From: Pohlia nutans
Taxonomy: Eukaryota > Streptophyta > Bryopsida > Bryales > Mniaceae
DNA: 64,000 bases
Direction of reading: 5' to 3'
Assembly: GCA_022496805.1 (NCBI GenBank)
Contig: CM040087.1
Coordinates: forward strand, 15,955,501-16,019,500
Made by a program: the position numbers and the translations under genes. Shown here one piece after another: positions 1 to 64,000 of the stretch. Below the pieces are notes generated by a model. It saw nothing but the letters and a program-made list of their open reading frames with translations, had not been told where the DNA came from and made no database searches. Within the stretch, counting starts at the first letter, position 1, and each line of letters opens with the position of its first letter.

Positions 1-905
1 AATTTACTATTTAAAATTCTTTTTAGTAGCCTTGTGTGCCGTTTTCTGTGATATTAGTTAACCGTTTTAGGTGTTTTCATGTGTAGAAAAGGAAGAGTCT
101 AGTATACAAGAAGGGGGTTTGACAAACTTCCCACTTTGAGAAATTGTAGATAATTATTTACGGGGAATAAAAATACGGAACAACTTGCATTCTTCATCAT
201 TTCTTCTTCTTCATCTCAAAAAAATTTCACATAATAGAGTTATTTGTAAAGGCATCTGGTCTTCTGTCCTGCTTTTTTCATGGACCAGAGCTAGTACCAG
301 AGCATTCTGACACCACTTCTCCTCATGGGCCCACCCCACTACCCAATTCTTCTCCCTCCCTCCAAATTTTTATGAATAAAAATTTCAATCCATCCAGTGT
401 TCTATTTTGGGTCTACAGTAAGATCATGCCGATCCTCTCATTTCCATTTTACAGGTCAAAAAGAAGGGATTTGAGGGACTTTACAAATAACTCTAATTTC
501 TAACTCCATTCCTTTTGGTCAAATCACCTTATTTTCACCGTTTTTGGTTTTCCTACCTTAACACAAAGCGAGACAGGACTTGAGGATCGTGATTCCTGAG
601 CTCTAGATCCGATGGACGTTTCATTCTTAGTAATTGGAATGTAGTTGTGCCAAAAAAAAAGAAGAAGAAGAAATTGGAATGTACTGTAGAGTGGAAGTGA
701 GGAGCTGCGGAGTAGCATACTTCACTGTAAAGATCCGCCATAGCTCCCTTCAGGTGGTGAAAGAGGTGCAATTCGCCTGTCGTCGGGGATCTTTCAGGCA
801 TCTGCCGAATGACCACTTTTGCTCTGGACGCCAAATCGGCAAGCGCGCCGACGGAGCCCTCCTTTATTTAGGCTGTTCCCAGAGGGCGGCTCAGACATAT
901 CCAAA
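1..905. other. Upstream region of the phosphate transporter gene
   Basis: The stretch is AT-rich up to about 600 and becomes mixed in composition toward the gene. It contains short A/GAA tracts (about 650-672) and no open frame with recognisable protein content. I treat it as the 5' flank and promoter-distal region of the transporter that starts at 1109. No transposon ends are visible here. Confidence 0.5.
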
Positions 906-913
906 GGATATCC
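906..913 (+). promoter_or_regulatory. P1BS-type site (PHR1 binding, GNATATNC)
   Basis: GGATATCC matches the palindromic P1BS consensus GNATATNC, bound by PHR1-type MYB-CC factors that switch on phosphate-starvation genes. It sits 196 bp upstream of the ATG of a PHT1-type phosphate transporter, the class of gene where this site is expected. An 8-mer with two free positions occurs by chance, so the support comes from the position and the gene type. Inference: the transporter is induced by phosphate starvation. Confidence 0.6.
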
Positions 914-1108
914 GTTTCTACTCGCACTGCTCACTTTGTTGCCAGTCCGCCCTTTGCTCCTTCCGCGCGGGACGCCGGAATCACCGGTGCTAGCTGCAGA
1001 TTCAGTCTGGGCGCGGTACACCTCTCGTCTACATAAACCCCGAACATTTCATCACCTGCAGCGGCGTACCTTCTTGCACAATCATAAATTAGGTCGTCAC
1101 TCGTCGCC

Positions 1109-3315
1109 ATGACGGGAGCTGATGAGATTTTGAACTCGTTGGACAGGGCGAAGACGCAATGGTACCACTTCAAGACAATCGTCATTGCGGGAATGGGCTT
1201 CTTCACCGACGCGTACGACCTCTTCTGCATCGCCACTGTCACGAGGCTACTGGGGAGATTGTACTACTACGATCCGTTAGTGGCGAAGCCCGGGGTGCTG
1301 CCGCCGAATGTCGCCGCGGCGGTGAACGGCGTGGCGCTTTGCGGGACGTTGATCGGGCAGCTCCTGTTTGGGTGGTTGGGTGACAAGCTGGGACGCAAGA
1401 GGGTGTACGGGTGGACGCTACTGTTGATGATTCTGACCTCCCTCGCGTCCGCGTTGTCTTTCGGCCACTCCGCCAAAGCGGTGATGACCACGCTGTGCTT
1501 CTTCCGGTTCTGGTTGGGCGTAGGGATAGGCGGGGATTACCCGCTCAGTGCCACCATCATGAGCGAGTACGCGAACAAGAAGACGCGCGGCGCGTTCATC
1601 GCGGCCGTGTTCGCCATGCAGGGTTTGGGCATTCTTGGCGGCGCCACCATGTCCATCGTGATCTCCGCCATGTTTCGGAACGCTGCGCACAGCCCGCCTT
1701 TCAATGTGGATCCGATTGCTTCCACTTCTCCGCAAGCAGACTTCGTGTGGCGCATTGTGCTTGGGGTGGGCGCCATCCCCGCTGCCATGACGTTCTACTA
1801 CCGCATGAAGATGCCCGAGACCGCGCGCTACACGGCGTTGGTGGCGAAGAACAACAAGCAGGCTGCGTTCGACATGGGACGAGTTCTTCACGTCGACTTC
1901 ACTGGCGTCGTCGATGTCACCACTGCCGTCCCCGGAGGTGGTAACTACCTTTCACCTCCCTCCTCACCGTATCAATCGATCTCATGACTGTTGTCAACTG
2001 TTTTTGTCAATTCCACAACTTACCCGATGCTGCGAATGCATGTCACCACCGCTGAGTACAACCCTACATTCATTCGATTCCTTTGAAATTGACGTAGTTT
2101 AATTTCATTTTGCCTGATTGAAACCTCAGATCTACACGTACCAGTTCTATTTTAGCGTCCACTGTACCGTAGGAAAATTGGACCCCCTGCTGGAAAGCAT
2201 CTGTTTGTGTGAAAATGACTTCAGTTTGACACAATCGACACTGTTGATCTTGTATTATAGAACAAGGGCTTTAAACTGATGATGTACTGCAATCAGAAAG
2301 TCGAGGTAAAATGAGAAAATGCCACCGTTGCAAAGTTCAGTGATGCAGATGACCATATTGCGCGTTTTAGACGCTTAGGGGTTAAGAGCTCGGAGGTTCA
2401 GAGCTCTCGGACTTGGAACTTGAACTATAGCGTTGGCGCTCGATCTGGAACAAATGCCGTGCATGCATTGACTGTTTCTCGTGTTGTGAAGGTGCAGGGC
2501 CGGATTTCGGACTTCTATCGAAGCAGTTTCTGAAGCAACACGGCGTGCAGTTGCTGGGATGCGCGAGCACATGGTTTCTTCTCGACATTGCGTTCTACAG
2601 CCAGAATTTGTTCCAGAAGGACATTTTCTCGGCGATCGGGTGGCTTCCGGCAGCCAAGACGATGAGCGCATTGGAGGAGGTTTTCCGAGTGGCGCGCGCG
2701 CAAGCGTTGATCGCTCTCGTGTCCACAGTCCCGGGGTACTGGGTAACCGTGGCGCTCGTGGACGTGATCGGGCGCTGGGTGATTCAAATGATCGGCTTCT
2801 TCTTCATGACACTCTTCATGTTCGTGCTCTCATTCCAGTATTACTCGCTGCGCGGACAACCCTGCGTGGGTAACACCTCGTCTTTCTGCGGGGGAAATCA
2901 CACGGCGTTTCTCACGTTGTACGCGCTCACGTTCTTCTTCGCGAATTTCGGCCCGAACGTGACGACGTTCATCATCCCCGCTGAGCTTTTCCCTGCAAGG
3001 TTACGCTCCACTTGTCATGGAATCTCCGCTGCGTCAGGGAAAGCGGGCGCGATTGTTGGTGCGTTCGGATTCTTGTACGCGGCGCAGAACCAGCACAAAG
3101 GAGAACAAGACCAGGGCTACCCCACTGGCATTGGCCTGAAAAACTCCTTCCTGTTGCTGTCGTGCATCAACGCCGCCGGATTCTTCTGCACGTTCCTGGT
3201 TCCCGAAACGAATGGCCGGTCGCTGGAAGATCTGTCCGGGGAGAATAACGCTGAGGATCAACGAGCTCCTTACAACGATGCGTATATGGATAAATCCGCC
3301 CCCTCTGAATACTAG
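1109..3315 (+). CDS. PHT1: PHT1-family proton/phosphate symporter, two exons
   Basis: This encodes a plasma-membrane H+/phosphate co-transporter of the plant PHT1 group (major facilitator superfamily), which takes up inorganic phosphate. Exon 1 is 1109-1940 (donor gtaact; an in-phase alternative donor lies 3 bp earlier) and exon 2 is 2498-3315 (acceptor gtgcag), joined in phase 1. They give about 549 residues, the usual length for the family, with twelve predicted membrane segments. The PHT1 signature [20 protein letters not shown] is complete at residues 141-160. Exon 2 holds the conserved [22 protein letters not shown] and [15 protein letters not shown] stretches and the C-terminal [12 protein letters not shown]. 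The ATG at 1109 begins a leader that matches the family N-terminus ([20 protein letters not shown]). Codons are GC-rich against AT-rich flanks. No frameshift or missing residue is visible, and a P1BS site lies upstream. Confidence 0.96.
1941..2497 (+). other. Intron of the phosphate transporter gene
   Basis: This 557-bp intron separates the N-terminal half of the transporter, ending in the central loop, from the [20 protein letters not shown] second half. It starts GTAACT and ends GTGCAG. Its AT-rich content contrasts with the GC-rich exons. I see no mobile element in it. Confidence 0.85.
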
Positions 3316-4382
3316 ATGATTGAATCAATCTCATTACATTATTAGCATTAGATCACACATCACCATTTTTTGGCCACGTTCTTAAAACGTGTCCCCTTAC
3401 AATTGAATCGTCTTTCAAATTCCTGGGCATTCACATGCATGCCTCAGCGTTTGTTCCCCATAGTTTCGAAAACTGGATTATTTTGTACAGACATCAAATG
3501 ATTTTAGCACAGTTCCTTTCATGTTGCAAGTAGTCCCTCTGTTGATGATGAATGTCGTCTGCTGAACATTGGCCAAGCATGTGCTTCTGATCTGTAGCAG
3601 ATGCCAAAGAGAGTCATGAGTATGTAGTTCATAATTTTTTTCCTCAAGTCAGACCAAAGTCAGTCAGTTCTTTCTCTCTGCATTATATATTAGTTTTTCA
3701 AGGACTCTGTCATCGAGTCTCGTAATCTGAAAAATGGACGGATCACTGTACCCGATGAGATCATCTACATCATCTATCTGACTATCAGCATGATTTGGAA
3801 CCTGTTCTGCATGGAAGCACTAGTTAACTTTCTGTCAATGTTATTACATTGTATGCTGCAACTACGAGACAGTCCAAAAGAATGAAGCAGAGGTAGATAC
3901 GTACAATCTAAAAAATGGGTTGAAAATGAGAAAAAAAACGTAAAATTCTGAAAGAACTCACTTTTCACTACAATACTAGCTCCCATGTAGATGGCAACAA
4001 AAAAGAAATTTACACTCCTCACGTCAACTAATGTACATCAGTTCAAAACATTCCATGATGCACGTTCAAGAATGTGCTACAAAGGGGTTCAGAGTGTTCT
4101 AAAAGGCTTACAATCATTGTATAGAGCATGCATATGGCAATCCCCTGCAGAAAATAAATTTCGTTTGTAACTTTGAAGTGCGATTCAGATAGATAGTAGT
4201 AAAAACAAAAGGGGCTTAGACAAAAGAAATAGGGTTCTTGAGCATGGTGTGGAAGGCTGCTGAAGAATGTTATGGACAGCTAGATTGGCACAGCATCCAT
4301 TACCAAGTGTTATAATTGTAAGCTGTTTCATGAACTTATGGAAGTGAGGTGCATGAGATTACGGTGGAATTTATTTTCTCTA
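3316..4382. other. Intergenic spacer, nothing recognised
   Basis: This AT-rich spacer holds the transporter 3' UTR and then unique-looking sequence. I found no coding exon, RNA gene or transposon ends. A candidate poly(A) region lies shortly after the stop codon, but no strong signal decides it. Confidence 0.4.
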
Positions 4383-4801
4383 TCAATGGGGGAGGTACGT
4401 ACGTACGTTTAGGGTTTCATTATGGACGACGTACCATTTGCGTTGTTTGCGTCTTTTTTTGCAGAGCAGGAGCTTTTCTCGCTGCGTTTTCCGCTTCAAG
4501 AAGGTCTCGTAGGCCTGCTTGTTGGCCTTGTCGCGCGCCTTCTCCTTGGCCTCCAAGCGAGCGGCCAGGCGGTCCAGCTTCTCCTTGGCGCGGCGGACTT
4601 TGTCGCGGCGGCGGACTTGCTGCAGCTTCATGCGCTGCTTGTGCATCCTCACCTTGAGCTCCACTCCGCGCAGCCGCTTCCTCTCCTTCTCCTTGACCCG
4701 TTGCTCCTGCAGTTTCGCCTTCTTCAGCTCCCGTTGCTTCCGCAGCTTCTCCAGCCGCTTGTCATACGATTTGCTCTCCTTGTCTTTGCGACTGCATCAT
4801 C
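4383..4801 (-). CDS. Exon of an unidentified basic coiled-coil protein
   Basis: On the minus strand an open frame runs from a splice-acceptor-like site (gatgatgatgcag, exon starting at 4801) down to a stop at 4383. The product is highly charged, rich in K, R and E with heptad-like spacing (for example KLQQVRRRDKVRRAKEKLDR), so it is a long basic alpha-helix or coiled coil, probably nuclear or nucleolar. The open frame enters from upstream, so 5' exons are expected at higher coordinates, but I could not place them in the AT-rich DNA there. A donor-like gtacgt at about 4427 could end the exon earlier. High GC and codon use like the transporter gene suggest real coding sequence. No family assigned; low-complexity helices of this kind resemble many proteins. 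Confidence 0.45.
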
Positions 4802-7800
4802 ATCATCAAAGCATCATCAAGCATCTTCATAGCATTTGCTCAACACAAACTTCGCTCCATTTACTGCTAAAATAATACTACAATTATGACACAAACAAGC
4901 AGCTGCTCTACGAGTAGCTTTGACTGGAATAGAACGGGTGAAGGACGAAAATGCATTTGAGTGGAATCATGGACAGAGTCTATTTGCTACAGTCAAGGCC
5001 ATATGCGCTATATTGAGACTTTTTGCAAATTTTGAGACGGAATGCTAGTTATTCAAAAATTCATTTAAATAATAATAATTGAGACAAAAAAAACCTAATG
5101 CTCAAATAGTGATTCTATAATGAATTTCTAAAAGTTGGTATTGTTGTTATTTATGAAAAAACATTAATAAAGAGATAAAACAGTTTATCTTTGAATCGAG
5201 AATAAAAATGAGATTGCGAAAAGTCTCAATATAACGAAAATGACCTTTAGTTAGTGGTATTTAGCCCAAGAAAATGGGTGTCCCAGCAATGCCTCTTCCC
5301 TATGGTCAGAGCCAACAAAGGTTAACCCTTCATTGCAAAAAGAGATAAAATACAATTCCAACCCTGTCAGATCTGGCAAAATGTAACTCCCAAGCAATGA
5401 TAGCAGAGGAGTTCACACATAATGATCTTCATCCCTTGTTGGACCCCATTTTCTACACTCTAGCGATACTGTAGAGAAACTACTAATGAAATTATTCAAC
5501 TCTCCAACCTTAAGTCTTTGCTTGGACCAACTAAAGATAGAGAAACTTCTCTGTGATTCCTTTGATCTCCTAACAATTGCTTGAAATTTCGAGGTGAACA
5601 ATAGGGGGTTGAAGAATGTTATGCACAAGCTCATAAAAAATTATTTTGTGTTGTTTTCATGTTTAAAAATAGTGTTGGAACATCTTTTTTTAAGCTTAAA
5701 ACACATAGACAGTGAGAATATCTTTGTAGGGGCACGGGCAACTGCCCTTGGATACATCTAGTTGGGAGGCCTTTGAAGTTGTTATCTCCTACCGACACAT
5801 GCATAGCCCTCACAAATGATGAACCACTCACAAGTAACCACATATAGAGTGGAAGCTAAAAAAGTAGAGTGACATCATTAGGCAAACAAAATCTCTTCTA
5901 AATTTAATTTCAGAGCGGTGTTGAGACGGCTCTCTATATTTTTTATTTCGTCCGTTCTCTCTTAAAAAGGAGGCCAAAAGAATATGCTTTTCATCTCTTT
6001 GCCTGTGTGTCAGAGCCGCCCGAGTGTTCTAATGGAGAAGCTCTAAGCTTGAGTCTTAAGCATATAGCTAAAGTATTGATGGTAGGATTATTATTAAATT
6101 TTTATTGGGATTCTTCAAGGGCTCCTAAGTGGCTTCTTTCCAATGGTAGGAAATGTCATTCTTTTTCCATAAAGTCAAGTAGTTATATGTGCACTACATA
6201 TCGAAACTATGGATGCACTACTGTACCCAGCTGTTAGGGTCAACAAAAAAGTATTATAAAAATTATAGCCTAAATTGTGAGGATTTTTTTCATTCTAATT
6301 TTTGTGGTGAAAAGAGAATCTTATAGAATACCTACATAATCTTGGAGAGTATTTGCATCCTTTTAGTAAAAAAATAAAACATTTTGTATAAGTTGCGGAC
6401 CTTGACTACTAGATATGGTAGTAGGAATGGAATTGCCAATCTTATAGTTGGAGTTCAACAAATAGTGCCAATAGGACTCTCTATCACTTGGGCCAATTTG
6501 AATACATTTTGTTATGGTTTTAAATCATATTTTGTACCAACAATGAATCAATGAATGGATTGAACCATTTTTTTGCACTAGTTAAACAATATATTGACTA
6601 TCACAACATTCAAATATGTGAAAGGGACTGGGATGGAAGTTCAGTTTTGATCTTCTCAATAATGTTTTGCATACTTACTCAAATGAACCTTTATAGTTCA
6701 ATCTCAAGTAATAAATCTAGACCTCCTTAGATGGTTAGACAAGATTACATTAGAGTTATTTGATAAATCTCATTCCTACTTTTTACTTTTTGTTTTAGTT
6801 TGGCATGATATAAATGATTGTAATTGATAATGCTATAGAATATATTCTATCATGCAAACTTAATTGCATTTAATATACTTTTTGAAATTTTCAATAAATG
6901 AATTTATGGGATTGAGTGCAAGTAAAAACTTCTAATGCTAAATTTGATGTTTGGAAGTGAAGGTGAAATTTAATAACGCAATAGTTTTGTTACACGGAAT
7001 TTTTAAGTTTCATCCTCGGTCACCTTCTAACATCTAGTCTAACCTTCATATCTCATGTCGTGCAACTCTAATGTTAAGTTTGATTGAAAATTGGAATCTT
7101 CACAAGTGCAATAAGTTTACTCTACTATAAAATACTCTACAAAATCATCAACTACATTCATACAGTCATTTGAGGTGCATGTAGAAACAAAAATTAAAAA
7201 TACAAAGGAAGTTGTTTTTAGCTTTTGATATCTATATATATCTTGTTGATTCAATTTGAAATTTGAATTCATAATAACGTTTTTTTTGTATTCTATTGAA
7301 TTAACAATTCACTCATTTGTAAGAAGTAAAAGTGAAAGACAAGTTGAAAAGTGGAAATGAGACTTATCAATTAACTCCATTATTTCTAAACAATTTCAAT
7401 CAAGTATAGGCATTTTGAATCACACCTAGAATCTCTTATTACAACTTTGTGCAGTATTACGATATTGTATTGTAATGCATGTGACGTAAGTGGAAAGGTT
7501 TTAAAAAGTACTATCATCGATTGAGCTCTAATCATTCTTGCTTTAATTTCAGGTCCAAGATGCCGACGTTTCATCTTCCCTCGTCTCTTTTTCTTCGGGG
7601 GTGCCATTGTGTTCCACCACTTTTTTCTCTTTACTTAATGATGGCTTTTTCAACACAGTAGCCTAACCATTTCGTCACATTGTTACAATATGCACCAAAT
7701 AATCATCAAATTTGTTCCTACACTAAAGGATTGTTGATCATACATTTGGCACATTTCTTGTTGAAAGATAAATGCATGAGCTAGATTGTGATAAAGAACT

Positions 7801-9490
7801 CCACCAATGACAATAGAGAAAAATGATCCAATGTATTAAAACGTATATGATATTCTAAATGCTATTATATGCACTCTACTATGATCTTCTCATTTTCAAG
7901 TGATGGTAATGAATACAAGAAACTTCAGTTGCTCTCACTCAACATCTTCATGAAAGCAATTTCCATTTGGTTCAATGAAGTGCTCATATTCTTTTGACAA
8001 TCACACAATTGAGATTAATCCTTGCAAGAAATTATACGTTGAAGATATAGACAACTTACAAATCGATTCAATCATTACAATGTTTGTTTGGCATATGACA
8101 ATGTCACAGCAAGTACTTTTATTCAAATCCCTCTTTCAAACAATCAAATCATTGGTAATAGTGAAAATTATGAACTCTTTGTCCGGGTCTTTTGTCATTG
8201 TCTTGCACAATTATTAAATGCAATGCTTTATTTTAAAGGTTTTAGACTTCATCGAGACTCTATAGTAGAAAACCCTTCTAGTGCCCGAATATTCAGCAGT
8301 TCTTTGATGACATGATTTCATGCGCCTCTTCCCCACCATCACTCTTCCTAGGGATTGCAAGCGGTATTGCCCTCAAAGGTTCAACAGACAAACTTTTCAA
8401 CTCTTCTCATGCCTCTTCACCGACAGTGAGAAGCTTCACCTCACCACATTCATTGCAGGTTGTATGCATGAATTAATGGGATTATCAAGCACACAATGGT
8501 AATCTTTGGAGTATATTTTCATCATTGAAGAAGGAGCTTGCATCATATGACCACCACATATTAACGGTCTTCATTTTTTAATCAAAACGAAGAGTATCTG
8601 CTACTAAACATTACAAATCAATGAAATTTTTCACAGAATGGCTAATGCTTCCACAACAATCTTGCAATCATTTTGTGCAAACTCTTAAATTAAGAACGAA
8701 TCGGGGTATCCAAAATGCTACGATATCTTCATTCATTGGCACTGAATTAAAAAGTTGATATTCAGCCAACCATTATAAGCTACAATATCTTCATTCTTTG
8801 TCACAAAATAAAAAAGTTGACATTCAACCATCTATCATAAGTGTAGTTACTACCAACCATAGCAAAAATAGTGTGATTTTCAAGAAATATCCTTATGATA
8901 AGAAAAAAATTACGAAAATTAGATGGTGTTATAGGCGCCATGGCTGCAAATATATACATGATGTTAAAAAGAAAATTCTAGCTCACATAAAATAAGTTTG
9001 ATATAAGTCACTCATAGTAAGACTCGTTTCACTGGTACCCATATCAGGCCATTGCCCAGTGAAAAAGGGTGGGCAATTGATCCTCTGCGTAAGAAATGAC
9101 AGGCAAAATTCTAGATTCAAGGTATGATAGACTTACACGACGAGGAGTTGTAGAAATGGTGCATCAATGGATTTCAAGACAGGATGTCCGCAAAACAACA
9201 GATACAGTGCTAATCAAAACCTTCACAAAATTTGAATAAAAAAATGTACATTAATCAAGACTATCTGAAGTACCCTGTGTTCCAAGAGTAGCAAGAAATA
9301 TTTTACAAGTGGGGGAATGAACCAGGAATATCAACTAGGACTGCAACAAAAGTCGTCTTCTTGATCGAATGGAAAGTATGCAAATCAATGGTAAATGAGA
9401 ATAAAGAAGAAGGTGTTTCTGCACAGAATCGTCAAATGAAGTTACGCACAAACAGAAAATAAACATACACGACTTTCAAACCTAAGACTC
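4802..9490. other. AT-rich spacer without recognisable genes
   Basis: Nearly 4.7 kb of AT-rich DNA. Short open frames here, such as a lysine-rich one on the minus strand near 7520-7607, have no exon-like context. A segment near 8860-8950 (GAAATATCC... AAAAATTACGAAAATTAG) resembles one near 16495-16575, which marks a dispersed repeat of about 90 bp. Otherwise nothing was recognised. Confidence 0.4.
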
Positions 9491-9523
9491 TTGATCAATC
9501 AAGAGAACTGCGCTATAAATTGG

Positions 9524-12500
9524 ATGCCACCAAGAGGGCGCCGACCGTCAAGGGCAAAGGGGGGATATGAATCTGACCCCAGTCAGTATCAGGCCTCCAG
9601 CTCCACTGATGTTGCTTCTGATTCCACCAAAGTGGGTATGTTCTGTTTCTGTGTGGCGGCCATTTACGGAGCATATATCACTCAAGGAGTGCTACAAGAA
9701 AAAATGTAAGACACAAGACAATGTAAGGTAGAGGATACTAAAATTGTATCATAATCCCGTATTCTTATTGGCAAGTGAAAGAGGATTCAAACGCACTTTA
9801 GAGTGCATTTTTTGGACATTGTATAAATAAATTTTGAGCTTTCAAAGTTCTGCTTATGAGTGTACCCAAAATCAATATGTACATATTCTAATCGTGTACA
9901 TCTTGTGTAATCAATATCTAGTTTTTAGGGTCCAAATCATAGGAAACCTTGTCCAATTCACTAGGAAGTAAACATTACTGTCAAACTACTGTTTATAGCA
10001 AGTGGTAATTACATTTAGCAAGTGATTACCAAGAATTTACCATCATTCTTGTACCCCATATTGCCTGGTGATATGGTCAAGGTTCCTTGTGAATGTAGAG
10101 GCACTCGTGCACATATTTGTCAACAACAACAAAACTCATCTATTTTTACACTTGGTAGGACTTGTTATCAAGTGAAGTAATATTACATGACATTGCCACT
10201 GATGTTTGAATGGTCTACAACCTCCCACTTTGAAAGTGCATAAAAAAAGTCAGAAAAGTGATAAAAACTCAAAAGAGCTTGGCTCTTATACCAAAAAAAT
10301 CTCTCCTCTCCCAACGAAAGCACACTCCTACATATCGGTTCAAAGTGACAAAATGAGGATACTCTACCTTAATACCAACACAAGTAAAAAAACCTTTTAC
10401 TTAATAATAACATGGAAATGTCACATTGAAAGTGATATGATAAACAACATAACATGAAAATTGTGTTATCTCGAGTATCCATAACACATTCTTTCCATGT
10501 TATCTCTAACGGGATTCTTATTAATATTGCAATCCGCATTTATCCGCACAGTTAGAGGAAAGGATGATTATGTGAACTTTGAAACTAAATTCTCACATCA
10601 GTCGCTTGTATGCAGATCAACAACAAAGTATGGAACCGACCAGCAGCGATTTGATCAACTCACCTTCCTCAACTTGGCGCAGTGCTTTGTGTGCTTCGTC
10701 TGGTCTTTCGTCAGTGAGTACAATTATTCATCCTTGTGCTTCATGAATATAAGGTTCTTGCACAAATTCTAACCCTATTATCAAAGGCGTTGCCTCTCAC
10801 TCAAAACAGTGTCAGAGTTCACTATACACACTTGTCCTAGTTGACAAATCGCACCCACCAAGTCCTGAGCGCCTAGGCAGTGAGTGCGAAGTGGCGCCAT
10901 TTGACTCACCTACAGAGTGAAAAGCAACGCCTTCTCCTTGTAGTGTAAGGACCGAGGTTTTCTTTGTTTGAAAAATTCTCACCGTTGAAGGTTGCAATGG
11001 GGGATGATTGTAGTGCTCAAGGTATGGCCCGGGGAGCCAGGCACGGAGGCACCCATCTTGGCGTATTGGGCTTGCAGCATTTCCAATGCCATCGGTCCTG
11101 CATGCGGCATGCTCGCCTTGAAATACATCAGCTACCCCGCTCAGGTTCGTCCTTGTCCGACACTTTTTCGTCAATGTTCGTCATGTTCGAACGATCGACG
11201 TCGAGTGTCGTATTTGATAGGTGTCAAATATGTTAGACAACTTGGATGAGATTTTGACAAACGGGGCCACTACTAGCAAAGGCGTTGCTTCTCACTCAGA
11301 ACAATGTCACAGTTCACTATGTCAGAGTTCACTGTAGACACTTGTCCTATTTGACGAATCGCACTCACCAAGTCTTGAGTGCTTGGGCAGTAAGTGCAAA
11401 GTGGCCCCCTTTGACTCACCTGCCAAGTGAAAGGCGACGCCTTCTCCTTGTAGTGGGTGTGTTGTGTGTCTTCGACGTCTTGTCAAGTGGTCCGACAGGA
11501 CAACCCTGCTTGTTGTTTTATCACCTAGGTACTGATCTCTGCTTATAGGGCCTCCTCTACACGTCAATTGGAGAGAGAATACATTCGTCTTTCGCCATTT
11601 CTGGAGTCTCACCGACATCACCCTGTTGGAATCTTTTTGCAAGGAAATCGACTTTCATTTCTGTCAATAACAAACACAGAATATGTCTGCACTTACTAAA
11701 TTCACCGCACTAGATATTGCGTCAAACTAACATTCTTTCGAAATGAATCTGGAAGGAAGCCTAGGTCCAAGAGCCCTGAAAAAAACAGGCTGTGCTTAGA
11801 TTCTGTCAATGAAACTCTGACATGTTTCGTTGATGCTGTGCAATCCATCACAGGTGCTGGCAAAGTCTTCCAAGATGATTCCAGGTACCATTTCTTTATT
11901 TGTTGCGCAATGCACTCAACCCCACTCTAATGACACACTCCATGATGGCAAGATTAGGCAAGTGAGTGCATTTTTCCCTCCAAAGGAGTGAGTCTCTGTT
12001 GTTTTAAGAGCGGGTGGAGTCACTACAACAGACCCTGGCCGCTTACACTGTGGTCATTATCACTGAAAACCAGCGTATGTTACCGAAGTGGGCCGCTTAC
12101 AGTAAGCTTACACCCGGTTTTCAGTGATTTAAGCGACCGGGATTTGTTGTACTGTACGTAGTGAGTGTAGATTGGTTGTTCACTCATGCAAAGTAACATG
12201 ATCTCTTAGTGGACTGACTCGGGGCGTGTGCTGATGAGGGATCATGGCAGTGATGCTGATTGGAGCACTCATATATGGAGTCCATTACTCACTCCAAGAA
12301 TATTTGTGTACCTTCCTGGTGGCTGGTGGCGTGTCGTTGTTCGCCATGAAAGTAAAATTAACCCTCCCTCACCCAATCTGACTGTTCCAAAACACCAGCC
12401 TTCCTATTGAATAGTACAGTGTGATTTCGTGATAATAAGAAGGAATCTAAGTGTAATGAAAATATTAAAGCTCATGAAACATGGTGGAATTTTCTGTTCT

Positions 12501-13790
12501 AGAGCTCGGGTTCGCCAGGCAAGATCGCCAGTCCAAACGCACCTTTGGGTTATACTCTCTGTGTACTCAACCTTGGCTTGGACGGCTTCACGAACGCCAC
12601 CCAAGATGCCCTCACCGCCAGGTTCCTATAACAATATTCCATTAGCTCATGAATGCTGTATGTTTGTACCTTTAAACCCTGATAAAAACCCTAATCCAGC
12701 TTCTCAGTCAATTCATAGATCTAAGACCCCTATCGAAAGCTTGTTATAATTCGTACAATCACAAACATGAATGAGACATAAACAAACATGAGTGAGACAT
12801 AAGAGCATCCGCACCCATGCTCTCCAAGAGTCTAACACACGCAATAAGTGGATGAAAAATGCTAAGGGCCCTTCAAAAATGCCTCTTGTCCCTCAATCTT
12901 AGCGTGTTAAGAAATGGCCCTTCAAATCTAAGTTTAGTTGACTATATCTAACATTCTACTTGTGATTGGTCCATTGACTATTTGACGTGCACTTTTGGTG
13001 CTTGAGAGGCGTTCAAGGATGGAGGAGTGTCATTTCAAGGGCTCTAACAAATACAAATGAATAATTTTAGCGAGTCACCTTTAGCAAGCATGGGTGCAGA
13101 TGCTCTAAGCGTTTGAAAAATGCAGCTTTCAAAGGTCTGGAGTTAGCTTTTTCATTCCATGCATGATTCTATTTAAAGAAAAGAGAAAAGACACGGTTGA
13201 GGGTTTTAGGGTTTTAGGGTTTAGGGTTTCAGATACCCTAAAGGGGATGACGATGGTGGTATTTGATGGAAATTCATGAGGGTGCGTGCTGCAGGTATCC
13301 GAAGGTGAACGCATGGCACTTGATGATGGGGATGAACTTGTGGGGCACGGCGTACATGGCGCTGTTCATGTTTCTGATTCCGGGAGGGGGAGGGTACGAC
13401 GCGGTGGGGTTCTGCGCGAAGCATCCGGAGGCGGCGTGGGACATCTTCCTGTTCTGCCTGTGCGGCGCCGTGGGGCAGAACTTCATCTTCCTCACCATCA
13501 GCCGCTTCGGCGCGCTGACCAACACCACCATCACCACCACGCGCAAGTTCGTCAGCATTCTGGTGTCGTCGCTGTGGAACGGCAACCCGCTGTCGCCGCA
13601 GCAGTGGGCCGGCGTGGCCATGGTGTTCTTCGGCCTCTCGTACCAGATCTGGTGCAAGTACCAGAAGAAACTCGCCCGGTCCGAGTCCGCCGGGGGGGAC
13701 CCGGGCAGCGCACCCGCCAGCCCCAGGTCCCCGCGCTCCCCCACCAGCTCCGCTCGCTCCCGCGGCAGCAACAAGCGGAGAAAACACTAA
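9524..13790 (+). CDS. UTR1/SLC35B1-type ER nucleotide-sugar transporter, seven exons
   Basis: The protein matches the plant UTR1 family (UDP-galactose/UDP-glucose transporters of the ER, related to animal SLC35B1), multi-pass proteins that import nucleotide sugars for glycoprotein quality control. Exons: 9524-9705, 10616-10713, 11014-11144, 11854-11884, 12251-12351, 12503-12621, 13295-13790. All have GT-AG borders and phases that join into one frame of 385 residues. An upstream in-frame ATG at 9491 would add 11. Diagnostic stretches are AAIYGAYITQGVLQE, LTFLNLAQC, GPACGMLALKYISYPAQ, VLAKSSKMIP (its own 31-bp exon), PNAPLGYTLCVLNLGLDGFT, WGTAYMALFMF and NTTITTTRKFVSILVSSLW. The C-terminus is a Ser/Pro-rich tail ending KRRKH, longer than in Arabidopsis UTR1. 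Substrate is inferred from family only; human SLC35B1 is reported as an ATP/ADP exchanger. Introns are packed with MITEs yet the gene looks intact. Confidence 0.93.
10773..10945. mobile_element. CACTA-type MITE in intron 2, copy 1
   Basis: A 173-bp non-autonomous element with degenerate CACTA-type ends. The left end is CCCTATTATCAAAGGCGTTG; the right end is the inverse of CACTACAAGGAGAAGGCG. Both sides carry the trinucleotide TAA (10770-10772 and 10946-10948), a good 3-bp target duplication. A second, better-ended copy lies in the next intron of the same transporter gene. Confidence 0.7.
11268..11455. mobile_element. CACTA-type MITE in intron 3, copy 2
   Basis: A 188-bp relative of the element at 10773. 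The left end is CACTACTAGCAAAGGCG and the right end is the inverse of CACTACAAGGAGAAGGCG. The two copies align over their length (both contain ACACTTGTCCTA and AATCGCAC). The flanking trinucleotides are GGC and GGT, so the target duplication has decayed or was imperfect. Confidence 0.65.
12021..12154. mobile_element. Short inverted-repeat MITE in intron 4
   Basis: Ends CACTACAACAGACC and the inverse of CAGTACAACAAATCC define a 134-bp element with about 25-bp imperfect inverted repeats. An inner pair, ATCACTGAAAACC and GGTTTTCAGTGAT, adds a second stem. The CACTA start suggests a CACTA-derived element, although no clear 3-bp duplication is visible. Confidence 0.55.
12803..13105. mobile_element. 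PIF/Harbinger-like MITE in intron 6
   Basis: A 303-bp element with ends GAGCATCCGCACCCATGCT and, inverted, GAGCATCTGCACCCATGCT. It is flanked by TAA on both sides (12800-12802 and 13106-13108). The 3-bp TAA duplication and GAGCATC ends fit PIF/Harbinger-derived MITEs. It occupies nearly half of the last intron of the transporter gene. Confidence 0.75.
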
Positions 13791-13807
13791 TTCCCACCGG
13801 CTAAGTA

Positions 13808-14060
13808 CTTTGAAACCTCGCTCATCTTCTCTCAATTTTCTACTTAGAGGTAGCCATGAGTCTCTGGATGAAGACGACAGCGTCTCCAGCGTTGGCAGCA
13901 TGAAGACATTTCTCAGTCACAAATCGTAAAAGCAGCATGAAGACGAGTCTCCAATAAGCTCATCCCTCTCGATCTGTTGCTCAAAAGATTCAAAACATTC
14001 TAGCGGCGAGATTAAATGTGGGCTTGGAGTTTGCTGACCCGAAACTACTTCATCGATTAA
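13808..14060. repeat. 3' flank of the transporter, first copy of a tandem duplication
   Basis: The segment starting CTTTGAAACCTC just after the stop codon and running through GACAGCGTCTCCAGCGTTGG to TGACCCGAAACTA recurs in the same orientation at about 14709-14743 plus 16060-16460. The second copy is split by inserted MITEs. This is a duplication of the 3' UTR and flank of the UTR1-like gene. Confidence 0.7.
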
Positions 14061-14743
14061 CGCGATTGATTGGTGTTCGAGTCTTGTGGTCGATCAGGTG
14101 GAGATTCCTATGAACCAAAGCAGCGATGATCACAATCTCCTCCGTGGCTCCCTCTCTTTCAGTGGTCCCTGTGGGCTGCATTGCACAAAACATGTACGAG
14201 TATAAACATGTACGAGTATACATGAGTGCACAAAAGGGGTATAATTTGAACATTGCCGTGTTACGTATACATACGATAAACACATGTACTTACATTAAAC
14301 ATACCGTATATTTTAAATGGAATATATATGTATACAAAGGTATTTAGACATATAACCTCTCGTATACAAGGGGTTTTTAGAAGGGGTCATGAACGCACGT
14401 GATTCTCAAACATAATGTAGAGTGCACCCTTTGGGTAGTGGCCACTTAGTTTCAAGAGGCAAAATGCTCAACATCAAGTGCCACCAACACTAGTAGGAAA
14501 TGTGTCATTTTTCACTTACTATTAATGAAAAAAGAATGAAATGGTGTTAGGCACATGGATTGTGTCAGTGTTGGTGAGTAGCTTTGGTTACAAGAAGACA
14601 AAATTATAAACATAATATTCAGCCACTATTCACTATTTCCACAAAGTCGGGAATGAAAAACGATAGGTCTGCTACTAATGCAAAGTTAAAGTTTATACTC
14701 GCATCATGTTTGAAACCTCATCTTCTCTCAATTTTCTACTTAA

Positions 14744-15023
14744 CCCCTTAAGGATTGAGCAGGCCAAAATGGCCTACGCTGTGCAATACAGGTTATGTGT
14801 ACTGACTCTACTTCTCACAGTTCCCATTTTCTTTTACACGCATCAGATCTCAGAGTTTCATCACAACTTGGAAACCCTCTTCAAGACTGCATCGAGGTTA
14901 CACTAAAAAATCAGCGCTCCTCCAACACTTCTACAGCAGTAGCAAACGGGTCCGGTATACCCCACACCCTGAAAATACGCTCCAGCTTCAGTCTATACTC
15001 AAACTAGCATCATCCTTTAGGGG
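14744..15023. mobile_element. piggyBac-like MITE 1 (TTAA site)
   Basis: A 280-bp element with CCCCTTAAGG at the left end and CCTTTAGGGG at the right end, bracketed by TTAA (14740-14743 and 15024-15027). TTAA targets and CCC...GGG ends are hallmarks of piggyBac-class elements. It has no coding capacity. Its right TTAA is also the left TTAA of the next element. Confidence 0.75.
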
Positions 15024-15027
15024 TTAA

Positions 15028-15830
15028 CCCTTTAGTGCCTAGCAAGCCAGATTATGGTCACTGCAACGTCGGAAATGCAAATAACAGAGAATCCGTGAAG
15101 AATTGGAACTTCAGTTCTGAAGTTCAGATTTGCGCACATACATTACGCACCTTCCAGAAAAAGAAATTTTCAATTTGGAATTGTACAACTACCAAAATAC
15201 CTATCAACAGAACGCAAAAATACTGCAAATACTTGAAAATACAGTAAATACTTACAAATACAACATATGTATTGTGTAGTATTTCTTGTGTTTGGAAGTT
15301 TGTTATCTTGTTTTATTTTTTTGGATTGTGTTCTCTTCTTCATCTTCCATTAGTGTGTGTAATTCGATCTTGACTAATGTACCCACTCCTATCAATTTTC
15401 AACGTATAAAATTTTGTCCTAAACCGTACATGGACAAGTCACTTTCACTTATAAATCTCACAATAATTATGTGTGAGTCTATTTTTGATATGAAAGATTG
15501 CAACGGAGAGGTGTTGACATAGGGCATAGCTTAACGTCTTTGCTTTTATTTTTGAAAATTTACCTCAAATTCTATTTAACTTTGAAGTCACACACCCCCC
15601 AAAATCTCGTTTTTGAGCGTGCATTATACAGTTCAAATACATACTATAATCTTCCGATCCCACCATCGGATGATTCTCAAATTTTAATAAAATGTGTGCT
15701 CTCGAGTTGAGAATAGAATTGTACGGTTACTTTCTAATTTAACCCATTCTATTTTTGGTAGTCTCAACCACAGTGGAAAAACCCACTGAAATCCAAAGCT
15801 GTCTGCTACAGTACCCTAGGCACTAAAGGG
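15028..15830. mobile_element. piggyBac-like MITE 2, abutting the first
   Basis: An 803-bp element with CCCTTTAGTGCCTAG at the left and CTAGGCACTAAAGGG at the right, 15-bp perfect inverted ends, flanked by TTAA (15024-15027 and 15831-15834). It is inserted exactly at the TTAA of the neighbouring 280-bp element. The interior is AT-rich with no coding capacity. Confidence 0.8.
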
Positions 15831-16059
15831 TTAAGGTAGACGTACCTTAAACCAACACAACACCTAAACCACCAACTTCTACAACCTTTTTTCATTGTAG
15901 GGAGGAAATGTAAGTTGTCGGTACATGACTTAGCTTTTGAGCAATTGATGCATAAGTCATGTAACGAATGTCTACATTTCCTTCCTGAAATGAAAGAGGG
16001 AATGTAGAAGTTGGTGGTTTTAGGTGTCGTGGTGGTTTTAAGGTACGTCTAACTTACCT
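15831..16059. mobile_element. Foldback MITE
   Basis: Long inverted arms (left TTAAGGTAGACGTACCTTAA, continuing through CACCAACTTCTACA) match the inverse of the right side ending CGTCTAACTTACC. The arms are about 65 bp around a short spacer, so the transcript would fold into a long hairpin. It sits directly against the TTAA of the piggyBac-like element and inside the duplicated transporter 3' flank. Confidence 0.65.
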
Positions 16060-16969
16060 GAGAGGTCAAACCTGCATGAAGATGACAGCGTCTCCAGCAT
16101 TGGCAGCATAAATCTCAGTCACAAAACATGAAAATCAGCATGAAGATGAGTCTCCTAATTTATAATAAGTTTACAATTTTGGGAAGAGTTATTGAGGTGA
16201 AGAATTGAATGCATGTGCAAGTTCTGTTCACCAATCCAGGATAGCCTCCACTTTAGAATGGCTAGTCTAAAACTCACTACGCTACACTACACACTGGTGT
16301 TCGTCTATAACTTCTGACACTCGATTTTTTGCCGAAGCTCATCCATCTACATCTGTTGTTAAAAAAATTTAAAAATATTCTAGCAGCAAGATGAAAAGTG
16401 GCTCAACAATCACTCAAAATTTGAACTAGCAGTAAGTTATTAGTGACCCGAAACTAACTCGGTACTTTGGGTGATGGCCTCATATGGGTACCCCTCCAAA
16501 AATAGTGTGATTTTTGAGAAATTTCTTTTTCGTAAGAAAAAAATATTGAAAAATTACAAAAATTAGAGATTGTTGTACACTACTAGGGTGCACTAGGGTG
16601 TACAAGGGTGTAACGTTAGCAACTTTATGTGGAGCATGGGAACAAGATGTTCTCCTAGCATGAACAGCACTTTGCCACCGTAGCATGTTTAATTGAGGCG
16701 ACACGTGGCATTTCTACGTCCTTTATAAATAGTAGTCTCAAATTTTTTATCCGATTAGCATTGTCATTACATACCCAAATTTTACCATGGTAAATGACGA
16801 ACCTGGTCATTGAAATTCAAGAATTCATATCCCGATGGTTTATATTTTCAGTATGTTACCCTCTGACCAGGTATGTGTAGTCATGCAAAAAGTACAAGCC
16901 ACGTGGCAAGTTCTCACTGGTAATAACTTTAGGCTCAAAATGCCATTTATGTAGGGTCTCTTTATTTCT
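16060..16969. repeat. Rest of the duplicated 3' flank and spacer
   Basis: 16060-16460 continues the second copy of the transporter 3' flank (GACAGCGTCTCCAGCATTGG, then ATTCTAGCAGCAAGAT, then TGACCCGAAACTAACTCGG), diverged from the first. 16490-16575 resembles 8860-8950. The rest up to the giant element is AT-rich and unremarkable. Confidence 0.5.
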
Positions 16970-16972
16970 CCC

Positions 16973-16981
16973 CATCGAGCG
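16973..16981. repeat. 9-bp target-site duplication, left copy
   Basis: CATCGAGCG lies directly before the GGTGAAGCTT terminus and is repeated exactly at 51049-51057 after the mirror terminus. Nine base pairs is the standard duplication made by Mutator-like elements. Confidence 0.93.
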
Positions 16982-18590
16982 GGTGAAGCTTAAATCTTAT
17001 GTTGCCTAGTTTTCAGGAGCCTATTTGCGGCCCTCTCTATTCCTGTATTTACTAGCGTCAGAGTCAGCCGGCGGCGGTTTCAGGGTCACCGCAGTAAAAT
17101 TCGGACCCCTCGCTGCCCGCCCGAATACTGCCCGGCCGGCCGTCCCCGCGTACACGTACCTCCGCCCGTATGCGCGTATACGTATACACGCCCCGCCCGC
17201 CACGTCAGCCACGGGGTGCCATGTCGGCCACGGGCGCCACGTCAGCTTCCACGCATACCGTATGGTATTCAGGGCCTCCCCGGCCGCTTTATCCCATATG
17301 GTTTGCACGGCTATACACCGGTGATTGGGTTGTATAAAGGGCGGAGGCGCCGGTGGGATCGGCACACCTTCCCCGGCCTCACAGCCCGGAGCAAGCGTGG
17401 CCACCCTTCCCGTGTGTGGTTCCCCATGGGTGGCGGTTCTAGGGTTCAGGGATACGGGAAGCATCCAAACCCTGCGACCTCCAACCCAAACCCTAAACTA
17501 GTGGAGCCCAATCGACGCCCAAACCCTAAACCAGCATGTCCCGAGCATGTCCTCGAACCCTAGACGTCCATCGATAGGCCCTAGATCTGCTCTGCGCCAG
17601 CAGCCCCAGCCGACACGTGATCCAGAGTGTTAATCGAACCTCCATCCGCAGAACCAGTGTTATGGACGCCTCCAGCGTTCACGTTCTGTCTTTCGGCACA
17701 TATCCCATATGGTTTGTCCAGCACTCACTCGCAGTCATCAGCATAAATCCGCCAGCCTCCGGATGTAACAGCACACCTTTCCCAACCTCGTGGCTCGGAT
17801 CAAGGGTGGCCATTCATCCCGTGTTTGGTAATCTCGGGCTGAGGGGGCAAACCCTAGGACCTCCATCCCAGGCTATGTATCCACACCCTAGGGCGGGACC
17901 CTTGCGCCTCCTGCTCTTTAGGTTTGACATATGTCCCATATTGACGGGAATGTAAATCACAGATTAGCCGTCCATCTAGTCCTCCAACCCAGTTTCCAGT
18001 GTTATGTCTCATGAGCTGGTTCTATGTTTGCAATGCTATGCGACATTTTGAACAACCGCTGCGGTTCATTAAGATTGTAACACTCATAAACGTACATCAG
18101 AAGTCACCTCTCAGCTGTGCACGATGATCCCAATGCGGTGTTATGCAATGCTCCAAGCCGGTTTAAGGGTGCCATAGCACCAAATTGGTGATATGCCCTA
18201 CTCCAAACTAATAGGATTACAGGAATTAAATCGTCAATGGATGCTGTAGTGGCATTTTATGCACAATGCAACGACTGTGATCAAAGACGAATAACCAAGG
18301 ACGACTTATATTTATGCACGGACGCATCTATCGTTCTAGTGTTATGGATCAACAGACTTTACTTTTCTCCTCCACATATATACTATACGTGGTGTCCTGT
18401 TCACAGTCGTCTGCGTTTCTGTCATGATCCTAGGAATTACGACACTCTATTCTGTTCACGAGCCCCAATTTGAATCTCATCGCTCGCGAATTTCTTTCTT
18501 CCGAGCCAGTGTTATTCCACTTGCTCGAGGCCACAGCTGCAACATAATCTGCGTCTGCACAACTCTCCAACACTCATACACGCATATCGA
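16982..18590. repeat. Left terminal inverted repeat of the giant MULE
   Basis: 16982-17900 matches the inverse of 50120-51048 almost base for base. In the first 230 bp I see four differences, all C/T or A/G transitions. The left copy has an extra 18-bp unit near 17210-17240 (GCCACGTCAG family) and one fewer 33-bp telobox unit than the right. Further in, 18350-18590 still aligns with 49730-49970 at lower identity. The outer part is GC-rich and carries TTTAGGG heptamers and CAGTGTTAT copies at 17655, 17997 and 18507. Confidence 0.9.
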
Positions 18591-20760
18591 CAACTCCATT
18601 TACGTCTGTCGTTTAGGGGCACCGGTCCCAGTACCAGTGTCTTGCCAATTCTTGTCGATTTCGCCAACTCTATAACCGGTGTTATGCCCTGCCCGGCAGT
18701 GGGACGACATGACTGCAGTGATAACTAGATCTGGGGTTAGGGTAACAAAACAATTCAAGCAATCACAATAAGTTTCATCCGCATACTCCTTAGGCTTCAT
18801 TCGTGATTGAATTGCACATTACTTTGGACCTTGAAGATTAGGGGCTATGTAAATTTCTATTTGAGATATCAGTTTTAGATCTAAGAGTATACATTTTATG
18901 GTATTAGGGTTTGAAAGATTATACAAGTGGTTTATGTCAAGATGAAATCCTCCTGGGAAGTCCCGTTGCTGCATCCATTTTCATTCAACCACTGTCAAGG
19001 GCTGTCCCATTTACCCCATATCGTTTGGCAGCGAGAGTCCCGTCGGGAATATAAGGCCTTCCAGGTACCCTCCCCTTCGAGATGATACTTGGAACTGAAT
19101 GGCACTTCGACTTCGTCACTTTGAACTCTGTAGATAAATTTCCACAGGCGCAGGTGCAGGTACCCCGTTAGATTTGAACGCGTTATGCCAATCTTTTTTC
19201 TTCTATTATCTTTTTTTTCAAGTTCACTACCTTATGACAAAAATAAGATCCTAATCACATAAAGAACCCCACCATATTATTTTCAATTTTCTGTACATAA
19301 TTTTCCCATATGTTATTACGATTTTGCTAACACTATGTTCTTTGACTTTATTGAAAATTACGTCCCGGGTCTGCATTTTCAATTCTATTTCAACATCATA
19401 AGGAACACCCTCCCATTTTATTTCATTTATGGAGAAAAAATTTCCATATGTTATTGGAATCTTGCTAACACTATGTTCTTTGACTGTAGTGAATAATGCA
19501 GCCATGAGTACCGGGACTCCATTTTCATTTTATTTTTTCCGAGATGGGTGCCCAACATCATAAGGAACACCCTCCCATTTTATTTAATTTTTGAAAAATA
19601 ATTTTCCATCTGTTATTTAAATTTTGCTATGACTATGTTATTTGACTTTAGTAAAAAATGCAGACATGAGTCCCGGAATTAAACTTTAGCATTTACACCG
19701 TATGGAATTTCAAAAAAAAATATTGAAAATATTTGAAGAAAATGAAAAGTTTATGTCCACTTGCATTCTTAGTTCATGAACATAGGCCTCAAACTGATTT
19801 CTCGATGATAAGTATAATCATATAGTGAAAATCGTACCATCTATAGTGCATGTTATTCCAATTTCTTACGGCAATTTAAAAAGGTTTTGTGTTCACTTCG
19901 TATTTTTGACCCCTAAATGTCCTCACCTATTTTGTAAATCTCAAATCTCTACAATTTGCATCCTTCAAAGATGACATCGGGTGATTTATAATTGATAGTC
20001 ATCAGCATTATGAAGGTGTACCAAGAGTTTCACCATGATTGGAAGATATTTATACTATTCACAAAATTTTATATTTATCAGGATGAAAATTCACAAGACA
20101 GATTATTACTCTCAAATTTTATATGAGAACTTGTATTTAAGGTACTTAACAGTTACATTGACGAGTAGATAAATCATGAAAGTAACATAATTTAAAAATA
20201 CCTATCATTGTAGCATCTTCTGAAAGCCCTTCGTTTTCTAGACAAGACCAAAACAAATTTCTCAATACTAGAAAAACTTCCAATGAACTCTATTATCCAA
20301 TCCCAACAGTTAAAAGATGTATATAAACTTAACTTAAACATCTAATAAAAAGCGGTAATAACAATAAAGCTAAATCACTTTATTTTTAGGATGTTCCACC
20401 AAAAATAAACCACAATATGGTTTAGAGTGCACTTACAAACAAATTCAAGAAATATCCCCCTCGATATCCCCGCAAAATATCTTAAAAATAAATAATTATA
20501 AGCATGACAAATCCAACTGTACATATGTTACTAAACGGTACAGATGTTATTTTCACCTTCATCTTCAATATTTCGCTTTGTACATCAACTCCATTTTATT
20601 TCATTTTCAAACATATTTTAACGATTTTGCAATAACAATGTTCAATCAGGACCCTAAAGGATTGAACCAAATCCCGGGGTCATTACCTGTGTATAAAAGT
20701 TTGCGTCTAACTATTCTTCCAACTTACAAGACGCTAAATCGTGTTAGACTACTAAAGGGC
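18591..20760. repeat. Inserted repeat block inside the giant MULE (left)
   Basis: 18955-19190 (GAGAGTCCCGTCGGGAATAT, then TGCAGGTACCCCGTTAGA) recurs in the same orientation at 31715-31915. 19220-19680 is a short satellite-like array with a period of about 140-162 bp (TTCCATATGTTATT, CCCGGGACTCCATTTT, AACATCATAAGGAACACCC). 19680-20660 resembles the piggyBac-like element at 32188. CAGTGTTAT is absent from the block, unlike the rest of the element, which supports later insertion. No genes. Confidence 0.6.
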
Positions 20761-22361
20761 TAAGGATTAGGGTCGTCGTTGGTCGCTCGATGTTTATAAC
20801 TCAATCTTGAGGAATCATGCTAGACAATATAAAAAGTGGAGAATTTGCAATGTGATCATCGATGTAACGATTTAACACGTATACTATCCAACGGTATCGT
20901 ATAAGATACTAGAGAATCGTAGGGAATCGTAGGGGATCGTACTCAATCGACCTCGTACACGTCGCACGTCACGTCACAGGGCGCAAAGTGACACTGCCCA
21001 GTATTTCGCAAGTACAGTGTTATGGACGGAACTCCAGGTAGTCATGGTCCCCAATTAAGTTGATTGTGAAGTGGAACTAACGTGCCTATGCTTGCAATTA
21101 CAACGCTCAAGGGCCTGCTTGCAATTACAACACTCAATGGTCGACAAGACAGTTTAGGGTTTTGCTCAAGTAATTTAGACTTCTTGCAGTTCGTTTTTCT
21201 TCACCACTCATTAGAGTGTTAGGTCGCGCGCCTTCAAACGGTTTAGGGTTTCGTGCTCAAATTATCATTACACGTCGGATCAACGTTGTTCCGGAGGAGA
21301 GAGCGGGCGGATCGCATTGGAGTGGCGTCACAGTCGATTCCGCAGCTTCAAGGTGCTGTTGCTGCGCCCCCCATAGAAGTTAGTTTCACGCTCTCGATCT
21401 CTGCATCTGCCTTGCTTGCTTGCTTGTTGTGGCTGCCTATCTAGCTAGAACATGAACGACAGGTCAACATAACGTTGAAAATGTTGCAATGGTTGATTCT
21501 TTTCGGTTGAAATGCCATAACCCTGCAGATGGAAGTACTAGGTTATTGGATCTTGAAGCTTAATTTCAATGCGCAACTTCGCGCTTTCCGCTTCTCTGCG
21601 CTTTGGTGCTCTTTGCCGCGCTTGTCTGCGCATTGCTGCACTCTCTTGTGCTTCCAGTGAATGCTATGCTTCCGTTATTGCTGTTAATCCGTCTATGGTG
21701 TTATGGGTGCGCTCTACTGTGTTTAGGGTTTAGGTTCTGCTTCCGTGAGTTTTGTGTTGACGTCTTTGCTGTGCTAACATATTTGCTGTGCTTTGCTACG
21801 CCTGTCTACGCTTTGCCTTTCTTTTCTGTGCATCCACTGAATGCTCTGCTTCCTTCTTTGCTGTTAAACCGTCTTTAGTGTTGTGGGTGCGCTATGCTGT
21901 GCTTCCAATTATTCCTCTGATTCTGTCTCTGCTGTGCTCCAGTGATATTGGTGTGTTTTGCTGTTCATTGCTCTGCCTTTTTCTTTGCTGTGCTGTTCTG
22001 TTCGTCTCTGCTGTGCTTCAGTGTTTGGGATTTTAAATCTGATTATGTTCACAATTAGTTCAAAATCGGTTTTAGGGGGGGAGCTAACCCTATATGTTTT
22101 ACTTCTGCCGGTACGGTCAATTTACAGGTTTGATGGCAATGTTGCAGGGAATATAATTTTCAAGACCATCGGTACCATCCGGTGTTATATAGGACTGGAT
22201 GCGGAAGAATTGCGGGATGGAGCAACGCGTTCTGCCAAGTTGAGATTGCACTGACTTGCCGCGAGGGCCACGTATCGCAGGGAGGTTTACCCGTCCAAGC
22301 AAAGTGGACATACATTGTGCGGCCATATCCACCACAGCAGTCGCGGTTTAGGGAGGAGGCT
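20761..22361. other. Upstream and leader region of gene A, with minisatellite
   Basis: The region carries TTTAGGG teloboxes near 21148, 21241 and 21721 and CAGTGTTAT-type motifs at 21015, 21696 and 22180. From about 21590 to 22030 it is a TGCTGTGCTT-rich minisatellite like those in gene A introns, so it is probably a leader intron. A likely promoter lies before 21250, but I cannot place a TATA box with confidence. Apparent open frames here are translated repeats. Confidence 0.45.
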
Positions 22362-25300
22362 ATGGGAAGGGATAAGCGTACTCCGTCATCAACCGACGTT
22401 GGAGGGAGTTCGGGTTCGGGGACACCGGAGGCTGCGCCGGCTACACAGCCAGTGTTAGCCAAGGTCCAGCGGCAGGTACGCATCGGGGATAATTCTTATA
22501 AGGTTACTTATGAATCCCACGACCATGTTCAGGCCCTCATGAAGGAGTTCCTGGAAGAGGAGTGTTGTGGAAAAAGAAAGAAGCCTGGCAAGGACGGGAA
22601 GAGTCGGAGGTTTTTCAGGTGTAAGTGGTGCAAGAAGGACAACTTCGCGAACAAGTGGGCACTAAACCATCACCGGTTCTTGCAGGGCTGCCCTGCAATG
22701 GAGGGGAAGAAGCTTCACCCTTACCCTGATATGAAAACCGGGCAGGGTAAGATCAGTGAAATGTATCGGGCGGCGACACCGACGGTGTTCACAGCGACCA
22801 GGATTCCCAGAAAGCGCAGCAGGAGTAAGAGTGCTGGGAAACAATCGAGGCGTAAAAAACCTGCCTCTCCCATGTCAGACGAAGATGCTGTCGATGACAC
22901 TGCAGATGACTCTGAAGAAACCACTGACGACGTCGACCAAGGAAACTGTACACACGAGGTCTAAGGAGCGGGAGCGAGTGCTTGCAGCAGCCGGCAAGGG
23001 AAAAACGCAAGAAGAAACTGTACGCACCAGGTTTAGGGTGCGGGAGCGCGTATCTGCATCAGCCGGCAAGGAGAAAGCGCAAGAGGAAACTGTAAGCACC
23101 AGATTTAGGGTGCAGGAGCGCGTATCTGCATCAGCCGGCAAGGGGATAGGGCAAGAGGAAACTGTACGCACCAGGTTTAGGGTGCAGGAGCGCGTATCTG
23201 CATCAGCCGGCAAGGGGATAGGGCCACTGGCGGGGATGGAAAGTCTTCCTGTTAAGGCAGCGGATCAGAAGGTGTGCTGTGCTGTGCTGTGCTTTGGTGT
23301 GCTTTGCTATGCTGTGCTTTGCTACCGTCGTTGCAGTGCTGTCGTCCTTGATGTGCGTCAGTGTTATTGCAGTGCTGTCGTCCCTGATGTGGGTCAGTGT
23401 CATTTGTGTGCTTCGCTGTGCCCCTGTCTTTGTTGTGCTGCCGTCTGTCCCTTGCGGTGTGCTTCAGTGTTATTGCCGTGCTTCCACTCATTGCTCTTCC
23501 GGCTGCGCTGCGGATCAGAAGGACAAGGGCAAGCGCAAGGCTGATGAGGATGAGACAAAAATGGGCTCGGACATGGACCTAGATGAGAGCGATGCTGGCG
23601 GTGTCATGCCACTGGAGGATCCCCCTTCTGCACCCAGGCACGGTACAAGTTATACATTCGGCGGAAACTTCAAGGTGCGCCAAGCTCTGCAATAGTGTTG
23701 TAGTACTGTCTCGTACATGTGTGTTTAAAAGCACTGTTTTCAAACATTGCCTGCTAACACTGCTTTCTAACACTGTGCAGTTAGGAGAAAATGGGCAGGT
23801 ACTGTGGCACTTTACTGATATGCAGAGTGTGGTCGTGGTCAATGGACAACAGGGTCATGGGCCTTTGAAGACTTTGGCCACGGTAAGTCGGGATGTCTCA
23901 CAATCCATATCACCACGGGACGATGACACTCAGCTTCTGGCCCATACAAGAAGACACATGCCAGTGTCCTTTGATGATCATAAGCAGCTAAGTCTGTTAT
24001 GGATCGATGGGGATGCGATTCCATTGCCCAAAAAGTATCATCCAGGGATGGAAGAGACCATGGACGGTAGGCTGGGCAGACTCAACAGAGATAGGGAAGA
24101 ACATTTTGCAAAGGCAAATCGTGAGTGTGATGACACACTCATCAATATTCAGCCCCCCGTTGTACCAACAGCAGTCCCTGGGACCATCCTCTATTGCCTC
24201 ATGAACATGAAAGAAAATTTCCTGCCGTGGCCCGTTTTGCAGCATGCGGGGGGGGATTTTGAGCGGAAGTGGAATGAGTGGTCCAAGACTGCAGAGTTCA
24301 ACGAACGGATGGAGGAGGTGACGGTTTGGTGGTACCGAACAATGATGGTAAGCTTTTTGGGCTGACAGCATAAGTGTTTCATGTAGCTTGTTTTGGGTGT
24401 TTCATGTATCTTTATTTTTTACACAAAGGTAGCAAAATTCAGTTGTTTTGGGTGTTTAGGAGAGCTGATTCCTTGCGATTTGCCGTGCTTCCGACTTTGC
24501 CCTGCTTTGCAGTGCTTCCACTCATTGCTGCGCTGCCGTCTGTCCCTTGTGGCCGACTTTTCTGTGCTTCAGTGTTATTCCTCTGCTTCAGTGTCATTCC
24601 TCTGCTTCAGTGTCATTGGTCCACTTATTGCTCTGCTTTCACTCATTCCTGTGCTTCCGTGTTTGCTGCAGTTCCATCCACAGTTCGATTTGGAGACGTC
24701 ATGCAAACTTAGTGATGTGATTGTTCTGTTGAACAAGGCAACCATGAAGTTCAGCAAGGAAAACGCAGAGGAAATTGCAAGAGAAGTTCAAGCTACCGGC
24801 CTCTACCTTGAGTACCGCCAGAAGATGGCTCAATTTGTGCAAGACCAGCAGGCGTTCGTGGATAATCAGCAGAGGAAGCGCGATGAAATTAGGAAGCGGG
24901 CTGAAGATGTCTGGGACCGGATATCTGCACACAAATACGAGGCCATCGCGTGGGATTGGTGCCCTATCTGGAGGGTTCTGATGCGCCAGCCTAGGTTACT
25001 TCCTTCCATGCCACGACTACCTTGGAAGCACAACGGTGAGTAGAGCATACTAAACACATTGCATACTGGTGAATTGGTATCATGTTGTGGTAGGATGCTG
25101 TTATGGAAATATGGTTGTCGTACTCTCCTACTCTCCTTCCACTTATTGCTGTGGTTGCACACATTGCTCTGCTTCCCTCTTCGCTGTTCTTACACGTCCT
25201 CGTTGTGCTTCAGTGTTATCGGTATGCTTTGCTGTGCTGCCGTCTTTGTAGCGCTGCCGTCCTTGCTGTGCTCTAGTGTTATTGGTGTGCTTTCATCTTC

Positions 25301-28300
25301 GTCCACTCATTGCTAGAGCTGCTTCCTTGCTTTACTGCTGCCGGAGGTCCCTTGCTGCCGTCTTTGCTGTGCATTACTGTTATTGATGTGCTTGCACACA
25401 TTGCTCTGCCTTGGTCTTGGATGTGCTGCCGCTTCCGAAATGTGCTTTGCTGCGCTTTGCTACCCTAAACAATTCTCAAACTGCTTCCGTCTTTGCTACT
25501 CTTCCCTCTTTACTGTTCTTCAATGTTATTGGTGTGTTTTTCCGTGCTTCCGCTTATTCCTCTGCTCCTTTCTTTGCTGTGCTGCCTGCTTTTATGTGCT
25601 TCAGTGTTATTGGTCCACTTGTTGCTCTGCTTCCACTCACTCCTGTGCTTCCGTCTTTGCTGGAGTACGATCCAGACTTGGATACTACTGTCGTATTCTT
25701 ATCTTGTTTTATGGTTCATGCATCCCACTCACTGATGTGCTCTGTTGTTGTCTCAGTTAATGAAGCCAGGATTGTGAGGAAGGTCATTGCCGAAGAAAGG
25801 GTGCAGCGTTTGAAGCCGGACACCTTGGTGTATGTTTTCTGGCTGCTCTACTACCACTTCTACGGCAAGTTTAGGCTCATATCGTGTCCACAATGGGGAT
25901 TGGCGGAAGACAGTCTTCCCGAATGCTGCTGTGATTCGACGAAGATGCGTCGTGCAGTATCAGCGTTGGCTTTTTGCGGTGACTATCTTTTCGCTGACTT
26001 CATTGGGATTAGTAGCGCTGATGCTAATTACCTGTACAATTTGGACATCGATGAGCAGGCCTGGCGCTCAGGACGTGCGGGTTTGGGGTCTGTCCATGAT
26101 TGGGTGAAGACAGTTCAGATCCGTGCCCTCCAGGACATCGCCGTTGAGGATGAGCACACGTTTGTACAGATCTGGTGCACTAAGTCGCACGAACGCTGGG
26201 GCGATCAGGGGAAAACGTGGACTACAGCACTTAAGATTAGGGAGGAGAGGGACATAGGATGGCTTTGCGGCGAGTCAGCACCGGGATGGAGCACCCATGT
26301 CTGGAACCTTCGCGAAGAGATTCGAATTCTGCACCGGCAACTATACGACCTCATTGTGGAGGAAGATATGGCCTGCTGGAGACGTCACCGCAACCGCGAT
26401 GCTGCGGTGGCAGGGCTGCTTGAAGCTCCCCCAACTGCAAATGCTGAAGAGGCAGATACATCGAGGCCTGAACTAGTGGAGGAACGACACGGCGTCCATG
26501 TACGCACAGCCCTGGAGCAGGATAACACTGGTGAATGTGCAGTAGTCGTTGTGCAAGGCTTGGGTCACAGCGCGACGCCCTCGGCTGTCGCTGAGGCTGT
26601 GGGCAGTATTGCCTCCGTGACTGAGGTGAGCTGGAGACGGCACTTGCTTGTTAGCAGAGCGTTCTGAGTCCATGTTCAGATACGGGCATGGGAGTGGGGG
26701 GATTTAAATCAGGTGACTGAAACGCCCTAGATGTAATGGCTGCGGGTGTTTCTGCAAGTCAAGTCGGATTTCACGGTAGCGTGTGGGCACGACGACATGC
26801 CCACTGCTCCAGTGTTATTGGGCACGACGGCGGATGACGAGCTAAAGACGCGCTCTGTCAAGCAGAAGAAGTCCATGGCTGATACTGTCGACACTGGAGC
26901 CTTGGTGCCTGAGGAGAGTGGCGGCCGGGACCAAGGCATGGTACCAAAACTGGTGGGTTTAGGTGGCAGTGTTGGATATTGATAGTTAGAAGTGAGCTCT
27001 GGATGAATGTTTCGATGTATGCATTGCAGTCCTGGCTCTTATGCCGTTAATTGTTTTTGGTTACTAAGGTTGTCATTCGGGCGGGTGTGTGTGAAGGTCC
27101 TGACGGATGGCGCTGACAAGATCATGCAGGACGAGTCGAACAGCCGTCCAGTGTTATTTCCCACGAGGGTGGACGACGAGCGCTTAGAGGGTGTTGATTT
27201 GGAAATCGATGCGAAGCCCGAGCACGGGGCGGGTACGATGGGGGAGCAGCAAGGTCCAGCCCACGGCGAGCAGCCGTCGGGGGTCATTGAGTTTACGGGA
27301 AGTGGACTCTTGCCGACCGAGGTGAGAGGGGCCTGGTTTTTCACTGTTATCAGTGAATTGTACGTGACTGATTTGATGTGGGCATTGATAACAAGGTTGT
27401 CACTGGTGCGGGTGTGGGGTCAGCTCATGACTGGAAGCGCTGACGAGGCGAAAACAACTCCAGTGTTATTTCCCACGAAGGTGGATGATGAGCGCTTAGA
27501 CAGTGTCAAAGTCGCCATGCGTGAGCACGGGGCGGACCTGACGGGGGAGCGGCAGGGGTCGGGCTATAGCGACCAGCCCTCTGGGGGCTTAGAGTTTGTG
27601 GGCACTGGAGTCTTGGTGACTGAGGTGAGCGGGAACCTCTTATTCACTGTTGTCACTGAATTGTACATGAGTGTTTTGATATGAGCAGTGCAGTCGTGGC
27701 TCTGGGAAAATCTTCATTATTTTATTAAAAACAGCCGGGTTGTCAATGGTGCGGGTGTGGGGTCAGGTCACGACAGATGGCGCTGACGAGGTCAAGCGCA
27801 ACGTCAATAACACTGCGTCAGTGTTATTGAGCACTAACGCGGATGACGATCGCGTAGAGGTTGTGCATGATGCGATAGTCGCGAAGCGTGATCACGGGAC
27901 GGGCCGGACGGGGGAGGAGCAGGGGCCGGGCAGTAGCGAGCACTCGGGTGTGGCTGACTCTGCAGCCAGTACAGTCTGGGTGCCTCAGGTGAGCAGGGGC
28001 CGGGACCACCTCAGGGTGCCTTGACATGTGAACTTCTGACCACCTCATGGTGCCTCACTGTTTATTTATTGTTATTAGGGAATTGTAGCTGAATGTTTTG
28101 TTCCAGGAATTGCAGTCGTGGCTTTTGTGATTTTCCTTATTTTGAAGGTGCGGGTGTGGGGGCAGGTCGTGACCGGTGGCCCTGGCCGGATCCCGCACGG
28201 AGTCTTGAACACTCATCCTGCAATATTGCCCACGAGGTTGATCCACGAGCGCTTAGACAATGTGGATTTCGAAAACGTTGCGAAGCGTGAGCACGGGGTG

Positions 28301-30329
28301 GGTACGTCGGTGGAGGAGCAGGGGTCGGGCCACAACGAGCAGCACTCGGGCGTGGAAAAGGTTAGTAGTTTAAGGAACCACCAACACCTCTGTGCATCGG
28401 TGTCAGGGCTGGGAAAATAATGCCAGACGTTTAAGCTTCAGGCGAGGGTTTGTATGTGGAGAGCGGAGTGGTGTTGTCTTGCTCTTTCCTTTGGATGATG
28501 CTGTGGATGTTGCTCGTGCGGCTGTAGGGGCAGTTCGTGGCCGAGGGCGCTGACGAGGGGATCGTTTCATGTTTGGGGCAGGTAATTGCAGACCTAGTTC
28601 ATGGCGTTCAATGTAAGGGGGAGCCGTGCCTGACTCTGCAGTGTCTTAGTTACGTTCCGCAACTTTACGACGGATACCGGGGAATTCCGAAGGCAGATAA
28701 GGCGGCGGATGTTTATGCCTCAACGCCAGATGCAGATGTCCTCCTAGCTATGAACCTCAAAGATGATCCTGACTATGAAAATCCTGAGTCATGGATGCAG
28801 TTGCCCTGTTATTCCACGCCTAGCGAGACTGCCGATGACCACGTCGCCAAGGCAGTCGAAGCAGTGGATTCATTGTCAGCCGAGGTGACTCTGGAGGCCC
28901 CTAACACTGGAAATGACAGCAAAGATACTAGTCTGCCAGAACTGTGGATTTCATTGGGTGTTGATGCACTTTTAGAGGCGTTACCGTTGAGGGGGGAAGG
29001 GGAACCAAGTGATTATGCGATTTTCTTTGAGGGCATGGGTGATAGTGAGAGGTCCCGAGATCCAATCACGGTGCCGTATCGGGCTATCAGGGATCTAAGA
29101 AATAGAGACACCAAGTTGGATGAGACCGTGGTGGATTTTTTGGCCACTCATTCATTTCTCCAGCAGTTGCCTAACGTCCAAAGCCGGACGATTATAGTTT
29201 CTGCGATGGCGGTGACCGCGTTGGAGCAAAAGGACTGTGGAAAGCTCGATGTCACGGACCGAGCTGAGTGGGCAAAGAGGTATCTGGTATTCCTTCCGCC
29301 GGATCAGCGCGCCCAGGTATTGGTGCCTCATTGTTTATTGATCGTTAGTAGTGTATTGTAGCTGCATGTTTTTTGCAAGCATTGCAGTCGTGCCTCATAT
29401 GTTTTTCTTTGTTTTCAAGGTGTGGTTGTTATTGTGGCGGGTGTGGGTGCAGGTAACCGAAGTTATTGTTCCATACCGGTCCCGCAACCATTGGAGTCTG
29501 TTTGTGTTTCGCCGAGACAAGGTGTACCACCTTGATTCTAATAATGGTATACATGACTGCAATCGAGAGGAACGTGATTTCTAGATCTTCGTGCATACGG
29601 CGTGGTTAGAGTCCGTGGGAGCCGAGGTGGTTGCGGCTGAAGACTTACAATTCCACGTCCTAGACGTCGCACAACAGGTAGGAGGCACGGTCTGTGGGTT
29701 TGCAATGGCGCGATACCTTCGGCTCTGGCTTCAGGTATGTACAGCGCTAGATGTATTGTTATTGTTTTGGTGTTATGTTTTGGTGTTATGTTTTGGTGTT
29801 ATGTGTTATGTTTTGGTGTTATATGTTCAGTTTTTGGCGTTGTATTTCTGTTTTGGTGTTAAGTGGTAATGGGTACACGGTTGGTATGTATGAAATCTCT
29901 ATGCAAAACTGACATGTGGATATACGGCAGGAACGATCTCGCAGGTACAACGACTACACGGACCCCGAAATACCGAAGATCAGCGATGATTTTCTGGGCA
30001 GGCTACTCGAACCAGTTAACAACTACGACCTTATTGCTGCCGCCATGCGAGCGTTTGCAATAGAGCTGGTGCCCGCTGAAGACAAGAAGACGTACAACTC
30101 TCCTCGCAGAATGTTGCTGCGTTCGCATGATCACCCAGACGAAGAAGTCATGGTGCAGGATGTTCACGGGGAATTCAGACCTGTGCAGAAACCAGAGGCT
30201 GCAATGAAGAGACCTGTTCAAGAGGCGCAGACGAATAAGACGAGGCAGACAAAAAGTACGCCTGCGGTCGGCCGAGCAAACTCGAGGCCACGTAGAAACG
30301 TGAAGGTAGTCAACTATAAGGATCTGTAA
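22362..30329 (+). CDS. Gene A: zinc-finger protein with tandem exons and C-terminal Ulp1/C48 protease
   Basis: Exon 1 starts at 22362 and encodes a C2HC/BED-like finger (C87, C90, H103/H104, C110) and a basic tail. Further exons: 72-bp repeat exon to 23271, then 23519-23674, 23781-24347, 24672-25035, 25757-26625, 26764-26952, 27097-27321, 27424-27624, 27767-27988, 28166-28360, 28534-29316, 29453-29734, 29931-30329. All have GT-AG borders and consistent phases, for roughly 1,780 residues. Exons from 24672 to 26625 share an unknown domain with gene B (WDWCPIW, RLKPDTLVYVF, LISCPQWGL). The last exons form a Ulp1-like SUMO-protease domain: His in NHWSLFVF, Asp in YHLDSNNG, Gln and Cys in QQVGGTVCGF. 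Two defects: the exon 1 frame does not join the repeat exon without a frameshift or an unseen intron, and an in-frame TAG at 29582-29584 lies between the catalytic Asp and Cys. Ulp1 genes are known passengers of MULEs (Kaonashi type). Confidence 0.75.
22960..23220 (+). repeat. 72-bp tandem repeats coding for 24-residue units in gene A
   Basis: About 3.6 units with a 72-bp spacing (TTTAGGG at 23032, 23104 and 23176). Each encodes RVQERVSASAGKGIG followed by QEETVRTRF, with small changes. Each unit carries the heptamer TTTAGGG across the RFRV codons. Being a multiple of three, the array can expand without breaking the frame. It lies just after the zinc finger. Confidence 0.85.
23272..25756 (+). 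repeat. Gene A introns filled with a CAGTGTTAT-bearing minisatellite
   Basis: The introns at 23272-23518, 24348-24671 and 25036-25756 are built from the same degenerate units, of the type TGCTTCAGTGTTATTGGTGT and CTTTGCTGTGCTGCCGTC. Exact motif copies lie at 23359, 23465, 24570, 25211 and 25602, with near-matches such as CAGTGTCAT and TAGTGTTAT between them. The same units fill the leader region at 21590-22030. The corresponding introns of paralogue B lack them. Confidence 0.8.
26764..28581 (+). repeat. Five related tandem exons plus a truncated sixth in gene A
   Basis: Exons 26764-26952, 27097-27321, 27424-27624, 27767-27988 and 28166-28360 are 189, 225, 201, 222 and 195 bp, all multiples of three and all phase 0. 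28534-28581 begins like them. From the second exon on, each starts after GGGTGTG(G)GG(T/C)AG-type sequence with a T-G-A-D/E-like peptide, and most include VDDERL-like and GEQQG-like peptides and end before GTGAG. The first is the most divergent. Four carry CAGTGTTAT in coding sequence (26810, 27149, 27461, 27819). Introns repeat with the exons, so the unit was amplified as exon plus intron. Confidence 0.85.
29763..29833 (+). repeat. Short tandem repeat TTTTGGTGTTATG in an intron of gene A
   Basis: Four or more near-perfect copies of the 13-mer TTTTGGTGTTATG stand in the last intron of gene A. The core TGGTGTTAT differs from the element-wide motif by two bases, so this may be a young local expansion of that motif or a simple-repeat coincidence. 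Confidence 0.75.
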
Positions 30330-30399
30330 ATAATCCGTTAGTGCAGAAGTTCGTGGCATGGTGCACCGGCTGTATTGCTCTACCATGCAATGTAATCTA

Positions 30400-31690
30400 A
30401 TGTTTTGAGTTGCTGGCAACTTCCGTTGATGGTTGTTGTGATGTTTTGCAAGTGCAGTGTTATAGAGGAGGCCTGTTTCATGTATACTCATGCTGGTTTT
30501 GAGCTGTAGGGCTTGGGATTTTTGAGAGCAGCTACTAACGTGCTGCCTTTTGTGGGCTCAGGCTAGTACCACCCCAGTTCGTGGTTAGACCGTGCTTAGA
30601 TACTCTACAAGTTTCGGTGCTGGTGTTATGGCATGACAGCGTACTATTAGACCGCATATGTCTATATTGAGTCTTTGAAATCAGGCGTAGTATGGTCCAA
30701 TGAGTGAAGAACAGTAATGACCATAAACTATTGGGAGCGTGAAGATTATGTTTTTTGAGCAGCATGAATTGTCGGTTTTATTGTAACAAAATGGCAGAAC
30801 GGCATCTACTTGGTTTCCATAGCAGTCTATATACATTCTGCAGTGGTTTCCATAACCAGATGGTAGCTTTTCAGCAGTGATTGGAAAATGCCGTGGAACC
30901 ATGCATTGAAGTCTTCCGGAGAAACAGTGTTATGCACACGGCTACAGCTATCTTTGAGGGCGGGTGACAGCTACGGGCGCAGACCTGATGTTACTCCGGA
31001 CTGGCTCAGGGTAGTCTTATGCTCTGGGTTCTACATCTGTCGGGGAGGTTGAGGAAGGGGAGCACCATTGGACGGGCCACAACGAGCATCTTGCAGGGGT
31101 CACTGCTTTATGGGCAGTAGAATGTTTGGTGCCTGAGGTGAGCGGGGGCTGGTTTCTTACTGTTGTCAGTGAATTGTACAAGATCTAATTTTTGTTTTCA
31201 TTTGGTGGCAACTTCTGTTGTTGGCTATTCTAGTGTTTGGAAACTGCAGTGTTATAGAGGAGTGTTGTTATTTATGTGTAATTCAAAGTTGCGAGCTGTA
31301 TTACTTCGTTTCTGTAATAGCAGCTTCTAACGTGCTGCCTTTTGTGGACTCAGGCCAGTAGCAGCGGAGATCGTGATTAGATCGTATACAAGGTTTGACA
31401 ATGGTGTTATGACTTGACAGAAGAAATTAGACCGTCAATTGTCAGATTGATACTATGAAATCAGGTGTACCATAGTCCTATCAGTCTAGAACATTGATGA
31501 CCATTTACGTTTAGGAGCGTGAAGATTATGAGTTTTTAGCACCAGAAATTGTTGGAGTTTTGGTAACTAAGAACAAGGACAGCATATACTTGGTTTCCAT
31601 AGCATTATGTAAATAACCAGAAGTTCTTTCCCTGACGAAATGGTAGATTCTCAGCAGTCAATGGACGACCATGACTCATTGCTGCATTTT
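30400..31690 (+). repeat. Tandem duplication downstream of gene A
   Basis: 30400-30900 and 31190-31685 align in the same orientation at a distance of about 785 bp (GCAGTGTTATAGAGGA at 30454 and 31246; ACTTGGTTTCCATAGCA in both). Between them, 30960-31140 holds a degenerate copy of the gene A exon unit, including GGGCCACAACGAGCA and a GTGCCTGAG/gtgagc donor. Recombination among gene A repeats probably made this region. Motif copies lie at 30455, 30925 and 31247. Confidence 0.7.
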
Positions 31691-32187
31691 CCAGTCCTAA
31701 ATCCATTTTGCCGCACTTTCATTCACCCACTCTCTTGGACTGTCTTATTTAACCCATATCGTTTGGCAATGAGAGTCCCGTCGGGAATATAAAGTCCTCA
31801 AGGTACCCTCACTTTCGAGAAGACACTTGGAACTACATGGCACTTCGACTTCAATAGCTGGTACTTCGTAGATAGAATCCTACAGGTGTAGGTGCAGGTA
31901 CCCCGTTAGAATGAACCAGTTATGCCGTTTTTTTTTTCTAATATTTGTATATTGATTTTTCCGTAGCTTCTTTTCCCATATGTTATTGGAATTTTTCCAA
32001 CACTATGTTCCTTGACTTTAATGAAAAATGCAGTGAGGAGTCCCGGGACTCCATTTTCAAATTTATTTTTCACATATAGGTGTCCAACATCATAAGGAAC
32101 ACCCCCCCATTTTTTATGTTTTTTGAAAAATAAATTTCCATATGTCATTGGAACTTTGTTAATACTACGTTCTTTGACTATAGTTAA

Positions 32188-32726
32188 CCCTTAGACGCGC
32201 CTGCATCCAAAATCTGGACGATAGATGATTCTGGACGCGTCCCTTCACCACTCAATTGGATGTTTTTCATCCATTCAATTTTTAAAAAATTCTTGCGCTA
32301 GTTGATGACCATTTGTACGGTATGGATCTTCAACATAAGATATTGAGAGTTTTTGATAAATAGCAGAAGTGGTTTATGTCAAGTTTCTTTCTTAGTTTAA
32401 AAAGTGAGACCTGAAACATGATTTTCCATAATAAGAAGAATCAAATAGTGAAAACCATACCCTCTTGTAGTGCATGTTATTCCAATTTCATAACAATGTT
32501 TTTTAAATTTTTAATGTTAATTTTGGATTTCTAATTTAATTTCAAGAGAAAACCTTGCAGAATTAATTAAAAATACTAATAATAACTATGATGAATCCAA
32601 CCGTATAGATATTATCTTCACATTTACATATATAACTTTGCTTTGTACATCAACTCCATTTTAATTTTTCATCAATCATTTTATAACGAATCTTTGAAAA
32701 CAGTGTTGAATCCGGACCTTAAAGGG
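32188..32726. mobile_element. piggyBac-like MITE in the satellite array
   Basis: A 539-bp element with left end CCCTTAGACGCG after TTAA (32184-32187) and right end CCTTAAAGGG before TAAA, a one-base change from TTAA. Removing it joins the satellite unit TTCTTTGACTATAG to AAAATGTG...CGGGACTCC, which matches the intact units and confirms the insertion. Related sequence lies at 19680-20660. Confidence 0.7.
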
Positions 32727-35700
32727 TAAAAAATGTGCCCATCAATACCGGGACTCCATTTAAATTTATAATTGCACACCTAGGTGCCAAATACCATTGG
32801 GAGCACCTCCAAATTGTTTTTATATTCAGAAACAATAATTTTCCCTAAGTTATTCGGATTTTCCTAACTTTATGGCTTTTGACTAGGATTTGCAATATGT
32901 CGAATATACCACTATGAGTCTCGGGAGTCCATTTAAATTTTTTTTTTCCACAAATGGGGGCCTAACATCATTAGGAACCCGTTTAAGTTTATTTCAATGT
33001 TTATAAAAAATATCTTTCCATATGTTATTAAGATTTTTGAATAGGAATTGCAATGTGTGGAACAAGCAGCGATGAGTCCTAGGACTCCATCTTGGAACTT
33101 TCTTGCACAGAACTGCATGATTAGGGAAGATGTTCTGTACCTTGAATTCTGGAACAGGTATCATGTACAGTGAATAGGGTCCCCAACCATAGTCAAATCT
33201 GTCCTTAGCTCGTGAGCGGAGTGAGGGCCAAGACCCGCAACAAATTAAAGGGTCCCCGCATCATTTAGCTACCTAAAAAAAGTTCTGTTCGTATCTGTAG
33301 ATACGTCGTGCGAGAGGTTTCTACTGTGACCCTGGAGTTAATAAGAAGGCCAAGCAATAGCATGAAGATGCATACCACAATATTGGTGTTTTTCCGTTTT
33401 AAGGCCAGTAACTGTGATCTCTTGTTCTTTCCAAAGCATTAACTTTTGAAAAAAAAAACCACCAAAAAAAAATTTAAAACAAGGCGCAAGAAACAAATAA
33501 CAAAAATCAGCTACCAGTTTAGATGGTGAACCAGCTATGTCCCCACGGTGGATGTTGCCCCACGGTTGCTAAACAATTGACTAGGGAACAACATTGTAAT
33601 TGTTGGTTGGGCATATTGAACTCAACGACATTCGATTCAGTTCTGTAACTTCGTTCTATCATTATTTGATGGGTAGTAATAATGTTTCTTGTATAAAGGA
33701 AGGAACAATGAAGAATGCAACGTTTTATTTTTTGTTCTCTTTATGTTTTAAAGGCAAAATGATAAAAAGGGAAGAACCCACAAAAAAATTATAAGAAACA
33801 TTAACAAAATGAAGACTATGACTAAGTGCCCCTTCTCTACTATTGTTGAAGCAGGATTCCAAAATCCTGAACTCAAGTTGTTTGGCAAGGGACCATTTTT
33901 TCTACTTCCTTAATGAATAAGCATTATACTTTTGCAAGTTTACTTTATATGGCGCAATAAGGTTGATGTAATCACCATTCAATACAATACTATGAGGTAT
34001 GCCCAACTCAAAACTAACATGGTAAGGATGTCGTTATCAATTTCATTTTTCAAAAACTGTTAAAAGGAGGACGGCTCAGAGGGTGGAGATGCCAGTGCTA
34101 CCCAGGAGACCTAGGTGGCCATGCCAGAACCTGCAGTTGGCGTGGCACGATATAGCTATGTCTCAATATCCTCTATGCAGAGTTTAGTATGTTCCGACTT
34201 GAATAGTATTTTTTTTCTGAGGGGTCTGAAGCTTCTGAGGTTGGAGATGTCTCAGTTGTAGCACACCTGACATTCGGCAGTTACCCTATGTGGAAGTGCA
34301 TCTAATACCTGCATCCCTCAGATATGCTGCTTATAATGGGAGCATGCCAGAGTAACGAGCAAGTAACCGAACCCTTTAAGGTGACAGTTGTGGAGTTCAA
34401 TAGATTATATGTCAGCCACTCCAAACATTGGTGCGGACACTATACCTGTGTTGATTGAATATCAGCGTGCTTGAGCAATAATTTTGGTTTTGTTTAATGT
34501 GGAGTCCATATGCCATATGTTATCCGAACTGTCACTTTGAAGCCTATCTCCCAGAGGATCGCCATGTACTTTAGTTTTCACATATGTCCTGAATTCTGTT
34601 CAATATGGTCAAAGTCTTGAAAGTACAATACTCAAAACTAGGTAACTAGTACTCTTTACCATTCTAAAACCTTCAAGCTTGGATGTGCAGGCAAGGGTAG
34701 CTCTGGTGCATTTCCAAGAGCCGACTCTAAAATGCACTTACTGCATTCGTTTAGGCATAGTCGTTGTATTCTAGACTAGAGACTGGAAATTTTAAGACTC
34801 CTGCTTTATTGAACTGGACCCATTAACAGTGGATTTCATTTCACCAAAACTAACATTGTAAGAAATGAAAAAATTAACATTATTTTCCTCTTGTGCAAGT
34901 TTGCTGCGATACGAACTAAGACCATCATTCTCAATTTTTTTGGACAATAGTTTAGTGGTTGTTGCGTTTGCTACACAATGAGCTTGAATGCATTTGTGGC
35001 GTGGGGTTCCGAATTCGGGTTGGTGCCGAGACTTCTCATTTTCATGCCCTTTAGAGGGTTAGCTTAATAGAACGCCCCCCCCCCTCTGAATTGCTTATGA
35101 ACTCCGCACCTATCGTATTGAATGTTTTTAACTTATTACGCCATGAAGGAAGGCCATACTCGCATAGTACACTGTGCAATTGGCGTGAGTGCAACGCACT
35201 GGTCAATTCGTCTAAGCGGAATTGGTACTAGAGCAGAGTTCATACTACATACTGAGGCAATGAAGAACAAAGGTGGCGCTCCTACGTCGCTTGGCAATGG
35301 AGTTTAGCTGCACATGATCATTCTGACAAGTTCCTTGTTGGATGTTGCAGGGCAAGTCTTTGTTTTGTCGAGACGATGACCTGAACGACACGGAATTTGG
35401 GGCAGAGGTCGTTGTTGCTGGTCCTAGCCTTTTCCATGAAGGTGTGGCCTCAATATGAGATGTTTTTAGGCAATATAACAATCGTAAAGGTTTGTAATCA
35501 TTAGCGATGAAATTCTACAGCATATACAAGATTGAATTTATATTTCCTTCAACATTAACATTATATTTATAGTATATGGTAACTGTTTTGTGAACTTCTA
35601 GCGTGCGTGGTAGCTTCTGGCTATGATTCGTTGGGATGTGTGATGTAATTGTGGAACTTGTTGTATGAACATTTGTCCCCCTAATTCCACTGTATCCAAC

Positions 35701-36311
35701 AACGCTGTGGCAATGGTGTTGCTTAATCTGGGTCTTTCGTTGGCGAATGTTTACAATTGTGTGATTGCACAATTGTTGAATCTCTAGGGTATCTTCATCG
35801 CATGCTTGATTTAATTAATCGGGCATGATTTCGCGGAGACCAAACCGTTAAGTGGCAGTGTTGTACGGGCTCCGTAAAATATACATCTACTATTTGTAGT
35901 GTATACTAACTCTAACATACATGGATTACTACGATTTAAATTCCAACAATACATGCACTAGACTTGCACAAGATCTGCACTTGTGGCATGCACAAGACCT
36001 GCATATAAATTGCCCAAAACTCAAACAAGACTTGCTCAATTAGGGAAGACCTTATATTCTATATCCTACATTCAAGATAATGTTCTAGGTGGCCAATTCC
36101 CGACCACCATTCCAATGCCCATAACCCCCCCCCCCCCCCATATTGCTCACAAGCTTTAACTTTATCTTGAAGCTTCGGGAAATATTCTTCCATAAGTTAT
36201 TATGATTCTGTCAACTCTATGTTTCTTGACTAGGATTTGCCATATGTGGACAATGCAGCGACGAGTCCCGGGACTACATTTTGGTTTTTTTTTTCGCAAC
36301 TGGGTGTTTAA

Positions 36312-36853
36312 CCCCTAAACGACGGCCGGGGTAAGGGCAAAACATAAATGTGTTATAAAAAAATACTTCTTCAACTTTGATGAAGTTTAGTCCAAAAGAG
36401 AAAATGAGGAGCTTGATGTTTAGTAATTATTCATACAATCAAATTTCAAAAAATAGCTTTTTATTCTCTCATAATGAATATAGAAGCCTTTAGCTTCAAA
36501 TATTTATCAAAATTACAAATTTTATTTTTAGAATTTGAAATTTGATATGATTGGTTAAAACTAGACATTCTATTGTAAAACTCAAAATTGCACATTTTTC
36601 AATGGAGAGAACATCATTACTTTCCCCAAATAGTAAATTTTCTAACACTAGCCAATGTAGAAGGTGTTTGTCTTTGAAAATTTCTCCCCGGTGGAGTTTA
36701 ACTCGGATCGACATGATTCAAATTGGGTTGGAAAGTAGACTTGATTTCCTATTGGAAAATATTTTTTATGTTCTAAAAAAAGGTTTTTTCCATCTCGGGA
36801 AGCCCGTAAAAAAAGGGCAGCGACCATAAAATGGTTGATCCGTCACTTAGGGG
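36312..36853. mobile_element. piggyBac-like MITE with perfect TTAA duplication
   Basis: A 542-bp element with CCCCTAAACGACGG at the left and the inverse of CCCCTAAGTGACGG at the right, flanked by TTAA at 36308-36311 and 36854-36857. Its removal restores a satellite unit (CTGGGTGT, TTAA, CATGTATGGG). No coding capacity. Confidence 0.8.
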
Positions 36854-37050
36854 TTAACATGTATGGGATCACCCCCAAAATTTTCTAATATTTATAAAGA
36901 ACTAATTTCCGTAAGTTATTTGGATTTTGCTAACTCTATGATTATTCTAACTTATGTGGAAAATGCAGCAATGAGTACCGAGACTAATTTTTATTTTTTT
37001 GGCACACATGGAAAATGCAGCGATGACTACATTCCAAACAAGCTATTGTG

Positions 37051-38520
37051 CCAAGACCGAATTCGGTGTTACTAAATCCTACTACAAACATATTTCTCAA
37101 CCGCATATATGCCAAACAAAATATAAATGAGGCACTACACAAAATGTAAGACTTGAAAAAGGAGAATCCCATGCAAAAAGTTGTTGAAATTCGTACATGT
37201 TTGAGTAGGATTTAGTAAGTTTCTACAAACGGACGATCGAGGGATGAGGGTTTAGGAATACAGTTGCCTTTCACGAGTTCCAAAACCTACCAATCTGCTT
37301 GGTTATTTAGGAATACAGTCGGTTACAATGCACATCTGTATGCTGTGACATAAATCCGCAACTATATAACTGCATAACACTGGAACCACTACTGTCTACC
37401 GGGCATGGATAAACTCGTCCGGACAAGTAACTCGAATCAACGAAAAAGCCACAGCTCTCTTGACTCTCATCTATATAATGATGTTGAAGAGCAGCCTATG
37501 GCGTGGTAGTGACGTCCATGTCCCATCTCCATGCTTTGCACACTACGTGCAGAGGTGCCATTTGGCGAACCATTCCCCCAGCTCCCCCAACGACGAGCTT
37601 TGGCCAAACCAAGCTCTGCACCACGTCCTTCTCCAGTCCAGATACAAGAAAGGATTGAGTGCTCAATGCCACCAAAGGTCCACTTAGCTTGGCATCGGCA
37701 TCCGGGGCGAGCTTCACATGTACAGTACACTTCGTGGCCATGGCGATTCCGACCGGTAGATCATAACGCGGTAGATCCCAGTTCCGCCAAGAGCTCCAAG
37801 TTTCCTCGCACGGCAGCCTGCAACGGACACCATTGGAACAAAGGTGAGGAAGAGCCATAACTATGCATCGAATGGAAAATGAACCGCCTTGACTAGCAAC
37901 ACCAATCTTAAAGCGTTCTGTGTCGTGGAGTCTTCTATGACACGCTTCGCTATAGCTATTGCCTGCAGTGATGCCATGTATACTCTCAAACTGCAGCGCC
38001 TCTCCATAACACTAATCGGCACCAGGATATCAATAAAATATTATAAGCATACCGTAATGGAACAACATCGTGGAGTTATTAATAGAGTCGTGTAACGCGT
38101 ATGTCCTATTCGTGTACGCGAGGTTTGATGGGCAATGTAGAACCTTGTGGTCCACGTCCATAACACTGAGAGCTGTCAAATCTGACTGCTGGAATACAAT
38201 TTACGCTCTATGATGTTTGTGCTGGTGGGTTAAGGTGGCTGTGCTGAGATGCTGCCAAACAAGATTGCGACTCTCTAGCTTTGGTTACCCGAGTAGTTGG
38301 CCACGTGGCCTCAATGTTCTCGCGGTTTAAGCATAAGCAAATAGTCCGAGACGATACCCACTGTCATATCACCAGTGATTACATTGAAAATTCTACTGTA
38401 CAAAGGTGAAGCCACAGCAGTGCTGCCCCTAAGCCTAATGACCCCAACACCTGGGCTTGGCACATTTTCCAGCGATGGGCAGTGGTCAACCTCCATCACC
38501 GGGAATCGAAGCGATACTTA
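37051..38520. other. Region between the central repeat block and gene B
   Basis: Motifs CAGTGTTAT (minus strand) at 37374 and 38160, with a one-base variant at 38006, show this is original element DNA. It holds the small minus-strand frame at 37496-37741 and possible last exons of gene B (acceptor-like sites near 38405 and 38455). The exact 3' end of gene B is not clear. Confidence 0.4.
37496..37741 (-). CDS. Small unidentified open frame, possibly a captured fragment
   Basis: A GC-rich frame of 81 residues starts MATKCTVHVKLAPDADAK and ends WRWDMDVTTTP. The open frame extends upstream of the ATG toward 37858, where an acceptor-like tgcag lies. It could be an exon of a captured host gene or a terminal exon of an element gene. 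It belongs to no family I recognise. Composition unlike the AT-rich block to its left supports a coding origin. Confidence 0.3.
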   Translation of the reverse strand: MATKCTVHVKLAPDADAKLSGPLVALSTQSFLVSGLEKDVVQSLVWPKLVVGGAGGMVRQMAPLHVVCKAWRWDMDVTTTP

Positions 38521-38521
38521 C

Positions 38522-41500
38522 CGCACCCAAACAATGAACTCCCTTAATGTAATGGGTAGACATCGATGCAATGCTTCCAGAGAGGTTATTTTTCGCGACG
38601 CCTGACACGTTTTCCACTTCTATCTTAGCAATCTGACTGTAGCTAATGTCTGCGCCTAGTTCTTCATCAGTGTACGTGTCAGCACAGATGCGTACTGAGT
38701 TCAATACCTGCGATGGAGTAATCAGTTCGGGGGTACTCTGGATCCCATTATCATGAACTGAAACCCATCCTTCTACTGGCAGAATAACCCCATCCGCTCT
38801 TTCCGTGGGCTGTGAAGGGACTGAGGATGAACCTTTGATATCTTCTACTGCATTCCCAATGTTATGTTCCTCCACTGGTACAACAGTCGCCTTTTCTTCG
38901 CGTTTAGGTGCCATTTCAGTGGTGCACTTTGGGAACTCTTCGCCTGTTGTTCGGTGCCATTCAATCCGCCCTACCCACGCAGCATCCCGTGTACGGTGGC
39001 GCATCCACCAAGCTGCATCTGCATCAACCACCGCGCTATGAAACTGCCGGATTCCTCTATGAAGCTCTTCGCGGGCATGCCATGCATCAGTGCTCCATTC
39101 CTGAACTACTTCGTCACATATCCATCCAATGTCAATGTTTTCTCGGATGCGCAGGGCACGTGTCCAAGATTTGCTTTGTTCGCCCCATGCTTCGTGTGAC
39201 ATAGTGCACCAAGTCTGGACAAATCGGTGCTCATCCTCGACGACGAAGTCTTGGAGGGCACGAATCTGCACCGTCTTTACCCAATCGAGTACGGCTTGCA
39301 CACTTGCACCCCGGGCTGACCATACGTGTTCGTCAAGGCTCAGACTGTACAGTCCATTTGCAACACCATTGTTGATCCCGCCAAGGTCTGAAAAAAGATA
39401 TTGACCGTAGGATACCAAGGCCGACACCGCGCGTTCAAACGTGATCGAATCGGGAACGGGAAAAACGTCTTCCTTCAGTCCCCACTGCGGACAGGATATG
39501 AGCCAGAACCTCCCATAGAAATTGTAGAACAGCATCCGGAAAACGTACACCAGGATGTCTGGCTTAAGGCGTTGGACTCTGTTGTCAATAAGAATCTGCC
39601 TCACTTCTCTGGCTTCGTGCTCTGAGAAGGTAGTGGGGATGTTAGTAAGCATGGTGTGCAGTCAAGGAGATAAAGGACATCATAACCTAAACCACTGTGT
39701 GTAACAGTTCAAAGCATACATTTCAAAGCATACCAATGACTTGCGAAAGTATATCACTCACAATATTAAACATCGTAAAACTGATATGATTTTGGCACTA
39801 AGGTAATACTGTTTGCCAGAATACTGTTTGCATTAAAAAGATTCTGTTTACCCGCCCTTAACGCTACAACTGGACTTACCATCGTGCCTCCAGGGTTGTG
39901 GTGGCAATTTTCCTAGGATTACAGGCTGACTCATGAGAACCCACCAAATAGGGCACCAATCCCACTGTATGGCCTCAGTCCTCTCTGCTGCAATCTTCGC
40001 CCATGCCACCTGGCTCGCGTGCAACACGGCTAGACGCGCCTTATTGCGCTTCTCTTCAAACGCATTGCATGCTTGCTCCCATTCCTGGTGCTTTTTGCAG
40101 TAGTCAATGTAGCGGCCGATATTTTGGACAGAACGTGACAATGGAGTATTCGAGCTATTAGGTATGAGTGCAGCATTCAATTCGTGGATCGCATCGGACA
40201 CACGGGCTTTAACATCCTCAGACAGTGCCTGGTCAAGCTGCAGCAGATGGCCACGCTCAGTTTTTATTTATACACCCAAAGAATACGATTAAAAGGGACG
40301 GGTTCACCAGTCTAACGCAGTGTTATGGAATGTATGGGCAGTATTACGTAGATCATACCAGAGCTTTGCCGCGGTACCACCAGATTACCACATCGTTCAT
40401 CTTGTTCTCGAAGTGACCACTTTTCTGAAACTCGTTCCATCTCCGTTCAAACTCCTTCCCTCCATGTTCCAGAATAGCCCATGGTAAAAAATCTTTCTTG
40501 AGGTCCAGAAGTTGGAAAAGGTTTGTTGACTGGAATTCCTGTGGTGCAGTAGGAGGCTGGAGATTTGCATACGCGTCATCGGCATCACGCCTAGCCTTCC
40601 TTTCGTGTTCTACCTGTTCCCTCCGTAGTTTGGATAGCCGGTCGACTGCAGTGCCTTCCGCGCCTGAATGGCACCAGATTGGGGGTGGAATCCCCTCACC
40701 TCTAATCCACATAAGATGTATGTCACTCTGTTCTGTAGAATCCTTTGTCGTTATCACGGTCTTACCCTTCACTCCAATGTCATTGCCTTCACAAGCCGCT
40801 AGCCCTGCCACTGACACACACGCTCAATATGTTATGTGCAGTGTAAGTGTAAGGGTCTGCTCAATGTGCAGCACCGTTGATGATCAATAAATCCAGAACA
40901 ATTGAGAGAGAGAAGGGCGTGAATACCGCGTATGCGAGATGGCCTGAGGTGGCCACGGAGAACAATGCAATTGGTAGAAAGAAGGGTATACATACCTGAG
41001 TTGATCTTTGCCTTCTTGGGCTGCTGTTCAGGGATTGTTTCCATGTTCGAGGCAATCCCCGTGAACTTCCTCTTCACTCCCTTTGTAGGAATCCCGGATT
41101 GTTGTCGACTTCTTAGCTTACCGTTGTCTTTGCTGTCCTGGTTCGTGACTGCATCCTTGTCCGGCTGTGTGTGCTTTCCTTTGAGGGGCACTTCCATCGA
41201 AACATTCCCACATGGCTTCTCGTGGCTGGCAACTGGTTTTTTCGATTTAGGATTGACGACGGGCGTTTTCTTCATACCCCGTGGTTTGTCTTCGAAACGT
41301 ACCCTCTTCTGCCGATCAGAAATCGCCGGTTCCTTCTCTCGGCCAACAGTCTCTGCCATTTTGGTTTCCTGAAATGACACCTTGGTGGTACGTTTGCCCT
41401 TCTGGACGACAGCTACCTCGCTGATGTTGGCGCTGGTATTTCTAGCAGACTGCCACAGGGGATCTTGGCTCGACCCTTCATCCTGCACAGTGTTTTGAGT

Positions 41501-42251
41501 GATACGACTTTCGTATCGTATGTTACACCCAAAGGCAAGCTGAACATTTCAGCACCCTAAATCGGACAATTCTATCACCTTGCAAGGCAGGAGAACACGT
41601 TCGACTAACCTGGAAAGCATCGTCGGTGCTACATGCATCTTTGGTGTCATCGCTACATGCGACCGCCTTGGTACTCTTGGAACGAGTACTCCGGGCCGTA
41701 CACGCTGCTTTCCCCTCTTTGTCAGTCGGCTTTCTTTCAATCGCCACACGCTTGAATTGCACATCTTTCCCCTTCCTAAACATTTCCCCGGTTTTCCCTT
41801 GACCGCTCTCCATGTCCGGATATGGATGTGTTATTTTTCCTCCCAAAGCAGGGCACCCCCTTACGAATCGATGGTGTTGCATTGCATACTTGCTGCAAAA
41901 GTCATCTCTACGGCACATCACGCACCTCCATAATCTTCGTTTTTTCCCGTCCTTTCCAGGTGGTTTATATCTCCCTCTACAGTCACCGGAAAGGAACTCG
42001 GCCAAAAGTTGATCAACGAGTTCCTGCGACTCATATTCGACATGGTAATCAATTTCGTATATCCGAACCTTCAGAGTCACAGGCTGGTTAACCTTGTGCT
42101 TGGTAGTTTTCGTACCCTCCTTCGACCTCGATGAAGTACGGAGATCTGCAGGCTGGATAGGAGTGGCACCACAGACAGTCAAAGGTGGGCCTGCCCTTTT
42201 ACGTATAGCGGGCTCTGGTTTCACACGCCGGCCTAGGTGGTTGGACGCCAT
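38522..42251 (-). CDS. Gene B: zinc-finger protein, inverted paralogue of gene A without the protease
   Basis: Five exons on the minus strand, 42251-41610, 41482-40996, 40810-40359, 40237-39880 and 39621-38522, join in one frame of 1,013 codons with no stop. The last ends at a perfect gtaagt donor, so at least one short 3' exon follows (about 38.3-38.5 kb). Exon 1 has the same finger as gene A (CVMCRRDD...HHRFVRGC) with PGKDGKKRR before it and HPYPDMESGQGK after it. Exon 2 is basic and nuclear-looking. Exons 3-5 match gene A exons in order, with conserved WWYR, WDWCPIWWVLM, RLKPDILVYVF and CPQWGLKED. Intron positions and phases agree with A, so A and B arose by duplication, then diverged strongly. 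B has no Ulp1 domain, no tandem exons and no minisatellite introns. Function unknown; sequence-specific DNA binding is my inference. Confidence 0.8.
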
Positions 42252-44256
42252 TGTCAAACCGTTGCTGCCCGTATATCCCTTGCAAGTATGTGGCAACTAG
42301 TGTTACGATTACACCGGCCGGTTTAGACTACCTTTTCACTACCAACCTTTGTCCACATTCCGAAGTATATAAAATTCGTATGGCACTGCATCCAATGGAC
42401 CCTGAAACAGATAAATGACATCACAGATCAGATCCCATATGGTTTGTCATGGCAACAGAAGTCCTCCAGGTCACAGTTTCCCAGACTTCTCTTAAGCACC
42501 AATTCGCAACCATGAAGAAAATGAATCGAATTTTCAGTATACACGACTATTTGGCGTCCCATAGAAATGAACGACATTTGATTAACGGCGCGCAACGGTA
42601 GCTGTATCGTGGCAATAACTAAAAGCATTCATACTTTGTACGGTGGATCTGATATCTACGTTAGGCTGGTGTCGTCTCCGGAACCCTAGACCATTCACCA
42701 CATCGCTGACATGCATGGGTTCATACGGAGGCTAATAAGGCAGCAATATTCAATGCAGATGGTAAGCAGACGTACCTCGTGCTGAACACAAATGTCCTTA
42801 AGGCAAACTCGTACAATTCTTAGCAGTTCCCGGAACTATGTACGACTACATTAGTTGATCTTGAAATCGGATTGTTTGAAACCCTACAACTGAACCTAAA
42901 CCCTAAACCGTAAACCGTAAACCCTAAACCATAGTCCAGCATATTTCAAAGACGCAAACAAATGAGAATTCTTATCATCGTTTTGCTACCTAGAACCGGT
43001 TCCCTATTCCTGTTAGACGGAGAGAATGATATGGAATTGAGGAAACCGCTAAAGACGTCTACGATAGCTAGACTCCTCGTCCGAAGGCCACGAACCCTAA
43101 ACCCATCTCAACGCCGCGCAGCTGGTGCGATGTAAAGTGAAAATCACCTGAAGGAAATCGAGAAGCGGACACGACGATGCAATAAGTATCTCCAAACAGA
43201 AACTGCCAGCAATCGAGCGAATCGCTGCCAAACCAAGGATGGAGATCTGGACCTGGAGTAGAATTCGAGGGCTTGATTCACCGACTGATCAAGTGTCCGT
43301 TGTGGTTGCGTCCGCGCCGCTCAGCATTCGTAAGACGCCAGACATTCACAAGCACAAATAACGACAACAGAATCCGAACGTTACCGAGGCCCGATTTCCT
43401 GTGAAATCCGCCGTCATCTCCAATGCAGCACCAACAAGTACGAGAATGACCTACTGTGGGTCACACCATCGGTCGATCATATCGCGGTTAGGGTTTTCCC
43501 ATAACACTGGACGCTGTAGACCCTGCTGATGGAAGGAAATCCAATACCCTATGCTAATCTAAGACCAGGTCAGTGCTATTGAAGATCCATATTTCAAGGG
43601 TTCTACTTAACCTGGATCTACGTGACCTTGCACAACCCTGCCAGAGTCAGTGATATCGAGGGCATCGTCTCTCTCACAACTCCTGCATTGGCTCTGGTTT
43701 AGGGAAAGGTAAAGACAGATGTGCACAAGATTGGTAGGGGGGAGTTAATGGGGCCTGGCATCTTCTAGAGCTGATGTTCACCCCAAGCATGAGGACGGTC
43801 ACAGTGTAGGGTTTGAAGCTCCGGTTCAATCTTCCTCCAACAAGCTATTGCTACCTTCAAGAATTCCACTTTACCCGGATCTACGTGAGCAAGCTTGCAC
43901 AACCCTGCCGGAGTCAGTGATTTGTTGGGCATCGGGTCCCTCAGAATTTTTGCGTGAGATTGGTTTAGGGAAACTTGAAATCAGTCGTGCACTATGGCTG
44001 CGTTAGGGGGGAGAGCCAGATTTGTAGCTTCTGGAGCTGATGTTCACCCCAAGCATGAAGACGGTCACAAATTAGGGATTGAAGCTCCGGTCCAACCTTC
44101 CCTCCAAGAAGCTATTGCGACCTTCAAGGGTGCCACTTTACCCGGATCTACGTGACCTTGCACAACCCTGCCGGAGTCAGTGCTTTGTTGGGCATCGTCT
44201 CTCTCAGAACTTCTGGGTTGAATTGGTTTATGGAAAGGTGAAATCAGTCTTGCGCT
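42252..44256. promoter_or_regulatory. Divergent promoter region between genes B and C
   Basis: Genes B (-) and C (+) are head to head across about 2 kb. The middle holds a cluster of telobox sequence near 42890-42935 (AAACCCTAAACC and degenerate CCGTAAACCGTAAA), another at 43098, and CAGTGTTAT (minus) at 43501. From 43597 a tandem array leads into gene C. Teloboxes are common in plant promoters of growth-related genes, so this is a plausible bidirectional promoter. Confidence 0.5.
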
Positions 44257-44387
44257 ATGGCCGCGTTAGGGGGGACTTCGAGACTTGCAGCTTCTGGAGC
44301 TGATGTTCACCCCAAGCATGAGGACGGTCGCATTTTAGGGTTTGAAGCTCCGGTTCAATCTTCCCTCCAAGAAGCTATTACGGCCAT
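43597..44387 (+). repeat. 260-266-bp tandem repeats of the gene C promoter and first codons
   Basis: Three units start near 43597, 43857 and 44123 (each TTCAAG..., then GGATCTACGTGA, then GGTTTAGGGAAAC-like sequence). The second and third include ATGGC(T/C)GCGTTAGGGGGG followed by SGADVHPKHEDG coding. Only the last continues into the transposase frame; the earlier copies run into stops. The array multiplies the promoter together with the start codon. Confidence 0.85.
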
Positions 44388-47300
44388 CAAGAGGAACGTT
44401 AGACACCCTGCTCCTGGACCTTGGGGGGCTAGAGATGTTGAGTGGAGGATGCTGGAGCGTACGCAGCGTGGATCCCACGGAAAAACGCCCGTTGTGCAAC
44501 AGTGTTATGTGAACTCTGATCGTGTCGACAATTTTGTCGCAGGCATGGAGGGTGCTAAAGGAGGGATCTCATGCAAATATGTTGTGATTGAGAAGTACGT
44601 GTTCAAGGTTGCTTCAAGAGTACGAGCCACGGCCGGACTACTATTCAGAAGGTTTGAAAGTCCACCAGTACCCTTGAAACTCTTACGTACTTGTTCCTCC
44701 TTGAAGTTGTAGTGTGGACTGTCTTTGAAACTCCACACGTGTTTTATAGGTTCAGTTGCCAATATGGACCTCAAGACTACAGCGGCATTGTGAAGGACAT
44801 CACCGAAGACATGGTTCCAAAGACTAGAAAGAAACGTCCCACGATGAAGAACATAATGGCAGGTGAATCCACGGCGCCTCCGAAACCGCCCAGGAAGCCC
44901 CGGGCTTGGAAAGTGAAGCTGGCATTGACGATGACAGGCACCCATACCACTGTCTCTGGGCGTAAACCGCGGAAACCACGCAAGGTACCTGTTGAAGCGA
45001 GTACTCCTCCTTCCCTGCTTGATCTGAATGAACCACCTAGCACCACAGCGCCTCCAAAACCGCCGAGGAAGCCCCGTGCTCGGAAGGTTTCTAAACCTGT
45101 GACGGGTGCTTGCTTCCATAACACTGCGTCGACCGACAACAGCGGCCAATGTCCTGACGTGGGAGGGACCGGTTGTTGCGTTCAGTCAAAGAGAGGGGGG
45201 CGTAAACCGCGGGCACCACGCAAGGCAGATGCGGTTGCGAATACTCCTCCTTCCTTGTTTGATCTGAATGAGCCACCGGAATCTGCTGCGCCTCCGAAAC
45301 CGGCGAGGAATCCCCGTGCTCGAAAGGTGTCGCAGACTCCGGCGGCTGCCTGCTTCCATAACACTGGCTCGACTGACAACGACGGTGAAAAGACTGGCGG
45401 GGGAGGGACCTGTGCTTGCGTCCAGACGACGAGAGCAGGGCGTCAACCGCGGGCACCACGCTGCGCACCTGCTGTTGCGAGTGAACCTCCTACAGTACTT
45501 GATCTGAATGAGGCACCGGTTGATATGGAGGTTGATCCGCCATCCCAGAACACTGACCCGGACAGGGATATCACTGCTGCCATGTCCAGGCTGACGACAT
45601 CCATTGCCCAAAAACCTGAGCTTCCCGATCTGAACCTGGAGCCACCGGTAGAAGAAACTACCACGAAGCCCAAGGCGAAGCGCGATTCACGAAAGAAGTG
45701 GGGCGAGTCGATTAAACGAGGATGTAAAGCTTCTTTCACGGTGAAATCATTATATCACTTGCTTCATATTTCCGAAATCTGCATAATTCACCCAAGGCAT
45801 ACCAACGACAGGGGCCTGGTCGTGCACGGTGATTTGAAGATTGGGGATAGGAGTGCTCTTCAAGCACACTTGTCTCAAGAAATGATTGAGAAGGTACAAG
45901 GTTGGATTCGGGAGGGATATAGTGTTGCGCAGATCATGGACAAGCATCTGGAGGACTTACAAGTCCGCTTCCGAAAGGGTTCATTCGACGTTGACCGGGA
46001 CGTTTTCCTTGAAGAACAGGACGTGTACAATCTCGCAAATGGAGTTTATGGCGAAACATGGAGATTGCACAAACATGATGCAAGTAGCGTTCGAATGTGG
46101 GTTCAGCGGAATCCTCACGAGTGGTTTTACTACAAGGAGACAACGACGGAAGAGGTGCGAGGGGCATTAACGGGTAGTAACATGCCATTCACTTTGGGCA
46201 TTCAAACATCGTGGCAAAAGAAGATGATGCTGAAGTACGGTCACGCAGGAGGGATCTCCATGGATGCCACATTTGGCACGAATTCTAAAAAGGTACAGTC
46301 ATAGACCATGTGTGTTTTATTCACATGTCAACTAGGTTATTTTCTGCTTCGTCTGTCTTATGCCATTCGACACACCTCTTCTGACACTACCCGCTGTTGT
46401 GTTCTTTGACCTCAGTTCCCTTTGTACACCGTAATGGTGTTTGATGAATATCACAACGGTGTTCCAGTGGCATTCATCATTACGAGCAACTCTGCCCAAG
46501 CAAACCTAGTGCCATGGCTGAAAGCATTGAATTCAGCCATGACAACAGAACAGGCAGATTGGTGTCCCAATGCTTTCATCGTGGATTGCGCACCAGGAGA
46601 GATAAACAGCCTGTTGTACGTTTTCTAAACATAGTTGTTTTGGATAGTTACTGTATGGTCTCACTTTAATGTAAACAATCATTACGCTTGCTGCCATAAC
46701 ACTAATTTGGACGTTGGCGTTCATTGTAAGTAACCCCAACTGCTGTCTTTCCCAGGGAAGTGTGGCCAAGTACGAAGATTTTCTTATGCTTGTGGCACGT
46801 GTGAAGAGCCTTACAGAAGCAAACATGCATAAAGATTCCAGATCATGAGAAGCGGGCGGATGTTCTACGGGAGCTGGGGAAAATTATGTACGACAGAACA
46901 GGCCCTTCTGGAGATGCAGCAGTGCCATGGGCAACCGAGAAGTTAGCTGAATTGGAGGAGAAGTTCCCTTTGTACCCAGATTTTTGGGAATACATGCGCA
47001 GCCAATGGTTGAACAAGGTGCACATGTGGGTTGTTGGGTTCCGTGATCTCTCTTATGGGGGCAGGATACAAACTCTGCAATCGAGATGTACCATGGGTAT
47101 TTGAAGTCGGTCCTGAAAGCGGAACGGTGTCGCTTAGCCGGGCGACGGGTGGATTGGGAGATCCACATGCTGATGGCAGTGTTACGGCATTACTGGTATC
47201 AGCATTTCCGGAAGATGTACGGGTTCATCAACAATAGCAAGATGCAAGCCGTTGCTGTTGGTTCGATTATTAAGGCAAGGACTATACCGGACGGTGATGT

Positions 47301-47907
47301 GCGTCTCCCAGAGTATGACGGAGGGCCAGCGCGGGTAGTGTCTTCGGAGTCTAGGGAACTCATCTACACGGTGCATAATCCAACTACGGACCTCGCTTCT
47401 TGCACATGCGTTCACGCTCAACGAGGCAATATATGCAAGCATCAGGTGAAGGTCCTTCAAATGTTGCGTCCTGATCTATTGGAAGGTATTGGAAGGTATT
47501 GTGGTCGCACACTAGGGAATCTCAACGGTGGCGTTCGCGAAATGCTGAATCCATCTCAGTGTTATGTATCAACGGAGGTGAATACTGAAGCGGGCCAAAA
47601 TGGTGCTAGAGCCAGCACCACAAGTGTTCAACAAGTGAAGCGGTTCAGACCTCGAGGAAACCTCCTCGACACGCTCCGCAACCAGGCCGTTGCGCTAATC
47701 AAACACGTTGAAGGACAAGACTTGTTGATGGATCACCTACACGCCGACTTCAATAGTGTTTTGGGCAGAATCAAGAGTCTGCAATCCGACATACGGAAGG
47801 GAAAAATCGACGCATCTGCATCTACTCCCGTCCACATCAAAGTAAATGACGACTTGGGTGATAGTATAGTTCGCAAGAAGGATTTTCTCGAGCGAGGTTA
47901 CCCGTAA
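44257..47907 (+). pseudogene. Gene C: MULE transposase with DLNxxP repeat block, disrupted
   Basis: Exons 44257-44651, 44750-46292, 46416-46615 and from 46756 give a MULE transposase. The first Asp is in SMDATFGTN, the second in FIVDCAPGE, the Glu in TNSAIEMYHG, and a SWIM finger follows (CTC...CKH). A C..C..HxH finger (SCQYG; RGCKASF; HPRHTN) is split by about 300 residues of repeats containing PPKPPRKPR-type basic AT-hook-like stretches, ACFHNT and four DLNxxP or similar motifs (LDLNEPP, FDLNEPP, LDLNEAP, PDLNLEPP). DLNxxP is the plant EAR repression motif that recruits TOPLESS. Two lesions: TGA at 46802-46804 straight after LWHV, where MULEs normally have Arg or similar, and a one-base shortfall in the G run at 47057-47061 just before the catalytic Glu. 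The C-terminal part to 47907 is open in the shifted frame. This copy should not make a full transposase unless the lesions are sequencing errors. Confidence 0.88.
44860..45650 (+). repeat. In-frame repeat block of the transposase (basic/EAR units)
   Basis: Three to four units of about 80 residues repeat within exon 2. Each runs through a PPKPPRKPRA-type segment, a cysteine/glycine-rich spacer, GRKPRAPRK and a DLNEPP motif. In two units the codons for HNT carry CATAACACTG, the inverse of the element-wide 9-mer (45118, 45358). The equivalent places in the outer units hold one- or two-base variants (44942, 45549). Confidence 0.85.
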
Positions 47908-49124
47908 TCAAGACTGTCCGTAATGACCAATCATCAAATCTGCGCTCGGATGTCAGATGTATTCCTGCTTGGGAACTGTAGATGTAAAATGATTCAGTCT
48001 TTAATATGGGTTGTGCTACGAACCCAAATGTATCTTGAAATCCTGAATGTAATAAACATCGTTTCATTGAACACCCTGTCGTTGGGCATTGAATTGGCAA
48101 GCTTGCAATTATAGATATCATAAAGGCTAAGGGCCGCATCAGTCAAATTGACACCGATCTTCCCCGAGATAAAACCAGTGGTGCAGTCTGCCTTATTGTT
48201 TTCAGGACATCGAAGCAGGAATTTGCCACAACCGGTTCAGTGGCTTAATCGCCTCGATTGCAAAATGAACGCGTACAATTATGACGTGGTAAATATAGTA
48301 CGGTGCGTGGAGGTCCAGTGGCAAGCTTGGATCTGAATCTGAATTAGAGTCTCCAAATAGCATAACACCGGTTGTTTCCACATCCGGGGCCCGATTCTGG
48401 CCATCCGGTTGTCCAATGACGGCGATCAATTTTAGTTTGAACACACCCGGAACCCAAGAACCTAAACTTCTGAATGGAAGAATGCTCACAATGCTGGTCG
48501 CCTCAAAACAGAACGCAGTGCTATGTAGCGATCCAGACTCTGGGATATGTATTTTGTTATAACCGGTGTCTAGGTCCTCGGTAAGCGCGGATGCAATGGA
48601 CAGTCTGCCTTGTCGCAGATCTTAGATTTAAAACTTGTGGTTTTCGATACCTAGGGGAAAGGTGATTTGCACGATGCATCCCGGAGCTTGTTGTATTTGA
48701 ACACAGTTATGAAAGGGAGTGTTTAAAGCCTGTTACGGGGGTTTTCAATATATGCTGTTGTGTTCGAATTCTCTATGCACAATTTTCGTGCGGTCGTGTG
48801 CTATAGACATGGAGCGATTCTAATTTGTTTATTCCGAAGCTTCATGTGTTTCTATGTGAACCTCGGGTAATGGTTAAGCTTTGTAACGTGGCGTGATTTT
48901 AAAGTAACATGTTAGGGTGCGATAGTAAAGAGAAATTCCACGATAATTGCCAACAAAACCTACAATGCTTTGTCCGAATGTACCAACTATGTCTACGGTG
49001 CAGCGATTAGGTAGAAGTATCCCACGGTGAGTCAGTTTCTCATGTCAACGGCCATGGTCGTGTTCAAGTAAGTGTGCATTACAAAGCGTGCAGCAATGTG
49101 GAGATATTAACCATAACACTGGTT
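47908..49124. other. Spacer between convergent genes C and D
   Basis: This is the 3' flank of both the transposase and gene D. It contains the variant motif CGGTGTTAT (minus) at 48362 and an exact one (minus) at 49113, eleven bases past the gene D stop. No further exons recognised. Confidence 0.4.
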
Positions 49125-49511
49125 CTACGGACCTTCATCACTGGTACTACCCGAGGCCCACGAAGGGAGCACGTTGCCAGTTGCTCTAAAAAGCTCGCAG
49201 TACGTGGTGGTTGGTATAGCCGCAAGTCGCTGTAATTCCTCTCTCCCAGCATTGTTGGCGGTACGGCGACGAACTGATGCTCGCGTTGACGGCTTGGGAA
49301 GATGTCTCTTGGACGACTTCTTAGAAACAACTCCTCGTATCCCTCCACCATAACCGCTGTAACTCCGAACTGGCTGCTCGTTGTTGACACCCGTGCTTAA
49401 AACTTCCTCCGCTGCCATCTGGGCCTGCGCTACGCTATCTCTTTCCTGAACCAGTTTGCACAGCTGGTCCGTGACCTCTTCCTCTAACTCGCCAACTGAT
49501 GTGGAACCCAT
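49125..49511 (-). CDS. Gene D: small coiled-coil/basic protein beside the right terminus
   Basis: A single-exon frame of 128 residues starts MGSTSVGELEEEVTDQLCKL and ends at TAG. The N-terminal third is an acidic heptad-like helix (VTDQLCKLVQERDSVAQAQ). The middle is Gly/Ser-rich, followed by a basic stretch (KKSSKRHLPKPSTRASVRRR) and an uncharged tail. It lies about 220 bp from the recognisable inner edge of the right terminal repeat and is convergent with the transposase. I recognise no family. Small basic/coiled-coil proteins in DNA transposons can be accessory or docking factors, but that is speculation. No defects seen. Confidence 0.55.
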   Translation of the reverse strand: MGSTSVGELEEEVTDQLCKLVQERDSVAQAQMAAEEVLSTGVNNEQPVRSYSGYGGGIRGVVSKKSSKRHLPKPSTRASVRRRTANNAGREELQRLAAIPTTTYCELFRATGNVLPSWASGSTSDEGP

Positions 49512-49729
49512 GATGGAGAAAAAGACTACAATGAACTAGCCCGGAGTTATACAGGCACATATAGTTCACAACGATGGAATATCCGGTCTGCGCGCACAGC
49601 TGTCACCCGTGCTGAAAATAGCTGTATTCCTGTACATAACACTGTGCTAACATAAGATTTAATGGATGGGTCGATGGCAGCTTCCAATCACTGCTGAAAA
49701 GGTATCATCTGGTTACCTAAACCTAAAAA

Positions 49730-51048
49730 GCACATATCGATAAGCGTGTGCGAGTGTTGGAGACTTGTGCGCACTTAAGATTAGGTTCCAGTTGTGGCCT
49801 CTAAGTGAAATAACACTGGATCGGAAGAAAGAAATTCGCATGAGGAGAGGTTCAATTTCGGGACCTTGAACAGAATGGAGTCTCGTAATCCATTTTAGCA
49901 TGACAGAGACGTATATGACTTTGAACAGGACACAGCATATTGTATATATGTGGATGATGGATTTCAAAAATCAGGCGATCCATAACACTGATACGAGATC
50001 TCCGTCAGTGAACAGTGGGAGAATGTAGTTGGTCGGCACATCTGTGCTTCAAATTCCCGTGAATACCATATGGGACTTATGTCAAACCTAAAAAGCTAAA
50101 CCGCTACAACCCTTGATAAAGACCCTAGGGTGTGGATACATAGCCTGGAATGGAGGTCCTAGGGTTTGCCCCCTCGGCCCGAGATTACCAAACACGAGAT
50201 GAATGGCCACCCTTGATCCGAGCCACGAGGTTGGGAAAGGTGTGCTATTACATCCGGAGGCTGGCGGATTTATGCTGATGACTGCGAGTGAGTGCTGGAC
50301 AAACTATATGGGATATGTGCCGAAAGACAGAACGTGAACGCTGGAGGCGTCCATAACACTGGTTCTGCGGATGGAGGTTTGATTAACACTCTGGATCACG
50401 TGTCGGCTGGGGCTGCTGGCGCAGAGCAGATCTAGGGCCTATCGATGGACGTCTAGGGTTCGAGGACATGCTCGGGACATGCTGGTTTAGGGTTTGGGCG
50501 TCGATTGGGCTCCACTAGTTTAGGGTTTGGGCGTCGATTGGGCTCCACTAGTTTAGGGTTTGGGTTGGAGGTCGCAGGGTTTGGATGCTTCCCGTATCCC
50601 TGAACCCTAGAACCGCCACCCATGGGGAACCACACACGGGAAGGGTGGCCACGCTTGCTCCGGGCTGTGAGGCCGGGGAAGGTGTGCCGATCCCACCGGC
50701 GCCTCCGCCCTTTATACAACCCAATCACCGGTGTATAGCCGTGCAAACCATATGGGATAAAGCGGCCGGGGAGGCCCTGAATACCATACGGTATGCGTGG
50801 AAGCTGACGTGGCGCCCGTGGCTGACGTGGCGGGCGGGGCGTATATACGTATACGCGCATACGAGCGGAGGTACGTGTACGCGGGGACGGCCGGCCGGGC
50901 AGTATTCGGGTGGGCAGCGAGGGGTCCGAATTTTACTGCGGTGACCCTGAAACCGCCGCCGGCTGACTCTGACGCTGGTAAATACAGGAATAGAGAGGGC
51001 CGCAAATAGGCTCCTGAAAACTAGGCAACATAAGATTTAAGCTTCACC
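49730..51048. repeat. Right terminal inverted repeat of the giant MULE
   Basis: This is the inverse of the left terminal repeat. It is nearly identical from 50120 outward and diverged from 49730 to about 50120. It carries CAGTGTTAT on the minus strand at 49810, 49982 and 50353, and at 50486-50565 a 33-bp tandem unit (GTTTAGGGTTTGGGCGTCGA...) with one more copy than the left end. Confidence 0.9.
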
Positions 51049-51057
51049 CATCGAGCG
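51049..51057. repeat. 9-bp target-site duplication, right copy
   Basis: CATCGAGCG follows the AAGCTTCACC terminus directly and equals 16973-16981. Confidence 0.93.
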
Positions 51058-51324
51058 TGGCTCGGATAGTCAGATGCCAGGCTCGGTGGGGTTCATTTTT
51101 CTGGCCCTCCCCGTTTTGGTCCATTGGGGACTTTTTTTGGTTTTTTTTTGCTAAATTTAGGACCTGCGGCCCCAAATTACTCTAGAAAGTCCCCCTATGA
51201 GATCAAGTAAGGCCCCACTCAACTTAAAAATAGGGGGCAGGTTTTACCCCACCCCTGCCACCCCCTCCCGAACTTGGCCTCCGAGCCACGCTCGATGGGG
51301 GGATTTAGGCAGATCCATTTATGT

Positions 51325-52890
51325 ACAGTCGGGTCCAATATGCTTACGAATTCCCCACAGCAGGAATTTTTTTTTAACTTTGAAAGATGCGTGTGTACTC
51401 AAAAATGATCCGATTTGGAAACCGTAAAGTGCGTTGGAATCACATTGGAGTGTACTATAATGCCATTACAAATTCATGTATTAGTGAAAATCATACAACA
51501 AGTTAAAAATCTTATATACACTATCTACCATTGAGTGTTCCCACCCTTGGCTTCAATTATAGTATTCATTTCAACAAGCATTTTTGAAATGAGCGTTTGA
51601 AATTGTTTTTGAGATACTTGAGCCTATACTTGTTGAATGATTTGTATCATTTCATTTGTCTTCTTTGTAATCTTTTTGATTACATGGGCTTGTCTCCAAT
51701 CATCACATTACCTACTACGGTATATTAGAGCACCATCTTCCATCAATGTGAGTTGAATAGGTCTATCATGCATAAAATGAAAGTCCATCAATGTATTTTC
51801 ATAAATAAGCTCCACAAAATCAACTACTCATTGTTTAGTTGGAGGAATGATAAAAAATGGATTTTTGTCAAAACCCATGAAAGCTCCTACACCAATACAA
51901 AAGAAGAAATTACAAAGGAGATAGATGAAATGATACAAATCATTCAACAAGTATAGGCTCAAGTATCTCAAAAACAATTTCAAACGCTCATATCAAATAT
52001 ACTCGCTAGAATGGACATTGTAATTGAAGCCAAGGGTGAGAACACTCAATGGTAGATAGTGCATATAATGCTTTTAACTAGTGTGATTTTCACTAATATA
52101 TGAGTAAATTTGTAATGAGATTGTAGTACACTTCAATGTGATTCCAACGCACTTTATAGTTTCCAAATGGGCAATAATTAGCTTGGGGTATCACTTTTTG
52201 GACACACTAATTAGGTTATTTTTGTTTAAAACCTCCAAAGTTTGCCTAATTTGCTCATTTTGATCAAGTAAAAAGACCCTAAAATGAAAAAAATAAAATC
52301 CTGCACCTCAATGGAATCAAAATGTATATGTTCAAAGAGTTTATATTAAAAAAATTAATTTTTTTAGATCCATTCATAGATGTGTAAAAAAATGCTGAAT
52401 TTTGGGATTTGCAAGCTACATAGAGCACAATTCATTATTTTTTTTAATGATAAAGTAAATTATTTTGTACTCTACACAATTAGATGTAGGTCATATTCAA
52501 AAATAATATTAATTTTTTTTTTTTTGATATTCCGTTTGCTTGATTTCAAGGATTCTAGGTGATTGGGACATAACTTATTTTTTCAACTAAAAAATCAAAT
52601 TAAATTACTTTAAAATCTTTGATTGTAATCAAAAAAAATCCTTGATGCGTTATAAGTGTAGAAAACTAAAATCACATTTAATAATGTCTTATTTTATTGA
52701 AATTAAAAGATATGTTTGTTTGACACACCAGCACATAGTGCAATTGTCCCGAAGACAGCTTTTTTGGGTACCCCAACCATACCATCACCCAAATCGGATC
52801 ATTTTTGGAGTACACACGCATCGTTTAAAGTTTTTAAAAAAATTCCTGCAGTGGGGAATTTATAAGCATATTGGACCTGCCTGTACTTCA
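51325..52890. mobile_element. Nested inverted-repeat elements
   Basis: An outer pair, 51325-51415 (GGTCCAATATGCTTA) and 52785-52885 (inverse, TAAGCATATTGGACC), encloses an inner pair, 51412-51690 and 51910-52180 (TTGTTGAATGATTTGTATCA and its inverse). The inner arms are about 270 bp around a loop of about 220 bp. This is a foldback element sitting inside, or grown from, an older inverted-repeat element. No coding capacity. Confidence 0.7.
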
Positions 52891-55700
52891 CATGGGTAGT
52901 GCAAACCCAGATTCGTATGCATTTTGCATTTATTACAACCTTAAATTAGGTTTACATAATTACATGTGTAAAAGGAAAAAACTTACTATGGATAGTTACC
53001 GTTATTGAATTGACTTTTTGCGTCATGTCTCAACGATATTCGTTTAGCATAGCTTAATTTAGAATATTTAAATTTACCATGTTATTCACGATAGTCCAAG
53101 CATTACTTTTGACATGAGAACCATATATTCTAAACTATTTATATCCTATATAGGAGACATACATCCACATCCACTAGAGTTAATTGAAAAGAGAACAAAA
53201 CTCATGTTGAGTGAGGTGAGTTGAAGGTCAATCAATCACAGCCGAGTTGATTGGCATGGTTGTCATGTAATTTGAAAATAGAGAACATGTTGAACTAGTT
53301 TTGTTGTCAAAAAGATGGCAAAACTAGTTATAAGAGGAGTTGGTGTCAAACTGAAGTGAGTTAGCTTCGTGAATAAGCTTGGAAGCCGCTTTCGTGGCGC
53401 CCGCAGCTTTCGAGGTGCTTCTAGCCATGAGAATCAGTCCTTAGCTTTGTTGCAGTTGGCCTTCTCTCCCGTCTTCCAAGCGCGTTCAGCTCGCTCCACT
53501 CCCTGCCTTCATTGCCGTTGCAGCGCATCTGGTTTCTTACATTTTGCATCGCCTTGCATCTGTTCTTGCATCTTCTTCCCGTGCAGTCAACTCCGTTAAC
53601 TCCTGTACTATTCTTTGTGATTGGTGTTCGTGATGGTGGCAAACATTTCGGTGCTGGTTATCGTGAGAAAGGTTTCGGAGAAGGCGTATGACGTTAAAGA
53701 CGGAGTTGGTGTAAGGCAGCGGACGTGAAGAACGCGATCAACGGCTCAGAGACGTTCACGCTAGCAATACTGCGGCGTTTGCGAAGGATTCACCTGCAGG
53801 GGCGTCCGCTATCGTGTGCTTCGCCTGCATCAACACGACGTCGAAGGATCTAGCTGTATCGACACGTCATCGAAGGAGAAGCAGAGTCGATGTTGCTGGC
53901 TGGTTGCATCGATGTTGTTACTAGGGCGTCGATGTTGCAGAGGCGTCCACTGGCCATCCTTCGTGTAGAAGGCGAAGCAAACGGTTGGATTTGACCTTCA
54001 GTGGTAAGTGACGGCGAGCTTTTCCTTTGCAGTGACTACGAGCTTCTCATTCGGCGTGTCCACCACTGAAGGTCCTTTGTAGCGACGACGACCTTCAACT
54101 TCGACCTATTGTTAGTTTTACTTCTAGAGTGGCAAGTTCTACTACGTACGTGAAAAAAACCTCAGGCGTGAGTACATTCAACGACCCGCGAAGCAAAACA
54201 CGGTATCCTAGGCTCATGAGTCTCTGGGTAGCAAGAGCCACTGCGGATCTAGATCTGATTGTAGCCGGTGTTCTGTTGATTTTTATTGCCATCTCCGTGT
54301 TTTTTGGTTGTTGTGCACTGCCATCTCCATGGCTATTTGATGGACAACCAGCTCTGGTGACAGAGAGAGGTAGCTCATGGGACCGTCAATGCCGAGGAGC
54401 ATCTGAGCTTCAAAGCCGGGGAGCACGGGACTTTCAGTTGTGAGGAGTAGGGGAACTTCAATGCTTGGGAGCAGGGCCATCTGAGATGGAGAGCAACAAT
54501 AGAGAATAACTCAGTGTTGGGAAGTCGGGGCAGCAGAGATAGAGACGAACAACATTTGGGACCTTCAATGCTGAGGTTGAAAAGGATCAGCGATCATCCA
54601 ACTTCAACAATCTGAGAATGAATGAGGCCCAAATATTTTTTCTTTCCATGCATGTTTAAGGTGATTGAGCAGCTTGGCATTATATTCAATAATGCTCACA
54701 AGGCTTCCATTGTATTTAGAATCACTTACTGTTAGATGCAGAGATTGTAGTTAACCCCTCAGTATTGAATATCTAGTGCGACAAGGCAATAAATTAAAAA
54801 AGCTCTGGTTTGCAGTTCAACAATAAACTAAATGTGTTGGGTTCAAAAGTTTGCTGAGCTTTTCTCATGACTGAGTAATGGAAGCATTGTTTGGATATGT
54901 AGGAAAGGAATTGCTGTTCTATTCTAGAGATGTTAGGAGAATTACATTAAGTTATTTGCTTTGTATCATTAGGAGAAAAATGGGGTCCCAAAGGGGCCCT
55001 CTAAGCTTGCCCGTGTTATGTGAACCGGCTGCCCAAGCACCATTTTCTATGTAAACCCATTGATGCAGTCGCTGCCCGCTGACAGCGTCGGAAGCCGTAG
55101 TGTTGGCAGTGTTGACAGCGTCGATTGGCGCAACCCACGGAACTGCGTTGCTAGCAGCCACGGTGGCACCATTGGTGCCCTCTTGTAAAGTGCACGGTTT
55201 GGCCTAAATCTTTCAGTACGTGCCAAAGGCCAAGGCTCCTTTGTGACTACAGATTTCTCCTAATGGTTACGGGATAAGGCAATGATTGAACAAAGAAAAA
55301 TAGACAAAACTTTACACTATTAGAAGTAGGTGCTTCTACTTAGGTGGTACATCAAAAGCTTGTGTGGGAAAAATTAACCATCCCTAATATGAGAATGGCT
55401 ATGATACTTAAATCCTCTCAAACTAACTATATAATGAAGAAATAGTAAATCCATTTTGCATGTCAAAGTTTTAGTACCTTTCTACATGTCAACAGTTTGG
55501 TACTTTATATGCAAGTATTCTCACTAAAAACACAAAAAAGGATGTTTTGATTGTTTTCTAAATGAAAACATGTAATTAAGACTTTTTCTCAAAAGCAAGC
55601 CTATAGATTCTTGTCAGATTAAGGTTTGGGGGTTTTATTGGCATTCTTATGAGTGTGGAGCTGTATTTTCTAGATGTAATTTAATTTCATGTTTCGTTGT
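52891..55700. other. Mixed spacer with a GC-richer block
   Basis: 53350-54500 is richer in GC than its surroundings and repeats short phrases such as AAGGATC/GTCGATGTTG (53770-53960). It may be a decayed retroelement or gene remnant, but I could identify no domain, long terminal repeat pair or exon. Open frames here (for example 53369-53599) have no family resemblance. 54600-55700 is plain AT-rich DNA. Confidence 0.35.
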
Positions 55701-55709
55701 TTTCTACAG

Positions 55710-56601
55710 GGGCTCTACTATAACTTACAAGTTGTTAGAATTGAAGAGGAGGATGATGCTATTGACATTTCTTTCCCTAACAATTATGCGGTACCCCAAA
55801 GTGTTTCAAACGGCACACCTAATCTTGCAATTAACCCCAATTCAAGCGTGCCCCCACCGGTCAAAAAGCCTAGGGTTTCCAAAAAAAATGCTATTGATAG
55901 CATTCACTTGTCTTTCTTAGTTGCATCATACCACACCCATTTCAATACCTACTCAAACTTAAGGAAGAAAGTATGTGATCAATTGGTTCCGTTGATTGTG
56001 TGGAAAAGTGTTTACGTTGACTATTGCAAAAAATTCCCAAATTTGACTTTCCAAGAAGAGTCCTTGAAGGTCAAATTAAGAGAAACCCTAAAAGTATTGG
56101 AAACGGGCACTAGCAATGAAGATAATCTACAATAGGCAGTATTGCAACCCATTGACTTCCTAAGTGCCATCAAAGTCACTAAGAGGCATGCAAAAAGGAA
56201 CACCCTTAACCAAGGAGCGGGAATCGTAGAGGGATCGAGTCCAAGAAGTCAAGCAAGTGATAGTTCTATAGTTAAAGACACAAGTTGCAACTACAAACGC
56301 TACGGCTCCAATCCTCAGCGAAAAAAATAAAAAAAAAGTCCAAATCCAAAGGAGAAAATTTGCAAAAAAACGGCCTAAGGTATCACAAGCCTTGCAAATA
56401 CCTATACAAGGGGGAGAGGCAAACTACAATGGGCTGATTGAGCTAAAAATGGAGAGTGAAAAAATAGATGCCTTATATTTAGTACCAAAAATAGGAGTAT
56501 GCGGATGAATGACCTCGATCATCAAGCTTAGAAATGAGGGATTTTACACACGAGAGCAATTTAGAAAAGAGATGCAAGAGATTATAGATTCTAGTGAATA
56601 A
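55710..56601 (+). pseudogene. Decayed gene fragment (unidentified family)
   Basis: An exon-like start after tttctacag (55709) opens a frame to 56135 with VKKPRVSKKNAIDS and a helical segment (LRKKVCDQLVPLIVWKSVYV). After the stop, similar protein-like sequence continues in other frames to about 56601, where ALYLVPKIGVCG and NEGFYTREQFRKEM can be read. The frame changes and stops suggest a broken gene copy, perhaps of a MYB/SANT-like transposon-associated or plant-specific family. I cannot name it. Confidence 0.45.
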
Positions 56602-59600
56602 AATTGTATTTTCATTTTTATATTGAATTTTTTCCTTTATATTTCGATTTAGCAATAAAATTCATCCATTATAAATTTTACCTTCATTCATCAATATCAT
56701 TGTGTTTTTTATGAATCTCTATTATTTACATTTTTTATAACATTTTAAATTCATTTTAATTTTGTAATATCAAGATGCATACCACTTAGACTTTGTTGTT
56801 CATTACTATAAGTTACATTTTCCCTAAAAATATCATACTACTCTAAGCCTTTTTGTAATTATTATGGTTTTTACAAGAAAAGAAGTTAAAAAATTCATAC
56901 ACATTTTTTTATTAATAAATTATGATGAACATTTAGGGATTAAATGAAAGTGTGTTGAGATAGACTTCAAATGTACCTCAAACCTACCTCAACACACTTT
57001 TATTTTTCAATTTTATTTTATCACTATTATTTATCAAAGCGTGCATGTGGTTGATGCTCGCATGGAGCTCACCTCTCTATTTTGGGCAGAAAATTTGCCA
57101 GATTCCTTCCATTAATCTCGATTTCAGTGCAAGAGAGTTCAATTTTAGGTAGGCCCATCTTCGAAGCAAAAGGAAAACATGTATTTTGAAGCGGTCTTTT
57201 AATTTCAGTTACTCTCTGAGACAGTTTGACTTTTGATTTCAATGATTTTCGAGGGTCATAACTCATGTTGATTTTGGTTAACTCAAATTTCACACAAACT
57301 TTGTAGTTGGATTTTCCACGGGATTTTAGAAGTAGTAATTTTTTTAATGTGTCATTCACTCAACATATATTGTCACTTCTTAAGGTAATTTCCAATTACA
57401 AGACACACACTGCAAGGTTGAATGTTAATATAAAATTTTCATGATATATGAGTTTCATGTAAAGTTTCATTAGAAGTATCTTGCAAGTGTTCATAAACAC
57501 GTTCATGTTTACCATGTTTGCAAGACGGTATTAAGTAACAAGCGTCATTCTTAAGGTCTCTAACAACTACATTTTCATTTGCCTAATTTGTAGGATTATA
57601 AACTACCAAGGTTGTATGTAACAATGAAAAATGCACCATGTGCAACCAAGGACTATGTGCCACAACCCTCATTTACAGCTGCAACATGAAATTAGTAAGT
57701 TCTTTTATCTACAATTGCAACATCGGCTACAAATTCATGGATTGTGATGATGATGATGGTGTTCATTTAGGCTCCCTTGGTGGGCGCGCTTGATCTTCTT
57801 CCCTTGACTCGCTCTCATCGCGTGAGCCCATGTTTCATGACCAAACTCCACGCTTGAACCCTCGCTTTCATCACCGCTCCCCTCGCTTTTCTGTTCCGTC
57901 GCTCGCCTCGTTGTCGCTTCCGTCGCTGCAAGCATCATCTCTTTTGTCTTCTCTGCTAGTGTCGTTCGCGCTCTCTTCTTCTATGCTGATGCTTGTCTAG
58001 TTCTTTTTCCCATCCTTCTCTTTCATTAAAGGTGTAAATTGCACCGCTTGTTGCATATCAACCTCTTGGTTGCCATTGTACACACTCTCCATTGCAACTT
58101 AAATTCCATTATGTTTTGCATACTCAACTTCCTAATTGGTTGGCTACTTCCCAAATTTGTCAAGTTGCGCTATATAAGACTAAAATCAGAATTCATACAT
58201 GAGGAGAGTTACCACAATTGCATGAACAAATCCTACTCACAACACACAACAAGGGCAACTCTAGTCACGACTCTAGTACAAAAAAACATTGTCACACTCT
58301 TTAAGATCCAAATAACAAACTATTTTACAACCATATAGTTGAAGGTATTGAGCAGAAATTACTTACAAATACTTTCACGAATCTTTGAACTCCTCTTGGG
58401 CCCCACTTATGGGTGAATTCCTTCCTATTGGTGTGCTTATCCGCAACAATGTTGCATTTGTCAGATTTAGCTTAGTATTTTGGATTAGACAACAAATCAA
58501 AAATTGCATTTTAAGATTCTATTGAAACTTCACCAACTACAATGACATAAATTTTGTTCAACGCCCTTGCAATACTCCTTCTTAATCTAATATGTCTCTC
58601 CCGAATGTTATTGCTAATTGATAGCATAGCATATTCCTCATTCTAATTCAAAGATATAGTTTTCTTAATCATAGCTTAAATCTTATATTTGTTAAAGAGT
58701 CTTGTTGCAACCAATCAAGATGCCACGGGAAAATGTAAGCAGCTCTTTCAAAAGCAAAATTCTTCATGTGCCTTCAAAACTGACCTAAAAGGTGGGCCAT
58801 AGAGTTGACTTGGCAACGAGGCACATCCCTTACAGAGTCCCAAGTCCCTAATGAGAAAGGATTAGAGGGTACATTCACAATATAACGACCTAAGGAAACT
58901 GTAACCATTGATTAATTTAACGGATTACTAAGCAATAATCTTATTATTTGAATTGATAATGCAATATAAATTAGTAACAACATGTATTATATGTCATTTT
59001 ACAATATACTAAAATTTGACGATGTTTGAGAAGTTATTGGTACACCAAAACGACTAAAATATAGTCGTAACCATTCAAAATCCTCAAAAGAAAATCATTT
59101 AGACAAACTAAGATTTTATTCTTTGGTTAATACGTACCTAATTTTAAAAGTTGGTGCACTTCATTTTCATTGCTACATTGCTACTAACATATTTTTTAAA
59201 TCGGTTTAAAAGTTAACTTTTTAAACAAAATGCACGATGTGCACACATGTGAACCAAGAGCCACAATATTGCACAACTAAAAATTCCCTTGATGTGGTGA
59301 ACCAAATCATGCAAACACTCTAAGTATGCTTTTCTATTGAATAACTTTTATCAAACATTGTATTTTCCAATAATATTGTGTATTTTTTTCCTTAGGAAAC
59401 GATATGAATAGATTTTGTCCTATACCGAAACTGACATCTTCACATTTTTTTGAAGAATATAGCTAAATCATTTATACAAAGTTACATTCTTCATTCTACT
59501 AGGGCTACGTTGTGCTCCGCAATACCAGTGACGATTGATACATAAAGAAATACAATTTATTCAAGGATGCTCAATATTTATTGACATTTAATTGTTAACC

Positions 59601-61312
59601 CTAGTGTTACCTAACTTCCTTAACCCTTCAATTCACATACACTAGATGCACATGATCTCACCAATCTTACGTATATTCATGACTTGTAACAAGTCTCACT
59701 GCATTTATCATCTATCACCCACACTACTCATGCAAGAGTATGTCGTTTTGCTCCGCCACCACGCCGCTCTAGCCATGCCATGTTCATGATGTTCCATAGC
59801 TTTGGTTGGCTCATGGGATGACCAACCAGACAAGCAGCCATGAGAGGGAGGTTTTCTCACTGCCTGAGGCCGGATTGATCCATGGTCCACAAGCTATTTT
59901 TCAATATACAAAGAGAGACTCTTGGAATTTTATGAAGCCTAATTTCTAGTATGATGGCAAGATCAATGAAATTGTGATATTGGTTTGAGGAAAAGTATTG
60001 TGTTCAAAGATAATTGCAACCAACATTGAGTACATTATTACACACATGATAATTTGCAATCGTTAATTGCTCAAAACTCCATGTACAATACAGACTACTC
60101 CAACTATGACTGGCACAATTCACAAGGCTCTACTATAAGAAGGCTTACACATCATAGAATCAAACCACTACATGACCAGGAAGGCTGAACTTGTTCTACC
60201 ATCCGTCACTAATCATCTCGTCTACTGAATTCGTCTTACAAAAATGAAAATTAGTAATTAAGTAGAATGTGAACTCTTTCATTTCGGGTCAAAGAATCAC
60301 AGAAAGACTTGAATAAAACCTTAGGTCCAGAATTGGCAAGGCAAAGGAACTGTGTAATAATGCAACTTGCTAACCTTCATATGTGGCCTTAATACATGAT
60401 ATACAAAACCACAAAATAAAATGCAACACACAAGTATGTAATTTGAATAGACAACTAATAAAATTTGCAAAAAAAGAATCCTACAATATTTGGGGTTGTG
60501 TTAAAACAAACGCTCAAATGTTACAATTCTACTGATTAGCATGACGGATCAAAAGTAGTTACGAGTGGCTCACTTTTGAAAACCAAAATGAGTGCTGCAG
60601 CAACTTTGTTGCTAGCGTTACCCACGCACTCCACAAGATAATCTTCAGCTATCTGATACAGAAGCAGACAGATTCATACCCTCCAATAAAGCTCACTCAG
60701 CCTTGTGAGATCTTTTGACGCGTAAATATTTGTGCATCTCCGTAAATAACTCCATGTAAATATTTGCCAAAAAATTCTTTCTATTTTTCAATTTCAATTT
60801 TCTAATCGCTAATGAGACTCCATTCAAAAACTGAAAAAAAAAATTCACTGTTCTTGCCATTCCAGAAACTAAATCCTCTACAAGCCCTTATGTTCGATCA
60901 ATTTCGCTGTCCAAACCCTAAATCCTAAGCCCTGGTGTCGGGGAAACGGCCACTCTCTGAACCGGAATACAAAAATGCGGCAAGTCAAATCGCATACACA
61001 CATCGTTTCTTCTTGCCATTCCAGAAATTAAATCCTCTGCAAAGCTAAATCATTCTTGTGAATTGTGAACATTTGGGCTTTCGCGACGTAGTTTCCAAGA
61101 CGTGTACAGAACTGTAGCAATTTCAAACTTCAAAATAGTAAGATTCATGAAGACAAACCATCTGTCAGTGACAGCTGAAACACTTGTCTGTTTCTGCTGA
61201 GGAGCAAGCAACCGACACTCATCTGGAAGCAGAATACACGCATGTCTCTTTAATATCACCTTCGTTAATATCATCAGACCAGGGAACAGACGAACAAAAG
61301 TTCCAAGGTGGC
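56602..61312. other. AT-rich spacer without recognisable genes
   Basis: About 4.7 kb of AT-rich DNA. Short frames such as 57735-57938 and 58039-58338 lack exon context. 60860-61030 (AAATCCTCTACAAGCCC, AAACCCTAAATCCTAAGCCC) resembles 63740-63830, a dispersed or duplicated segment. No RNA gene was identified. Confidence 0.35.
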
Positions 61313-61315
61313 TAA

Positions 61316-61820
61316 GGGGCTAAGGACCAAGAGCCATGACCATGGAATTCTAAAATCTGTGATTGGCCCAAAAAGAGCTCTTGGTCCCATTTAGCTTTAC
61401 ACTACCTTGAAAAAAGGAGAATGACCACTAACTTTGAGGTCCCCAAAAACTACTAAAATCTGCCATTTGGATAATGTGCCATGGTCTAACGGGTTTTCCG
61501 TTGAGTCGAGGCAAAATGCTCGACTCAACGGAAATCAAGGGAGCCGTAAGGCTGAAAATCAGCCATTGGCCGAATTTTAATATTTTAATATTTTTTTTTC
61601 CCAATTTTTTTGACGTTACTGTAGATTGTTGGGATTTATATTAAAAAAATCAGCCCAAAGTTGTCCCGGTCCAAATCCACTTTACACTACAAGAGTGACC
61701 AAGCCACTCAAAAATCCATTTTTGATTTTTCATGGTCACTGCTCTTGGCCAAGAGCCATGACCATAAAAATGATTTAATTTTCTTGGTCATGGCTCTTGG
61801 TCCTTAGTGTAAACCGCCCC
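61316..61820. mobile_element. Harbinger-like MITE with an internal perfect hairpin
   Basis: A 505-bp element from GGGGC to GCCCC, flanked by TAA on both sides (61313-61315 and 61821-61823). Both ends lead into GGACCAAGAGCCATGACCA (inverted on the right), with a 9-base length difference in the arm. Inside, 61495-61534 is a perfect 16-bp hairpin (CCGTTGAGTCGAG, loop GCAAAATG). Confidence 0.75.
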
Positions 61821-61823
61821 TAA

Positions 61824-63045
61824 CCTTCTTGAATTCAAATGAGATAACAAGAGTTCTAGACTACATTTTTATTCCAACAACCTCAACTACTTCTTTATTG
61901 ATCGTCATAATAGAATTATTCTTAAATTCAAAGGTATGTGATCACCTCCTTTTTACATTCCATTTATTCCTCTGTAATCATTCGTTTCTAGTGACACAGG
62001 GTCAACAAACTTCTTTACACTTCTTTGGAACTCAAATGTAGAGTAAATAACTACATATGCACGAGCTTACTCCATGTAAAATATTCATAGAAAATCAAAA
62101 AAAGAAATATAATATATAGTGCAATTCATGAAGTGTAATCCAAGAGATAAGATTCGTGATGCAAGTCAGTAAGTCCACTCAGAACACAAATTTCGCAAAG
62201 TTCTCACACTCCATATAAACACGTACATGTTGGGCACCTAATGGACCTGGGTGTACAGTTACCAACACCAAAATATATCACACCTTTAGTAACGTGAACT
62301 CTACATCTTTCACTGAATTTGCAATCACGACAAATTCGAACTGCACTCTACAAATCGTGAAATATTATACACTAGCGTGCAAGCTGCCTATTGCAAAGCT
62401 GCAGACTGAGAACAATTACAATCTCTACAATCCCTAAGGTTCCAATTTGAACCATTCTGTGGACTATTATTTGAGTAGGATCCTGTTATGAATGACAAAA
62501 AGGAGGTTGACGAGGGAATTGAGTCTAAACAGCGAACAAGAGGAGGGACCCTGTTATCTTGCTTGCACCATGTCTGAAACTATCAATGGCGGGGTAATAG
62601 GTCCTGCCCTTCTCAAATCTGAAACCGGTCCACGTGTTTGCGCGGAGTTCTTTCTGGCCAGAAACGAAGGTACGTCTAGAGTCAAAGAAGGAGTTGCTTC
62701 AAAACCGCGCTCTCTCCTCCATGCTGAATCCACTTGAGGTAAATGGAACGGGTCTGCTTCTAATGCAATTGGAAACTCCGGCAGTTTGGGTGTAGTACTT
62801 GGCATTCTGTAGTGCAATCCCCACCTCTTAGAAACTTTTGATTGCGTAACTAAAATTTAACACCACATGAATTCTCACTCACAAGAGTTGAGCGCACCCC
62901 TAGAACTTGTTGTATGTGCAGAGATTCTTAAACTTCAAAACTACGCTAGAGTGCACAATAAGATATACTCAACCCTCTCTAATTGCACTGCCTCATGCTG
63001 AAAGGTTTTCCAGTTAGATGCGACAGATTATGAAGATATAACTTG
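61824..63045. other. Spacer upstream of the window-edge gene's 3' end
   Basis: AT-rich DNA. Overlapping frames on both strands at 62492-62817 cover the same sequence (plus: SETINGGVIGPALL; minus: MPSTTPKLPEFPIALEADP). Neither has supporting splice sites or recognised similarity, so I do not call a gene. Confidence 0.35.
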
Positions 63046-63989
63046 CTTATCCCTCAATGCTTCTGCTAAGGGCACAGAGACCAGCTTTTGCATTGCCTGC
63101 CAAGCATAAAGCATTCATCAAAATGAGCTGAATGAAATAAAGAAATTCTAGTGATATGAAATTGGGTCCCAGCTAAATTATGTTTTTCACAATATGATCG
63201 ATTGAACTTGTCATTTTAACGAAATATCTTGCGAAGATCAAGGTTTTAGAATGCTTAGGATTCACGTGCAAGAGAGTGTCGGTATCAAAATTATGTATTA
63301 TTGACGAATCTTATTACCTACCTCTTCCCATACTTCGACTTGCTCACAGGCTAGTCTTCGCTTCACTGCAAGCGAAGCTTTGACATTCCCAACCGCAAAC
63401 CCTAGTTGTAATTCCACAGCCTGCACCACAAACTTGGTTTCAGTACCCTAAAGGCATAACAACATTACACCTTTGTAGTAAACTGCCTTCAGAATACCGG
63501 TATGTCATTGTTTTTCTGAACATTCACCCTAACAATATATATATATAGGGCTCATCTGAAACTGCAAGTACCTGGCCTAACGCTTGTTGCTCCAATGACC
63601 TGAGCATTGCCTCAGTTAGACCAGCTGGTAGCTTCGCCCTGTACACAAACCCATAGATCAACTACATTCTCAAACTCCATGGATTCAGCGTTTACTAATG
63701 ACATAGACATTGCATCACTTCAGATCTAGCTTCTAACAGATCCTCTGCAAAGCTAAATCCTCTGCAAGACTTAGACTCGCTCAATTTCGCTATCCAAACC
63801 CTAGTCACGAAGCCCTGGTGTGGAGGAAATGGGATGGACTACCATACCCACCAGCGAGAAGAGTTTCTTTCCGAATTTTCGCACGGTGCCTTGCACTGAT
63901 AACTAGAGGTGTCCATCGCCCGCTTGCCCAATAGCCGTGCACGCCTTTCGCAAGCTCGCCAACCCACTTCGCCAATGCGGACGTCGTAG
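63046..63989 (-). CDS. 3' part of a small multi-exon gene running off the right edge
   Basis: Four exons on the minus strand join in phase with GT-AG borders: 63989-63848, 63638-63572, 63420-63322 and 63096-63046 (stop TAA). The peptide begins inside the gene with ALAKWVGELAKGVHGYW, then RHRAKIRKETLLAGG, AKLPAGLTEAMLRSLEQQAL, AVELQLGFAVGNVKASLAV, ACEQVEVWEE and ends AMQKLVSVPLAESIEG, about 119 residues in view. An acceptor (tttgcag) right at the edge shows that more 5' exons lie outside. The short basic middle recalls small mitochondrial ribosomal proteins, but I am not sure of that. The matching phases of four small exons make the gene itself credible. Confidence 0.6.
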
Positions 63990-64000
63990 CTGCAAATCAA

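Follow-up and report, generated by a model that had tools for sequence, protein, structure and literature searches.

One nine-base word, CAGTGTTAT, recurs along a giant transposon of the moss Pohlia nutans, and the question that this locus raises is why the word is there and what might read it. The element lies in the window, by which we mean the whole 64,000-nucleotide stretch of DNA that was analysed. It is a Mutator-like transposon of 34,067 bp spanning positions 16982-51048 of the window, with TIRs of about 0.9 kb, a 9-bp TSD and a MULE transposase. Its ends and genes are as follows.

16973..16981, no strand: left TSD CATCGAGCG, 9 bp
16982..17893, + strand: left TIR, beginning GGTGAAGCTT, with a diverged extension to about 18600
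22362..29734, + strand: gene A (approximate model), with a zinc-finger-like exon at 22362-22937
22940-23218, + strand: gene A tandem repeats of 24 aa
near 23860-24351, 24668-25034 and 25756-26627, + strand: further exons of gene A
26779-28360, + strand: repeated exons of gene A
28528-29734, + strand: C48-protease-like C-terminus of gene A, TAG stop at 29582-29584
38520..42251, - strand: gene B (approximate model), a paralogue of A in inverted orientation
44811..47905, + strand: MULE transposase (approximate start) with PF10551, a SWIM-like part and N-terminal repeats that include DLNEPP and basic motifs
50123..51048, - strand: right TIR, with an additional 33-bp tandem copy at 50485-50564 and a diverged extension from about 49726
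51049..51057, no strand: right TSD CATCGAGCG, 9 bp

The two TIRs are 98-99% identical in three blocks. The 9-bp duplication on both sides is of the Mutator-like kind, and its length recurs in the related copies C23c and C1x; that of C2 has 10 bp and that of C15 has 9 bp plus one extra base, while C23a and C23b have exchanged theirs (one perfect, the other matching at 8/9 positions). Across the group, the elements measure 26-38 kb. The transposase reading frame contains one in-frame TGA (46802-46804) and one frame change near 47055; scored on the joined exons, with X at the one stop and the one frame change, it matches PF10551 (E 4.6e-14, 53.1 bits versus a cut-off of 27.6), and its SWIM-like part scores 17.6-19.1 bits, slightly below the SWIM zinc-finger cut-off of 19.6. 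Its relatives include MULE transposases of the moss Ceratodon purpureus (P0015, 58% identity over 73% of the query) and the fern Adiantum nelumboides (P0058, 36% over 94%).

A first-pass annotation, made from the letters alone, had proposed that the element carries 31 exact copies of CAGTGTTAT in mirror orientation as a code for self-recognition. All 31 were confirmed, 19 on the plus strand and 12 on the minus strand:

17655..17663, + strand: in the left TIR, partner of 50353
17997..18005, + strand: site
18507..18515, + strand: diverged TIR extension, partner of 49810
21015..21023, + strand: site
23359..23367, + strand: gene A intron
23465..23473, + strand: gene A intron
24570..24578, + strand: gene A intron
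25211..25219, + strand: gene A intron
25602..25610, + strand: gene A intron
26522..26530, - strand: gene A exon 4
26810..26818, + strand: gene A repeated exon
27149..27157, + strand: gene A repeated exon
27461..27469, + strand: gene A repeated exon
27807..27815, - strand: gene A repeated exon
27819..27827, + strand: gene A repeated exon
30455..30463, + strand: site
30925..30933, + strand: site
31247..31255, + strand: site
37374..37382, - strand: site
38160..38168, - strand: site
40318..40326, + strand: between gene B exons
43501..43509, - strand: between B and the transposase, context shared with site 8776 of cousin C1x
44500..44508, + strand: upstream of the transposase, context shared with site 9187 of cousin C1x
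45118..45126, - strand: transposase exon, tandem repeat
45358..45366, - strand: transposase exon, tandem repeat
47557..47565, + strand: transposase exon
49113..49121, - strand: site
49636..49644, - strand: site
49810..49818, - strand: diverged TIR extension, partner of 18507
49982..49990, - strand: site
50353..50361, - strand: in the right TIR, partner of 17655

The 29.9 kb of the window outside the element contain no copy, as had been claimed. The annotation gave a chance expectation of about 0.3. Markov models of the element predict 0.32 (order 1) and 0.65 (order 3) copies, and dinucleotide shuffling of the whole window, repeated 100 times, gave a mean of 0.65 and a maximum of 3. Of 2,939 CpG-free 9-mers matched in composition as controls, the most frequent reaches 9 copies in the window's element. 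When duplication is allowed for by lenient linkage of the 60 bp on each side of a site, the 31 sites collapse to 11 contexts, for which the Poisson probability (at least 11 at 0.65 expected) is 1.2e-10. A tandem-repeat artefact was rejected by this clustering, by the composition-matched controls and by the cousin family's own sites described below. The commonest one-base variant, TAGTGTTAT, is likewise in excess in six copies (30 versus 1.4 expected), a pattern as for a degenerate binding site, and outside the nine bases the sites share weak preferences, with G or T next and then mostly G.

The mirror orientation stood for the window's copy (16+/2- in the left half, 3+/10- in the right, p=4.5e-4) and for the halves of the six family-1 copies (p 0.0004-0.015), but not as a general rule. 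Once family-1 sites within 2.5 kb of an end are set aside, p rises to 0.026-0.19, and the cousin interior has no polarity (4+/3- versus 3+/2-); strict mirror polarity was thus rejected. The polarity of family 1 is partly owed to the inverted repeats and to duplication.

Enrichment in other copies, which the annotation had named as a check, was found in all ten stretches of the element group that we fetched from the moss's own genome: six family-1 copies, two cousin-family copies, a third relative and a 9-kb remnant. The family-1 copies have 25-34 sites each (29, 29, 28, 25 and 34 in the five further ones, all within the element ends), the full-length cousin has 20, the second cousin copy has 9 (in 20 of 32 kb fetched) and the third relative has 9 inside the element. 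In C4z, one of ten sites lies 169 bp beyond the element, and CAGTGTTAT is not the commonest 9-mer there. Eight sites remain in the remnant, for which no transposase match was found. Over lengths of 9 to 38 kb, each kilobase holds on average 0.3 to 1.0 exact copies. The cousin's 20 sites form 13 contexts (P 2.0e-16), two clearly and three marginally like a context of the window's element, and 11 of the 20 lie in DNA without a local match to that element on either strand. Because all ten stretches are enriched and these 11 sites lie in unmatched DNA, the motif is maintained rather than merely inherited.

Sites are also retained between copies. From C3 to C2, 22 of 27 sites are kept versus 54% of CpG-free 9-mers (p=0.003), and from C23c to C2, 19 of 21 (p=0.0004); from C3 to C23c, however, sites are kept less than controls (17/27 versus 71%). 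Retention exceeds that of CpG-free 9-mers (p<0.05) in eight of 12 ordered comparisons, with four not significant; we selected these 12 out of 42 possible. More distant relatives show better retention in three of five comparisons, with two not significant; the comparisons of neither set are independent, and the p values of both are uncorrected. Gains are visible as well: the cousin C16y has a 150-bp tandem array with three copies of CAGTGTTAT where its sister C1x has one, and in the window the motif was also multiplied through the repeated exons of gene A and the transposase repeats. The array, its presence in all ten stretches, its retention despite turnover of positions, and its sharing by three lineages and by the remnant for which no transposase match was found are what the sequences show. 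CpG decay is marginally weaker close to motifs, with a transition ratio of 1.73 within 100 bp versus 1.94-2.17 in the four more distant bins; on so small a difference, protection of the DNA around motifs was not adopted.

We give an even chance to the reading that CAGTGTTAT provides the DNA component of a self-recognition system acting in trans, with an element protein as its predicted reader and A or B as the likeliest. The annotation's element-wide code for self-recognition gains support from the enrichment in ten of ten stretches, from site retention and from the cousin's mostly own sites. Elsewhere in the genome, six of six 3-kb loci chosen because they contain the related 13-mer TCAGTGTTATGGA hold no further CAGTGTTAT besides the one in that 13-mer; weighing the other way, 16 of the 25 genomic copies of the 13-mer lie outside the six family-1 copies. 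A trans-acting protein encoded by the element would bind the array and so mark the whole element as self; the reader would be A, B or both, as paired zinc-finger-like genes, and binding might locally lift silencing along the element or keep it from arising, as with VANC. The number and spread of sites would matter rather than their exact position, new sites would come from tandem or paralogous duplications, and selection for recognition would keep the total.

The candidate readers are related to each other, at 50% identity in the zinc-finger-like exon and 49% in exon 4, and A-type and B-type genes co-occur in families 1 and 2; C4z and C14n yielded one A/B-type gene each, nearer to B. A Pfam profile search matched no family to A or B, and AlphaFold models of their zinc-finger exons reach a mean pLDDT of 42; that A or B binds DNA is therefore a guess from a conserved C-C-H-H-like residue pattern. 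Within Pfam's reach, neither DUF1985 nor DUF287 (VANC) was found among 46 element ORFs of at least 100 residues (E<=0.5) or in five A/B exon pieces and the homologue P0013 (E<=1). The C-terminus of A and P0013 show an H...D...Q...C pattern, which we take to be the canonical C48 protease pattern; SUMO-protease (C48) membership was not adopted, as this C-terminus has no Pfam match and no PDB sequence match, and its predicted fold is of low confidence. A search of gene B for the C48-like region of P0013 found no match, and no relative of gene B exon 4 was found in the viral contigs searched.

Two other readings are unlikely, to a similar degree. The sites may bind the transposase for end recognition or synapsis, with interior copies as decoys, spill-over or titration. 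The terminal zones of both families do hold inward-pointing sites, the transposase has basic repeats at its N-terminus, and En/Spm proteins that read repeated subterminal motifs are an established precedent in the available portions of PMC2613891. Yet the bulk of the array lies in the interior, within introns and exons as well as between genes, where end recognition needs no sites, and the remnant keeps its sites without a transposase match. Alternatively, a host transcription or chromatin factor may read sites that accumulated for element expression or as an insulator, with no element reader involved. An invariant host reader would suit a word shared by otherwise diverged families, and sites do flank genes and occur in introns. 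Single copies of a longer form, the 13-mer TCAGTGTTATGGA, point the same way: it occurs 25 times in the genome versus 8 for the reversed control, 9 times in the six family-1 copies and 16 times outside them. Against a host factor, the sites run throughout the element, exons included, rather than in promoters only, and the 30 kb of host DNA around the element, a small sample, hold none.

That CAGTGTTAT has no function and belongs to old internal repeats that multiplied inside the element by duplication is close to refuted: the 31 sites do collapse to 11 contexts, and duplicate groups are clear in the introns and repeated exons of gene A, but 11 and 13 contexts are still left in two families, composition-matched 9-mers reach at most 10, only weak preferences are common to the sites beyond nine bases and the cousin's sites are mostly its own. 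Equally improbable is an RNA-level signal by which element transcripts are spliced or processed: although the five gene A intron sites in the window's copy are all sense, the two ends carry sites on opposite strands and the cousin A-type gene has sites of both orientations, which argues for a signal at the DNA level.

Returning to self-recognition, its nearest counterpart is the anti-silencing system of VANDAL21 and VANC21 in Arabidopsis, from which sequence-specific anti-silencing by a transposon has been described and whose nine-base motif is YAGTATTAY (PMC5735166, PMC10398659, available portions). A VANC-like anti-silencing role for the array is plausible. As had been annotated, the words differ by one mismatch, but 192 of 262,144 9-mers are equally close on either strand; YAGTATTAY itself was rejected as a real motif here, with five copies in the window, two in the element and three outside. 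In the paper texts searched, neither CAGTGTTAT nor ATAACACTG was found as a whole word, and among the matches listed on VANC, VANDAL, anti-silencing, moss and MULE (titles and abstract starts), no such array appeared outside Arabidopsis. Tentatively, the giant Mutator-type elements of this moss, a non-flowering plant, may operate their own sequence-specific machinery for self-recognition and anti-silencing, with an ancient, stable address word spread over the whole element and a zinc-finger reader without known relatives. As families and remnants share the word, a single protein could release every one of them; the system would be a VANC counterpart of separate origin or very old root, with a stable shared code rather than a private diverging one. 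With a near-identical word in a second array, in a moss genome that houses several element families and remnants, it can be tested directly whether large DNA transposons use such codes generally, whether the codes have to diverge (as in VANDALs) or can stay constant, and what protein reads them. Should A or B prove to be that reader, this would add a novel family of DNA-binding proteins and perhaps a means of releasing chromatin at chosen targets.

Compared with VANDAL21, as far as the available text of PMC5735166 describes it, the moss element is likewise of the Mutator type, with a nine-base motif (YAGTGTTAT here) that densely populates the element as well as its copies and is rare around them. 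Introns, intergenic DNA and terminal regions hold sites in both systems, VANC targets too have gained motifs through tandem repeats, and a gene with a varying number of tandem peptide repeats stands beside a better conserved transposase. The VANC-type label of the first-pass annotation was nevertheless not supported: the DUF1985/DUF287 domains were not found within the scope given above, and the motif also occurs in exons, with nine of 31 sites in approximate exon models that cover 31% of element bases and thus no VANC-type preference for non-coding DNA. Moreover, families 1, 2 and 3 carry the same CAGTGTTAT, whereas VANDAL motifs differ between families. The moss elements also differ in their length of 26-38 kb, their TIRs of about 0.9 kb and their host. 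VANDAL6/VANC6 similarly pairs related Mutator-type elements with a short element-specific motif, but its motifs, AGTTGTCC and AGTTGTAC, are unlike CAGTGTTAT (PMC5735166, available text). Finally, TNPA of CACTA (En/Spm) elements is a transposon-encoded DNA-binding protein that reads a short repeated motif of its own element, as predicted here; in the available portions of PMC2613891 that array is subterminal, whereas the moss array extends throughout the element, from 17655 to 50361.

All 31 exact copies of the nine-base word CAGTGTTAT that the first-pass annotation had placed in the window's Mutator-like transposon (16982-51048) were recovered, 19 on the plus strand and 12 on the minus strand, and the remaining 29.9 kb of the window contains none, as had been claimed. 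A chance level of about 0.3 had been proposed there; the expectation for the element is 0.32 (order-1 Markov) to 0.65 (order-3 Markov). In 100 dinucleotide shuffles of the whole window the word reached a maximum of 3, and the commonest of 2,939 composition-matched CpG-free 9-mers reaches 9 in the element. Under a null that allows for duplication, the 31 sites reduce to 11 contexts; part of the count is thus duplication, but 11 or more contexts still have a P of 1.2e-10. Among one-base variants of CAGTGTTAT, TAGTGTTAT is the commonest (30 occurrences vs 1.4 expected in six family-1 copies). The element, a unit of 34,067 bp bordered by the direct 9-bp repeat CATCGAGCG, carries the following features.

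16982-17893 and 50123-51048: inverted repeats, 98-99% identical in three ungapped blocks
22362-29734, plus strand: gene A, with a zinc-finger-like exon, exon 4 and a C-terminal part
42251-38520, minus strand: gene B, a paralogue of A in inverted orientation
near 44811-47905, plus strand: transposase, with MULE domain PF10551 (E 4.6e-14 on joined exons)

In this copy the transposase reading frame contains a single in-frame TGA and a single frame change. The closest named counterpart of the transposase belongs to Ceratodon purpureus, a moss (58% over 73% of the query), from which a moss host is deduced. The transposase N-terminus (44811-45900) carries four DLNxxP-type (EAR-like) motifs in repeats with basic RKPRKPR-type stretches; by pattern search, three or four DLN motifs were found per copy in the six family-1 copies and none in the second-family cousin on C1. 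Genes A and B are 50% identical in their zinc-finger-like exons and 49% in exon 4. Since P0013, a database homologue, fuses the exon-4 region with the C-terminal part (28918-29734 in A), gene A is best read as a single gene, with an in-frame TAG in that part. The same part shows an H-D-Q-C pattern resembling that of C48 (Ulp1-type) proteases, likewise present in P0013, with no profile match to back it; DUF1985, DUF287 and C48 gave no Pfam match among 46 element ORFs, in five A/B exon pieces or in P0013. Gene A carries 24-aa tandem repeats (22940-23218) whose core number ranges between 1 and 5 in the six copies, and the reading frame appears to shift between the zinc-finger exon and these repeats. 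A minus-strand ORF region at 49112-49514, perhaps a displaced exon, has a 72% match at 14675-15078 of the second-family copy on C16, adjoining its A-type gene.

Approximate exon models place nine of the 31 sites in exons, which make up 31% of the element; on these models, coding DNA is not avoided. The 6.1 kb at 31256-37373, possibly a nested insertion, lack CAGTGTTAT, are partly AT-rich and have repeats in common with 18976-19693. The telobox-like variant CCTAAACC is found 17 times in the element and three times in its flanks; the six other full-length copies hold 15-21 each, and some of the occurrences are tandem repeats.

Across the genome containing the window (697.8 Mb in 332 contigs), a 499 bp TIR query gave at least 45 matches, among them seven opposite-orientation pairs 33-38 kb apart, the window's included; five of the six other pairs were compared, the C22 pair being left out. 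CAGTGTTAT is the top 9-mer in each of these six family-1 copies (31 sites in C3, the window's copy, 29 in C15, 29 in C23a, 28 in C23b, 25 in C23c and 34 in C2), with every site within the element ends, and the reversed word is absent from all six. C2 differs from the window's element by 7.7% over 26.4 kb aligned, yet it is richer in sites. Site retention was scored against CpG-free 9-mers in 12 ordered pairs chosen from 42, with shared copies and uncorrected p values, and was above these controls at p<0.05 in eight pairs and not in the other four. From C3 to C2, 22 of 27 sites are retained vs 54% of control words, and from C23c to C2, 19 of 21 vs 54%; from C3 to C23c the figure is lower than the controls (17 of 27 vs 71%). 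Contig C23, which at 16.7 Mb makes up about 2.4% of the genome, carries 16 of the at least 45 TIR matches and may be a sex chromosome or one rich in repeats for another reason. Two copies there (C23:1899599-1932913 and C23:2011982-2045686) are 99.4% identical in opposite orientation, and their target site duplications are exchanged (one pair perfect, the other 8/9), as an inversion of the intervening ~80 kb by recombination between the two would produce.

A second family, with pairs 26-52 kb apart on C1, C8, C5, C16 and C17, was reached through more distant matches to the TIR. The C1 copy (26.1 kb, with a 9-bp duplication) has A-type, B-type and transposase genes (exon 4 77%, exon 4 75% and core 89%, respectively). 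Local matches to the window's element, counted on both strands, cover 13.4 of its 26.5 kb, roughly half. Eleven of its 20 CAGTGTTAT sites lie outside any such match; among its 9-mers the word ranks second to the overlapping AGTGTTATG (21). The 20 sites form 13 contexts, of which 8776 and 9187 clearly match window sites 43501 and 44500, and three more barely exceed the random 99th percentile in likeness to window contexts. Nine sites lie in the first 20 kb of the 32-kb C16 copy, three of them within a 150-bp tandem array at a place where C1 has a single site. A third relative, on C4 (27.3 kb examined), has a single A/B-type gene, nearer B, and ten exact sites, nine within the element and one 169 bp beyond, with 15 of the degenerate form YAGTGTTAT within; its commonest 9-mers come from a GC-rich tandem repeat. 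A 9.35-kb stretch on C14, incomplete at its right end, has one B-like gene, eight exact sites and 15 of YAGTGTTAT, and gave no transposase match. Five comparisons involving these relatives gave p 0.020-0.068 for retention of YAGTGTTAT above the control words, three of them below 0.05. The enrichment thus extends to other copies: all ten stretches are enriched (order-3 Poisson P 4e-47 to 4e-11, whole stretches).

The proposed mirror orientation was borne out in part. Every one of the six family-1 copies shows a difference in orientation between its halves (p 0.0004-0.015). Away from the ends the signal weakens (p 0.026-0.19), and part of it comes from TIR partners (17655/50353, 18507/49810) and from duplication of exons and introns. 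The halves of the C1 cousin, with 9+/3- vs 3+/5-, show no significant difference (p 0.17), and its interior lacks polarity. The cousin A-type gene has sites in both orientations, which favours a signal at the DNA level.

Elsewhere, the longer word TCAGTGTTATGGA has 25 genome matches vs eight for its reversed control, nine of the 25 inside the six family-1 copies. Six 3-kb loci surrounding matches beyond the window each contain no CAGTGTTAT apart from the matched one; two loci within the window's element have two and five. Among the loci examined, sites outside the element group thus stand singly, and every array seen belongs to the group.

What needs explanation is a nine-base word whose number is conserved better than its positions, throughout whole elements, including in a remnant and in lineages where a good part of the DNA has lost its match. 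The simplest cause of a maintained word would be a trans-acting reader, and the element-wide spread and the lack of arrays in the flanks favour one encoded by the element. Binding of CAGTGTTAT by the transposase is a live alternative, as is binding by a host factor. For a dedicated element-encoded reader, A and B, with their conserved C-C-H-H-like exon, are by inference the natural candidates. By analogy with VANC21 of Arabidopsis VANDAL21, reading of the array would most plausibly protect from, or remove, silencing. The CpG-decay ratio over six copies shows a small dip, 1.73 within 100 bp of motifs vs 1.94-2.17 in other bins.

The array had been described as resembling a VANC-type code, and the resemblance is partial. 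According to PMC5735166, VANC21 occurs in introns, intergenic regions and terminal non-coding regions, whereas the CAGTGTTAT array is also exonic (9/31); VANDAL motifs differ between families, whereas the same word recurs across families here. A search for VANC domains gave none, the sites show no preference for non-coding DNA and the motif is constant between families; for these reasons we do not class the element as a VANDAL. CAGTGTTAT is indeed one mismatch from the VANC21 target YAGTATTAY, but 192 of 262,144 9-mers are equally close, the likeness was noticed post hoc and it comes with no protein homology; as a likeness of sequence it is suggestive. In density, in specificity and in gain through tandem repeats, the array is like the VANC target arrays.
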